A stretch of DNA of 64,000 nucleotides, taken from positions 356,382 through 420,381 of the forward strand of contig WELB01000074.1 in the NCBI GenBank assembly GCA_009602725.1, read 5' to 3'. This DNA comes from Spirogloea muscicola (taxonomy: Eukaryota > Streptophyta > Zygnematophyceae > Spirogloeales > Spirogloeaceae). Both the position numbers and the translations under genes were made by a program. Below the pieces are notes generated by a model. It worked only from the letters and a program-made list of their open reading frames with translations, was not told where the DNA came from and made no database searches. Positions 1 to 64,000 of this stretch are shown here, piece by piece; positions within the stretch are counted from its first letter, which is position 1, and every line of letters begins with the position of its first letter.

Positions 1-3000
1 GAAAAAGTGTGCTGACACTACCGCACTACTTTCAGAAATTACAGAAAGGGCATTTGAGGCCATGCTTGAAAAATAGCAACTCTGCCAGAAAACCCACCGA
101 CTGGTGCTGCCTCATCATCTGTACTTCCCCTCACATGTCCTGCCTCTCTCTCCTCGAGCCACTGCAAGAACCTGTCTTGCACAGCTTGCAGGTGCTGAAT
201 GACTATGGGCCAAGCTTTCTCTGTGTGCGACCTGAGTAGACCTGATTGCAGTAAGCCAGTAGCCAGCATGTCAGCCTGGCCATCAGCATCGGATACAAAA
301 GCAGGGAAAGTGTTTACTGTACGATAATAGCACAAGAAGTATAAGTTGACCTTGTGATGAAACAAACACGCTTCCTTCTGATGACAGAGACTAGCATCAT
401 ACCTGAAAGGCAGTCAATGGCTGCCTCCCAGAGAACAGCAAACGGAATGTGGAGGACCCCAATCATAGAAGATGCCAGGATGGCCACATGCTCTGGGCGG
501 GCCGCTGTGTTGCAAGCTTGCTTTTCAAGGTGAGAGATCAGCGTGCAGCTCTGCCTGGCAGAGTCAAGCTGAAGCTGCGCCTCCTCAATAGCAAGGAGTC
601 TCTGTACAATCTGGGGAGGAATAAACGCTGGTCCTCATCAGCTACTGAATGCTGGTGTGCAAACTTGTCCAGCAGATGTGCAAGCTCCTCCAACTACCCA
701 TGCTTGTGTGTGCGGACCTCGTACCAAAAACAATTTTATGCAAGCAAGGTCTCCGTACATTTGGGGCGTTGATCACCCATCAGGGCTCTGCATACGAAAT
801 AAGGACGTTGATGCAGAGAGGGTGTGTGATATAAAGCTGCAACATATGGCTGACATGATTACTATTGACAGAAGGGTCTACAGTCAAGGGCAATAAATCC
901 AGGTCTCAAGTGTTCGCTTGACATACTGTTGGCTCTTCTTGAAGAGTTGGACTTTGCGGACTGTGTGTCGATGCTGCAGACCTTGCACTCTCCTGTAAGC
1001 GCAACACCTTCAAAGAGGCTACTCTCAACTCCCTATCTGGCGAGGCAAGATTCGAGTGCAGGGTTTGCATCACGCCAACATTATCCAGAACCTCCAACAT
1101 ATGCACTTGGCTCTGTGGAGAATTCAATCTCAGCATCCTGCAACTCCAACATATTGACATCAGCTGTCTCTGCACAAGTGCCAACAAGCTATGTGCAATC
1201 TCTGGCTGCAGACTTGCTTACTTCAGAAATGACAGCAACGAAGAAGATCAGTCAATACCATGGAAAGCAAGCAATGTGCAGAGGCTCAACTGTCAAGGAC
1301 AGCCCTTACAACAGCTTGGCTTCCTGACCGATTGCATGCAGAAAAGGCATCTGATTGCCACCTCATGACTGAGAAGGTCAAGTGGTTGCTGACCATGTGC
1401 CGTGGGAGTCAAGAAATGCAGCGACAGCAAGGAGCACCGCGGCAGAGCCTTGATGGCGCTTGGCCAGCTTCAAATACCACGGGAGCAAGGCCTGCAGTTC
1501 CTCCAATGATGCGTAGGTTTGCAACTTGGAGTGCGCGTTGGCAGCCACCCCAAGCAGGCACTGCCACAGCCCCTGGCCACTGCTGCCGGTCTCGCCTGGA
1601 AGACCTTCCCAGGCTCTTAGGTCCGCGTGCTTCTCATCCTCAGCCATCCGCTTCTCCAGCCCAGCAATGAGCTGGGCACACAGCTCTCTGCCCTCTCGCT
1701 CGTCTTGTGTGGCGTATGGCAAGATCTGCAGTGCAGTCCATATTATAGCAGGCTCTTGCGCGAGCCATGGTTGTCCATCTTCTGCCACGTTGTTGGCAAC
1801 CGTGTCTGCACCATTGTCTGTCAATGATGTGGCCGATGCTCTTAGTAGGCCAGTGACAAAGGCTGCCAGCCTCAAGCCCTGGGCTTCTTCATGACGCAAC
1901 AGGAGGGCTGGCTTGGCTGGCAGTGGCTCCAACTTGAGGCACACATCCAATAGGAGTGGCAGCAATTCGGTCGGGTGCGTCAACATGTAGCGATCTAGGT
2001 AACTGCACATGGCCAACATCAAAACATCGGCTTACAAAAAGGCTGCGCACTTGACTACAAGGTAGATCCTTTCAGCTTGCTGATCTTATTTTACCTTGCC
2101 TTAGAGCATGTGATTTGTTTGCGGGCAACATTTGCACAACATGAACAAACTTGCTGCTATATTTAGAGGGAAAGCTAATGCAGCCCGCAAGTTTACCTAA
2201 GTAAGGGTGAAGAGAATAGTTGCACAATAGTAGCATCTGCTTGAAGGAAACTCCCTAGAAATGGTATCATTCTGCAGAAGTAGATATTGGAGTGAATGAG
2301 CACACACATGGCAGAGAAAATCAGAAGCAAAACAATTACTACCCTGGCAAGATGCAGATCGGAAGACAGCTTTCCATAGAGCAAAAGAGCAGAGGAGCAA
2401 ATACAAATCATCATTGTATAAGACTGTGGCTTACATGGAGCAATCAGGAATAGTGAAGGCCATGGACCAGCTCGGAGCAGCTTTGACTATAGCCGCAGGT
2501 CCAATGCTGGCGCCAGCCACTTGAGTGTGGTTGTTAATCAAGGCTAATAGCAGCCTCAATGACTGCATGGAAAAGTGAGAGGCAAATTCTCTTGGCTTCC
2601 TAAGTGGCGCCAGTGGGCCTGCGTTGATCGAAACATCAGCTTGTAGAGTGTCTTTGGAAAGAGAGAGGATCAGAGGCCGCATGAGGGTCTCTGCCAACTG
2701 GAACAGTGGGCCGTAATCTGCAACAATAGAATAATAATTATATCTTAGCAACAAAGTCAAAGGCAAGGTCTCGCAGCTTGCAAGCCAGCGGGTTTTTGTT
2801 TCACACACGAACGACTGCCGGAAAGTCATCACAAGTATGCTGAGGACAGCCTGATCGAGGGGAGGTGCACAAGTTTCTGCCACTTTCATAAAGACAAAAC
2901 TGTCAATGACATACACCATAATCTTTCCTTCTTGACTTACGTCAGTAGAAGCTCAGGTGGACTTTTACCATCAACACGGCTTCCTCTGTGGTGCTCCAAC

Positions 3001-6000
3001 GCCCGGTTCAGCACAAAGAGCACCCTTGCGGCATGCTTTGACCAGCTGGTCGTCTCTGCGGCTTGCTCAGGTGCCCCACTCCCAGCACGATCGCCACTTC
3101 CGACAATGGGCTCGTGCTCTGCACTGGACGGCAGGGACCCGCGGAGCTCATCCAGCAAGGCCTGCCAGATGGGTGGTGACATCTTGCGGTGCACATGCTG
3201 GCAGAGGAGGTCCAAGGTCTCAGCGACCACAAGAGCTGCAACATCTGCCCCGGATTTAAAGAAGCGGCATCAAAAGGAGCATTTGCTGGCTTGGTCATAG
3301 ACAAACTTGAATTTGCTGAATGAGGATCTCAAGCACTAGCATTAATAGTACCACAGCTAAAAGACAATCTGGTCAAGTTCCAAAATGACATCGGAGCTAC
3401 TGTCATAAATCTCCCAGCTATTAGCTGACCTTTGACTGAGGTCCTTAAGATATATGGAAAGTTGTCCTCTGTAATGGCTGCTTTTTTTTACCTTGGCTCT
3501 TGCTGCCTTCCCTCGACAGCGTGGACTTGTCTAAGAGCAGGTGCAGGAGAGGGCCGGATCTGGAATGCAGGCCGTGGGATGGCCCTTGCAGGGTGTGCGC
3601 GAGAATGGCAGCGCATCCTGAGATCTTGTGCTGGGACGAACTGACTTCTGCTTCACGCAGCAGCCTTCGAACACCTTGCGCCACCAATTTGTCTTGTGAG
3701 GCGTTTAGAGACTTCAGTGCACCTCCACAAGTGTCCTCCACAAAGGTGAAGGGTGCACAGTTACAGTCAAGGATGCAGCAAGAGGTCCTAATTCAGATGC
3801 TCCTACGAGCACAATCTGAATGCCTGATAGAGCACAGCAAGGTTTTCACTAGCAACAGCGAGCTGACACTTGGAGAAATAGGAGGCCAACCTCGTATGAG
3901 TTGTTTCAAGGGCGCTTGCCGCAAGAGATAGGCAATTGCCTCAGCTACAAAAAGTCTGATGTGCTTCTCCTTGTGGAATCTTAGCCGATTTGTGCACCTG
4001 GAAGCACTCAAATCTGATGCTCAGAAAGATGATGAAAGTTGAAAATTGAGCTCATTAATTTGTTCCGTCTTGCAAGGTGGTACAAGCATGATACTGCAAT
4101 AGGGAAGCTTGTAGGATGAGAAGCTGACCTCAGAACCAGCACAAGGTCCTGGGCGAGGAAGCTGACAAGGTACTTGAAAGTGTACGAGACGCACGTGAAG
4201 ACCTGCACAACAAGGAGAGGGCAACCTGAGGTCAAAAGAGGATCGTATTGCAAAGTCGAAAAAGACATGCGAGAGATTCTGCACATGCAGCACAACAAAC
4301 ATCCAACTTGGCACATTGAGTTATGTTTCGAAGAGGAGTCACCAGACCTGCTCGAGCAGGTCAGGGTCATGGTCTGCTCCAGAAAGGAGAAGGGCAGTGA
4401 GTGCCCCAAGAACACTAGGCAGGAACCTGCAGTTGCTTGCAAGAAAGACTCAGGCCTTTTTGCAGTCTGCACAGTTCACAGACTTGCAGATTATATGGGA
4501 CACACTATCTTTTTGCCTGATGCAAGTGTAATTGCCGGGCAAATCTTATCTAATGCCACTACTCAAGACTGCTGGCTTAGTATATGCTTGCTTTGCATAT
4601 ATCTGACAACCTTGAACCGTGCCAGGGAAAGCTTACTTACGGGAGGAAGTCCTCTCGCAAGTCCCTAGCCAGTATTGCTGTTAGGCTGGACACAGTGAAG
4701 AGAAGGTCTGTCAGGCTCTCGCCTTGAACAGGACAAGTGCATGAATCCTCATCTTGTGGCCTCCAAAGTTTGACACATTCTACTAATTGCACATTTAGCA
4801 CTCTGGAGAGCTTAGCCTGACATGCAGTCAGCTTCTATTGGGCGCGAACACAGACGATTATGCATAAGGGCCAGTCTGCTGTGCATTCATAGGAAGGAAG
4901 GCTGAGAAGGGCTCCAGGCAAGCTTCTGAGAGCTCAGGGTAGCTTGGAAGACATTGGAGGCCGCAAACATTGGTGATAATGAAGGGCATCGACAACGTGG
5001 CATGCATCCTGCCTGTGAGGAGGATCAACATCTGACCTCAATATCGGGTCGAGGGAGAGGGCAGCATCCAGGCGCATGCGTGAGAGGAGGGCCGACACGA
5101 TGGCATCTCGGTGATGCAGGAGCTGCGGCATCGTTTGCACAAGCGGCAGCAGCTCCTGGTAGAGAGTGTTGAAGTCGGCGGCGCTGTTGAGCTCCTAAAG
5201 CACCACACCACAGCAACAGTCAGCAGACATACTTGGTCATACATGACAGACTGCTGATGGACCCTGCTCATTGGGCAGGCAGCTGCGATGCTAGCCTTCG
5301 TCAGCAGCAGTGGAATGCCGACAGCTGGCTGAGCTAGGGCCAGCTTGCACAGAGAGACCACGTCATGGCAGTAAAGTGGTGCCAGCTTGTCCTCCTTGCT
5401 TGCCCTTGCATGGCAGCGCGGATGAAGCTGCAGGAACCTGCTGCCAGTTAAACCCTCCCTGTCACCATCTTGTGCTAGCCAACTAACTCATTTGCAATCT
5501 CTTCCACCACTTGATTGAATAAGCTTGAGAACAGTAAGCTCCAAGATCTGATACCATATCAACTTCATTTGTGGATCAGCTGCAAGAAGCATCTGTTGGT
5601 AATGGTAAACAGGCTGAATCCAAGCATAGCGCTGTAACCTCGTCCTATTGCTATTCCAACACAAGTTCGCTGCCAAATTAACAGCATACGCTCTTGTATA
5701 TAGAACGAACACATAGCGCCTGTCTATTGAAGCCCAGCAGCTTTTGGAAGGATATCGACAGTCGCCGACCCGCGCAGGACTTTGGACGAGAAACCCCTTT
5801 CAGCTTTGCAGTGCCAGCCGACCAGCATGCTAGCAGAAGCTCAAGGGTTTACGATTTGGGGTTCACGGTTCGAATTAGGCTTTAGAGAGTCCATTTGACG
5901 GGTTGCCACTCGGCCTTCTGCCTACTGCTAGCACGCCTGAGTAACGGCCCCATCTTGGTGCTGGGCGGGAAGCGGATGGTCTGCGCACCCGCCATCGCAG

Positions 6001-6393
6001 AAGCGACTCGTGGAAGAAGGAGGTGCTGGTGCCGGCAGGCGCGGCCGGCGTCGGCGCGAGGCTGCGAAAGACCTCGATGTCCACCGCCTCGAGGCGGCGC
6101 GCGAAGCTCCGGAACTGCGCCGTGGCGCCCGATTTGGCGGGCCGGTGGCGGCGGCGACATCAGAAGCAGGCTTCGTAGAGCTAAGCGGCTATACTCCACT
6201 AAGTAGTGGCAGGCTGTGAAGCTAGCCGCGTCATACAAAGGGAAATTCGAGTGCAACAAGGGGGTGTGCAGGCGATGGTGCCAGCAATGGTGCAGCCGGC
6301 AGTGCGGCGAGGGAGCGCTCCACGCACCACAAAGCGCTTGCGGCCGGAGCCCGGGTTGAGGCTACGCGTGTAGCGCGGCGCTTGGCGCGCCAT
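1..6393 (-). CDS. UTP20: UTP20/DRIM-like small-subunit processome protein, N-terminal part (gene continues off left edge)
   Basis: UTP20 is a very large nucleolar HEAT-repeat scaffold of the U3 snoRNP/90S pre-ribosome, needed for 18S rRNA processing. Exons read on the minus strand: 6393-6328, 6114-5989, 5194-5037, 4715-4641, 4426-4348, 4202-4129, 3997-3891, 3674-3492, 3244-2941, from 2899 (3' end unresolved), 2717-2435, 2002-1394, about 1100-926, 610-403, and from 316 leftward. Phases agree across nearly all joins. The start MARQAPRYTRSL..GRKRFV joins FRSFARRLEAVDIEVFRSL, matching plant UTP20 (SGRRRFVFKTF..IDVFRSLDP). Later hallmarks are LVQTMPQLLHHRD, ILARDLREDFLPFLPSVLG, DPDLLEQVFTCVSYTFKYL, HIRLFVAEAIAYLLR and GPSHGLHSRSGPLLHLLLD. 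The full protein is usually about 2,500-2,800 residues, so well under half is here. An in-frame ATG at 6471 would add a Pro/Arg-rich stretch; I prefer 6393 by similarity. Single-copy housekeeping gene, unrelated to the neprosin cluster. The family assignment is secure; exons 10, 13 and 15 have uncertain ends. Confidence 0.9.
5195..5988 (-). other. UTP20 intron 2 (794 bp)
   Basis: This is the longest intron of the gene here. The donor is GTGCGC after codon RWR, and the acceptor is CTTTAG before ELNSAADF. I see no RNA gene, repeat or open coding segment in it. Intron 1 (6327-6115) also uses a GTGCG donor. Confidence 0.75.
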
Positions 6394-6560
6394 CGGCGGC
6401 GGCAGCGGCGGCGGCGGCGATGGCGGCGCCGGCTCGCGGCTTTGACGGCGGCGGCGCTGGCGGGAGGGCACCGGAGTACTGTCCTACTCTGGCGGGGTTT
6501 TAGTAATGTCACTCAAGATTTAGTAACGGTACTCAACTGTATAGCCCTCCTTTCAGCAGC
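6394..6560. promoter_or_regulatory. Short interval between UTP20 start and retrotransposon, presumed UTP20 5' region
   Basis: GC-rich, with CGG/GGC triplet runs around 6405-6440. Only about 170 bp separate the UTP20 start codon from the truncated 5' end of the divergently oriented LINE. The native promoter is therefore either very short or has been interrupted or replaced by the insertion. I see no clear TATA element. The assignment rests on position only. Confidence 0.4.
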
Positions 6561-8600
6561 CGCAATGCCTTTAACAGTGTTGACAGAGGTGTCATCGCCG
6601 AGGAGCTGCGCACGCATTTTCCCTCCCTCATCCCTTCCTTCCGGTGTTCCTACGGAGCACCCTCCCGACTGCTCTGGGGAGCGGGCACGTCACAGGTGGT
6701 CTTGCAATTACAGCACAGGCACCCAAAGAGCAACCCGGCTTTGGGCGGGTTCCTCTTTGCACTGGCACACCTACATGCGCTGCGTAGTACGGCGAAGGCC
6801 CACCCTGCCGTGCGAATCCCAAGCTACGCCGACGACACCACCCTGGTGGGACCCCCAACTGAAGTCACCAGCGCTTACAGCACGTTGGAGCGCGAGCTTC
6901 ACAGCCTCGGCCTCAGCTTTCGGCCCCAGAAGTGTTCAGCCTGGTCTCCAGCCAGTGTTCTTCGTACTTCCCCTGGCCCCTTCTCGTCCTTTGTACATTC
7001 TTTTCTGGGCTGGCTTTTGCCAGCCCCTATCCTCGATGGGCGAGCCCTTCTCTTCTCTTCTCCAGCCGGCATCCCTCCCTCCAGCAAGCTGCCGGCCGGG
7101 TGCCAGACCCCACCACTCGGCATGGTGGTGCTTGGAGCCCCGTTGGGGGCTGCTGCGCATGTGGAGCAAGTTGTGGAGTCCACCCTTGAGAACCATCTCC
7201 GGACCCTCCCGGCCCTCCCCTCCCTACAGGACGCTCAGCTTGCGGTGGCCATCCTCACCCGGTGTGTGGCCCAGCGTCCCACTTACCTGTTGCGGCCCGT
7301 GCCCCCCACCACTGCACTAAATGCCATCTACTCTATCGTGGACTCCAGACTCCAACAGGCTCTTCATGGCCTGGTGGACCATCCCGACCTATCCGCCACG
7401 CCGGCGGCCATCCTACAGTGTACCCTACCCACCAGTAAAGGCGGCCTTGGGTGCCGTCCATTGGCTCGCCTGTCCCAAGCAGCTCACCTGGGTTGCTGGG
7501 CCCAAGTGGCCTCCACCATCTCCAGTCGCTTCATCCTGAGGGGCCAGGCTGTTTTAGCACCCGCCATAGCGGGTGTTGCAGCAGGGAACCTGCCCTTCCA
7601 GCTTTCTTTAACCGCAGCACTATGTGACCTCTTGCGCTGCTTACCAACGCTTGCAGAGGGTCATGCAGATTTTGCGGCATGGGCACGCTGTTCTGACAGG
7701 AAAGCGCAGGGCCTTTACTCTCACGCCGCGGACGTGCAGGCCGCCTCTGAATTGCAGGGACTGCTCAAGGACGATGGACGTGGCCTCACCCGGCTCCTCT
7801 CCATCAGCTCCCCAGGCGCGTCGGAGTTGTTAAATGCTCTGCCGATATACGAGTCCCTTTGGCTCTCAGACAACCTGTTTCGTACCGCGCTCCATCACCA
7901 CCTCGGCCTCCCCCCCCCTTGCTTGGCTGGCATCCGCCAGTGCGAGTGTGGCCACATTGCCGATGACAAGCTCGCCCTAGCTGCGCACATGCTGAGGTGT
8001 GCTGAGGGGGGTGAGCGCATTGCCTCCCACGACATACTCAGGGATACAATGTTTGGAATCTTGCGAGAGGCGGGGTATCATCCAGCGATGGAGGTGTCCG
8101 GCATCATGCCAATCTCCTTCAGGCGCGGCAAGCCATACGTGCGGCGTCTGGACGTGGTCGCCACCCCCTGGGGCGGTGGGCCTCATCTGCTCCTGGACAT
8201 GGTACTGATCGACGCATACAAGGCTGGCGCACCCACGTCAACCGTGCCTGGCTGGGCCACGTCCAGCGCGGAGCGCAAGAAGGAGCGGCACTACCAGGAC
8301 CATCCCCGAGGGGACCATCTTTGCCCGTGTGCCATGGATATCTACGGCGGCTACGGCGTGAAATGGTCCTCCCTGATCCAGCATCTGGCCCGGCTGGTTG
8401 ATGCGCGTCGTAAAAGCGCGTCGTGGGGGCAGCTTGGGCCACTCCAGCATTCCACAGGCCTTAATTGCATATTATAGAATGCGGCTCTCGCTTTGTTTGC
8501 TGCACTCACAAGCTTTGGCTCTTCATCAACGTGCAGGGCGCGCTCTAAGTCAGGCCTCCGGCTTTCGTGTCCGATTTGTTTGTGCTCTCCCGTGGGTACT
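6561..8600 (+). mobile_element. 5'-truncated non-LTR retrotransposon (LINE) with reverse-transcriptase ORF
   Basis: Homology starts abruptly inside RT motif A (RNAFNSVDRG at 6561) and runs through HFPSLIPSFRCSYGAPSRLLW to motif C, YADDTTL (about 6823-6843). A thumb/connection region follows, then a zinc-knuckle-like CECGHIADDKLALAAHMLRC (about 7945-8005), and a C-terminal block VRRLDVVATPWGGGPHLLLD that resembles the R-x-D...D pattern of PD-(D/E)XK-type nuclease tails (inference). The frame is open to a stop at 8475-8477. The expected GTQ-GDPLG motif B is scrambled near 6705-6735 (GTQ lies in another frame), which suggests two compensating indels. A short hairpin repeat (6957-7060) is inserted in frame within the ORF. 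The 3' tail to about 8600 still encodes RAGRALSQASGF in another frame. With no 5' end and no first half of the RT, this is a dead copy. Confidence 0.8.
6957..7060 (+). repeat. Hairpin repeat inserted inside the LINE ORF
   Basis: This segment starts CGTACTTCCCCTGGCCCC and contains the stem GGGCTGGC..GCCAGCCCC and then GGGCGAGCCC. It is nearly identical to 15207-15297 and to many dispersed copies. It splits the RT-connection sequence between WSPASVL and GIPPSSKLPAG. The resulting residues (SPGPFSSFVHSFLGWLLPAP) have no counterpart in an RT, which supports insertion. The reading frame stays open across it. Confidence 0.8.
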
Positions 8601-8857
8601 AATGTCACCTTAGGAACCTTAGTTTAGGTCTCTGTATTATGTAGCCTTGTTTAGTAGTAGCCTTGCACTCGCCTCTGCTTGCACTGTGTATTGGCTTGAA
8701 TTGGCCTCCCTTTTCATTTCATGCGCCCCGCGCGCCTTTCCCTTTCAGCTTAGCAGCAGGTGATGTACATTAGTCACTGTGCTTGCATTTTTACTTGGCC
8801 GCACAGGCCCTCCAACACTTAAACACACTCAGTTCCTATCGAGAAAAAAATTGGCTC

Positions 8858-8930
8858 TTCCCCTGGCCCCCTTCTCCTACTTTGATCCTACTTTTTTGGG
8901 CTGGCTTTTCCAGCCCCTATCCTCAACTAC
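8858..8930 (+). repeat. Copy of the GGGCTGGC hairpin repeat
   Basis: It has CTTCCCCTGGCCCC, then TTGGGCTGGC and the complementary CCAGCCCCTATCCTCAA. It lies downstream of the LINE 3' end and is cut before the GGGCGAGCCC block. Confidence 0.7.
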
Positions 8931-9004
8931 TGAGTGGTCCATCCTCTCCCGTTCTGCCATAGCCTCTTCAGGCCCCGCAGTCGCTGCTTAGCTCGTAGTT
9001 TGGC

Positions 9005-9535
9005 CCCTTCGAACCTTGTCAATTCTTTTCGGGCTGGCTTCTCACAGCCCTTGCCCCCATTGGGAGAGCCACTTCTTCTTCAATGGGCGAGCCCTTTCTT
9101 CAACGGACTCCTTGGATTCCAAGAGCGCTACACGCTCGGCGGAGGATGCGGGCTACGCCGTCCGCCAAGCGGCCGACGCAAAGGATCGCAAGTACTCGGA
9201 TCACCCGGTAGGCGACGAGTTTGTCCCACTCGCCGTCGACGTATACGGCGCCTTTGGCGCCAAATGGCTTGACCTACTTCATTGCCTTGCGCGGCGGGCA
9301 GCGGCCCGCCGCCACGGGCAGCAGGGCGAGCAGCCTGGCTTCCATGTCGCCGGGTCCCTCGCCCAAGTTTTCCGGATGCGCCTGGCCGTCTCTTTGCAGC
9401 GGTCCCTTGCTTTTGCGGTCGACTTCCGCGCAGGCCGCGCTCTGGCGGCGGCCTCCGGCTTCCGTCAGGGCGACGTCTTTCCGCCTGCTAGCTATTCAGA
9501 TTTGCATCTACTGACGAGAAGTTACTGAGAGTTGG
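9005..9535 (+). mobile_element. LINE 3'-end fragment fused to a hairpin repeat
   Basis: A CTTCGAACC-type hairpin repeat (GGGCTGGCTTCTCACAGCCC, about 9001-9090) is followed by a second copy of the LINE C-terminus: KYSDHPVGDEFVPLAVDVYG, then AKWLDLLHCLARRAAARR, then RAGRALAAASGFRQGD, ending PASYSDLHLLTRSY and a stop at 9526-9528. It aligns with the 3' end of the element at 6561-8600 (HYQDHPRGDHLCPCAMDIYG.., RAGRALSQASGF). It has no RT domain, so it is a 3' remnant, and it comes from a distinct, divergent copy. Confidence 0.75.
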
Positions 9536-9639
9536 CTTACTGCTGTCTCAGTCCTTAGCACTCCGACTCCTTCAGACCTTGTCCATTCTTTTGGGCTGGC
9601 CTCTCCCAGCCACCAGTTAATCTGGCCGCGCTTGCTTCT

Positions 9640-12060
9640 TTCTTCAAAAAGAGGTTAAGAAGGGGGCAAGAGCAAGCGCGGCCAGAGCTGTGAACAGCCA
9701 GCCCGAATAGAAGTGACAAGATCCGAAGGGGCTAAAAAGACAAAGCCAGCCCTAAAAGAGAACGAAGAAGTGCGCGCCCATGGAGAAGAGGGGCTGGCAA
9801 AGCCAGCCCAAAAAAGAATGGACAATGTCCAAAGTCAAAGAAAGCAGAGCCGGAAAAGGACTACACTATTAAACACTGCAGAACACAGAGACGATGCAGA
9901 GGGAAGCTCAGTACCCACGAGTGAGCAACATCAGGTCTGAGTAGAAGAAGAAGTGGCTCTCCCAATGGGGGCAAGAAGCAAGCGCGGCCAGAATAACTGG
10001 TGGCAAGGGCTGTGAGAAAGAAGAAGGCGCGCGGGGCGCATGAAATGAAAAGGGAGGCCAATTCAAGCCAATACACAGTTCAAGCAGAGGCGAGTGCAAA
10101 CTAAACAAGGCTACATAATATAGAGACCTAAACTAAGGTGCCTAAGGTGACATTAGTACCCACGAGAAAGAGAGAAGGGCTCGCCCATTGAGCATAGGGG
10201 CTGGAAAAAGCCAGCCCAGAAAAGAATCAACAAAGGACGAGAAGCCAGCCCGAAAAGAATTGACAAGGTTACTGAGTAGCTCGCTGCAGGGAAAGAGGCA
10301 CTCCGCCGAGACCCAGAGGCGGCGGCCATAGCACGGCCTGCTCGCGTGTCGACTGCGCGCCTATAGAAAAGAGGGGCTGGCAAAGCCAGCCCAAGAAAGA
10401 ATGGACAACGTCCAAAGCCAAAGAAAGAGGAGCCGGAAAAAGAGAGAAGGACTCGCCCATTGAGGATAGGGGCTGGAAAAAGCCAGCCCAAAAACGAATG
10501 AACTAAGGACGAGAAGGGGCCAGGGGAAGCCGGAAAAAGGACTACACCACAAAACATTAACGCTAAAAAGCGCTTTCCACAAACTTTCCCGGTAGGATAA
10601 TCACTTAGTAACCTCTAGTGAGGAGCCGCAAATCAGAAAGACAAGCAGGCGGACAGCAATCAAAAAATGGCGCGCCCTTAGAGAAGAGAGAGAGAGAGAG
10701 AGAGAAGTGCGCGCCCATAGAGAAGAGGGGCTGGCAAAGCCAGCCTAAAATGAATGGACAACATCCAAAAGCCAAGAAAGGTGCCAAAAAGAAAAACTAT
10801 ACAAGTAGATACGAGACGATGCAGATGGAAGCTCAGTACCCGCGAGTGAGCAACATCAAGTCTGAGTACGTCGCTGCAGGGAAAGGAGCACTCCGACCAG
10901 ACCCGGCAAGCAATCCCCCTGAGAAAAGCCAGAGGCTGCAGCTAGAGCACGGCCAGCACTCAAATGCAAACCGTGGGCCATGAACCGCTGGAGTCATATA
11001 AACGTACGTATGCGGTACGCCTTTCAGGCAGACATGGGAACTTTGTTGACAAGGACCTCCTCCGTCGTCCACTTTTTTAAGCCTCTTCTCTTTTCTGGGA
11101 GCTGGCCTGAGAGCTCTCACAGCTCCTCTCCAGGGGTTACTAAGTGACCATCCTTTGTGGTGCTTACTAGAAAGAAGAACTTGCTCTTCCAAATCTTCAC
11201 CCTTCCGATGAAATGCAATGGCTGTGAGAGGCCAGCCCAGAAGAAGCCCAAAGGAATAAGCGAAAAGCGCTAAAGCACCCAGCAACTTAAGTGGCCACTA
11301 GGTGCTCAATAAGCCCTGTTGAGAGAAGTGGCTCTCCGGGGTTACTAAGCTCCCATCCGCTGTAGTCTTGTGCATAGCTGTGTGCCTTAGCGCGTTTCGG
11401 CTCTTTGAACCTTGTCCATTCTTTCTGGGCTGGCGTTCACAGCCACTGCCTTAAATTGGCAGAGTTGTTGCTCTCCCAAAGGGAGCGAGAACAAGGTCTG
11501 AAAAGAGAAGTGAGCTCTTCCAAAGGGGGCGGGTCTGAAAGAGCTGGAAGGCAAGTTGCTTACTTGTGTGTTCTAGCACTCTCCTTTGGCCATCGCCCAG
11601 CTATCGCCATCTACTGGAAGAGTCTGTCTTCTTTTCTTAATACGAGCTACTTTCCGGCTCGTTTGGATCTTATCCTTTCTTTCCTTGGCCCACGCCTTGC
11701 ATGTGCGTGCTGGCCATGCTCTAGCTGCAGCCTTTGCACGAATACGCAATATTTCTTTGGGTTTTGGGTCAAGGGGATTGTTTTCCAGCGGCTAGTCTTT
11801 CTGACTTACGGCTCCTCGCCCCATTCAGCAAACGTGCTTCTTCTCTATCAGCCTACAACGTCTTGAAGAGCTGGTTCCCCATCTTGGCCTACACCTCAGC
11901 ATCTTGCGGCTGTTGACAAGGGGTTATATGTAGTAGTTGGGCCCTTCTTGCTTTCCCTCCTCTTCCTTTCTTTCCAACCACTTTAAACTTCTTTTCCACT
12001 TTCCCTTCGCTAGTTTTCGGGCTGGTCTCTTTAACACATAGACTCCCCAACTAACTAATA
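9640..12060. repeat. Nested repeat zone: inverted hairpin-repeat copies and LINE 3' tails
   Basis: No gene is visible here. Hairpin repeats in minus orientation lie at about 9775-9835, 9945-10020, 10180-10260, 10365-10430, 10440-10530 and 10700-10760. LINE 3'-tail scraps are readable on the minus strand at about 10250-10340 (RAGRAMAAASGSRR, then PAASYSV) and 10830-10985 (PFPAATYSDLMLLTRGY), and on the plus strand at about 11690-11830 (HVRAGHALAAAF). A short GA run is at 10687-10706. The pattern is repeated insertion of short elements into older ones. Confidence 0.65.
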
Positions 12061-12302
12061 GTCATGACGCGAGTGATCCGTCATTCTCATGCTCAGTCCT
12101 ATCAATGACCATCACCTCCATGTCAAGGTGTCACTAATCAAGTAATGGGGGCCCTCACAAGGAGGGGCAAAGAATACAAAATTGAGAAGTCGGCTCGTTT
12201 GATTCTGAATGTGCTTATCTATGTCCTGGTGGTTATGTGTGCCAGACCAGGAACAACTTTGATGCAACAGTTTCGCTCCCTACAAGCAGCAGTCTGTGTT
12301 GC

Positions 12303-14422
12303 CTAGGGGCAGATGGAGCTATAGCCAATGCCGCCGAAGTAGAAGTAAGCCTCCCAACCTCCAGGATTGGCTCCGACCCAGATGCTGTAGCAGTTGCTGT
12401 TGCTGGTGTAGGAAGAGATGGCGTAGTCGAGGTTGTAAAGGGTGTTGTACTGGTTCACAAATTGGATATTACGGATGTAGGCAGCGTAGGACCAGCCCTT
12501 GGCCGCGTACCAGCCGCTGCCCATGTACGTGCGAGTGTGCCTCCCATAGGGCTCGATGTTCACGATCTCGCCTCCCCACTGGACCACCTCGGCGTGGCTG
12601 TTGAGGCGGGTGAATATCCACCACGGCCAGTAACCCACCCACTGACCCTGGTACTGGAGCCACCAGTGGCCAGAGCCGGGGTCCTTGAAGACCAGGAGCG
12701 TGAACTCCCACTGCGTGCTCCCGTACCAGGAGACGGGAGTCACCCTGCCGCCGAGGTAGACATTGCCGTTTGTCTGCACGAAGCCGCTGCAGTCCAGATT
12801 GTAGCAGCCGGTGCTCTTGTATGCATCCCTCTGCGACCAGGGAGACGAGCGCCAGCGGTGAGTCCAGCTGTTGATGAGGTGAAGGATACCATGGCAAGGC
12901 TGACCATCTTACGGCAAGGCTGCTAGCGGACAAAGGACAGCACTCACCGTCCAGTAAATGAAGAGCCTGGACTGCCAGTCGCCGTACTTGTTGGGGTACA
13001 GCTGCCAACCCGCCTCGATCGTGTTCAGGTCGCCGTTGCCGTAGGACCCGGCCACCAGCCACAGCTGGGAGAGGCTGAACTCGCTTGCAAACTCCACATA
13101 GGGGTTCCAGACATTGAACGTCGCCTTGGTGCCATATATGAGCCCGCTGTTCCCTCTGTATTCACCAATGGCATACTGCAGAATGCGACAAAGCATACCG
13201 TCAGCTGCAGGCATGTGATAGAGAGGCACTTGGCAGCAAGATCTGCAAGCTGTGCCACGATGTATGCCAGTCTCAACATAGGCCACCTAACCCTCAGAGG
13301 AATCCTTGTCTGACTAGGACACGGTTGAGCAATTGCGACTGACCTCGTGACCCGCATATGACGGCTTCTGGATGGCGTTGTAGTTGAGCCTCGTGGTGTT
13401 GCTGCCAGCTTTCATCATGCCTGCAGTGAGGGTCTCGTTCCCAGGCGTACCAGTGCTATTCTTTTCCTTGTGATGGCCTTTGTTCGGGTGATGGCCACCG
13501 CCATGAGCCTTGGGGTGCTTCTTGAAAAAGTCTGGCAATGAGCCAGCCCTAGCGACTTCGTCGTCTGCAACAAGGGAAGGCTTTATCAATGCGACTGCAG
13601 GACTTTATTTTTATGTGTCGTGCACATCGAGGTTGTGGAGAGCTACAGCCGCAGCTGAGAGTAAGGTATGTGAGATTCGCTTTGCAGATCGCACCAGCCT
13701 TGCCAGGAAACGTGGTGGAAGAAGAGGAGAGGACTTACGAGTGACGCGGCGGACGGGGATGGTGCCCTCTGGGCAGCTGCCCCAGGTCTGCTTGACTGGG
13801 ACGTGCGAGCTGTTGACCTTGCCATCATCGGAGGCCTTGAGGGAAGGGGGTTTCATCTGCGAGAAGCCAGCAGCCGAATATCATTCAGTCGCATGCTGAT
13901 AGAAGCGACCATGCGTTTTTCTATTAGGCGTGCTGCTGCAGTCTGCAGCGAGGCTGGACTACGGCCTGGCAGAAGGTGTGTCGGACAGCAAAGTACCTGA
14001 ATCTTGTGGTCCTTGAACTTGGCATCCTGCATGGTGTGCTGGTCCGCAATCTTGACGCAGTCGACGACATCCCCATCTTCCGTGTGGATGGTCTTCTGAG
14101 CAGGCCTCTGGTGGCGGGCGACGTACTTGGCAATGCGCGCCTGGTGGTCCACATCTGGTGAATGAACGAATGTGCAGCTTGTCAACAGGCATCCCCAGAT
14201 TGCGCAGTGCAGACGTCTCCACTATTGTTGAGATGGATTGGATGGAAGAGTTGAGCGTGAGGAGTAAGGTGTAGAAGTGGTACCTGCGGAAGGCGGAGGG
14301 CTGCTGAGCAGGCGCCTGCCCTGCTGCGGCTGGCCCGCGGCGCTGAGGCCGGCGAAGAGGAGCTGGGCGAGGAGGAGGAGGCAGGCGAGGCCGAGCGGGC
14401 GGCGGCCCCGAGCGGGAGCCAT
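12303..14422 (-). CDS. Neprosin-domain (DUF239) secreted protein, gene A
   Basis: Neprosins are secreted plant glutamic peptidases, typically prolyl-specific; the domain is also found in proteins of unknown function. Six exons: 14422-14284, 14154-13997, 13856-13739, 13564-13344, 13175-12948, 12830-12303; total 1,392 nt, 463 residues, all phases consistent. Residues 1-30 form a signal peptide (LACLLLLAQLLFAGLSAAG). Residues 47-138 are the activation peptide (TEDGDVVDCV 71-80, KDHKIQ, QTWGSCPEGTIPVRR). Residues 139-175 are a His/Lys/Gly-rich linker (AHGGGHHPNKGHHK). The catalytic domain follows, with FASEFSLSQLW (candidate Glu244) and QWGGEIVN (candidate Glu376), plus paired cysteines in GCYNLDCSGF. 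I assign the glutamates by analogy with the family's two-glutamate mechanism. Nearest paralogue is B. Exon 6 ends ICP, against ICV in most copies. It is the leftmost array member and lies outside the palindrome. Confidence 0.9.
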
Positions 14423-14650
14423 GCCGGGGGCGAGTGGGCGGCTAGCCGGCTCCAAGAGGCCGCTTTGGTGCGCAGTGGGGGGTCTGAGGCCGATGGTCTG
14501 AGTCAGGAGGCACGCTGGGTGGGCGGTGGGGCGGGAGTGGCCAGCAGGCGGGCAAGCGGGGTGCGCGGGAAGGCCGGGGTGGGGAGCCGGGGTGGGCCTG
14601 GCAGTGGTCGTCGGGCTTGGGGCTCTGTCCGGCGCAGTGCCGAGCCTGCC

Positions 14651-14658
14651 TCTTATAG
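14651..14658 (-). promoter_or_regulatory. TATA-like box of gene A
   Basis: CTATAAGA on the minus strand, about 230 bp upstream of the ATG. It is in the same CTATAAGAGG context, followed by CAGG, as in the paralogues. Confidence 0.6.
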
Positions 14659-14848
14659 TGGGGGCATTCGGGTGGGGGGCCCACCGGCTGGCGCCGTTGC
14701 GGGGCGCGTTGGCGCAGGTCAACACACCGGGTGCTGCGGGCACCTCCGAGTGGCTGCCCGCGCGGCAAACCCGACAGCAGCCTGCGAAAACTTCTGGGTG
14801 CTGCCCGGTCAAGCAGGGCAGCTGCTTACGGGAGGTGTTCTACGGCCT

Positions 14849-15035
14849 CCACGTGGCGCGCTGCCGTCGAGCCGCTGACCACCCTCCCCCCGCAGCCGCC
14901 GACGACCCGCTTCCAGCGCCGCAGGATCCTGCAGCCGGGACCTTCCTGGGAACGCCACGTGGCCTTCGCTGGCGCCTGCAGCGAGCGTCAACAGCCCCCG
15001 TGCTCGAGAGGGCCTTCTCGCTCGCCACGTGGCGC
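14849..15035 (-). promoter_or_regulatory. Upstream G-box cluster of gene A
   Basis: CACGTG hexamers at 14850, 14956 and 15026, each in CCACGTGGC context. The first is followed by GCCGCTGACC about 20 bp on. CACGTGGC is the classical bZIP (ABRE/G-box) core. Binding is inferred, not shown. Confidence 0.45.
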
Positions 15036-15134
15036 TCAATCGGGTTATCGGCGGGCCTGGTGGACGAGAGAGGGACTCCTCCGGTGCCTCTGGCTCTGGC
15101 CAGGGGACCCGCTTCCAGGAACCCAGTCTCTCTG

Positions 15135-15360
15135 ACCTGAGGCTGCTTAGCAGGGGTTACTGAGTGCTTCGTAGCTGCTTCGCTTCTTTTCTGTGCTTGT
15201 TGTTCTTCGTACTTCCCCTGGCCCCTTCTCGTCCTTTGTACATTCTTTTCTGGGCTGGCTTTTTCCAGCCCCTATCCTCAATGGGCGAGCCCTTCTCCGG
15301 TGAGCCTAGCTTCTCTGAGCTGAGGCTGCTTAGCAGGGGTTACTGAAAATTACGTAGCTG
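15135..15360 (+). repeat. LINE-tail repeat, hairpin repeat, LINE-tail repeat
   Basis: GAGGCTGCTTAGCAGGGGTTACTGA occurs at about 15138-15166 and again at about 15320-15348. The two copies flank a complete hairpin-repeat copy (15207-15297). The tail matches the nucleotide end of the LINE fragments (frame SDLRLLTRGY). Flanking tail copies on both sides suggest either target-site specificity for LINE tails or composite mobilisation. Confidence 0.65.
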
Positions 15361-18345
<2,985 letters not shown>

Positions 18346-20467
18346 TTAGGGGCAGATGGAGCTATAGCCAATGCCGCCAAAGTAGAAGTAAGCCTCCCAG
18401 CCTCCTGGATTGGCTCCGACCCAGATGCTGTAGCAGTTGCTGTTGCTGGTGTATGAAGAGATGGCATAGTCGAGGTTGTAGAGGGTGTTGTACTGGTTCA
18501 CGAACTGGATGTTACGGATGTAGGCAGCGTAAGACCAGCCCTTGGCCGCGTACCAGCCGCTGCCCATGTACGTGCGGGTGTGCCTTCCATAGGGCTCGAT
18601 GTTCACGATCTCGCCTCCCCACTGGACCACCTCGGCGTGGCTGTTGAGGCGGGTGAATATCCACCACGGCCAGTAGCCCACCCACTGACCCTGGTACTGG
18701 AGCCACCAGTGGCCAGAGCCGGGGTCCTTGAAGACCAGAAGGGTGAACTCCCACTGCGTGCTCCCGTACCAGGAGACGGGAGTCACCCTGCCTCCGAGGT
18801 AGACATTGCCGTTCGTCTGCACGAAGCCGCTGCAGTCCAGGTTGTAGCAGCCGGTGCTCTTGTATGCATCCCTCTGCGACCAGGGAGACGAGAGCCGGCA
18901 GTGAGTCCAGCTGTTGATGAGGTAAAGAATGTCAAGGTAAGACTGACCATCTTACAGCGAGGCTGCTAGCGGACAAAGGACAGCACTCACCGTCCAGTAA
19001 ATGAAGAGCCTGGACTGCCAGTCGCCGTACTTGTTGGGGTACAGCTGCCAACCCGCCTCGATCGTGTTCAGGTCGCCGTTGCCGTAGGACCCGGCCACCA
19101 GCCACAGCTGGGAGAGGCTGAACTCGCTTGCAAACTCCACATAGGGGTTCCAGACATTGAACGTCGCCTTGGTGCCATATATGAGCCCGCTGTTCCCTCT
19201 GTATTCACCAATGGCGTACTGCAGAATGCGACAAAGCATACGGTCAGCTGCAGGCACGTGATAGACAGGCACTTGGGCAGCAAGATCTGCAAGCTGTGCC
19301 ACGATGTATGCCAGTCTCAACATAGGCTACCTCACCCTCAGAGGAGTCCTTGTCAGACTAGGACACGGTTGAGCAACTGCGACTGACCTCGTGACCCGCA
19401 TATGAAGGCTTCTGGATGGCATTGTAGTTGAGCCTCGTGGTGTTGCTGCCAGCTTTCATCATGCCTGCAGTGAGGGTCTCATTCCCAGGCGTACCAGTGC
19501 TATTCTTTTCCTTGTGATGGCCTTTGTTCGGGTGATGGCCACCGCCATGAGCCTTGGGGTGCTTCTTGAAAAAGTCTGGCAATGAGCCAGCCCTAGCGAC
19601 TTCGTCATCTGCAACAAGGGAAGGCTATATCAATGCGACTGCAGGACTTTATAAATGTCGTACACATCGAGGTTGTGGAGAGCTACAGCCGCAACTATGG
19701 ATATGTGAGATTCGCTTTGCAGACCGCACGAGCCTTGCCAGGAAACGAGGTGGAGAAAGAGGAGAGGACTTACGAGTGACGCGGCGGACGGGGATGGTGC
19801 CCTCTGGGCAGCTGCCCCAGGTCTGCTTGACTGGGACATGCGAGCTGTTGACCTTGCCATCATCAGAGGCCTTGAGGGAAGGGGGCTTCATCTGCGAGAA
19901 GCCAGCAGCCGAAGATCTTTCAGTCGCATGCTGATGAAGGGCAGGCTTGCGCTCTTCTGTAAGGCTTGCTGACGCTTTCTGCGGCGAAGCTGGACTACGG
20001 CCTCGCAGAATATATGTGTGTTGGACAGTAAAGTACCTGGATCTTGTGATCCTTGAATTTGGCATCCTGCATGGTGTGCTGGTCCGCAACCTTGACGCAG
20101 TCGACGACATCGCCATCTTCCGTGTGGATGGTCTTTTGAGCAGGCCTCTGGTGGCGGGCAACGTACTTGGCAATGCGCGCCTGGTGATCTGCATCTGGTA
20201 AATGAATGAATGTGCAGCTTGTCAATAAGCCTCCCCAGAATGCGCAGTGGAGACGTGTCCATCAGTATGTAGATGAATTGGATGGAAGAGTGGAGTGCAA
20301 GGAGTAAGCGAAGGGGCCAATGTGGTACCTCCGGAAGGCGGAGGGCTGCTGAGCAGGCGCCTGCCCTGCTGCGGCTGGCCCGCGGCGCTGAGGCCGGCGA
20401 AGAGGAGCTGGGCGAGGAGGAGGAGGCAAGCGAGGCCGAGCGGGCGGCGACCCCGCGCGGGAGCCAT
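18346..20467 (-). CDS. Neprosin-domain secreted protein, gene B
   Basis: Exons 20467-20329, 20194-20037, 19891-19774, 19608-19388, 19218-18991 and 18873-18346 give 463 residues with intact phases and GT-AG borders (donors GTACC, GTACT, GTAAG, GTCAG and GTGAG in order). The protein is almost identical to A over exons 4-6, including the HHKEKNSTGTPGN linker variant and the YRGNSG start of exon 5. That makes A and B sister copies, distinct from C/H and D/G (QHK linker, YSGNSG). Exon 2 has VKVADQH where others have VKIADQH. The signal peptide and both candidate catalytic glutamates are present. Its upstream region has the richest G-box cluster in the window; its TATA-like box is degenerate (CTACAAGAGG near 20716). 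Confidence 0.9.
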
Positions 20468-20989
20468 GCCGGGGGCGAGACGACGGCTCGTCAGCTCCTG
20501 AGGCCGCTCCGGTGGGCAGTGGGCGGTATAAGGCCAGCGGCAGGCTGCGAGCTCAAGGAGGCGCGCTGAGCGGGTGGTAGGGAGGGAAAGGCCAGCAGGA
20601 GGGCAGGTGGGGGGTGCGCCGGGAGGCCGGGGTGGGGGAGGGGAGGGGAGTCCTGGCAGGTGGTCGCCGGGCTTGGGGCTGGGGGGGCTTGGGGCCGAGT
20701 GACGAGCCCCCTGCCTCTTGTAGTGGGGGGCGGCCTAGGGGCGGTGGGAGAGCCACCTCTCTTAGGGGCGGTGACCGGACGGCAGCGGCGCGTCGCCACA
20801 GAGCGCGGGTCAACGACGGGGGCAGCTCGAAGAAGTTGCCCCATTCTGTCAACCCTCTTGGGGGCTGCCCTTTCCACAGCATCGCCCCGTCTTGGGGAAA
20901 TGGCCCACAATTTCCGTCCCCCGGGCTTGTCATTCAAGCGCTGCCCGGCAGCATTTGGGGCAGCCATCGGTGAGGTGCAACTGCAGTGC

Positions 20990-23150
20990 ACCACGTGGCA
21001 TCCCCTGGCAGGGCCGTTGACCTCCTTTGCGCTGACCCCCATCCAGCCGCCGGTGGCAGTGGCTGCCGACAAGCTTGTCACGTGCGTTGCGCACAGCTTC
21101 CGCGGCAGCGTGCCGCGCCCAGCGCGTAACACCCCCCCCGGGTCTAAGCTGCACCCTCGCTCCACCACGTGGCGCGCAGAGAGCACCCTCCCCAATGGGG
21201 GAAGCTTGGGGCCGCAGGGCGCCCGCCATTCTCGTACTTTGTTCGTTCTTTTCTGGGCTGGCCTTTCCAGTCCCGTCGGCGCTGCGATCTGAAACTTGCT
21301 GGGGGCTGCCCGGTCAGCCCGGGCAGTCGCTGTTAGTCAAGATGTGCTCTACGTCCTCCACGTGGCGCGCCTTCGTCGAGCCGCTGACCCCTTCCCCCGC
21401 GCAGCCGTCCGATGACCCGCTTCCGGTGCCGCAGAACAACTGCAGCGGGGAAGCTTCCGAAATCGGCACGTGGCTCTCGCTGGCGCCTGCGATGAGCGTC
21501 AACGGCCACCAATTTCAAGAGCGCTCCCCCGGCACGCCACGTGGCAATTTGTCAGGCTCTCGGCGGTGCCCGCTGGAAGAGAGGAAGACTCCCCAGTAGA
21601 GGGCGATATTGCTGTGACTGGGCCAGCCAAGAAAAAAGAAATGGGAAAATGCTTCGGAGGGGCCAGTTAAGCGCCGAACGAGACAGCTACTCAAGTGGCC
21701 AGTGGGTGCAGCCGCAGGTCAGACAGCTAGTCACCGGGTAGCCGGCCCCTGTCTATAGCCAAAGGCTGCAGCCAAAGCGCGACCGGCACGCAGAAGGGTC
21801 TCAGTGCCGTGGGTTATGTTGTAGTTTGCAACTCGTGAGCTGGGCCGCCAGCCGCAAGCGCAGTCCTGTCCTTGGCGAGGATTTTCCACAAAATTCGTGC
21901 TTGCGCGCTTTCGGACATTGGCTCGATTTTGGGTTGGAAGTTCACATCGCCCCCCTTTAGAGGAATCTCATCCTTTGATCTTGGGGTCCAAGACGAGAGA
22001 CAATGGAGAGTGAGCAGTACCATCTGGGTGTCCTCGCTCACGCAGCCATGTGACTTCCTTAATGCTTGACCTGCGAACATGCTTGTAGCCAGCACCAGCT
22101 TTCTGAGTCCTTGCCTGCTTGTGTCGTACACTAGATGCTGAGGTGTGAGGGCTCCAGCTGACCGAGTCTGACATTAGCGCGGACGTATTCTAACGTTTGT
22201 CCAAAAGCCGGCTGCTCGCACTACCGTACGTCCTCAGTGCAGCCGACACTTCTTCCCATACAGGTGGAAACAAACTGACTGGGGCTGCCGAGTGAACTCA
22301 GATTGAACAGGTTCGCCTGCTACTACATATCTAGCCTTATGGCATCTTGTCAATCTGTAAGAATTTGAGGAGCACGACCAAGGAAGAAAGCACTGTAGGT
22401 GTCCAAGCAGGCGAAGCTGAGTAGTCTGTAATATCGTAATTCACTCCAATGTACTTCGACAAGGATTTCACTACATACAATCGTGATAGGAGTATCAAGA
22501 CCAAGGTCTGGCCGTGCAGATGGTCATAGAGGAGGAGTCAATCTTCTTTCAGACGTGTAGACCTTATGGTGTCTTTTATACACCACGCTCTGTTGTGCGC
22601 GTTTTGTGTACTATGTGTACAGCAATCAATGGTGACTAAGATGAACCAGATGAAGCTGTTAGCAGTGCCTCTAGTTGTTGTCTTCTTGACAGCCGACTTC
22701 GATGTGATTGTGTTGCTGCTTTTCTTTGTCAATCCGCTGGTACTTATACGGAAATTTCTATTTAGCCTGTCTTTGCAGTTCTATGAGCTTTTACTAGAGC
22801 AACAACTCAGGTTCTGCAACTAGCCCTTTTGGCTTCTTGACATACTTGCTACCACCGTTGTCTCTTTCACTGGGTTTTACAATGTACTGTGATTGTTTGA
22901 GTGACTAGGAGATCGATGAATGGTGTCGCAAATAGTGCATCAATCTGTGGCTCACATTATGACTACATTTATACGACAAGACAACACCAAAATATGGAAA
23001 AAAAGATTCGTTATGAGCAGAGGTTGAAAGAATGACTCAGTCCTTCAAGAGAAGGAGCTCAAAGAATACAAAATCGGGAGATCGTGTCATCTGACACTCC
23101 TCGAGGTAATCTATCCTGGTCTTGACCAGTGCAAGAGCCAGAGCTTCTAA
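20990..23150. repeat. Proximal copy of a 2.2-kb tandem segmental duplication
   Basis: The order of blocks here (G-box module about 20990-21600; tail repeat 21650-21790; unknown block 21800-22170; unknown block 22320-22830; neprosin 3' flank to 23150) repeats at 23280-25550, offset about 2.27 kb and nearly identical. It has no intact gene. Confidence 0.7.
20992..21543 (-). promoter_or_regulatory. G-box-rich region upstream of gene B
   Basis: Six CACGTG hexamers at 20992, 21079, 21166, 21359, 21467 and 21538. That at 20992 is followed by CCGTTGACCTCC and that at 21359 by GCCGCTGACC. The spacing (about 70-190 bp) and the repeated context show that this module has been amplified. It continues as a second copy at 23.28-23.85 kb. 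Confidence 0.5.
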
Positions 23151-23182
23151 GAGGCAGCAGATATGGTTTACAAGCAGCAGTC

Positions 23183-23274
23183 TATGCTCATACGCAGATG
23201 GAGCTATAGCCGACGCCGCCGAAGTAGAAGTAAGCCTCCCAGCCTCCAGGATTGGCTCCAACCCAGATGCTGTG
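23183..23274 (-). pseudogene. Neprosin exon-6 fragment (J)
   Basis: Only the last ~29 codons of exon 6 remain (SIWVGANPGGWEAYFYFGGV..ICV, then stop). At 23274 the sequence switches directly into the G-box repeat module (CTGTGGCATCCCCTGG). The break lies inside exon 6 and marks the junction of the 2.2-kb tandem duplication. It has no promoter and no catalytic residues. Confidence 0.85.
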
Positions 23275-23279
23275 GCTGT

Positions 23280-25550
23280 GGCATCCCCTGGCAGGGCCGT
23301 TGACCTCCTTTGCGCTGACCCCCCTCCAGGCGCCGGTGGCAGTGGCTGCCAACACGCTTGTTACGTGCATTGCGCACAGCTTCCGCGGCAGCGTGCCGCT
23401 CGCAGCGCGTAACACCCCCCCCGGGTCTAAGCTACACGCCCGAGCTGCCAGGTGGCGCGCAGGCAGCACCCCCTCGAATGGGGGAAGCTTGGGACCTGCA
23501 GGGCGCCGCCATTCTCGTACTTTGTATCTGGGCTGGCCTTTCCAGTCCCGTCGGCGCTGCGATCTGAAACTTGCTGGGGGCTGCCCGGTCAGGCCGGGCA
23601 GTCGCTGTCGGTGAAGATGTGCTCTACGCCCTCCACGTGGCGCGCCACCGTCGAGCCGCTGACTACTTACGCCGCGACCCGCTACCGGCGCCGCGGAATA
23701 TCTGCAGCGGGTAAGCTTCCTGGATAGGCACGTGGCTCTCGCTGGCGCCTGCGATGGGCGTCAACGGCCTCCCCTTTCGAGAGCGCTCCCCCGGCACGCC
23801 ACGTGGCAATTTGTCAGACTCTCGGCGGTGCCCGGTGGAAGAGAGGAAGACTCCCCAGTAGAGGGCGATATTGCTGTGACTGGGCCAGCCAAGAAAAAAG
23901 AAATCGGAGAATGCTTCAGAGGGGCCAGTAAAGCGCCGAACGAGACAGCTACTCAAGTGGCCACTGGGTGCTCAATATTCCCTGTTGAGCAGCCGCAGGT
24001 CAGACAGCTAGTCACCGGGTAGCCGGCCCCTGTCTACAGCCAAAGGCTGCAGCCAAAACGCGACTGGCACGCAGAAGGGTCTCAGTGCCGTGGGTTATGT
24101 TGTAGTTTGCAACTCGTGAGCTGGGCCGCCAGCCGCAAGCGCAGTCCTGCCCTTGGCGAGGATTTTCCACAAAATTTGTGCTTGCGCGCTTTCGGACCTT
24201 GCTTCAATTTTGGGCTGGAACTTGACAGCCGTCACCCCCCTTTTGAGTAATCTCATGCTTTGATCTTGGGGTCCAAGACTAGAGACAATGGAGAGTGAGC
24301 AGTACCATCTGGGTGTCCTCGCTCAGGCAGCCATGTGACCTCCTTAATGCTTGACCTGCGAACATGCTTGTAGCCAGCACCAGCTTTCTGAGTGCTTGCC
24401 TGCTTGTGTCGTACAGTAGATGCTGAGGTGTGAGGGCGCCAGCTGACCGAGTCTGACATTAGCGTGTACGCATTCTAATATCAAACTCGTGTGCCGCTGA
24501 GCATGCACTTCGAGATTGTCCAAAAGCCGGCTGCTTGCACTACCGTACGTCCTCAGTGCAGCCGACACTTCTTCCCAGGTGGAAACAAACTGACTGGGGC
24601 TGCCGAGTGAACTCAGATTGAACAGGTGCGCCTGCTACTATATATCTGGCCTTATGGCATCTTGTCAATCTGTAAGAATTTGAGGAGCACGACCAAGAAG
24701 GAAAGCACTGTAGGTGTCCAAGCAGGCGAAGCTGAGTAGTCTGTGATATCGTGACTCACTCCAATGTACTTCCACAAGGATTTCACTACATACAATCGTG
24801 ATAGGAGTATCAAGACCAAGGTCTGGCCGTGCAGATGGTCGTAGAGGAGGAGTTGATGTTCTTTCAGACGTGCAGACCTTATGATGTCTTTCATACACCA
24901 CGCTCTGTTGTGCGCGTTTTGTGTACTATGTGTACAGCAATCAATGGTGACTAAGATGAACCAGATGAAGCTGTTAGCAGTGCCTCTAGTTGTCGTCTTC
25001 TTGACTTCCGACTTCGATGTGATTGTGTCAGCAAAAAGCAGCAACACAATCACATCGAAGTCGGCTGTCAAGAAGATAACAACTAGAGGCACTGCTAACA
25101 GCTTCTGCTGCTTTTCTTTGTCAATGCGCTGGTACTTATAGGGAAATTTCTATTTAGCCTCTCTTTGCAGTTCTATGTATGAGCTTTGACTAGAGCAACA
25201 ACTCAGGTTCTGCAACTAGTCTTTTTGACTTCTTGACGTACTTGCTAACACCGAGTGTCTCTTTCACTGGATTTTGCAATATATTGTGATTGTTTGAGTG
25301 AGTAGGAGATCGATCAGTGGTGTAGCAAAGAGTGCATCAATCTGTAGCTCACACTATGACTACATTTGTACGACAAGACAACACCAAAATCTAGGGGAAA
25401 AAAACCGTTATGAGCAGAGGTTCAAAGGACGACTTAGTTCTCCAAGAGAAGGAGCTCAAAGAATTACAAAATTGGGAGATCGTGTCATCTGACACTCAAA
25501 AGTTTATCTATCGTGGTCTTGACCAGTGCAAGAGCCAGAGCTTCTAAGAG
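23280..25550. repeat. Distal copy of the 2.2-kb tandem segmental duplication
   Basis: It matches 20990-23150 in order and orientation. It differs by indels, including an extra GCTCAATATTCCCTGTTGAG piece near 23970 and a local inverted copy that creates a hairpin at 24971-25101. The part right of about 23.9 kb also belongs to the left palindrome arm. Confidence 0.65.
24971..25101. repeat. 58-bp inverted repeat with 15-bp loop
   Basis: 24971-25028 (CTGTTAGCAGTGCCTCTAG...) is complementary to 25044-25101 (...CTAGAGGCACTGCTAACAG) with few mismatches. The homologous segment at 22.63-22.73 kb has one arm only, so the second arm was added locally. Confidence 0.85.
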
Positions 25551-25587
25551 GCAGCAGATGTGATTTACAAGCAGCAGTCTATGCTGC

Positions 25588-27545
25588 TCATACGCAGATG
25601 GAGCTATAGCCGATGCCGCCGAAGTAGAAGTAAGCCTCCCAGCCTCCAGGATTGGCTCCAACCCAGATGCTGTAGCAGTTGCTGTTGCTGGTGTAGGAAG
25701 AGATGGCATAGTCGAGGTTGTAGAGGGTGTTGTACTGGTTCACAAACTGGATGTTGCGGATGTAGGCAGCGTAAGACCAGCCCTTGGCCGCGTACCAGCC
25801 GCTGCCCATGTACGTGCGAGTGTGCCTCCCGTAGGGCTCGATGTTCACAATCTCGCCTCCCCACTGGACCACCTCGGCGTGGTTGTTGAGGCGGGTGAAT
25901 ATCCACCACGGCCAGTAGCCCACCCACTGACCCTGGTACTGGAGCCACCAGTGGCCAGAGCCGGGGTCCTTGAAGACCAGGAGCGTGAACTCCCACTGCG
26001 TGCTCCCGTACCAGGAGACGGGAGTCACCCTGCCGCCGAGGTAGACATTGCCGTTCGTCTGCACGAAGCCGCTGCAATCCAGGTTGTAGCAGCCGGTGCT
26101 CTTGTATGCATCCCTCTGCGATCAGGGAGACGAGAGCCGGCAGTGAGTCCAGCTGTTGATGAGGTAAAGAATGTCAAGGTAAGGCGGACCATCTTACAGC
26201 AAGGCTGCTAGCGGACAAAGGACAGTCCGTAAATGAAGAGCCTCACCGTCCAGTAAATGAAGAGCCTTGACTGCCAGTCGCCGTACTTGTTGGGGTACAG
26301 CTGCCAACCCGCCTCGATCGTGTTCAGGTCGCCATTGCCGTAGGACCCCGCCACCAGCCACAGCTGGGAGAGGCTGAACTCGCTTGCAAACTCCACATAG
26401 GGGTTCCAGACGTTGAATGTCGCCTTGGTGCCGTATATGAGGCCGCTGTTCCCGCTGTACTCACCAATGGCGTACTGCAAAATGCGCCCGAAGAATACGA
26501 TCAGCTGCAGGTACGAGATATGTATGGCAGCAGCTGCAAGCTGTGCCATGATGTATGCATGACATATGCTACAATAAGACGAGCCCTTGTTCCTGACTAG
26601 ACACGGTTGAGCAACTGCGACTGACCTCGTGACCGGCATATGAAGGCTTCTGGATGGCATTGTAGTTGAGCCTCGTTGTATTGCTGCCAGCTTTCATCAT
26701 GCCTGCAGTGAGGGTCTCATTCCCAGGCGCACCAGTGCTATTCCTTGACTTGTGCTGGCCTTTGTTCGGGTGATGGCCACCACCATGAGCCTTGGGGTGC
26801 TTCTTGAAAAAGTCTGGCAATGAGCCAGCCCTAGCGACTTCGTCGTCTGCAACAAGGGAAGGCTATATCAATGCGACTGCAGGACTTTATAAATGTCGTA
26901 CACATCGAGGTTGTGGAGAGCTACAGCCGCAGCTATGGATATGTGAGATTCGCTTTGCAGATCGCACGAGCCTTGCCAGGAAACGAGGTGGAAAAAGAGG
27001 AGAGGACTTACGAGTGACGCGGCGGACGGGGATGGTGCCCTCTGGGCAGCTGCCCCAGGTCTGCTTGACTGGGACGTGCGAGCTGTTGACCTTGCCATCA
27101 TCGGNGGCAAATTACCTGGATCTTGTGATCCTTGAACTTGGCATCCTGCATGGTGTGCTGGTCCGCAATCTTGACGCAGTCGACGACATCCCCATCCTCC
27201 GTGTGGATGGTCTTCTGAGCAGGCCTCTGGTGGCGGGCGACGTACTTGGCAATGCGCGCCTGGTGATCAGCATCTGGTGAATGAACGAATGTGCGGCTTG
27301 TCAGCAAGCATCTTCAGACTCCGCAGTGGAGACGTCTCCATCAGTTTTGAGATAATGTGGATGGAAGAGTGAGCGCAAGGAGTAAGCGAAGGGGCCGGAG
27401 TGGTACCTCCGGAAGGCGGAGGGCTGCTGAGCAGGCGCCTGCCCTGCTGCGGCTGCCCCGCGGCGCTGAGGCCGGCAAAGAGGAGCTGGGCGAGGAGGAG
27501 GAGGCAAGCGAGGGCTAGCGGTCGGCGGCCCCGGGCAGGAGCCAT
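25588..27545 (-). CDS. Neprosin-domain secreted protein, gene C (interrupted by an assembly gap)
   Basis: Exons: 27545-27407 (signal peptide), 27273-27116, then exon 3 seen only as 27104-27012, then 26846-26626, 26474-26247 and 26115-25588. The single N at 27105 joins the start of intron 2 (GTAATTTGCC after the exon-2 donor) to the middle of exon 3. About 25 nt of exon 3, with the MKPPSLKA codons, and most of intron 2 are therefore absent. Mirror gene H has this region intact, so an assembly gap is the simplest reading; a real deletion is possible. All else is open, with both candidate catalytic glutamates present. A 16-bp near-copy of CTCTTCATTTAC sequence follows the exon-5 donor (GTGAG), shared only with H. 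The linker is QHKSRNSTGAPGN. Confidence 0.8.
27105..27105. other. Ambiguous base (N) at an assembly join
   Basis: The only N in the window. Sequence on its two sides is non-contiguous relative to every paralogue: exon 3 on the left, intron 2 and exon 2 on the right. Expected spacing is about 190 bp greater in gene H. Confidence 0.9.
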
Positions 27546-27790
27546 GCTGGGGGCGAGGCGGCGGCTCGCTAGCTCCGAGAGACCGCTTTGGTGGGCAGTG
27601 GGGGGGCTGAGGCCAGCGGCAGCTTGCAAGGTCGGGGAGGCGCGCTGGGTGGGCGGTGGGGCGGGAGAGGCGAGCAGCCGGGCAGGCGGGGTGCGCGGGA
27701 GGCCGGGATGGGGAGGGGGGGGGGGGGTGCCTGGCAGGTGGTCGCCGGGCTTGGGGCTGGTGGGCTTGGGGTGAAGCGCTGAGCCCCCTG

Positions 27791-27800
27791 CCTCTTATAG
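27791..27800 (-). promoter_or_regulatory. TATA-like box of gene C
   Basis: CTATAAGAGG on the minus strand, about 246 bp upstream of the ATG. Confidence 0.6.
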
Positions 27801-28097
27801 GGGGGGCCCTGAAGGGCGGCGACCGGACGGCGGCGGCGCGTCGCCGCGGAGCGGGTCAGCCGAGCTGCTCGTGGAGTCCCGTTTTGTCAACGCTCTTGGG
27901 GCTGCCCTTTCTCAACTGCCTTTGTCAACTTCTTTCCGGCATGCATATCACAGCCCTTGCCCCCTTTGGGAGAGCCAATTCTTGCTCGGCTGCCCCCCAG
28001 TTTTGGAGGAAATTGTTGTCTTTCATCTCCTGGCTTGCCATACAAGCGCTGCCCGGCAAAGCTGGGCAGCCGGCGGTGATGTGCAACTGCAGTGCAC

Positions 28098-28256
28098 CAC
28101 GTGGCGCGCTCTTGGCAGGCCGTTGACCCCCTCTGCCCCCTCCCGGTGCCGGTGGCAGTGGCTGCGAGCACGCTTGTCACGTGCCTTGCGCATGGCTGCG
28201 CCTCGCGCGCTACATCCCCCCTCCCGGTCCACGTAAGACGCTGGAGCCGCCACGTG
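28098..28256 (-). promoter_or_regulatory. Upstream G-box cluster of gene C
   Basis: CACGTG at 28098 (followed by GGCCGTTGACCCC), 28178 and 28251. The last directly borders the captured oxidoreductase fragment. The same three boxes occur in mirror order upstream of H. Confidence 0.5.
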
Positions 28257-28288
28257 GCGCGCAGGCAGCTCCCCCCGGAAGAGCGGGC

Positions 28289-28450
28289 GGCGTGGACGTG
28301 GTGGTGGCGGGCGCGGGCGCCTGGCGGGCCTGGCGGCGGCCCGGGAGCTGGCTCGGCACGGCGCCCGCGTCGCCGTTCTGGAGGCCTCGGACGGCGTCGG
28401 CGGCATGGGGGCGGCGGACCGCTGCGGCGCCCGCTTATCGTGCGCTTACC
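28289..28450 (+). pseudogene. Fragment of a FAD/NAD(P)-dependent oxidoreductase (dinucleotide-binding motif)
   Basis: GVDVVVAGAG is encoded at 28289-28318. After a 2-nt insertion the frame continues as LAGLAAARELARHGARVAVL, then EASDGVGGMG (28321-28407). This is the N-terminal GxGxxG Rossmann motif plus the VLEAxDxxGG signature of amine-oxidase/phytoene-desaturase-type flavoproteins (established family pattern). There is no catalytic remainder, and repeats border it on both sides. A second copy is at 53600-53710 on the other strand. The exact parent family cannot be fixed from 50 residues. Confidence 0.75.
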
Positions 28451-28549
28451 GCATCGAGAGAGCGGAGAAAGCTTCCTCCAGAAGATGGGCGATGACTGGG
28501 TCGGCCAGCCCAAGCGACGTATGTCCAAGGTTCGTAGGGGCCAGGAAAG

Positions 28550-28720
28550 AAGAAGGGCTCGCCCATTGAGGATAGGGGCTGGAAAAAGCCAGCCCAAAGA
28601 GAATGAACAAAGGACGTTAAGGGGCCAGGGGAAGCTCTAAGAACAGCAAGCACAAGAAGAAACCAAGCAGCTACGAAGCACTCGGTAACCCCTGCTAAGC
28701 AGCCTCAGGTCAGAGCTACT
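28550..28720 (-). repeat. Hairpin repeat plus LINE-tail repeat (minus orientation)
   Basis: GGGCTCGCCC, then GGGGCTGGAAAAAGCCAGCCC (28556-28597), followed by the tail repeat CAGTAACCCC-type sequence at about 28685-28715. The mirror is at 53290-53455. Confidence 0.7.
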
Positions 28721-29560
28721 GGAAAGCGCTCAAGCACGCATCCGCCACCTTGCCCGTGACGAAGAAGCCTTACTGCCCTCCCCCCACTTGGGAAAGCGGC
28801 TTCTTCTTCTTCACGAAGGCTTCTTCTTTTGGCGCCTCAGCTTAGCTTGTCAGATATGCATGTGCTCACCCGGGGATATTAGTGTCCCCCTTAGCCAGCT
28901 CATTACCCAGTTAACAGGTCATTTGTAAGGCTTGAATTGGCCTCCCTTTCAATTTCATGCGCACCGCGCGCCTTCTCTTCACGAAGGCTTGGACCCATGG
29001 TCTAACGTGAGCAGCCGTCCAAGGAGTACCACCGCCTCGGTGTGCTCGGCCCCTCAGTACGTTGGACAGTACGTCCGACGTGCCATTGGTGCTATTTACC
29101 TGACTTGGGACCAGCGCGTGTGCGTCTAGGCACACACTTTGGTCGGGCGTGCGATAGATTTCCTCGCCAACCTGGCTGCTCGCGTCCAACATTGTTCCCG
29201 CTGCGGAGCCCACACTTCTTTCATCTAGAAGCCATCTAGTAGCATCTCGAGACGGCGGCGCTACCTCCATCCAGGCCGGGCACATTGGTGGAGGCTCGCT
29301 CTGCAGCCCACGCTTTCAGCTTCGAAGTGGTGGCTGCAAGCCATTGCTTTCCACGGAAGCTTCTCACCCCCATGGCCCGTGACGACAACTACGTTCTCCC
29401 TCGTATCGAGTCAGCTTGCACAAGCCGTGCCCTCTTACATTCTCTCCACAAATTCCTCTTTGCATTGAGATTGCTTGCTTGGCTAATTACGCACGACTTG
29501 GTAAGCCTATCACTATACAGACAATTCTACATCTGCTCCACGATCTAACCCATCCTACAC
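28720..29560. repeat. Duplicated coding-like block of unknown origin (left copy)
   Basis: The minus frame near 28960-29275 reads MEVAPPSRDA..WLLDERSV, then CLDAHALVPSQVNS and PWTAAHVRPWVQAFVK. The plus frame near 29285-29545 reads EARSAAHAFSFEVVAASHCF. Closely related copies lie at 52640-53235 (inverted) and, more divergent, at 40370-40800. No family is recognised. No consistent open frame spans a whole copy, so this may be an old element or a promoter or gene fragment. Confidence 0.5.
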
Positions 29561-31050
29561 AACAGGCCTTTGATCTCTGGTAATTTTCCTCGTGGCTGAC
29601 TGAGGCCGCCGGGACGACCACATCGCTAGATTTTCCACCTCATACAAGTTGCGCCGACCTCACTGTCTTGTATTTCGAAAAACGCACGTGGCAAGGTCTA
29701 TGGCGCTGCTATATGCTATTCTTTGGAGCAGAAGCTGAATGATCACTAGATGACTGACCATTGCTGATCAAAGCAATCACTGATCATTGCTCGTCTAGGC
29801 AAACTGATCAGACTGACCAAAGCAGTAATCACTGATCAGATTGACCTGATGAAAGAAATAATCAGATTATTGGTTGACATTAAGCACGTAATTTGGTCGA
29901 AAATTCTCTCGACTTAACGGAGCGATGGGATAAGGAGTTGCCAGCCTGCACTACTTGGCGGTCAACAAAATTATGACCTACTCATATCCCGCTGTGTACC
30001 TGTGTCCATTCTTTTTGGGCTGGCTTTGCCAGCCCCTCTTCCCTATGGGTGAGCACTTTCTTCTCTTTAGGATACACTAAGCTGAAATATAACATCCAAC
30101 CGGCACAAGAAGGCCACCCAGAGGACACCATCCAATCAGGACCACTCCCGCTTGTGATGCTACAGTCAGAAGGCAATCTGATTGGAGGCTTGCTCAAGAC
30201 ACAAAACCTTGGCATACTGCTAATGTCCGAGGACCTCGAGAAGCATTTGTTCATGAGAGACAGGTCAACCAAGAATATCAAGCACTTAGGGAGGCCAGGG
30301 TGAATACATTCGTGTTGTTTGCTTGTAATCTAAGTTGCTTGACTTTCATCCAAGCCTAGCTCAGAAGGCCGCACTGCAGCCTATGAAGACCAAGGTCCGG
30401 CTGTGCAGGTAGCCATTCGGCCCGTGTTTTGAATAAGGAGCAAGAGTCGAGGACCCATTTAGAAGCACAGGCAAGCGGTCAATTCAAAAAAGACGTGCTT
30501 AGCTTGTGCAACAATCGGAGTGACATTCGCAAATTCATCAACATTTCTTTCCCCTGCAGCAATTTCTAGTAGCGCCTTTATCTTCTCTCTGTCAGATTCC
30601 ATAACATTACTGCTTCAACACCACGGCTATACACAAAGTCGATAACATGCTAGAATCAACTATGAGCAGTACGTCCACAATGTTCTGACAGGATTTTACA
30701 AAGTAATAACCCAACTTCTGCATTGATCCTTTTATTATCCACTCAGAGATTCGAGCCAATACATCTGTGCTACAGATTGTCTTCTGAGTGTCCCATCTAA
30801 GCAAGAGATAATCAAGGGAGTGATACACTCATGCTCAGTCCTACCAATGACCAAGACCACAATGTCAACGTCTCAATGATTGAAGTAATGGGGCCCCTGA
30901 CATGAAGGGGCAAAAAATAATAAATAGAAAGTCGGCTCGTCTATCAAGCACTGCAGCGCTTATTCCTGTCATGGTAATAATGTCTGCAAGACCAGGACAC
31001 AAATCGGATGCAACAGCAGCTTCGCTTCCTACAAGCAGCGGTCACAAGGC
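29560..31050. other. Intergenic region downstream of gene D
   Basis: It holds a hairpin repeat at 30003-30055 and a coding-like stretch at about 30060-30300 (plus frame YNIQPAQEGHPEDTIQSG, then GGLLKTQNLGILLMSEDLEK). That stretch is conserved in the mirror copy at 51930-52110 but starts and stops without gene context. The rest is the 3' flank shared with A, G and I (AGTCGGCTCGT motif near 30930). No gene is called. Confidence 0.55.
29730..29880. repeat. TGATCA-rich cluster (left)
   Basis: TGATCA or near-copies recur every 10-25 bp (GCTGATCAAAGCAATCACTG type) through about 150 bp. The inverted counterpart is at 52290-52440. Confidence 0.7.
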
Positions 31051-33172
31051 TTATACGCAGATGGAGCTGTAGCCAATGCCGCCGAAGTAGAAGTAAGCCT
31101 CCCAGCCTCCAGGATTGGCTCCAACCCAGATGCTGTAGCAGTTGCTGTTGCTGGTGTATGAAGAGATGGCGTAGTCGAGGTTGTAGAGGTAGTTGTACTG
31201 GTTCACGAACTGGATATTACGGATGTAGGCAGCGTAAGACCAGCCCTTGGCCGCGTACCAGCCGCTGCCCATGTACGTGCGAGTGTGCCTCCCATAGGGC
31301 TCGATGTTCACGATCTCGCCTCCCCACTGGACCACCTCGGCATGGCTGTTGAGGCGGGTGAATATCCACCACGGCCAGTAGCCCACCCACTGACCCTGGA
31401 ACTGGAGCCACCAGTGGCCAGAGCTGGGGTCCTTGAAGACCAGGAGCGTGAACTCCCACTGTGTGCTCCCGTACCAGGAGACTGGAGTCACCGTGCCGCC
31501 GAGGTAGACATTGCCGTTCGTCTGCACGAAGCCGCTGCAGTCCAGGTTGTAGCAGCCGGTGCTCTTGTATGCATCCCTCTGCGACCAGGGAGACGAGAGC
31601 CGGCGGTGAGTCCAGCTGTTGATGAAGTAAAGGATACCATGGCAAGGCTGACCATCTTACGGCAAGGCTGCTAGCGGACGAAGGACAGCACTCACCGTCC
31701 AGTAAATGAAGAGCCTGGACTGCCAGTCGCCGTACTTATTGGGGTACAGCTGCCAACCCGCCTCGATCGTGTTCAGGTCGCCATTGCCGTAGGACCCCGC
31801 CACCAGCCACAGCTGGGAGAGGCTGAACTCGCTTGCAAACTCCACATACGGATTCCAGACGTTGAATGTCGCCTTGGTGCCGTATATGAGCCCGCTGTTC
31901 CCGCTGTACTCACCAATGGCGTACTGCAAAATGCGCCGGAGAATACGATCAGCTGCAGGTACGAGATGTGTGTGGCAGCAGCTGCAAGCGGTGCCATGAT
32001 GTATGCATGACATATGCTACTTCACAATAAGACTGAGTCCCTGTTCCTGACTAGACACGGTTGAGCAACTGCGACTGACCTCGTGACCCGCATACGAAGG
32101 CTTCTGGATGGCATTGTAGTTGAGCCTCGTGGTGTTGCTGCCACTTTTCATCATGCCTGCAGTGAGGGTCTCATTCCCAGGCGCACCAGTGCTATTCCTT
32201 CCCTTGTGCTGGCCTTTGTTCGGGTGATGGCCACCGCCATGAGCCTTGGGATGCTTCTTGAAAAAGTCTGGCAATGAGCCAGCCCTAGCGACTTCGTCGT
32301 CTGCAACAAGGGAAGGCTATATCAATGCGACTGCAGGACTTTATAAATGTCGTACACATCGAGGTTGTGGAGAGCTACAGCCGCAGCTATGGATATGTGA
32401 GATTCGCTTTGCAGATCGCACGAGCCTTGCCAGGAAACGAGGTGGAAAAAGAGGAGAGGACTTACGAGTGACGCGGCGGACGGGGATGGTGCCCTCTGGG
32501 CAGCTGCCCCAGGTCTGCTTGACTGGGACGTGCGAGCTGTTGACCTTGCCATCATTGGAGGCCTTGAGGGAAGGGGGTTTCGTCTGCAAGAAGCCAGCAG
32601 CCGAAAATCATTCAGATAAGTGCTGATAGAAGCGACTGTGCACTCCTGTATAGCTTCCTGCCGCAGTCTGCAGCGAGGCTGGACTACAGCCTCGCAGAAG
32701 GTGTGTCAAACAGTAATGTACCTGGATCTTGTGATCCTTGAACTTGGCATCCTGCATGGTGTGCTGGTCCGCAATTTTGACGCAGTCGACGACATCCCCA
32801 TCCTCCGTGTGGATGGTCTTCTGAGCAGGCCTCTGGTGGCGGGCGACGTACTTGGCAATTCGCGCCTCGTGATCTGCATCTGGTGGATGAATGTTTGCAG
32901 CTTGTCAGAAACACATGAACTCCACTACCAGGTTGCCCAATGGAGACCTCTTTAACATCATGTCGGAATGGGTCTCTGTAGACACAACAAAGAACGAGAG
33001 AAGGGTCGAGGAGACACGGAAAGGGAGTGGTACCTCCAGAAGGCGGAGGGCTGCTGAGCAGGCGTCTGCCCTGCTGCGGCTGCCCCGCGGCGCTGAGGCT
33101 GGCAAAGAGGAGCTGGGCGACGAGGAGGAGGCAGGCGAGGCCGAGCGGGCGGCCGCCACGGGCGGGAGCCAT
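31051..33172 (-). CDS. Neprosin-domain secreted protein, gene D
   Basis: Exons 33172-33034, 32879-32722, 32583-32466, 32300-32080, 31923-31696 and 31578-31051 give 463 residues, all in phase. Exon 3 starts TKPPSLKAS (ACG) where A and B have MKPPS; G and H share the T. Distinct residues include DADHEARIAKY in exon 2 (Q to E), KASNDGK in exon 3, GRNSTGAPGN in the linker and QYNYLYNLDY in exon 6 (shared with pseudogene E). The signal peptide is LLLVAQLLFASLSAAG. Both candidate catalytic glutamates and the GCYNLDCSGF cysteines are kept. Its mirror partner is G. Confidence 0.9.
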
Positions 33173-33426
33173 GCCGGGGACGAGGAGGCGGCTCGCCAGC
33201 TCCAAGAGGCCGCTTTGGTGAGAAGTGGAGGCGGTGGCCAGGGGCGGCTTGCGAGCTTGAGGTGTAGCGCTGGGTGGGCGGTATGGCGGGAAAGGCCAGC
33301 CGGCGGGCACGCGGGCAGGCGGGTTGCGCGGGGAGGCCGGGGTGAGGAGGGGAGGGGGAGGGGGGCAGGCAGGTGGCCGCCGGGCTTGGGGCTGGGGGCT
33401 TGGGGCGAAGTGACGAGCCTCCTGCG

Positions 33427-33436
33427 CCTCTTATAG
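33427..33436 (-). promoter_or_regulatory. TATA-like box of gene D
   Basis: CTATAAGAGG on the minus strand, about 255 bp upstream of the ATG. Confidence 0.6.
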
Positions 33437-33494
33437 GAAGAACGGAAGGTCGACCAAATGCGGCTATTGGGTGGGGGGGCCACTTGGGCCCTTT

Positions 33495-33745
33495 CTCGTA
33501 CTTTGTTCATCCTTTTTTTTGGGCGGCGAATGCCTCCCAGCCCCTACCCTCAGTGGGCGAGCCCGTTCTTCGTTCTCTTGGGCGGCGTCCGGATGGGCCC
33601 GGCGCGTTGCCGTGGGAGCCGGTCAACGGCAGGGGCGGGAGCGGGCAGCCCCGAGAAAGAAAGAGGAGAAGGGCTCGCCCACTGAGGACAGGGGCTGGAA
33701 AAAGCCAGCCCAGAAAAGAATGACGAGAAGGGGGCCAGAGAAAGA
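33495..33745. repeat. Two hairpin repeats in opposite orientation upstream of gene D
   Basis: A plus copy at 33495-33570 (with GGGCGGCG replacing the first stem) and a minus copy at 33665-33745 flank a short GC-rich insert. On the right arm only one is seen, in the 48620-48710 region. Confidence 0.65.
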
Positions 33746-33867
33746 AAGGACACTTTCAGGACAGGGCGTTGGCAAGGTCTGAGAGGCTGCCCGCCGCGCC
33801 GGCGAGTTTTGTCTGGCGCTGCCCGGCCTGTCCGTGCAGGCAGGGATGAGAGGCATTCGCCGCTCTC

Positions 33868-34046
33868 CACGTGGCGCTCGCTCGTCGATCCGCTGACCTC
33901 CGTCCGGCCGGCATCCGCCGGCGACCGCGCCGCAGAATGTGGCGGCCGAGCGCTATTGAGTCTGCGACCACGTGGCACCTTCTGGCGGCCCTGGCCCCGG
34001 TGCTGGTGTTGAGGCCCAGTCTCGAGCCGCAGGATGGCGCCACGTG
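33868..34046 (-). promoter_or_regulatory. Upstream G-box cluster of gene D
   Basis: CACGTG at 33868 (followed by GATCCGCTGACCTCC), 33969 and 34041. The mirror set is upstream of G at 48407, 48306 and 48234. Confidence 0.5.
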
Positions 34047-34529
34047 GAGGGCTGCCGAGGCAGTATCAGGTGTCATTGCGGCCAACGCAAGCGTGCTTCC
34101 CAAGCTGCCAACAGTCAATCAGGGCTCCTGGGATGGCTTTCACTGGGGATAGTTTACCGGCAGCTAGTCTATCGGATGTGAGGCTCCTCACTCGTAATTA
34201 CTGATTGATCAATCCTCCCCCGTTCTGCCATAGCCTCTTCAGGCCCCGCAGTCGCTGCTTAGCTCGTAGTTTGGCCTCTTCGAACCTTGTCAATTCTTTT
34301 CGGGCTGGCTTCTCACAGCTCTTGCCCCCAGTGGGAGAGCCACTTCTTCTTTCACGGCGCGCATCAGATGTTTGTCTGCGCCTTGTGAACCAGCCGGCGA
34401 CCGTTCCAGGCCCGCCAAAGAGAAGGAAGCACTCGCTTACTCGCTTTCTCTCTCTCCTTCCCTCCCTTACCCACTGTCTTGCTCGCTTGCTTTCACTATC
34501 TCCTCTCCTCGTTCTTTCTCTCATTCTCT

Positions 34530-34665
<136 letters not shown>

Positions 34666-34669
34666 CAGC

Positions 34670-36814
34670 GTGAAGTGGAACAATATCCCAAGGAGACCGT
34701 CTGTTTCAGAAAAGAAAAATGACCGGTAGCAGAGAGGCCCATGGGAAGTGAAACTCTGCAGCATAGAAGCAGCAGCAAGTAGGGCTTCTCAGACGACAGC
34801 TTGTCATCCCATGATGAGACTCCGTGACCCCTCACCACTAGGTCCACAGGACTCCATCGACCTTTCCCGGGCAGCTGATGCTCACGAAAGAAAGTCACTC
34901 TGCGTCTCGGCTAATGCAACGATGTGAGCCCTTGATGCAAGACTGGAGGTTGCTCGGTCAGCACTCCTCGTTTGACGCACAGTGCGTGCCGATTTATACA
35001 AGAGGTCGATATGTGAGAGAGCTTACAGAAAGAAATAACATTTCACAGAGCATACAGTAATTGGAGCGCCTGCTGCACGTCGCAGGCAGGGGGATGATCC
35101 CCGCCAACAGGCTGCCGCACCTTACACGCTGCAGACTTCCTCAATCCGATGCCTGAAATACTACACTGCAAGGTGCTCTAGTGCCACATTTTCAATTGGG
35201 TGAAGGGCTCAGTCGAGGCCCTCTTCCCGCGGCGAGCATCTCACACCAACAAGCATCGTGTACCACCGTCACGGCAGAAAAGAAGATGAAATTGCCCTCG
35301 CCCACCTGCGCAGCGTCTGGGAGGGGCTTTGCTTCTCAACAGTTTGCTTCAGACTCAACTCATAGCAGGCCGTGTGCACAGTCACCACGGGGCACCCGCT
35401 TCGTGTAACTGCCCGGCTTGCCATGATGTCGTGGAGCGTACAGAAAGCTCAGGTTTACATCAATGTCTATCCTGGCCAACGTCAATCGTGAGAGCAAACA
35501 CACCATAAGATGCGTCCAATGCCCGCCCTCTATCGCACAGTCGTAGAGGAGCTTGAGGAGATTGCGATGACGTGCAGGTATTGCAGAAAGGCCGTGCCGG
35601 CGTGTCTCTGGCAAGTTTGTTTCGCATGAGTAGAGGTAAGGGGTCTCAACCCCTCCCCCTTGCCCTCCACTGTGTACATTGTTCAGCAGAGGGCAATGCT
35701 TGATTGCTCACCCTCCGTGCTTCCAGATGAATCATGGAGCAAGTCAAGCAGTCGAGCTACTTTTAAGCTTCAGGAAGCTCGCACACTGTCCGGCATCTGT
35801 TGAGCTTCAGGGTCTGGACCATTGACCTCCTCATGAAGACACGTACAGCAGTCTATTTACGCTTATGGAAATGTACTGTAATGAGACACTGCACTGTTGC
35901 AGGTGACTTGCCATTGAGAAGATGCAGCGTTTCGCTTCAACACTACGAACTTAACAGTGCCACATCTTCGAGAACAAGCTATACAAAATCTCTATCTGGA
36001 GGGACGCCAAGCTGCATACCCCTGTGATAGCAGAATGCACCCCCGCTTGACCTCCAACACAGTCCTGATAAGGAAACAAATGGCCATGCAGCCTGTCAGT
36101 CGAGACTAAGGTAGGTGTGCAAATAGTTGTAAGGTCTTGCAGGGAGGAGCCACATCGTGTGATGCGTGAGGTTCTTGGTCAGATGCAGTATATACTACTG
36201 CGTCGTGCCTATGACGTATACCCTCTTCACAACGGTTGCTTCGAAGGAGATTGATTTCCCAGTCGCTGCGAGTGTCTTACAGGACTATAAACTCCATCAC
36301 GACCATTTTGGATGTTGCGCTGTTGCCCGGTCAGAGTCACTGAGCTGGATTGTCACGTATATATGTTTACATGAGCGAGCGCGTCAGCATATCTGCATAG
36401 CTAACTGCACCAACAGCTGCAATCACACCTTGGTTGATGAGCACCATCTTTGGGCTAAGGAGATGCACATGGCCATTGACAACGCAACACCACTGAGATA
36501 AGTGTGATTGAAAGCACCGATATTGCAAAAGATAAATCAAGCTTCTGTACGGTCAAATCAATAATAGCGCCTTCAAGACAGGCACTTTATTCTGGTCTCA
36601 AAACCAAGGCTCCTCAGGAATGGAGGAGCTCAAAGACAAGGAAAAGCAAAATCCGTGGTCTGAAACTTCTCAAACTTCGCTCCATTGCCTGAAGAAAGAG
36701 AGGGCCAGGGCCTGCAATAGCTGCCCATGGCCGCAGCTTTCACCGAGCCATACTTTTAGTGTCTAACTTCAGCGGTTTGCGTCTTCTGGCACCACAAGCA
36801 GCAGTCCATGTCGC
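34670..36814. other. Intergenic region between D promoter and pseudogene E
   Basis: Mirror of 45.76-47.90 kb, with high similarity throughout. It includes frame-conserved strings such as 35181-35280 (LGEGLSRGPLP) and 36504-36690 (ESTDIAKDKSSF), which are more likely duplicated 3' flank than genes because no start, signal or splice structure supports them. No gene is called. Confidence 0.55.
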
Positions 36815-38940
36815 TTACAGGCAGATTGAGCTATAGCCAATGCCGCCAAAGTAGAAGTAAGCCTCCCAGCCTCCACGATCGGCTCCAACCCAGATACTGT
36901 AGCAGTTGCTGTTGCTGGTGTATGAAGAGATGGCGTAGTCGAGGTTGTAGAGGTAGTTGTACTGGTTCACGAATTGGATGTTACGAACGTAGGCAGCGAA
37001 GGACCTGCCCTTGGCTGCGTACCAGCCGCTGCCCATGTACGTGTGCCTCCCGTATGGCTCGATGTTCACGATCTCGCCTCTCTACTGGACCACCTCTGCG
37101 TGGCTGTTGAGGCGGGTGAATATCCACCACGGCCAGTAGCCCACCCACTGACCCTGGTACTGGAGCCACCAGTGGCCAGAGTCGGGGTCATTGAAGACCA
37201 GGAGCGTGAACTCCGACTGCCTGCTCCCATACCAGGAGACAGGAGTCACCCTGCTGCCGAGGTAGACATTGCCATTCGTCTGCACGAAGCCGCTGCAGTC
37301 CAGTTGTAGCAACCGGTGCTCTTGTATGCATCCCTCTGCGACACGGGAGACGAGAGCCCCGAGTGAGTTCAGCTGCTGATGAGGTGAAGAATGCCATGGC
37401 AAGGCTGACCTTCTTACGGCCAGGCTGCTAGCGGATCAATGACAGCACTCACGTCCAGTAAATAAAGAGCCTGGACTGCCAGTCGCCATACTTGTTGGGG
37501 TACAGCTGCCAACCCGCCTCGATTGTGTTCAGGTCGCCGTTGCCATAGGACCCCGCCACCAGCCACAGCTGGAGAGGCTGAACTCGCTTGTAGACTCCAC
37601 ATAGGGGTTCCAGACATTGAACGTCGCCTTGGTGCCATAGATAAGCCCGCTATTTCCGCAGTACTCGGCGATTGCGTACTGCAAAAAATGACGAAGCATA
37701 CGGTCAGCTGCAGGCACGAGATGAAGAGGTACTTGGCAGCAATATCCGCAAGCTGTGCCACGATGTATGCCAGTCTCAATGTATGCTTGTTCATTCTCAG
37801 CTGGATCCTTGTTTCTGAGTAGACACAGCTGAGCAACCAGCGACTGACCTCGTGACCCGCATACAAAGGCTTCTGGATGGCTTGTAGTTGAGCCTCGTGG
37901 TGTTGCCGCTGCCTTTCATCATGCCTGCAGAGAGGGTCTCGTTCTCGAGCGCACCAGTGCTATTCATTTGGTTGTGCTGGCCCTTGTTTGGGTGATGGCC
38001 ACCACCATGAGCCTTGGGGTGCTTCTTGAAAAAGTCTGGCAATGAGCCAGCCCTTGCAACTTCGTCGTCTGCAACAAGGGAAGGCTATATCAATGCAACT
38101 GCAGGACTTTGAAATATGTCAGTCAAGCCAAGATTGTGAAGAGATGTAGACGCAGCTGATATAGTAAGGTGTCTTAGATTGGCCTCGCGGCTCCCGCAAG
38201 CCTTGCCAGGCACAGTGGTGAACAGAAGAGGAGGACTTAAGGGTGACACGGCGGCCGGGGATGGTGCCCTCTGGGCAGCTGCCCCAGGTCTGCTTGACTG
38301 AGACATGCGAGCCGTTGGCCTTGCCACCATTGGAGGCCTCAAAGGGAAGGAGGTTTCATCTGCGAGAAGCCGGCAGCCGAGACTCGTTCAGTCAAATGCT
38401 TGCGCTCCTGAGTAAGGCTTGCTGTCGCAGTTTGCAGCGAGGCTAGACTGCAGTCTCGCAGAATGAGCGTCGGCCAGTGAAGTACCTGGATCTTGTGATC
38501 CTTGAATGGTGTGTTGGTCCGCAATCTTGACGCAGTCGACAATATCTCCATCCTCCGTATGGATGGTCTTCTGAGCAGGCCGCTGGTGGCGGGCAACGTA
38601 CTTGGCAATGCGCGCTTGGTGGTTTGCATCTGGTGGAAGGATGGTTTGCAGCTTGTCAGAATCACACACACTCGACGTCCAGGTCGCGCAATGGAGACCT
38701 CTACATCAGCAGGTCGAGGTCGTTGTGTGTCGTAGAGCTTTGAGCACAAAAAAACGAGACAGGGGTCGACTAGAACGAAGGGGCCCGGGGCCCCGATTGT
38801 ACCTCCGGAAGGTGGAGGGCTGCTGAGCAGTCGCCTGCCCTGTTACGGCTGCCCTGCGGCGCTGAGGCCGGCGAAGAGGAGCTGGGCGAGGAGGAGGGGT
38901 AGGCGAGGCCGAGCGGGCGGCGGCCGCGGACGGGAGCCAT
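36815..38940 (-). pseudogene. Neprosin-domain gene E, decayed
   Basis: All six exons are recognisable (38940-38803 for exon 1, down to 36815 for the stop), but there are many lesions. There is a 1-nt loss in the signal peptide. Exon 2 has lost about 13 nt around QDAKF. Exon 4 has a 1-nt loss (GGATGG-TTGTAG). Exon 5 has a 1-nt loss before EFSLS/QLW sequence, and its donor region has lost one C. Exon 6 has a 1-nt loss in GCYN-LDC. A TGG-to-TAG nonsense change sits in the QWGGEIVN motif (about 37079-37081). RHTRTY is shortened to RHTY. Intact partner: F. A TATA-like box remains at 39169-39178. Confidence 0.9.
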
Positions 38941-39168
38941 GCTGAGAGCGAGGCGGCCGCTGGCTAGCTTCAAGTGGCCGCTTTGGTGGGCACTGGGGGC
39001 CCTGAGGCCAGCGGCAGCTTGCGAGCTCGGGGAGGCGCGCTGGGTGGGCGGTGGGGCGGGAAATGCCGGCAAGCGGGTAGAGGCGGGCGTGGACGGGGCG
39101 GGGGCGCCTGGCAGGGGGCCGTCGGGCCGTCAAGGCTGGGGGCGTAGGAGCAAGTGACGAGCCTCCTG

Positions 39169-39178
39169 CCTCTTATAG
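39169..39178 (-). promoter_or_regulatory. TATA-like box of pseudogene E
   Basis: CTATAAGAGG on the minus strand, about 230 bp upstream of the ATG; a hairpin repeat (39180-39238) begins right behind it. Confidence 0.5.
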
Positions 39179-39179
39179 G

Positions 39180-39930
39180 TTCATCCTTTTTTGGGCTGGC
39201 TTTTCCAGCCCCTATCCTCAATGGGCGAGCCCTTTCTTCTTACAGTGGGTGGGCCTGAAGTGCGGTGACCGGACGGCAGCGGCGCGTCGCTGCGGAGCGG
39301 GTCAACGGCAGGGGCAGCTTCAAGAAGCTGCCCACATTGTAGAAAATCCTCTTGAAGCTGCCCTTTTTGCTTCTTCGTACTTCCCCTAGCCCCTTCTCGT
39401 CCTCTGTTCATTCTTTTTTGGGCTGGCTTTTTCCAGCCCCTATCCTCAATGGGCGAGCCCTTTCCTTTTTGCGCCATCCGGCCCTTTTAGCGAGCCATTT
39501 CGTAATGACCTTGTCCAATCCTTTGGGCTGGCCTCTCACAGGCGCTGCTGTCAATCTGAAATGAGCTATCTCTTTCCATCTTTCGAACCTTGTCAACTCC
39601 TGGCTTTTCACAGCCCTTACCCCATTTGCTACTGAGAGGTCCATCCTCCACCCGTTCTGCCATAGCGCTTTAGGCCCCTCCGTCATGTGGCCCCTTCGAA
39701 CCTTTGTCAATTCTTTTCGGGCTGGCTTCTCACAGCCCTTGCCCCCATCGGTAGAGCAACTTCTTCTCTTTTCACAGCCCTTGCCCCCATTGAGAGAGTC
39801 TTCTTCTTTCCCCCACTTCTCGTTTCCACAGCATCGCCACCATTCGGTGGAAAGAGAAGTGGCACTCCCAATGGGGGCAAGGGCTGTGAAAAGCCAGCCC
39901 GAAAAGGAATCGGCAAAGGTTCGATGGGCC
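39180..39930. repeat. Cluster of hairpin repeats at the inner end of the left arm
   Basis: Copies at 39180-39238 and 39375-39470 (CCTATCCTCAATGGGCGAGCCC type, plus strand), at 39695-39765 and part of 39775-39800 (CTTCGAACC..CACAGCCCTTGCCCCCAT type, plus), and at 39850-39930 (minus). Such density at the palindrome junction is notable. Confidence 0.75.
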
Positions 39931-39949
39931 AGATGATGGAGGGGCCTAA

Positions 39950-40970
39950 GCAGCTACGAAGGGGCCTGAAGACGCGATGTCAGAACGAATGAGAAGCTGT
40001 CTTTCGTACCCCGGCGCGTCGATTAAGCGCTGCCCTGGCCAAAACGAGCAGCCGGGGTGAAGTGCACCCCAGCGCTCCACGCGGCGCGCTGCTGACAGGC
40101 CGTTGACCTCCCGTGCGCCGGCCGGCCCCCTCAGCCGCCAAGGACCTTGGCGTCAACGGCCAAAGGAGCACCTGTCACGTGTTGGCGCGTTGAAGCTTCT
40201 GCGGCAATTTCTACCGCATCCATCCCCCCGACGTTCACTCGTGAGCCGCCACGTGGTGCACAGGCAGCCCCCCCGGCTTGGTGAAAGCTTGGGCCGCCGG
40301 GGCGCGCGCCGGCCGCTGCGGCGCCCGGCTCGTGCGCTTGTCGCATCCGCCACCTTGACGAGGGAGCCCTCACTTTCCCCCTCCCGCTTGGGAGAGCGGC
40401 TTCTTCGTCTTCTCGAAGGCTTGGTTCCACGGCCACCGGGAGCAGCCGTCTACGGAAGCACCGCCTAGGTGCTCGGCCCACTCGGCCACGTGAGACAGCC
40501 TGACGTGCCTAATCCTGCTGTTGACCTGACACGGGACCAGCAGGTGTGCGTCTCGACGCACAATCTGGTCATCGGGCGGGCAATAGAGACACGACAAACT
40601 GGCTGCCTCGCGTTTAACGCCGTTTTCTCTGCGGATTCAACACTTCGTTCATCTAGCCATCTAGTAGCTAATCGCAACAGCGGTGCGACCTCCATTCTGG
40701 GCGGCACATTGGTGGAGGCTCGCTCTACAGCCAACGCTTCCAGCTTCAGTGCGGTGACTGCAAGCCAATCTTTACCAGAGAAGCTTCTCACCCCTAGACC
40801 TCAAAGCAAAGCACAGCAATCTTGAATTTCTTAGCTAATATCTTTTTGTAAAGGTAGAAGTAAGTTGATTCACAAAACCCACTACGACGACTTACAGATG
40901 TTTCTTTTATTTCTTAGAGCAGCTGAGAAGCTTTGAAGAGATTTGCGCGTTACAATCCTATAAATTGCAC
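39950..40970. repeat. G-box module and third copy of the unknown coding-like block
   Basis: CACGTG occurs at 40176, 40250 and 40487, in the same GC-rich context as the neprosin upstream modules, including GGCCGTTGACCTCC near 40099. The minus frame at 40465-40790 (MEVAPLLRLATRWLDERSV) is homologous to the 28.9-29.3 kb block. No neprosin exon is attached, so this is an orphan module in the palindrome spacer. Confidence 0.55.
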
Positions 40971-40987
40971 TTTCTTCAGGCGAACGT

Positions 40988-41332
40988 TTAGGCAGCTGCG
41001 TAGCTGCTTCGCTTGCTGGAGTATGCCGTCCGCACAAAATCACGCGTCAACTGCGCTTTGCTCAGAGATTGATGTAAGAGCGCGCCACCTGGGGCGATAG
41101 CATCCAGCATTCGCCCTTCGTCTGCACGAGCGTGCATACTGACGGAGGCTCTTTGGTCGTCAGGAGTCGTGCCACCTTCAGAGAGGCCGCGTGTAAGAAC
41201 GAGCAATTCGCCAAAGCTAAGATCGAGATCACCACCGGAGGACGGGGTACCAGGAACCAGGTGGGCAGCAATTAAACGGGCCGGAAGCCGACGTACTCCC
41301 AAGGGGCCTGAAGGTGGGGGGAGCTCGCCCAT
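40988..41332 (-). CDS. Short open frame of unknown function in the palindrome spacer
   Basis: 114 codons, with reasonable codon-like composition from about LPARLIAAHLVPG (41270) to the C-terminal KRSSYAAA. It has no recognisable domain, signal peptide or second copy in the window. It lies in unique sequence between the arms. It could be an exon of an unseen gene or chance. Confidence 0.25.
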   Translation of the reverse strand: MGELPPPSGPLGVRRLPARLIAAHLVPGTPSSGGDLDLSFGELLVLTRGLSEGGTTPDDQRASVSMHARADEGRMLDAIAPGGALLHQSLSKAQLTRDFVRTAYSSKRSSYAAA

Positions 41333-43000
41333 GCACTCATGCCTCTTCCAAGAAACTCCGGGGCTCCAGGTATCCCCCCACCTTCTGTTCTTCTTGTATA
41401 ACTTTGTACAATTCTGTGGGCTGGCCTCTCGTAGCCAGCCTACGTTAAGAGAGCTCTTTCATCTTCTTGATGTTGGCCGGGTTGGCCAGAATCTTTGACC
41501 TTATCTATGTCGGCCGGCCTGGGTGTCTAAGTCGGTATGATGATTCCATTTCGTAAGCGCTAAGGCAGCAGGTCGCATGTCCATCTTCCTGCTAAACAGC
41601 CGCAACCTTAGTAAAGCCTGAGTGCTTATCTAAGAATTACCTTTCCTACACCCGGGTTGGCATTCCGTATACTTCGATTGGAGAGCTTGAGTTCAGGGTG
41701 GATAAGTTGACCAGCAGCATTCTCCCTCCCAGCGCCCCGCCGCTTAGCCATTTCGTAGAATGTGATGTATTGCATACGTTATGTTCTGTATACGTCGACC
41801 GTGAAATCTCGACATGTGCTATATGTTCAAATTAATGTTTCACTGATGCTTACATGCTTACTGGCTTGCTCAGCGTAGCTTCATGCCTGTGTAACCTAAG
41901 ATGGTAGAAGGTGTACAACCAATTACATCTCCAATCTGTTTCCTAAGAGAGCGTGAGCTACACAATGAAAGCGAAATGCTTAATATTCTTGGATCTGTAC
42001 ACTGCGAGTTGGGATTTTTTGGGGTGACCTCGGGAAGCCTGCAAGGCCCCTCGAGGAGGTGCAACGTCCAGAGCGATGGAAGCGAGCAGGAGCCTCAAGC
42101 CCACAAGGACAACAGCAGAGCCATGTAGTGAGCCAAGGAGAATGCGGCAAACTATGGACCTGCTGGAAGAACCGATTTGCACGTCAACTCACCTGCAGTA
42201 GCTGAGACTTATATGATAGAACGGGTTAGCAAGGCTATGCACACTGTGCAGGAGGGCACCTCGACCGAAAGGGGCCGAGGGCGAGCTGTAATTGATCAAA
42301 CAATGGATAACCAGTAGCCATAGGAGGAGTAAGCCATAAGAGGGGGTCCGCTCTCTCAGGGGTGCTTAGTAGCCACCGCGGTAGAGCTAGTATTGTTGCC
42401 TCCTACACACGTGACCCGCCTCACTGCAGGCTTGTATGTACTCATGCCACAAAGGTAGAGGTGACGGAACAAACAACCCGGTAAGATTGTCTGTAAGAAT
42501 CGTCTTCAGAATCGTAAGCAGTATAAGCGCTAGTGCTGGTTTTGCGGATGATAAGTGGTATTCACAAGCATCCTTTTCTAGCTAGAACGCTCACTACCTT
42601 GACCCTCAGTGGTCATAGCAAGAACGAATAGTGCTAGCATACAGGATGGTCGGTGCTGGTTGCACCTGTCTCGAAGGTCAGCTTGGGCCGCCGTACAATG
42701 CGTGGTATAGTATATATTGATACCCTCCCGTAAGCATCAGCTTTTCGTTCGTCGGTAGTCAAGCGTGTGGCTCTTCATGAAAAGGACATGACGTCTGGGA
42801 ATATAGTGAGTCTGGGGAGAATGGTGAACGAAGGCAGAAGCTCATCCAAGGAGAACATTAGCCGTGTACTGTCCTCTTGAAATCACGACAGTAGACCGAG
42901 AGCAGGCAAGGGAGGGATGAGACAAGAAGGCCTTCCACTAGGAGGCGGCGGCTGTGGAAGGCCAGAAAGAAGAGCCATGGTCAATGTGGAGGCCCTGGAA
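41333..43000. other. Palindrome spacer, unique sequence
   Basis: The last tail/hairpin-like piece is at 41400-41460 (GGGCTGGCCTCTCGTAGCCAGCC). The remainder is moderately AT-rich, with no long open frame and no mirrored counterpart. I see no gene. Confidence 0.5.
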
Positions 43001-43223
43001 AAGGACAGACGCTCTTGCAAAATCAGGCGGCGGCTAGCGCAGGGACGGTTGTGCGTCTAGCAGGGTCGTCGGGTGGTGTTGGCCGCCACCATGGCCTGCG
43101 CGCCGCCCAGCACCGTTGGCGCCCATGGACTGCTCGGCGGTTGACGAGCCCGCGGGCCCCGTGGCGGCTCGTCGGGGTCTCCGGAGTCGACGTGGCTAAG
43201 GTCATCGAAGCTCAACGCGCCGC

Positions 43224-43350
43224 CACGTGGCCTTCGGCCTGCTCGGGGAGTTTTCAGCGCAGTGCCCGGCTGTGGCGGGCAGGCCGGGGAGAACGTGGCT
43301 CTCCCAAAGGGGGCGAGGGATGTGAACAGCCAGCCCGAAAGAGTGGATAA
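43224..43350 (+). promoter_or_regulatory. Upstream region of gene F: G-box and inverted hairpin repeat
   Basis: One CACGTG at 43224 (GCCGCCACGTGGCC) and a minus-oriented hairpin repeat (GGCTCTCCCAAAGGGGGCGAG .. ACAGCCAGCCC, about 43295-43345). Fewer boxes than for the other genes. Confidence 0.45.
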
Positions 43351-43480
43351 GGTCATCGACGGCTGGGTCTGGAGGGGGGGGCCCCGGGCAGCCTGCCGGG
43401 GGCGGCGACCAGGTCCGGGCAGCGGCGGGAAACGGATAAGCTTCGTTAGCGGGATGGGCTGAGTCCCCGTTGCCCCGCCT

Positions 43481-43490
43481 GTATAAGAGG
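43481..43490 (+). promoter_or_regulatory. TATA-like box of gene F
   Basis: GTATAAGAGG, 128 bp upstream of the ATG, closer than in the paralogues (about 230-260 bp). Confidence 0.6.
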
Positions 43491-43609
43491 CTGGCCGCCT
43501 GCATGGCCTGCACCTGCCCTTTCAGCCCCGCTCCCAGCCCTCCGCCTCCCCGCTTGGCGAGGCCAGCCCGCCTCGCCGGCCCTCGCGTGGCCCGTACCCT
43601 CCGTCCCCC

Positions 43610-45751
43610 ATGGCGCGCTTCGAGACAGCCGCTGCCGTCGCCTGCGCGCTTCTCCTGGCCCAGCTCCTCGTGGGCCCTCTCGCCGCCGCAGCGCAACCGC
43701 AGCAGGGCAGGCGGCTGCTCGCCAGCCCTCCCCCTTCCGAAGGTACCATTGACGGACTTTCTTCGCGTGGCCCCGGCTCTCTATTGGTCCCTGTGATACA
43801 CTCATTGCGACCAACCGATGTCAAGCTGATGAAGGTTTCTCAACCGCGCATTCCCGAAGTGAAAGCCGAATTTCTATATGACAAGCTTCGCATAGTCCCG
43901 TTTGCCCTGATGCAGATCACCAGGCACGCATTGCCAAGTACGTCGCCCGCCACCAGAGGCCTGCTCAGAAGACCATCCACACGGAGGATGGGGATATTGT
44001 TGATTGCGTCAAGATCGCGGATCAGCACACCATGCAGGATGCCAAGTTCAAGGACCACAAGATTCAGGTACTTCCGATACACCTTCTGGTAGGCCAAAGT
44101 CTGGCCTCGAGGCAGACTGTGCCGACCAAGGATCCCTAGGAAGTGCATGGTGGCGTGCAGCTGTCAGGACTGATCTTTCTCTCTCGGCTCCTGGCTTGTT
44201 GCAGATGAAGCCTCCTTCCCTCAAGGCCTCCGATAATGGCAAGGTCAACAGCTCGCATGTCCCAGTCACGCAGACCTGGGGCAGCTGTCCAGAGGGCACC
44301 ATCCCTGTTCGCCGCCTCACTCGTGAGCTCTCTCCTGCTATTCTCTTATAACGTTGGCTGGTAAGGCTTATGGGTTCTGCAAGGCATGTCACAAGTGTCT
44401 GACTTCAGCAGCTGCGGCTGTACCTCTCTTTAGATAGGTTTGCCTGATGTATATCAGGTCATGGATTCGCATTGACATCGCGTATCCTCATTGCAGACGA
44501 CGAAGTTGCGAGGGCTGGCTCGTTACCGGACTTCTTCAAGAAGCACCCCAAGGGTCATGGCGGTGGCCATCAGCCAAACAAAGGCCTTCAGGGAAAGAAC
44601 AGCACTGGTGCGCCTGGGAATGAGACCCTCACTGCAGGCATGATGAAAGGCACCGGCAACACCACGAAGCTTAACTACATGGCTATCCAAAAGCCTTCGT
44701 ATGCGGGCCACGAGGTCAGTATGACAATGTCAAACATGTCTCGGTTTTGTGAAGTAGTTGGGAGGAAATTGACGTGCATAGGGACGGCCCCAGATGTGGC
44801 ACTGCTTTATAGTTCCACGTAGTATTTGATTCATAAGCTCGTGCCAGCAGCTGACGCTGCTCTGAATCCTTCCTGCAGTATGCCATTGCCGAATACAGAG
44901 GAAACAGCGGGCTTATCTATGGCACCAAGGCGACATTCAACGTGTGGAATCCCTATGTGGAATTTGCAAGCGAGTTCAGCCTCTCCCAGCTGTGGCTGGT
45001 GGCGGGGTCCTACTATTATGGCGACCTGAACACGATCGAGGCGGGTTGGCAGCTGTACCCCAACAAGTACGGCGACTGGCAATCCAGGCTTTTCATTTAC
45101 TGGACGGTGAGTGCTGTCATTGGTCCGCTAGCAGCCTTGCTGTAAGATGGTCAGCCTTGCCATGGAACCCTTCACCTCATTAATAGCTGGACTCACCGCC
45201 GACTCTCGTCTCCCTGGTCGCAGAGGGATGCATACAAGAGCACCGGCTGCTACAACCTGGATTGCAGCGGCTTCGTGCAGACGAATGGCAATGTCTACCT
45301 CGGCGGCAGGGTGACTCCCGTCTCCTGGTATGGGAGCACGCAGTGGGAGTTCACCCTCCTGGTCTTCAAGGACCCCGGCTCTGGCCACTGGTGGCTGCAG
45401 TTCCAGGGTCAGTGGGTGGGCTACTGGCCGTGGTGGATCTTCACCCGCCTCAACAGCCACGCCGAGGTTGTCCAGTGGGGAGGCGAGATCGTAAACATCG
45501 AGCCCTACGGGAGGCACACTCGCACGTACATGGGCAGCGGCTGGTACGCGGCCAGGGGCTGGTCCTACGCTGCCTACATCCGTAACATCCAATTCGTGAA
45601 CCAGTACAACACCCTTTACAACCTCGACTACGCCATCTCTTCCTACACCAGCAATAGCAACTGCTACAGCATCTGGGTTGGAGCCAATCCTGGAGGCTGG
45701 GAGGCTTACTTCTACTTCGGTGGTATAGGCTATAGCTCCATCTGCCTGTAA
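43610..45751 (+). CDS. Neprosin-domain secreted protein, gene F (most divergent intact array copy)
   Basis: Exons 43610-43742, 43916-44067, 44205-44322, 44497-44714, 44879-45106 and 45224-45751 give 458 residues in phase. The signal peptide differs (ARFETAAAVACALLLAQLLV). The usual intron-1 acceptor CACCAG has become GCCCTG, so splicing must move 6 nt to GATGCAG, removing two residues while keeping frame (DHQARIAKY). The linker is shortened and less His-rich (GHGGGHQPNKGLQGKN). Exon 5 reads YAIAEYRGNSG and SYYYGDLN; exon 6 has AARGWSY and ends ICL. Both candidate catalytic glutamates remain. Mirror partner is pseudogene E, so F is the surviving member of the innermost pair. ATG choice: it opens the hydrophobic leader directly downstream of the TATA-like box. 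Confidence 0.88.
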
Positions 45752-47900
45752 GCGACATGGACTGCTGCTTGTGGGGCCAGAAGACGCAAACTGCCGAAGT
45801 TAGTCACTAAAAGTATGGCTTGATGAAAGCTGCGGCCATGGGCAGCTATTGCAGGCCCTGGCCCTCTCTTTCTTCAGGCAATGGAGCAGAGTTTGGACAA
45901 TTTTCAGAACCCGGATTTTGCTTTTCCTTGTCTTTGAGCTCCTCCATTCCTGAGGAGCCTTGGTTTTGAGACCAGAATAAAGTGCCTGTCTTGAAGGCGC
46001 TATTATTGATTTGACCGTACAAAAGCTTGATTTATCTTTTGCAATATCGGTGCTTTCAATCACACTTACTTTAGTGGTGTTGCGTTGTCAATGGCCATGT
46101 GCATCTCCTTAGCCCAATAGATGGTGCTCATCAACCAAGGTGTGATTGCAGCTGTTGGTGCAGTTAGCTATGCAGATATGCTGACGCGCTCGCTCATGTA
46201 ATCATATATACGTGACAATCCAGCTCAGTGACTCTGACCGGGCAACAGCGCAACATCCAAAATGGTCGTGATGGAGTTTATAGTCCTGTAAGACACTCGC
46301 AGCGACTGGGAAATCAATCTCCTTCGAAGCAACCGTTGTGAAGAGGGTATACGTCATAGGCACGACGCAGTAGTATATACTGCATCTGACCAAGAACCTC
46401 ACGCTTCACACGGTGTGGCTCCTCCCTGCAAGACCTTACAACTATTTGCACACCTACCTTAGTCTCGATTGACAGGCTGCATGGCCATTTGTTTTTCTTA
46501 TCAGGACTATGTTGAAGGTCAAGCGGGGGTGCATTCTGCTATCACAGGGGTATGCAGCTTGGCGTCCCTCCAGATAGAGATTTTGTATAGCTTGTTCTCG
46601 AAGATGTGGCACTGTTAAGTTCGTAGTGTTGAAGCGAAACGCTGCATCTTCTCAATGGCAAGTCACCTGCAACAGTGCTGTGTCTCATTACAGTAAATTT
46701 CCATAAGCGTAAATAGACTGCTGCACGTGTCTTCATGAGGATGTCGATGGTCCAGACCCTGAAGCTCAACAGATGCTGTTGTGTGCGACCTTCCTGAAGC
46801 TTAAAGGTGGCTCGACTGCTTGACTTGCTCCATGATTCATCTGGAAGCACGGAGGGTGAGCAATCAAGCATTGCCCTCTGCTGAACAATGTACACAGTGG
46901 AGGGCAAGGGGGAGGGGTTGAGACCCCTTACCTCTACTCATGCGAAACAAACTTGCCAGAGACACGCCGGCACGGCCTTTCTGCAATACCTGCACGTCAT
47001 CGCAATCTCCTCAAGCTCCTCTACGACTGTGAGATAGAGGGCGGGCATTGAACGCATCTTATGGTGTGTTTGCTCTCACGATTGACGTTGGCCAGGATAG
47101 ACATTGATGTAAACCTGAGCTTTCTGTACGCTCCACGACATCGTGGCAAGCCGGGCAGTTACATGAAGCGGGTGCCCCGTGGTGACTGTGCACACGGCCT
47201 GCTATGAGTTGATTCTGAAGCAAACTGTTGAGAGGCAAAGCCCCTCCCAGACGCTGCGCAGGTGGTCAAGGGCAATCTCATCTTCTTTTCTGCCGTGACG
47301 GTGGTACACGATGCTTGTTGGTGTGAGATGCTCGCCTCGGAAGAGGGCCTCGACTGAGCCCTTCACCCAATAGAAAATGTGGCACTAGAGCACCTTGCAG
47401 TGTAGTATTCCAGGGATCGGATTGAGGAAGTCTGCAGCGTGTAAGGTGCGGCAGCCTGTTGGCGGGGATCATCCCCCTGCCTGCGACGTGCAGCAGGCGC
47501 TCCAATCACCGTATGTTCTGTGAAATGTTGTTTCTTTCTGTGAGCACTCTCACATATCGACCTCTTGTATAAATCGGCACGCACTGTGCGTCAAACGAGG
47601 AGTGCTGACCAAGCAACCTCCAGTCATGCATCAAGGGCTCACGTTGTTGCACTAGCCGAGACGCTGAGCGACTTTCTTTCGTGAGCATCAGCTGCCCGCG
47701 AAAGGTCGATGGAGTCCTGTGGACCTGGTGGTGAGGGGTCACTGAGTTTCATCATGGGATGACAAGCTGTCGTCTGGGAAGCCCTACTTGCTGCTGCTTC
47801 TATGCTGCAGAGTTTCACTTCCGATGGGCAGGCCTCTCTGCTACCCGTCATATTTCTTTCTGAAACAGACGGTTTCCTTGGGATATTGTTCCACTTCACG
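45752..47900. other. Intergenic region between F and the G upstream repeats
   Basis: Inverted copy of 34.67-36.81 kb, including the ESTDIAKDKSSF string (minus, 45.8-46.06 kb). No gene is called. The clear similarity over the whole 2.1 kb of apparently non-coding DNA helps date the duplication as fairly recent. Confidence 0.6.
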
Positions 47901-47906
47901 CCTACG

Positions 47907-47908
<2 letters not shown>

Positions 47909-47942
<34 letters not shown>
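47909..47942. repeat. (GA)n microsatellite
   Basis: Short GA tract with GAGCGA interruptions to about 48060; mirror of the long (CT)n at 34.53-34.67 kb. Confidence 0.9.
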
Positions 47943-47950
<8 letters not shown>

Positions 47951-48233
47951 CAGAGCGAGCGAGAGAATGAGAGAGAGCGAGAGAGGAGAGGAGACAGTAA
48001 AAGCAAGCGAGCAAGACAGTGGATAAGGGAGGGAAGGAGAGAGAGAAAGCGAGTGAGCGAGTGCTTCCTTCTCCTTGGCGGGCCTGGAACGGTCGCCGGC
48101 TGGTATACAGGGCGCAGACAAACATTCGATGCGCGCCGTGAAAGCCATCCCGGGAGCCTGGTTGACCGTTGGCAGCTTGGGAAGCACGCTTGCGTTGGCC
48201 GCTACAACACCTGATACTGCCTCGACAGCCCTC

Positions 48234-48412
48234 CACGTGGCGCCATCCTGCGGCTCGAGACCGGGCTTCAATAACAGCACCGGGGCCAGGGCCGCCAGAA
48301 AGTGCCACGTGGTGGCAAATTTGACAGCGCCCGGCCGCCACATCCTGCGGCGCGGTCGCCGGCGGATGTCGGCCGGAGGGAGGTCAGCGGATCGACGAGC
48401 GAGTGCCACGTG
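48234..48412 (+). promoter_or_regulatory. Upstream G-box cluster of gene G
   Basis: CACGTG at 48234, 48306 and 48407. GGAGGTCAGCGGATC lies just upstream of the last, the mirror of the GCTGACC partner element. Confidence 0.5.
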
Positions 48413-48619
48413 GAGAGCGGCGAATGCCTCTCAGCCCCGGCTGCACGGACAGGCCGGGCAGCGCCAGACAAAACTCGCCGGCGCGGCGGGCAGCCTCTCG
48501 GACCTTGCCAACGCCCTGTCCTGAAAGTGTCCTTTTCTCGGGGCTGCCCGCTCCCGCCCCCGCCGTTGACCGGCTCCCACGGCAACGCGCCGGGCCCCCC
48601 AGCCGGACTACGCCGCCCA

Positions 48620-48710
48620 AGAGAAAGAAGAAAGGGCTCGCCCACTGAGGGTAGGGGCTGGGAAAAGCCAGCCCCAAAAAGGATGAACAAAGTACGAGAA
48701 GGGGCCCCCC
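48620..48710 (-). repeat. Hairpin repeat upstream of gene G
   Basis: GGGCTCGCCC, then GGGGCTGGGAAAAGCCAGCCC, then GACGAGAAGGGGCC-like end (here TACGAGAAGGGGCC). Confidence 0.75.
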
Positions 48711-48752
48711 CATCTAAGAGCCGCGTTCGGTCGTTCTTCCGTCCTGCCTTCC

Positions 48753-48761
48753 GATAAAAGG
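48753..48761 (+). promoter_or_regulatory. TATA-like box of gene G
   Basis: GATAAAAGG, a variant of CTATAAGAGG, 252-260 bp upstream of the ATG and followed by CAGGAGGCTCG as in the paralogues. Confidence 0.55.
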
Positions 48762-49012
48762 CAGGAGGCTCGTCACTTCGCCCCAAACCCCCAGCCCCAG
48801 CCCGGCGGCCACCTGCCTGGCCTCCCCCCCCTCCCTCCTCACCCCGGCCTCCCCGCGCACCCCGCCTGCCCGCCTGCCCGCCTGCTGGCCTTTCCCGCCA
48901 TACAGCCCACCCAGCGCCCCACCTCGAGCGCGCAAGCCGCCGCTGGCCACCGCCTCCACTGTGCCACCAAAGCGGCCTCTTGGAGCTGGCGAGCCCCCGC
49001 CTCGTCCCCGTC

Positions 49013-51131
49013 ATGGCTCCCGCCCGGGGCCGCCGCCCGCTCGGCCTCGCCTGCCTCCTCCTCCTCGCCCAGCTCCTCTTCGCCAGCCTCAGCGCCGCGG
49101 GGCAGCCGCAGCAGGGCAGGCGCCTGCTCAGCAGCCCTCCGCCTTCTGGAGGTACCGCTCCCTTCCGTGTCTCCTCGACCCTTCTCTCGTTCTTTGTTGT
49201 GTCTACAGAGACCCATTCCGACATGATGTTGAAGAGGTCTCCATTGCGCAACCTAGAAGTGGAGCATATGTGTTTCTGACAAGCTGCAAACATTCATCCA
49301 CCAGATGCAGATCACCAGGCGCGCATTGCCAAGTACGTCGCCCGCCACCAGAGGCCTGCTCAGAAGACCATCCACACGGAGGATGGGGATGTCGTCGACT
49401 GCGTCAAGATTGCGGACCAGCACACCATGCAGGATGCCAAGTTCAAGGATCACAAGATCCAGGTACTTAACAGTTCGAAACACCTTCTGCGAGGCTGTAG
49501 TCCAGCCTCGCTGCAGACTGCGGCAGCAAGCCATACAGGAGTGCACAGTCGCTTCTATCAGCACTTATCTGAATGATCTTCGGCTGCTGGCTTCTCGCAG
49601 ACGAAACCCCCTTCCCTCAAGGCCTCTGATGATGGCAAGGTCAACAGCTCGCACGTCCCAGTCAAGCAGACCTGGGGCAGCTGCCCAGAGGGCACCATCC
49701 CCGTCCGCCGCATCACTCGTAAGTCCTCTCCTCTTCTTCCACCACGTTTCCTGGCAAGGGTCGTGCGATCTGCAAAGCGAATCTCACATATTTACAGCTG
49801 TGGCTGGAGCTCTCCACAACCTCGATGTGTACGACATAGATACAGTCTTGCAGTCGCATTGATATAGCCTTCCCTTGTTGCAGACGACGAAGTCGCTAGG
49901 GCTGGCTCATTGCCAGACTTTTTCAAGAAGCACCCCAAGGCTCATGGGGGTGGCCATCACCCGAACAAAGGCCAGCACAAGGAAACGAATAGCACTGGTG
50001 CGCCTGGGAATGAGACCCTCACTGCAGGCATGATGAAAGCTGGCAGCAACACAACAAGGCTCAACTACAATGCCATCCAGAAGCCTTCATATGCGGGTCA
50101 CGAGGTCAGTCGCAGTTGCTCAACCGTATGTAGTCGGGAACAAGGTCTCGTTTTATTGTGAAGTAGCATATGTCATGCATACATCATGGCACAGCTTGCA
50201 GCTGCTGCCACACACATCTCGTACCTGCAGCTGATGGTATTCTTCGGCGCATTTTGCAGTATGCCATTGGTGAGTACAGCGGGAACAGCGGGCTCATATA
50301 CGGCACCAAGGCCACATTCAACGTCTGGAATCCGTATGTGGAGTTTGCAAGCGAGTTCAGCCTCTCCCAGCTGTGGCTGGTGGCGGGGTCCTATGGCAAT
50401 GGCGACCTGAACACGATCGAGGCGGGTTGGCAGCTGTACCCCAACAAGTACGGCGACTGGCAGTCCAGGCTCTTCATTTACTGGACGGTGAGTGCTGTCC
50501 TTTGTCCGCTAGCAGCCTTGCTGTAAGATGTCAGCCTTGCCATGGTATCCTTCACCTCATCAACAGCTGGACTCACCGCCAGCTCTTCTCTCCCTGTTCG
50601 CAGAGGGATGCATACAAGAGCACCGGCTGCTACAATCTGGACTGCAGCGGCTTCGTGCAGACGAACGGCAATGTCTACCTCGGCGGCAGGGTGACTCCCG
50701 TCTCCTGGTACGGGAGCACGCAGTGGGAGTTCACGCTCCTGGTCTTCAAGGACCCCGGCTCTGGCCACTGGTGGCTCCAGTACCAGGGTCAGTGGGTGGG
50801 CTACTGGCCGTGGTGGATATTCACCCGCCTCAATAGCCACGCCGAGGTGGTCCAGTGGGGAGGCGAGATCGTGAACATCGAGCCCTATGGGAGGCACACT
50901 CGCACGTACATGGGCAGCGGCTGGTACGCGGCCAAGGGCTGGTCTTACGCTGCCTACATCCGTAACATCCAGTTCGTGAACCAGTACAACACGCTCTACA
51001 ACCTCGACTACGCCATCTCTTCATACACCAGCAACAGCAACTGCTACAGCATCTGGGTTGGAGCCAATCCTGGAGGCTGGGAGGCTTACTTCTACTTCGG
51101 CGGCATTGGCTACAGCTCCATCTGCGTATAA
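49013..51131 (+). CDS. Neprosin-domain secreted protein, gene G
   Basis: Exons 49013-49151, 49305-49462, 49601-49718, 49884-50104, 50260-50487 and 50604-51131 give 463 residues with standard borders. Architecture: signal peptide LACLLLLAQLLFASLSAAG, activation peptide, linker AHGGGHHPNKGQHKETN, and catalytic domain with SEFSLSQLW and QWGGEIVN. It is the mirror partner of D, with FASLSAAG and the TKPPSLKAS start of exon 3; exon 3 ends RRIT rather than RRVT. Exon 6 ends ICV. Nothing suggests loss of function. Confidence 0.9.
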
Positions 51132-53290
51132 GCCTTGTGACCGCTGCTTGTAGGAAGCGAAGCTGCTGTTGCATCCGATTTGTGTCCTGGTCTTGCAGAC
51201 ATTATTGCCATGACAGGAATAAGTGCTGCAGTGCTTGATAGACGAGCCGACTTTCTATTTATTTATTCTTTGCTCCTTCATGTGAGGGGCCCCATTACTT
51301 CGATCATTGAGACGTTGACATTGAGGTCTTGGTAGGACCGAGCATGAGTGTCTTGCATCACTCCCTTGATAATCTCTTGCTTAGATGGGACACTCAGAAT
51401 ACCAATTGGTAGCACAGATATATTGGCTCGAATCTGTGAGTGGATAACAAAAGCATCAATGCAGAAGTTGGGTTGTTACTTTGTAAAGTCCTGTCAGAGC
51501 ATTGTGGACGTACTGCTCATAGTTGATTCTAGCATGTTATCGACTGTGTATAGCCGTGGTGTTGCAGCAGTAATGTTATGGAATCTGACAGAGAGAAGAT
51601 AAAGTCGCTACTAGAATTTGCTGCAGGGGAAAGAAATGTTGATGAGTTTACGAATGTCTTTCCGATTGTTGCACAAGCAAAGCACGTCTTTTCCTAATTG
51701 ACCGCTTGCCTGTGCTTCTGAAAGGGTCCTCGACTCTTGCTCCTTATTCAAAACACGGGCCGAATGGCTACCTGCACAGCCGGACCTTGGTCTTCATAAG
51801 CTGCAGTGCGGCCTTATGAGCTAGGCTTGGGTGAAAGTCAAGCAACTTGGATTACAAGCAACAACAAGACATATTCACCCTGGCCTCCCTAAGTGCTTGA
51901 TATTCTTGGTTGACCTGTCTCTCATGAATAAAGCTCCTCGAGGTCCTCGGACATTAACAGTATGCCACGGTTTTGTGACTTGAGCAAGCCTCCAACCAGA
52001 TTGCCTTCTGACCGTAGCATCACAAGCGGGAGTGGTCCTGATTGGATGATGTCCTCCGGGTGGCCTTCTTGTGCCGGTTGGATGTCATATTTCAGCTTAG
52101 TGTATCCTACGAAGAAAGTGCTCGCCCATAGAGAAGAGGGGCTGGCAAAGCCAGCCCAAAAAGAATGGACAAACGTACACAGCGGGATATGAATAGGTCA
52201 TAATCTTGTTGACCGCCAAGTAGTGCAGGCTGGCAATTACCTTATCAATCGCTCCATTAAGTCGGGAGAATTTTCGTACGTGCTAAATGTCAACCAATGA
52301 TCAATTATTTCTTTGATCAATGACTGCTCTGATCAACTTGATCAGTGATCACTGCTTTGATCAGTTTGATCAGTTTGACTAGACGAGCAATGATCAGTGA
52401 TTGCTTTGATCAGCAATGGTCAGTCATCTAGTGATCATTCAGCTTCTGCTCAACACAATAGCACATAGCAGCGTTGTAGACCTTGCCACGTACGACTTCG
52501 AATACAAGACGGTGAGGTCGGCACAACTTGTACGAGGTGGAAATCTAGCAATGTGGTCGTCGCGGGGCCCTCAGTCAGCCACGAGGAAAAAAATCAGAGA
52601 TCAAAGACCAGTTGTGTAGGATGGGTTAGATCGTGAAGCAGATGTTAATCTATCTGTATAGTGATAGCCTTACCAAGTCGTGCGCAATTAGCCAAGCAAG
52701 CAATCTCAATGCAAAGAGGATATTGTGGAGAGAATGTAAGAGGGCACGGCTTGTGCAAGCTGACTCGATAGGAGGGAGAATGTAGTAGTCGTTACGGGCC
52801 ATGGGGTTGAGAAGCTTCTGTGGAAAGCAATGGCTTGCAGCCACCACATCGAAGCTGAAAGCGTGGGCTGCAGAGCGAGCCTCCACCACTGTGCCCGGCC
52901 TGGATGGAGGTAGCGCCGCCGTCTCGAGATGCTAAGAGATGGCTAGATGAAAGAAGTGTGGGCTCCGCAGCGAGAACTATGTCGGACGCGAGCAGCCAGG
53001 TTGGCGGGGAAATCTATCGCCCGACCGACCAAAGAGTGTGTCTAGACGCACACGCGCTGGTCCCAAGTCAGGTAAACAGCATCAACAGCACGTCAGACGT
53101 ACTGTCCCACGTACTGAGGGGCCGAGCACACCGAGGCGGTGGTACTCCTTGGACAGCTGCTCACCTTAGACCGTGGGTCCAAGCCTTCGTGAAGAAGAAG
53201 AAGCCGCTCTCCCAAGTGGGGGGAGGGCAGTAAGGCTTCTTCGTCACGGGCAAGGTGGCGGATGCGTGCTTGAGCGCTTTCCAGTCGCTC
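51132..53290. other. Intergenic region between G and H, mirror of the D downstream region
   Basis: It contains the shared 3' flank (to about 51.33 kb), a coding-like stretch (minus, 51930-52110), a hairpin repeat (minus, 52120-52175), a TGATCA cluster (52290-52440) and the right copy of the unknown coding-like block (52640-53235; plus frame MEVAPPSRDAKRWLDERSVG). No gene is called. Confidence 0.55.
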
Positions 53291-53455
53291 TGACCTGAGG
53301 CTGCTTAGCAGGGGTTACTGAGTGCTTCGTAGCTGCTTAGTTTCTTCTTAAGCTTGCTGCTCTCAGTGCTTACCCTGGCCCCTTCCCGTCCTTTGTTCAT
53401 TCTTCTTTGGGCTGGCTTTTTCCAGCCCCTATCCTTAATGGGCGAGCCCTTGTTC
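53291..53455 (+). repeat. LINE-tail repeat followed by hairpin repeat
   Basis: GAGGCTGCTTAGCAGGGG tail sequence at 53296-53322, then hairpin repeat 53365-53455 with TTGGGCTGGC..GCCAGCCCC-type stem and GGGCGAGCCC. Same order as at 15135-15297, so the two repeats often move or persist together. Confidence 0.7.
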
Positions 53456-53599
53456 GTTCCTGGCCACTTCAAACCTTGGACTTACTTCCCCTCGGCTGGC
53501 CAAGCCAACTCATCGCCCATCTTCTGGAGGAAGCTTTCTCCCCTCTCTCGATGCGGTAAGCGCACGAGAATTGGGCGCCGCAACGGTCCGCCGCCCGGG

Positions 53600-53710
53600 C
53601 GGCCCTAAGCCGCCGCCGCCGTCCGAGGCCTCCAGGACGGCGACGCGGGCCGCCGCCAAGCCCGCCACGCCCGCGCCCACCACCCCCACGTCCACGCCGC
53701 CCGCTCTTCC
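53600..53710 (-). pseudogene. Second copy of the FAD-binding oxidoreductase fragment
   Basis: Minus strand reads GVDVGVVGAGVAGLAAARVAVL, shown here in two parts as GVDVGVVGAG and VAGLAAARVAVLEASDGGGG. The frame is unbroken across GxGxxG, but the RELARHGA segment present in the left copy is deleted. Flanks (GAAGAGCGGGCGG and the CATCGAGAGA side) match 28.27-28.46 kb. The fragment therefore entered before the palindrome formed, and each arm later acquired its own lesion. Confidence 0.75.
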
Positions 53711-53731
53711 GAGGAGGGCTTGCCTGCGCGC

Positions 53732-53884
53732 CACGTGGCGGCTCGAGCGTGGTACTTGGACCGGGAGGGGGCTGTTGCGAGCGGGGCAAGGCACGTGACA
53801 AGCGTGTTCACAGCCACTGCCACCGGCGCCGGGAGGGGCGTCGGCGCAGAGGGGGTCAACGGCCTGCCGAGAGCGCGCCACGTG
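53732..53884 (+). promoter_or_regulatory. Upstream G-box cluster of gene H
   Basis: CACGTG at 53732, 53792 and 53879. GGGGGTCAACGGCC precedes the last (reverse of the GTTGACC partner). Confidence 0.5.
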
Positions 53885-54166
53885 GTGCACTGCAGTTGCA
53901 CGTCACCGCCGGCTGCCCAGCTTTGCCGGGCAGCGCTTGTATGAGAAGCCAGGGGACGAAAGACAACAATTTCCTCCCAAACGGTGGGGGCCAGCCGTGG
54001 AAGAAGTGGCTCTCCCAAAGGGGGCAATGGCTGTGGTATGCATGCCGGAAAGGAGTTGACAAGGACAGTTGAGAAAGGGCAGCCCCAAGAGCGTTGACGA
54101 AATGGGACTCCTCGAGCTCGGCTGACCCGCTCCGCGGCGAAGCGCCGCCGCCCTCCAGGGCCCCCG

Positions 54167-54176
54167 CTATAAGAGG
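54167..54176 (+). promoter_or_regulatory. TATA-like box of gene H
   Basis: CTATAAGAGG, followed by CAGCAGGG, about 254 bp upstream of the ATG. Confidence 0.6.
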
Positions 54177-54420
54177 CAGCAGGGTCGGCATTTCGCCCCA
54201 AGCCCATCAGCCCCAAGCCCGGCGACCACCTGCCAGGCGCCCCCCCCCCCCCTCCCCATCCCGGCCTCCCGCGCACCCCGCCTGCCCAGCTGCTCGCCTC
54301 TCCCCCCCCACCGCCCACCCACCGCGCCTCCCCGAGCTCGCAAGCTGCCGCTGGCCTTAGGCCCCCCACTGCCCACCTAGCGGCCTCTTGGAGCTGGCAA
54401 GCCGCAGCCTCGTTCTCGGC

Positions 54421-56569
54421 ATGGCTCCCGCCCGGAGCCGCCGCCCGCTCGGCCTCGCCTGCCTCCTCCTCCTCGCCCAGCTCCTCTTCGCCGGCCTCAG
54501 CGCCGCGGGGCAGCCGCAGCAGGGCAGGCGCCTGCTCAGCAGCCCTCCACCTTCCGCAGGTACCACTCGGGCCCCGTCCGTGGCTCCTCGGCCTTCTTTA
54601 GTTCTTTGTGCTCCACTACTCCGACACATCGACATTGACCTCATATGAAGAGGTCTCCGTTGCGCGACCTAGAAGTGAACTGCATGTGTTTCTGACAAGC
54701 TGCAAACTGTCCATCCACCAGATGCAGATCACCAGGCGCGCATTGCCAAGTACGTCGCCCGCCACCAGAGGCCTGCTCAGAAGACCATCCACACGGAGGA
54801 TGGGGATGTCGTCGACTGCGTCAAGATTGCGGACCAGCACACCATGCAGGATGCCAAGTTCAAGGATCACAAGATCCAGGTACTATGCTGTTCGACACAC
54901 ATTCTACGAGGCTGTAGTCCAGCATCGCTGCAGACTGCGGCAGCAAGCCATACAGGAGTGCACAGTCGCTTCTATCAGCACTTAATCTGAATGATTTTCG
55001 GCTGCTGGCTTCTCGCAGACGAAACCCCCTTCCCTCAAGGCCTCCGATGATGGCAAGGTCAACAGCTCGCACGTCCCAGTCAAGCAGACCTGGGGCAGCT
55101 GCCCAGAGGGCACCATCCCCGTCCGCCGCGTCACTCGTAAGTCCTCTCCTCTTCTTCCACCACGTTTCCTGGCAAGGCTCGTGCGACCTGCAAAGCGAAT
55201 CTCACATATCTTACTCTCAGCTGCGGCTGTAGCTCTCCACAACCTCGATGTGTATGACATATATAAAGTCCTGCAGTCGCATTGATATAGCCTTCCCTTG
55301 TTGCAGACAACGAAGTCGCTAGGGCTGGCTCATTGCCAGACTTTTTCAAGAAGCACCCCAAGGCTCATGGTGGTGGCCATCACCCGAACAAAGGCCAGCA
55401 CAAGTCAAGGAATAGCACTGGTGCGCCTGGGAATGAGACCCTCACTGCAGGCATGATGAAAGCTGGCAGCAATACAACGAGGCTCAACTACAATGCCATC
55501 CAGAAGCCTTCATATGCCGGTCACGAGGTCAGTCGCAGTTGCTCAACCAGTCTAGTCAGGAACAAGGGCTCGTCTTATTGTGAAGTAGCATATGTCATGA
55601 AGACATCATGGCACAGCTTGCAGCTGCTGCCATACATATCTCGTACCTGCAGCTGATCGTATTCTTCGGGCGCATTTTGCAGTACGCCATTGGTGAGTAC
55701 AGCGGGAACAGCGGCCTCATATACGGCACCAAGGCGACATTCAACGTCTGGAACCCCTATGTGGAGTTTGCAAGCGAGTTCAGCCTCTCCCAGCTGTGGC
55801 TGGTGGCGGGGTCCTACGGCAATGGCGACCTGAACACGATCGAGGCGGGTTGGCAGCTGTACCCCAACAAGTACGGCGACTGGCAGTCCAGGCTCTTCAT
55901 TTACTGGACGGTGAGGCTCTTCATTTACGGACTGTCCTTTGTCCGCTAGCAGCCTTGCTGTAAGATGGTCAGCCTTACCTTGACATTCTTTACCTCATCA
56001 ACAGCTGGACTCACTGCCGGCTCTCGTCTCCCTGATCGCAGAGGGATGCATACAAGAGCACCGGCTGCTACAACCTGGATTGCAGCGGCTTCGTGCAGAC
56101 GAACGGCAATGTCTACCTCGGCGGCAGGGTGACTCCCGTCTCCTGGTACGGGAGCACGCAGTGGGAGTTCACGCTCCTGGTCTTCAAGGACCCCGGCTCT
56201 GGCCACTGGTGGCTCCAGTACCAGGGTCAGTGGGTGGGCTACTGGCCGTGGTGGATATTCACCCGCCTCAACAGCCACGCCGAGGTGGTCCAGTGGGGAG
56301 GCGAGATTGTGAACATCGAGCCCTACGGGAGGCACACTCGCACGTACATGGGCAGCGGCTGGTACGCGGCCAAGGGCTGGTCTTACGCTGCCTACATCCG
56401 CAACATCCAGTTCGTGAACCAGTACAACACCCTCTACAACCTCGACTACGCCATCTCTTCCTACACCAGCAACAGCAACTGCTACAGCATCTGGGTCGGA
56501 GCCAATCCTGGAGGCTGGGAGGCTTACTTCTACTTCGGCGGCATTGGCTATAGCTCCATCTGCGTATGA
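54421..56569 (+). CDS. Neprosin-domain secreted protein, gene H
   Basis: Exons 54421-54559, 54722-54879, 55019-55136, 55307-55527, 55683-55910 and 56042-56569 give 463 residues in phase. It is the mirror partner of C: both have the QHKSRNSTGAPGN linker and a GTGAGG donor after exon 5, followed by a 16-bp copy of the exon end (GGCTCTTCATTTAC). Exon 4 begins with AACGAA, giving HNEVARAG where others have HDEVARAG. Signal peptide, candidate catalytic glutamates and cysteines are intact. A partial second exon-6 end follows directly (56597-56700), unique to this copy. Confidence 0.9.
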
Positions 56570-56596
56570 GCAGCATAGACTGCTGCTGCGTGTAAA

Positions 56597-56700
56597 GGTC
56601 GGAGCCAATCCTCGAGGCTGGGAAGCTTTACTTCTAGTTCGGCGGCATTGGCTATAGCTCCATCTGCGTATGAGCAGCATAAGACTGCTGCTTGTAAATC
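56597..56700 (+). pseudogene. Tandem partial copy of the gene H exon-6 end
   Basis: Starts GGTCGGAGCCAATCCT, repeats the WEAYFYFGGIGYSSICV segment with a TAC-to-TAG change and an inserted T, and ends with a second TATGAGCAGCATA. It lies 28 bp after the true stop. It looks like a 100-bp local duplication of coding end plus early 3' UTR. Confidence 0.85.
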
Positions 56701-59060
56701 ATATCTGCTGCCTCTTGGAAGCTCTGGCTCTTGCATTGGTCAAGACCAGGATATATCACCTGCAGACTTGAGGAGTGACACGATCTCCCCATTTTGTATT
56801 CTTTGAGATCCTTCTCTTGAAGGAATTTTTGAACCTCTGCTCATAACGGATCTCTATTTCCATAGTTATATTGTCTTATCGTACTGAGTGTAGTCATAAC
56901 GTGATTTACACATTGATGCACTCTTAGGAGCACCTTTTGTCGATCTCCTACTCTCTCAAGCAATCACAGTACATTGTGATACCCAGTGAAATAGACAAAC
57001 GGCGTTAACGAGTATGTCAAGAAGTCAAATGAACTAGTTGCAGAGCCTGAGTTGTTGCTCTAGTAAAAGCTCATAGATCTCCGAAGAAAGGCTGAACAGG
57101 TATTTCGGTATCAGTACCAGTACATCGACGAGGAAAAGCATCAAGGCAGCAACGCAATCACATCGAAGTCGGCTGTCAAGAAGATAAAAACTAGAGGCAC
57201 TGCTAACAGCTCAATTCGGTTCGTCTTAGTCATCATTGATTGCTGTACACGGTACACAAGACGTGCAAAACAAAACGTGGTGTATAAAAGTCACCATAAC
57301 GTCTACACCTTCGAAAGAACATTGACTCCTCCTCTGGCCTTTACGCTCCACGATTGTATGTTGTGAAATCCTTTTGGAAGTACATCGGAGTGACTTACGA
57401 AAGTAGAGACTACTCAGCTTCGCCTTCTTGGACACCTGAAGTGCTTTCTTCCTTGGTCGTGCTCCTCACATCCTTACAGATTGACAAGATGCCAGAAGGC
57501 AAGATATATAGTAGCAGGCGCACCTATTCAATTTGAGTTTGGTTGCAATACGAACAATAAGCGGAGTGATCTTGATTTTCACAGTCCATTGTGGGTCTCA
57601 ATGCTCTTCGAGGCCCCTGAAGTTCCTGGCACTTTGTCTCGGTGCAGTGTTCTTGTCATAGGTGTACCTACATTGTCTGAAATCTGTAACATCACGAGCA
57701 TACTTGGCTTACTTCCTACAATTCTTCACAGGGTCTTGATTTGTGCTACAATTGCCCCATTGAAGCATGATGTGCTCTGAATCCAATCAACAAGCTTGCT
57801 GGTAAGGTCCTGGACAGTTTGACCCGAAAGCACAAACGCCGGCATGCTGTAGAAGCTATGGAAATGACGAGAGAGAGACTGAGCAGGACTCAGATTCAGG
57901 TCTTGACCTTTACCTGTGTCAAGCTTTGATATCCACAGCACAGACACGGCTCTGAAGGTAGCACGTCTTCTAGCCCTTGGTGACCCAAGACCATGGATGC
58001 TTGTGCAGAAAGAGGGCAGTAATGGAGCTCAATCCCTACTGCATGCTATCATGCTATGTACTCACCAAAGGGCTGTACACTTCGCGCGGCAGCCCCAGTC
58101 AGTTTGTTTTCACCTGTATGGGAAATGTGTCGGCTGCACTGAGGACGTAAGGTAGTGCGAGCAGCCGGCCTTTGGGCAACCTCGAAGTACATGCTCAACG
58201 GCACACGCATTGACATTAGTCTACGTCCGCATTGATATCAGACTACGTCAGCTGGAGCCCTCACACCTCAGCATCAAGTGTACGGCACAAGCAGGCAAGG
58301 ACTCAGAATGCTGATGCTGGCTACAAGCATGTTCGCAGGTCAAGCATTAAGGAAGTCACATGGCTGCGTGAGCGAGGACACGCAGATGGTACTGCTCACT
58401 CCCCATGGTCTCTCGTTTTGGATCCCAAGATAAAAAATGAGATTCTCAAATTGGGGGCGACGGCTGGCTGTGAAGTTCCAGCCCAAGATTAATTCAAGGT
58501 CCGACAGCGCGCAAGCACGAACGTCCTTGGCGAGGTTTTTGGTGGAAAATCATCGCCAAGGAGAGGATTGCGTTTGCAGCTGGCGGCCCAGCTCACCACT
58601 TGCGAATTACAATATAACCCACGGCACTGAGACCCTTCTTCGTGCCAGTCGCGCTTTGGCTGCAGCCTTTGGCTATAGACAGGGGACTCGCTACCTGGAG
58701 ACTATCTGTCTGACCTGCGGCTGCTCAACAGGGAATATTGAGCACCTAGTGGCCACTTGAGTAGCGGTATCGTTCAGCTCTTTACTGGCCCCTCCGAAGC
58801 ATTCTCCAATGATTTTCTAGGCTGGCCAATCACAGCTATCGTGCTCCTTGGACGGCTGCTCCCGTTGGACCGTGGGTCCATGCCTTCGTGAGAAGAAGAA
58901 GAAGCCGCTCTCCCTAGTGGGGGGATGACAGTAAGGCTTCTTCGTCACGGGCAAGGTGGCGGATGCGTGCTTGAGCGCTTTCCTGGCCCCTTCGAACCTT
59001 GGACATACTTCCCCTGGGCGGGCCAACCCCGGTCATCGCCCTCTTCTGGAGCTTTCCGTC
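56701..59060. other. Intergenic region between H and I
   Basis: Mirror of 23.9-25.5 kb up to about 58.83 kb. Blocks: 57.35-57.53 kb (plus frame FWKYIGVTYESRDYSAS), 57.78-58.1 kb (matches 16.75-17.07 kb), 58.23-58.5 kb (KHVRRSSIKEVTWLRERGH) and a LINE tail at 58.64-58.76 kb. None forms a gene. 58.83-59.06 kb is another repeat junction. Confidence 0.55.
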
Positions 59061-59173
59061 CCGCACACCTTCTGCAAGGCTGTACTCCAATCTCGCTGAA
59101 GACTGCGGCAGCAAGCCTGGCAGAGGAGCGCAAGCACTCGACTGAATGAGTCTCGGCTGCCGGCTTCTCGCAG

Positions 59174-60729
59174 ATGAAACCTCCTTCCCTCAAGGCCTCC
59201 GATGACGGCAAGGTCAACAGCTCGCATGTCCCAGTCAAGCAGACCTGGGGCAGCTGCCCAGAGGGCACCATCCCCGTGCGCCGCGTCACTCGTAAGTCCT
59301 CTCCTCTTCTTTTCACCACGTTGCCGGGCAAGGCTTGTGGGAACCGCGAGATACATGTCACATGTCTTATCCTATCAGATGCGGCTGTAGCTCTTCCCAA
59401 CCTTGGCTTGTCCGACACAGATGAAAGTGATGCAGTCGCATTGATTCAGCCTTCCCATGTTGCAGACGACGAAGTTGCGAGGGCTGGCTCATTGCCAGAC
59501 TTTTTCAAGAAGCACCCCAAGGCTCATGGCGGTGGCCATCACCCTAACAAGGGCCAGCACAACCAAAAGAATAGCACCGGTGCGCCGGGGAACGAGACCC
59601 TCACTGCAGGCATGATGAAAGTTGGCAGCAACACCACGAGGCTCAACTACAATGCCATCCAGAAGCCTTCATATGCGGGTCACGAGGTCAGTCGCAGTTT
59701 CTCAACCGTGTCCTAGTCAGAAGTAAGGACTCCTCTGAGAGTGAGGTGGTCTATGTTGAGACTGGCATACATCGTGGCACAGCTTGCAGATCTTGCTGCC
59801 GAGTGCCTCTCTATCACGTGCCTGCAGCTGACCATATGCTTTGTCGCATTCTGCAGTACGCCATTTGTGAGTACAGCGGGAACAGCGGGCTCATATACGG
59901 TACCAAGGCGACATTCAACGTCTGGAACCCGTATGTGGAGTTTGCAAGCGAGTTCAGCCTCTCCCAGCTGTGGCTGGTAGCGGGATCCTACGGCAACGGC
60001 GACCTGAACACGATCGAGGCGGGTTGGCAGCTGTACCCCAACAAGTACGGCGACTGGCAGTCCAGGCTCTTCATTTACTGGACGGTGAGTGCTGTCCTTT
60101 GTCCGCTAGCGGCCTTGCTGTCAGATGGTCAGCCTTGCCATGGTATCCTTCACCTCATCAACTGCTGGACTCACCGCCGGCTCTCGTCTCCGTGGTCGCA
60201 GAGGGATGCATACAAGAGCACCGGCTGCTACAATCTGGACTGCAGCGGCTTCGTGCAGACGAACGGCAATGTCTACCTCGGCGGCACGGTGACTCCAGTC
60301 TCCTGGTACGGGAGCACGCAGTGGGAGTTCACGCTCCTGGTCTTCAAGGACCCCGGCTCTGGCCACTGGTGGCTTCAGTACCAGGGTCAGTGGGTGGGCT
60401 ACTGGCCGTGGTGGATATTTACCCGCCTCAACAGCCACGCCGAGGTGGTCCAGTGGGGAGGCGAGATCGTGAACATTGAGCCCTATGGGAGGCACACTCG
60501 CACTTACATGGGCAGCGGCTGGTACGCGGCCAAGGGCTGGTCTTACGCTGCCTACATCCGTAACATCCAGTTCGTGAACCAGTACAACACGCTCTACAAC
60601 CTCGACTACGCCATCTCTTCATACACCAGCAACAGCAACTGCTACAGCATCTGGGTTGGAGCCAATCCTGGAGGCTGGGAGGCTTACTTCTACTTCGGTG
60701 GCATTGGCTACAGCTCCATCTGCGTATAA
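59174..60729 (+). pseudogene. Neprosin-domain gene I, lacking exons 1-2 (5'-truncated)
   Basis: Exons 59174-59291, 59466-59686, 59857-60084 and 60202-60729 are intact and in phase, covering the C-terminal half of the activation peptide, the linker (QHNQKNSTGAPGN) and the whole catalytic domain with both candidate glutamates. The signal-peptide exon, exon 2 and the promoter are absent: intron-2 sequence begins at about 59060, abutting a repeat (GGCCCCTTCGAACC). Intron 5 (60085-60201, 117 nt) has no stop and is a multiple of three, so the frame from 59746 to 60729 is open without splicing. Exon 5 reads YAICEYSG, with Cys for the usual Gly. It is probably a non-secreted relic unless a new 5' exon is used. 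Confidence 0.8.
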
Positions 60730-62698
60730 GCAACATGGACTGCTGCTTGTATGATGCGAAGCTGCCGTTGCCTCCGATTGTCTCCTGGTCTTGCTCACAA
60801 TACTACCATGACATAGATAAGCACTGTCAGTGCTTAAGACGAGCTGACCTCCCATTTTTGTATTCCTTACTCCTCCATGTGAGGGGCCCCCATTTTTTGA
60901 TAGTTGACACATTGACATGGAGGTGTTGGTCATTGGTATGACCGAGCAGGAGAACGAAAGCATTAAGGCAGAAGCTGGGTTACTGCTGTGTACATTGCTG
61001 TCAGATCTGTGTGGACATATTAGTCATTGTTGGTAATAGCATGTCATCGATTTCATATGTATAAGTCATATGAAATCGAGTGTTGCAGGCGCCAAGGTAT
61101 TATTTGAACAGGACTAAGTCAAAGTGACTACTTGAGACTGCTACAGGTGAGAAGAATGTTGATGAATTCAAGGATGTCATGTAACCTCATTTACAAACAC
61201 AGCACGGCGTTGTTCGACTTGACCATTCGGCCTTGAAACCAATCTGCCTTGGATTATATAATATACTTTTATGGATTATACTATATATATTATATACTTT
61301 TTAAAGGCCTCGCTTGAAGTGGAACGGGTGTTTCGGAAGCCCAGACAGTGAGGGCGGCCCAACTAGGCATCTGATGGGAAAATGGTTGTGGCCTTGGCGG
61401 GTGCCTTGACCAGCGCGAAGACAGTAGCCACAGATAGAGTAGGGAATGTTGTGAAAGATGGGCCTGTCGTTGAGCACTGTGCAAATCGTTTTTAGCTTCA
61501 CAGGCGCTGAGCTTCAAATCGTGTGGTGAAGTTGGCCAAGCAAGGCTTTCTCACCGCAAGGAGGCAATACGAGAACAGAACGAGTGAAGGCAAGGCTAAT
61601 GCAATCTGCACTGACACTGAAGAATCCAGTCACCAATATGGATACAAGTGAAAAAGTCCTATGTTTTGCCAAATATGCCTTGCAGCTGACCACAGTAGCT
61701 GCTTCCTCGGCTCCTTAGGACCTCGTTCATTCTTTTGTGGGCTGGCTCTTCCCAGCCCTTGCCCCCTTGGAAGAACTGCTTCTATCACAGTGGTCTGGGG
61801 GCGTTCGCTGTGCAGCCACCCTCTTGCCAACCTGCAGGCTTAAACGGAGCTCGTACCATGATCTTGCGCAGATCAGATACTTCATAGCTAAATGAATAAG
61901 TAACAAGTGCCCGCCTGATAACACCTAGATTATTTGCGCTGAGGCGCATAGTCCTTATCTAGGTCCTAACTGTCAAGACCAGCGGTAGAAGGTACCCAGT
62001 TGCATCAGGCTACATCAATGCTGGAGCCCAGAAATCAAGCATTAAGTGTTGAACAACAATTAGGACATATTAGAAGGTCAGTGCTGGCTACAAGCATGTC
62101 TAAGCAACCTGTCTTTCCGACACCACTAGATACCGTAACCCTTACCTTGCTTCGACCATGTTGTAGCAATGCAATGTCTTCAGCAGTATGGCCAATGGCA
62201 GGCCTACAGCTGACTCGTCCGATCCACTGCTCCAGTACCAGTGCACAATCTAATGAGACGATCATGAGTACGAAGATGTAAGCATGCACAGCACTGCATC
62301 AGAAGACCGACCTCACTGACGAACCATTGCTGCATGAGCTCTTTGAAAGGGCGCTTGTCAAATCGGACGAAAAAAATTGGCTCAAGGGAGCTGTCAAAAG
62401 AGGGGCTCTTGGGATGAGGTCCTCCGACCTGCATCTCAGTCCTGTCAAAACCTTCTGTAGGCTGTCTACAGCTATGGACAGGCACGCTTTTTATCGAAGA
62501 GGCTGAGGTCTTTGACCTGTGCTTGCTTACTCTCTCAGCATCTTTCTAGAGGACATCCAGTGGCCAGAGTAGCGGTGGCCGGCATACAAAACGACGTCAA
62601 TTGGCATGCCTGGCAATGATGTTGTACAGACCATGTCAAAGCAAGGTAGAGTTGAAGCAACTAAAGCTAGAGGCGTAGCATTGCTAGTGTTGAGTGTC
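60730..62698. other. Intergenic region between I and K
   Basis: The first ~230 bp are the array's common 3' flank. A perfect 12-bp hairpin (CGATTTCATATG, 7-nt loop) is at 61048-61078. A TATAATATA-rich stretch is at 61255-61305, and a diverged hairpin repeat (GGGCTGGCTCTTCCCAGCCC) at about 61720-61775. A possible exon-like stretch lies on the minus strand near 62312-62450 (PIFFVRFDKRPFKELMQQWF) with a GT donor, but I could not build a consistent gene. Confidence 0.5.
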
Positions 62699-63640
62699 TC
62701 ATAGACAGGAGGAGCTGTAGCCAGGACCGCCATAGAACATGAAGGAGCCCCAGCCAAGTGGAGCGGGATCAAAGTCAATGAGCACGCTGTAGCACCGGGC
62801 ATTGGTCACGATTGGTGCTATGTTGCCTGCAGTGCTTCTCCAGACATTCCGCCTGTTGTAGAAAGCAATGTTTCGGATGTATGCAGCCTTCTTCCAACCG
62901 GCTTTGGCGGCATTGCCACTACCAAGGACTGTTCTGGAATGGCGCCCAAAGATCCTGGAGTTGACCATCTCTCCACCAAACTGCATGGCAGTAGCTCCTC
63001 TGCCCAATCTGCTGAAAATGGTGCTGGGCCAGTAGCCAACATCCTGGCCTTGCCATTGCAGCCACCAGTTGCCTGTCTTCCAGTCCTGAATGTGCACTGT
63101 ATACAGTCAGAACGTGGCAGCACATAGTAATAATTGCATCTTGCCCCCCTACTTGAGCTTCGGTAGCTTCACTTCTTGTTTGATGATGGACCCACTCCCT
63201 CTAATTTGATCTAGTAGCAAATCAAGGCCTTTCAGAAGCGCAGCATACATTTCTATGCAACCAATACTGATCTTCGTTCGACTTCTGAAGCCACACCTTC
63301 TTCACGACAACAGAGAATTCAAATTGACTACTCCCGGCAGTAGATGTGGGGCTTATGGCCCCTCCAAGGTACACTTCGCTATTTGTTTGGATGAATCCAG
63401 GACAATCTAAATTGTAGCAACCCGTACTGCCATAGGCATCACTCTGTAGACGATCACGCCAAGTTTAGATTTATTTTAAAGGACAACAAAGTTCTTCTTT
63501 TGCTGCTAAATATGACAGACTTGACAAGACAAGAGAGCGAATCACACAAGGCAAGCCTTCTTTGAGATAATGTGTCAGGCGCTTACTGTCCAGTAAATGA
63601 AGAGTCGTGGTTTAGTGTCACCATACTTGTCCTTGTATAC
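62699..63640 (-). CDS. Divergent neprosin-domain gene K, C-terminal part (5' end beyond right edge)
   Basis: Exons 63640-63587 (VYKDKYGDTKPRLFIYWT), 63443-63297 (SDAYGSTGCYNLDCPGFIQT ... FSVVVKK) and 63085-62699 (DWKTGNWWLQWQGQDVGYWP ... GYSSSCL, stop), all phase 0 with GT-AG borders. It aligns with exons 5-6 of the array genes, but two extra introns split what are single exons there: before VYKDKYGD and between VVVKK and DWKTG. The motif QFGGEMVN keeps the second candidate glutamate. Identity to the array copies is only moderate, so K is an older lineage. Upstream exons would lie past the A-run. Same strand as A-E. Confidence 0.85.
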
Positions 63641-63877
63641 CTGTGCACAGTAACATATTGAAGGTCAGTAAGTGCGGAAACTCCTTCCCTCCTGTCCCCC
63701 TCTTCCCTCTCTCTCCAAGTATTTTTTCCTGCATCCCCCTTTCCGTTCATCAACTCTGCATCCCCTGTTTTCTCTGAAACCCCCACTTTTCCTCCTTCCT
63801 CCGTATCCTTACTCCCCATCTGTCTGTCCTTCCTTTCCCTCAAACTCCTCCCTATGCTTCCCCTCCAAACCCCCCCC

Positions 63878-64000
<123 letters not shown>

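Follow-up and report, generated by a model that had tools for sequence, protein, structure and literature searches.

In this study we describe a mirrored array of neprosin-type peptidase genes in Spirogloea muscicola. As far as the assembly can be trusted, this inverted and recombining protease array is real. We consider it probable that its present form arose from two gene rows lying back to back, with copying from right to left and patchy homogenisation. The layout is that of a recombining multigene array and not of a reliable device for preserving gene copies.

The neprosin array and its genes

The window, meaning the whole stretch of 64,000 nucleotides analysed, corresponds to positions 356382-420381 of contig WELB01000074.1 (C74), and the genome searched comprised 153 Mb in 471 contigs. 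We searched one stretch from each flank of the array, and each has matches in just three contigs: the left one in C74, C93 (89%) and C254 (88-91%), the right one in C74, C93 (86%) and C136 (90-92%). Since each flank stretch lies in three contigs, we infer a triplicated genome in which C254 and C136 are parts of one homeolog; the array locus apparently has two other copies from this triplication (C93; C254 with C136). A recent triplication is cited for Spirogloea muscicola in an excerpt of PMC9065682. Neither of these flank stretches has a second copy above 92% identity, which gives no sign of retained haplotypes at those places.

The array consists of nine genes, A to I, and a diverged member, X, all neprosin-type peptidases. 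Three genes were tested against the PF03080 profile and scored 213.6 (I), 173.5 (F) and 174.0 bits (D) against a cut-off of 22; the other array genes were assigned by protein search. The product of gene I aligns over two stretches with the neprosin structures 7zvb, 7zu8 and 9qr8 (best E = 4.9e-49), although gene I is 5' truncated, and the alignment takes in the NTIEAGWQ and WGGEI segments. Neprosin catalysis is carried out by two glutamates in the TIEAGW and GGEI segments, and both segments have aligned counterparts in gene I. The genes are:

A, 12281..14664, minus strand: neprosin gene, six coding blocks found, outside the palindrome
B, 18323..20729, minus strand: neprosin gene, six coding blocks found, outside the palindrome
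C, 25566..27808, minus strand: neprosin gene, mosaic, N at 27105, first part of block e3 missing
D, 31030..33437, minus strand: neprosin gene, six coding blocks found, partner of G
E, 36794..39179, minus strand: neprosin pseudogene, frame breaks and stops in several blocks
F, 43400..45776, plus strand: neprosin gene of a separate subfamily, orthologs C93_447 and C254_171
G, 48751..51152, plus strand: neprosin gene, six coding blocks found, partner of D
H, 54161..56587, plus strand: neprosin gene, six coding blocks found
I, 59044..60751, plus strand: neprosin gene, blocks e1 and e2 not found (5' truncated)
X, 62702..63446, minus strand: diverged neprosin, marks the array end, also in C93 and C136

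The genes are spliced, which marks their source as a eukaryote, and their exon borders were drawn from protein similarity. Blocks e5 and e6 are complete to within one residue in A, B, D, G and H, and gene F was matched only from residue 26 of e1 and from residue 15 of e4. Stop signs fall within the first 20 query residues of the e4 match in seven of the nine C74 genes (A, B, C, D, E, G and H); these are probably intron and were not scored as gene damage. Genes D, G and H carry all six blocks, but E has decayed to a pseudogene and the 5' blocks of I are missing, while the counterparts of I in C93 and C136 have both e1 and e2. With E broken and I truncated, the layout has not kept all copies intact.

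Mirror symmetry

The original prediction had described positions 23880-58830 as a palindrome in which gene pairs, microsatellites, TGATCA clusters and unknown blocks recur in inverted order. This mirror symmetry is present in the sequence. In self-blastn and in an end-to-end alignment of the arms, the left side (23.87-38.9 kb) pairs inversely with the right (58.84-43.6 kb), with coordinate sums of 82.0-82.7 kb, and the self-comparison proposed with the prediction gave colinear inverted matches far above chance. The five longest blastn matches between partner stretches, all inverted and all with E = 0, are:

48534-53200 with 33658-28972: 93.0% identity
43629-48144 with 38916-34349: 85.9% identity
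53181-54888 with 28822-27107: 85.6% identity
55040-56596 with 27108-25564: 97.9% identity, touches an N
58081-58839 with 24611-23870: 84.7% identity

The symmetry extends beyond the genes into intergenic DNA and includes paired CT/AG microsatellites (34570-34649 and 47910-47941) and mirrored TGATCA clusters (5 sites at 29740-29833, 10 sites at 52298-52432). The intergenic block 34700-36790 has four matches genome-wide: itself, the opposite arm (96%), C93 (84%) and C254 (82%). Similarity within a tandem array as the sole source of the symmetry was rejected, as intergenic blocks pair across the centre in C74. Between the arms, identity per 250 alignment columns ranges from 60% to more than 99%.

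Not every part of the predicted geometry stood. Inverted arms were found, but the middle without special pairing measures about 8.9 kb and not 4.3 kb. Of the proposed gene pairs C/H, D/G and E/F, D/G was borne out and E/F failed; the 99% tract of C/H contains an N. The bodies of E and F are 60-92% alike per 250 columns, and their resemblance is at the level of the family only. The 5' and 3' trees both place F with C93_447 and C254_171 (support 95 and 99) and leave E outside; the 5' half of E goes with D, G and H (support 89), and support for its 3' half is 28. A special likeness of E to F sets in only at the stop codon, in the 40-bp window 36819-36780: 39 of 40 bases there equal F, whereas D, G, H, A and two C254 genes share 25-28 of 35-40. 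E/F was rejected as a palindromic gene pair on these grounds: F is a separate subfamily, E is broken, and the special match starts at the stop codons. The clean arms therefore begin at about 36.82 and 45.75 kb. With L-R denoting the comparison of left and right arm, the main parts are:

27213..36815, minus strand: clean left arm, pairing inversely and colinearly with 45751-54782 and bounded on the inside by the E stop codon; holds the DNA downstream of E, gene D, the DNA downstream of D, and the 5' part and upstream DNA of C
45751..54782, plus strand: clean right arm; holds the DNA downstream of F, gene G, the DNA downstream of G and the 5' part of H; inner part placed as in the homeologs
35071..36570, unstranded: non-coding tract with the lowest divergence in the left arm; 34 of 1485 sites differ between L and R, 0.16 of the homeolog divergence
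23870..25563, unstranded: outer left block with an L-R K80 of 0.172; 20995-23282 is a related direct copy
56590..58839, unstranded: outer right block, partner of 23870-25563
40013..43290, unstranded: central spacer, parts conserved in C93 (450.2-452.4 kb) and C254 (167.7-171.0 kb)

A direct duplication (20995-22713 / 23278-25028) was also observed on the left side.

Divergence along the arms

According to the original prediction the arms have evolved separately. They do differ by indels and point changes, but this is too simple, as divergence differs by block. Three successive and almost wholly non-coding blocks gave an L-R K80 of 0.050 downstream of E/F (3026 sites), 0.077 in the D-C/G-H block (2892 sites) and 0.172 in the outer block (1571 sites). 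Compared with the homeologs, C74 shows a K80 of 0.163-0.176 to C93 or C254 in the first block and of 0.142-0.191 to C254 in the second; none of the six rows aligned is an ortholog of the outer block, to which C93_438 comes nearest (K80 0.26-0.28). An inner tract of 1.5 kb shows a non-coding L-R divergence of about 2%; beyond it the values lie mostly at 5-11%, with about 17% in the outer block, and K80 is 0.05-0.17 at 33.45-34.47 kb, where the homeologs give too few sites. The inner tract (35071-36570) is free of N and has 51% GC; its counts of 34 to 208 stand against 139 to 254.5 in the D-C/G-H block (p = 8e-9), for a tract that was picked post hoc.

The uneven divergence looked for by comparing arm identities was found when L-R differences were set against a homeolog yardstick, C93 for the first block and C254R for the second, in windows that cover 300 bases of the left arm and have 80 or more sites in common (windows below this were dropped: 4 in P1 with C93, 5 with C254, 2 in P2). 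From the E/F stop outward the ratios are 0.60, 0.11, 0.12, 0.26, 0.10, 0.25, 0.38 and 0.29, the first window extending into the gene end, and beyond gene D they are 0.37, 0.37, 0.41, 0.60, 0.76, 0.60, 0.93, 0.43 and 0.38. These 17 windows, spanning 0.10 to 0.93, are heterogeneous (chi2 = 51.8, 16 df, p = 1.2e-5). The same is seen with C254R as sole yardstick (16 windows, chi2 = 53.0, p = 3.8e-6; pooled ratios 0.23 vs 0.53, p = 7e-7) and in a 12-window subset under cut-offs that we set ourselves (chi2 = 48.4, p = 1.2e-6). The five of the 17 windows that lie outside this subset (0.60, 0.38, 0.29, 0.43 and 0.38) weaken the outward gradient. The rise is not monotonic: the window beside the E/F stop stands at 0.56-0.60, and at its outer end the middle block drops back to 0.43 and 0.38 in its last two windows (0.16 and 0.17 with C254L). 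Distance from the centre and divergence correlate with a Spearman coefficient of 0.80 over 26 non-coding windows and 0.65 over the inner 20, windows that are not independent of each other.

Clustering of identity was assessed by comparing the longest identical run with 2000 shuffles of the mismatches. In the E-D/F-G block the longest run of 222 bases was reached in 5 of 2000 shuffles; the corresponding numbers were 24 for the C/H 5' part, 109 for the D/G gene, 520 for the outer block, 672 for the C/H 3' tract and 997 for D-C/G-H. Clustering of identity is thus seen in the inner block and, less strongly, in the 5' part of C/H, and not in the other four. Judged from these comparisons, the arms have no one common age: they comprise an inner tract at about 2%, an uneven zone and an older outer block, a smooth gradient not being shown.

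Probable exchange between gene copies

In the D-C/G-H tree (1880 sites) the left and right arms of C74 (C74L and C74R) are sisters (100/100). The tree expected of an undisturbed ancestral palindrome, left with left and right with right, was rejected (AU p = 0.0003); 52 sites back C74L with C74R and one backs left with left and right with right. As to the root, trees 1, 2 and 4 all lie within the 95% set, which does not choose a placement of C254L/C254R or a direction of copying. The predicted arm-to-arm conversion is consistent with the uneven divergence and the sister arms, but recurrent duplication may account for them instead.

One clade (support 99) unites A, B, C, D, G and H in their 3' halves, with E, F and I outside. 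In the 5' half, C joins C254_141 (support 100), and A stands beside C93_435, a position given without a support value. Paralogs within the locus are closer to each other than to orthologs in the 3' halves and not in the 5' halves, the pattern of concerted evolution. Since the 3' halves of A and B, which lie outside the palindrome, are homogenised with those of C, D, G and H, tandem copies exchange too, and tandem and inverted copies alike appear to take part. Gene C is a mosaic: three 40-bp windows of its intron 3 are identical to D, the rest of its 3' half is closest to H and its 5' part to C254_141. Such a pattern would suit conversion. The shared substitutions are 15 AT-to-GC and 15 GC-to-AT, a small sample in which no GC bias is seen.

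Homeologous loci

C93 carries X on the plus strand, three minus-strand genes and then plus-strand genes, and C254 carries one minus-strand gene, the spacer and plus-strand genes. Parts of the C74 spacer (40.0-43.3 kb) match between divergent neprosin genes in both, and minus- and plus-strand neprosin genes flank the spacer in all three homeologous loci. Since C93 and C254 share the spacer between divergent genes, the inverted layout of the inner part is, on the present assembly, ancestral and older than the split of the three loci, and not a head-to-head misjoin. The worry voiced in the original prediction, that haplotypes had been joined head to head, is thereby in large part met at the inner junction, though not for the left block as a whole.

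In both C93 and C254 the homologs of 34700-36790 are found on the F side, whereas C74 has two copies. With the block present once, on the F side, in the homeologs and twice in C74, the right side was the source of the innermost copied DNA, a direction that applies to the innermost block only. C254 has an inverted D'/G' pair of its own (K80 0.183), about as old as its split from C74. An ancestral D'/G' pair with homogenisation in C74 and separate copying in both loci account for this equally well. Runs of N in C93 (445513-445535 and 466444-489150) and in C254 (158505-159312, with the contig end at 181014) may hide further copies. One C254 block, next to the N run, is inverted relative to the other loci.

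Assembly cautions

The window has a single N at 27105, inside gene C, and none from 27106 to its end; given this N, the outer left part of about 3.2 kb was probably joined to the rest across an assembly join. The 99% C/H tract (25566-27212) was dropped as evidence, as it holds this N and the first part of e3 is missing. The stretch 27867-28404 shares 99.8% identity with C188 and 99.5% with C115; the C115 copy covers 387 bases and breaks off precisely at a lone N. Elsewhere C188 and C115 agree with each other at mostly 89-93%. Such a likeness would be expected if paralogous reads had been used to fill gaps. In C93 a 98.8% tract (458173-459863 with 464745-466443) holds an N and ends at an N run. 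None of our claims rests on these three tracts. Tracts of about 99% beside single Ns in such assemblies may be products of gap filling.

DISCUSSION

We favour the following history. As far as the assembly can be trusted, two neprosin rows stood back to back around the conserved spacer before the three homeologous loci split. Later, and in C74 alone among the sequences searched, DNA downstream of F was also placed on the left. The switch point is the end of the conserved last exon of E, where copy and switch can both be seen; the process was probably ectopic recombination, whether by break-induced replication, by inverted duplication or by a conversion over a long distance. What was copied would extend through D/G to gene C/H, and the arms would then, or repeatedly, have been homogenised in patches. 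Their tracts would differ in age, with no fewer than two ages and probably three. Exchange of 3' halves appears to occur between tandem genes too, whatever their orientation. Copying in at least two episodes fits best. We count against this history that the direction holds for the innermost block only, that C254 has its own D'/G' pair, that the outer block has no orthologous yardstick, that the outward rise is not monotonic, that shared changes are 15 vs 15, and that the left block is possibly misplaced.

Such misplacement would mean that the whole left block (27.2-36.8 kb) is an assembly chimera, a second version of the right arm (an allele or strain variant) joined to the last exon of E and to C near the N. 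We regard this as rather unlikely. Each end of the block falls within or next to conserved gene sequence, a place at which assembly can go wrong, a single N stands at 27105, and paralogs seem to have been copied at gaps in this assembly (27867-28404 with C188/C115; the C93 98.8% tract). However, there is no N between 27106 and the window end, the two searched flank stretches have no second copy above 92%, divergence differs by tract, and the left-side inverted D' unit of C254, with a K80 of 0.18, is unlikely to be an allele.

It is doubtful that several nested or successive inverted duplications of different ages, with no later conversion between arms, produced the array. The tiers of divergence would follow directly, and the direct duplication on the left shows that duplications occur at the locus, but every event would have had to land in register with the previous one, and 3' halves of genes exchange across and within arms anyway. 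Equally speculative is a lasting recombination platform, in which the right row, since about the triplication or earlier, repeatedly overwrote the left, and oftener near the centre; the age of the last arm exchange would then tend to rise with distance from the spacer. A single inverted duplication of about 15 kb followed by independent evolution of the arms, although it would give three intergenic blocks colinear in inverted order, is highly improbable and, unless the arms are misassembled, rejected as stated by block K80 values of 0.050, 0.077 and 0.172 and by the unevenness against the homeolog yardsticks (p = 1.2e-5 and 3.8e-6).

The comparison with amplicons on sex chromosomes, drawn in the original prediction, holds for the long inverted arms around a spacer. 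It fails in two respects: the arms are 84.7-97.9% alike in the five longest partner matches and not above 99%, and not all genes were preserved, E being a pseudogene. The flanks of the array, in the one stretch searched per side, have ordinary homeologous copies in two other contigs. Mammalian X/Y palindromes, in the excerpts of PMC8981503 and PMC3723533, share inverted arms and probably arm-to-arm conversion, but their arms exceed 99% identity and their conversion is reported to be GC-biased, against 85-98% and 15 vs 15 shared changes (a small sample) here. The W-chromosome palindromes W.P1 and W.P2 of Salix purpurea, as described in part of PMC7023750, resemble the array as inverted arms with multicopy genes and, probably, limited patchy conversion in a plant: W.P1 measures 42.7 kb with a 2.6-kb spacer, and arms 3b/4b show such conversion at 96-99%. 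Arms 1, 2, 3a and 4a average above 99%, in a female-specific region, whereas our longest matches reach 85-98%. Gene conversion in rice multigene families (an excerpt of PMC2277409) likewise homogenises paralogs within a family, but the array described here has two back-to-back rows, a conserved spacer and a homeologous yardstick. Among the literature matches listed, none was to the point on a conversion gradient in inverted repeats (titles and abstract beginnings), none on inverted duplications with concerted evolution concerned plants or algae (titles), and two of those for neprosin arrays in algae name neprosin; absence is not proven by this.

In conclusion, the mirrored array looks real and instructive, yet of a known kind, and unlike the near-identical palindromes of sex chromosomes. 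The homeologous copies of the array serve as an internal clock, since they parted a single time and so give a scale for the divergence of every tract of the arms. With this scale one can address the distance over which conversion acts outward from the middle of an inverted repeat, and this in an ordinary gene array.

Within the left arm of the neprosin array, 538 bases at 27867-28404 are nearly identical to sequence on two unlinked contigs, C188 and C115, where the counterpart adjoins a putative exon of an FAD-dependent oxidoreductase, as judged by eye; the C115 match ends at a single N. This segment is probably either a gap-filling artefact or a very recent transfer. An element of about 150 bases at 28828-28978, which recurs at more than 20 other genomic sites with 97-99% identity, is apparently a young insertion found in the left arm only. 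At the inner left edge, dispersed repeats with numerous copies across the genome (39363-39990) sit between pseudogene E and the conserved central spacer. On the opposite side a short repeat (58841-58983) separates the outer right block from the 5' truncated gene I. Self-comparison of the window gave further copies of it at 53142-53282 and 28721-28820, and it may act as a recombination site.

Downstream of gene C the DNA is directly duplicated with 89.6% identity (20995-22713 and 23278-25028); a fragment from the 3' part of a neprosin gene accompanies this duplication, at about 23191-23283. The 3' end of gene H carries a 104-base tandem duplication (56494-56692). Farther out, an open frame of 656 amino acids (6507-8477) is perhaps a retroelement remnant; its match to the reverse-transcriptase family PF00078 is weak, scoring 18.1 bits where the cut-off is 29.6. 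The window closes with a run of 122 A (63879-64000), directly followed by 1,807 N.

The homeologous array block on contig C254 (141000-158000) is oriented opposite to those on C74, the contig carrying the window, and C93. This reversed block adjoins an N run, and its orientation reflects either a real inversion or a scaffolding error. C74 also holds a second, diverged neprosin cluster (271000-317000) with counterparts on C254 and C93; in C74 and C254 its genes lie on both strands.
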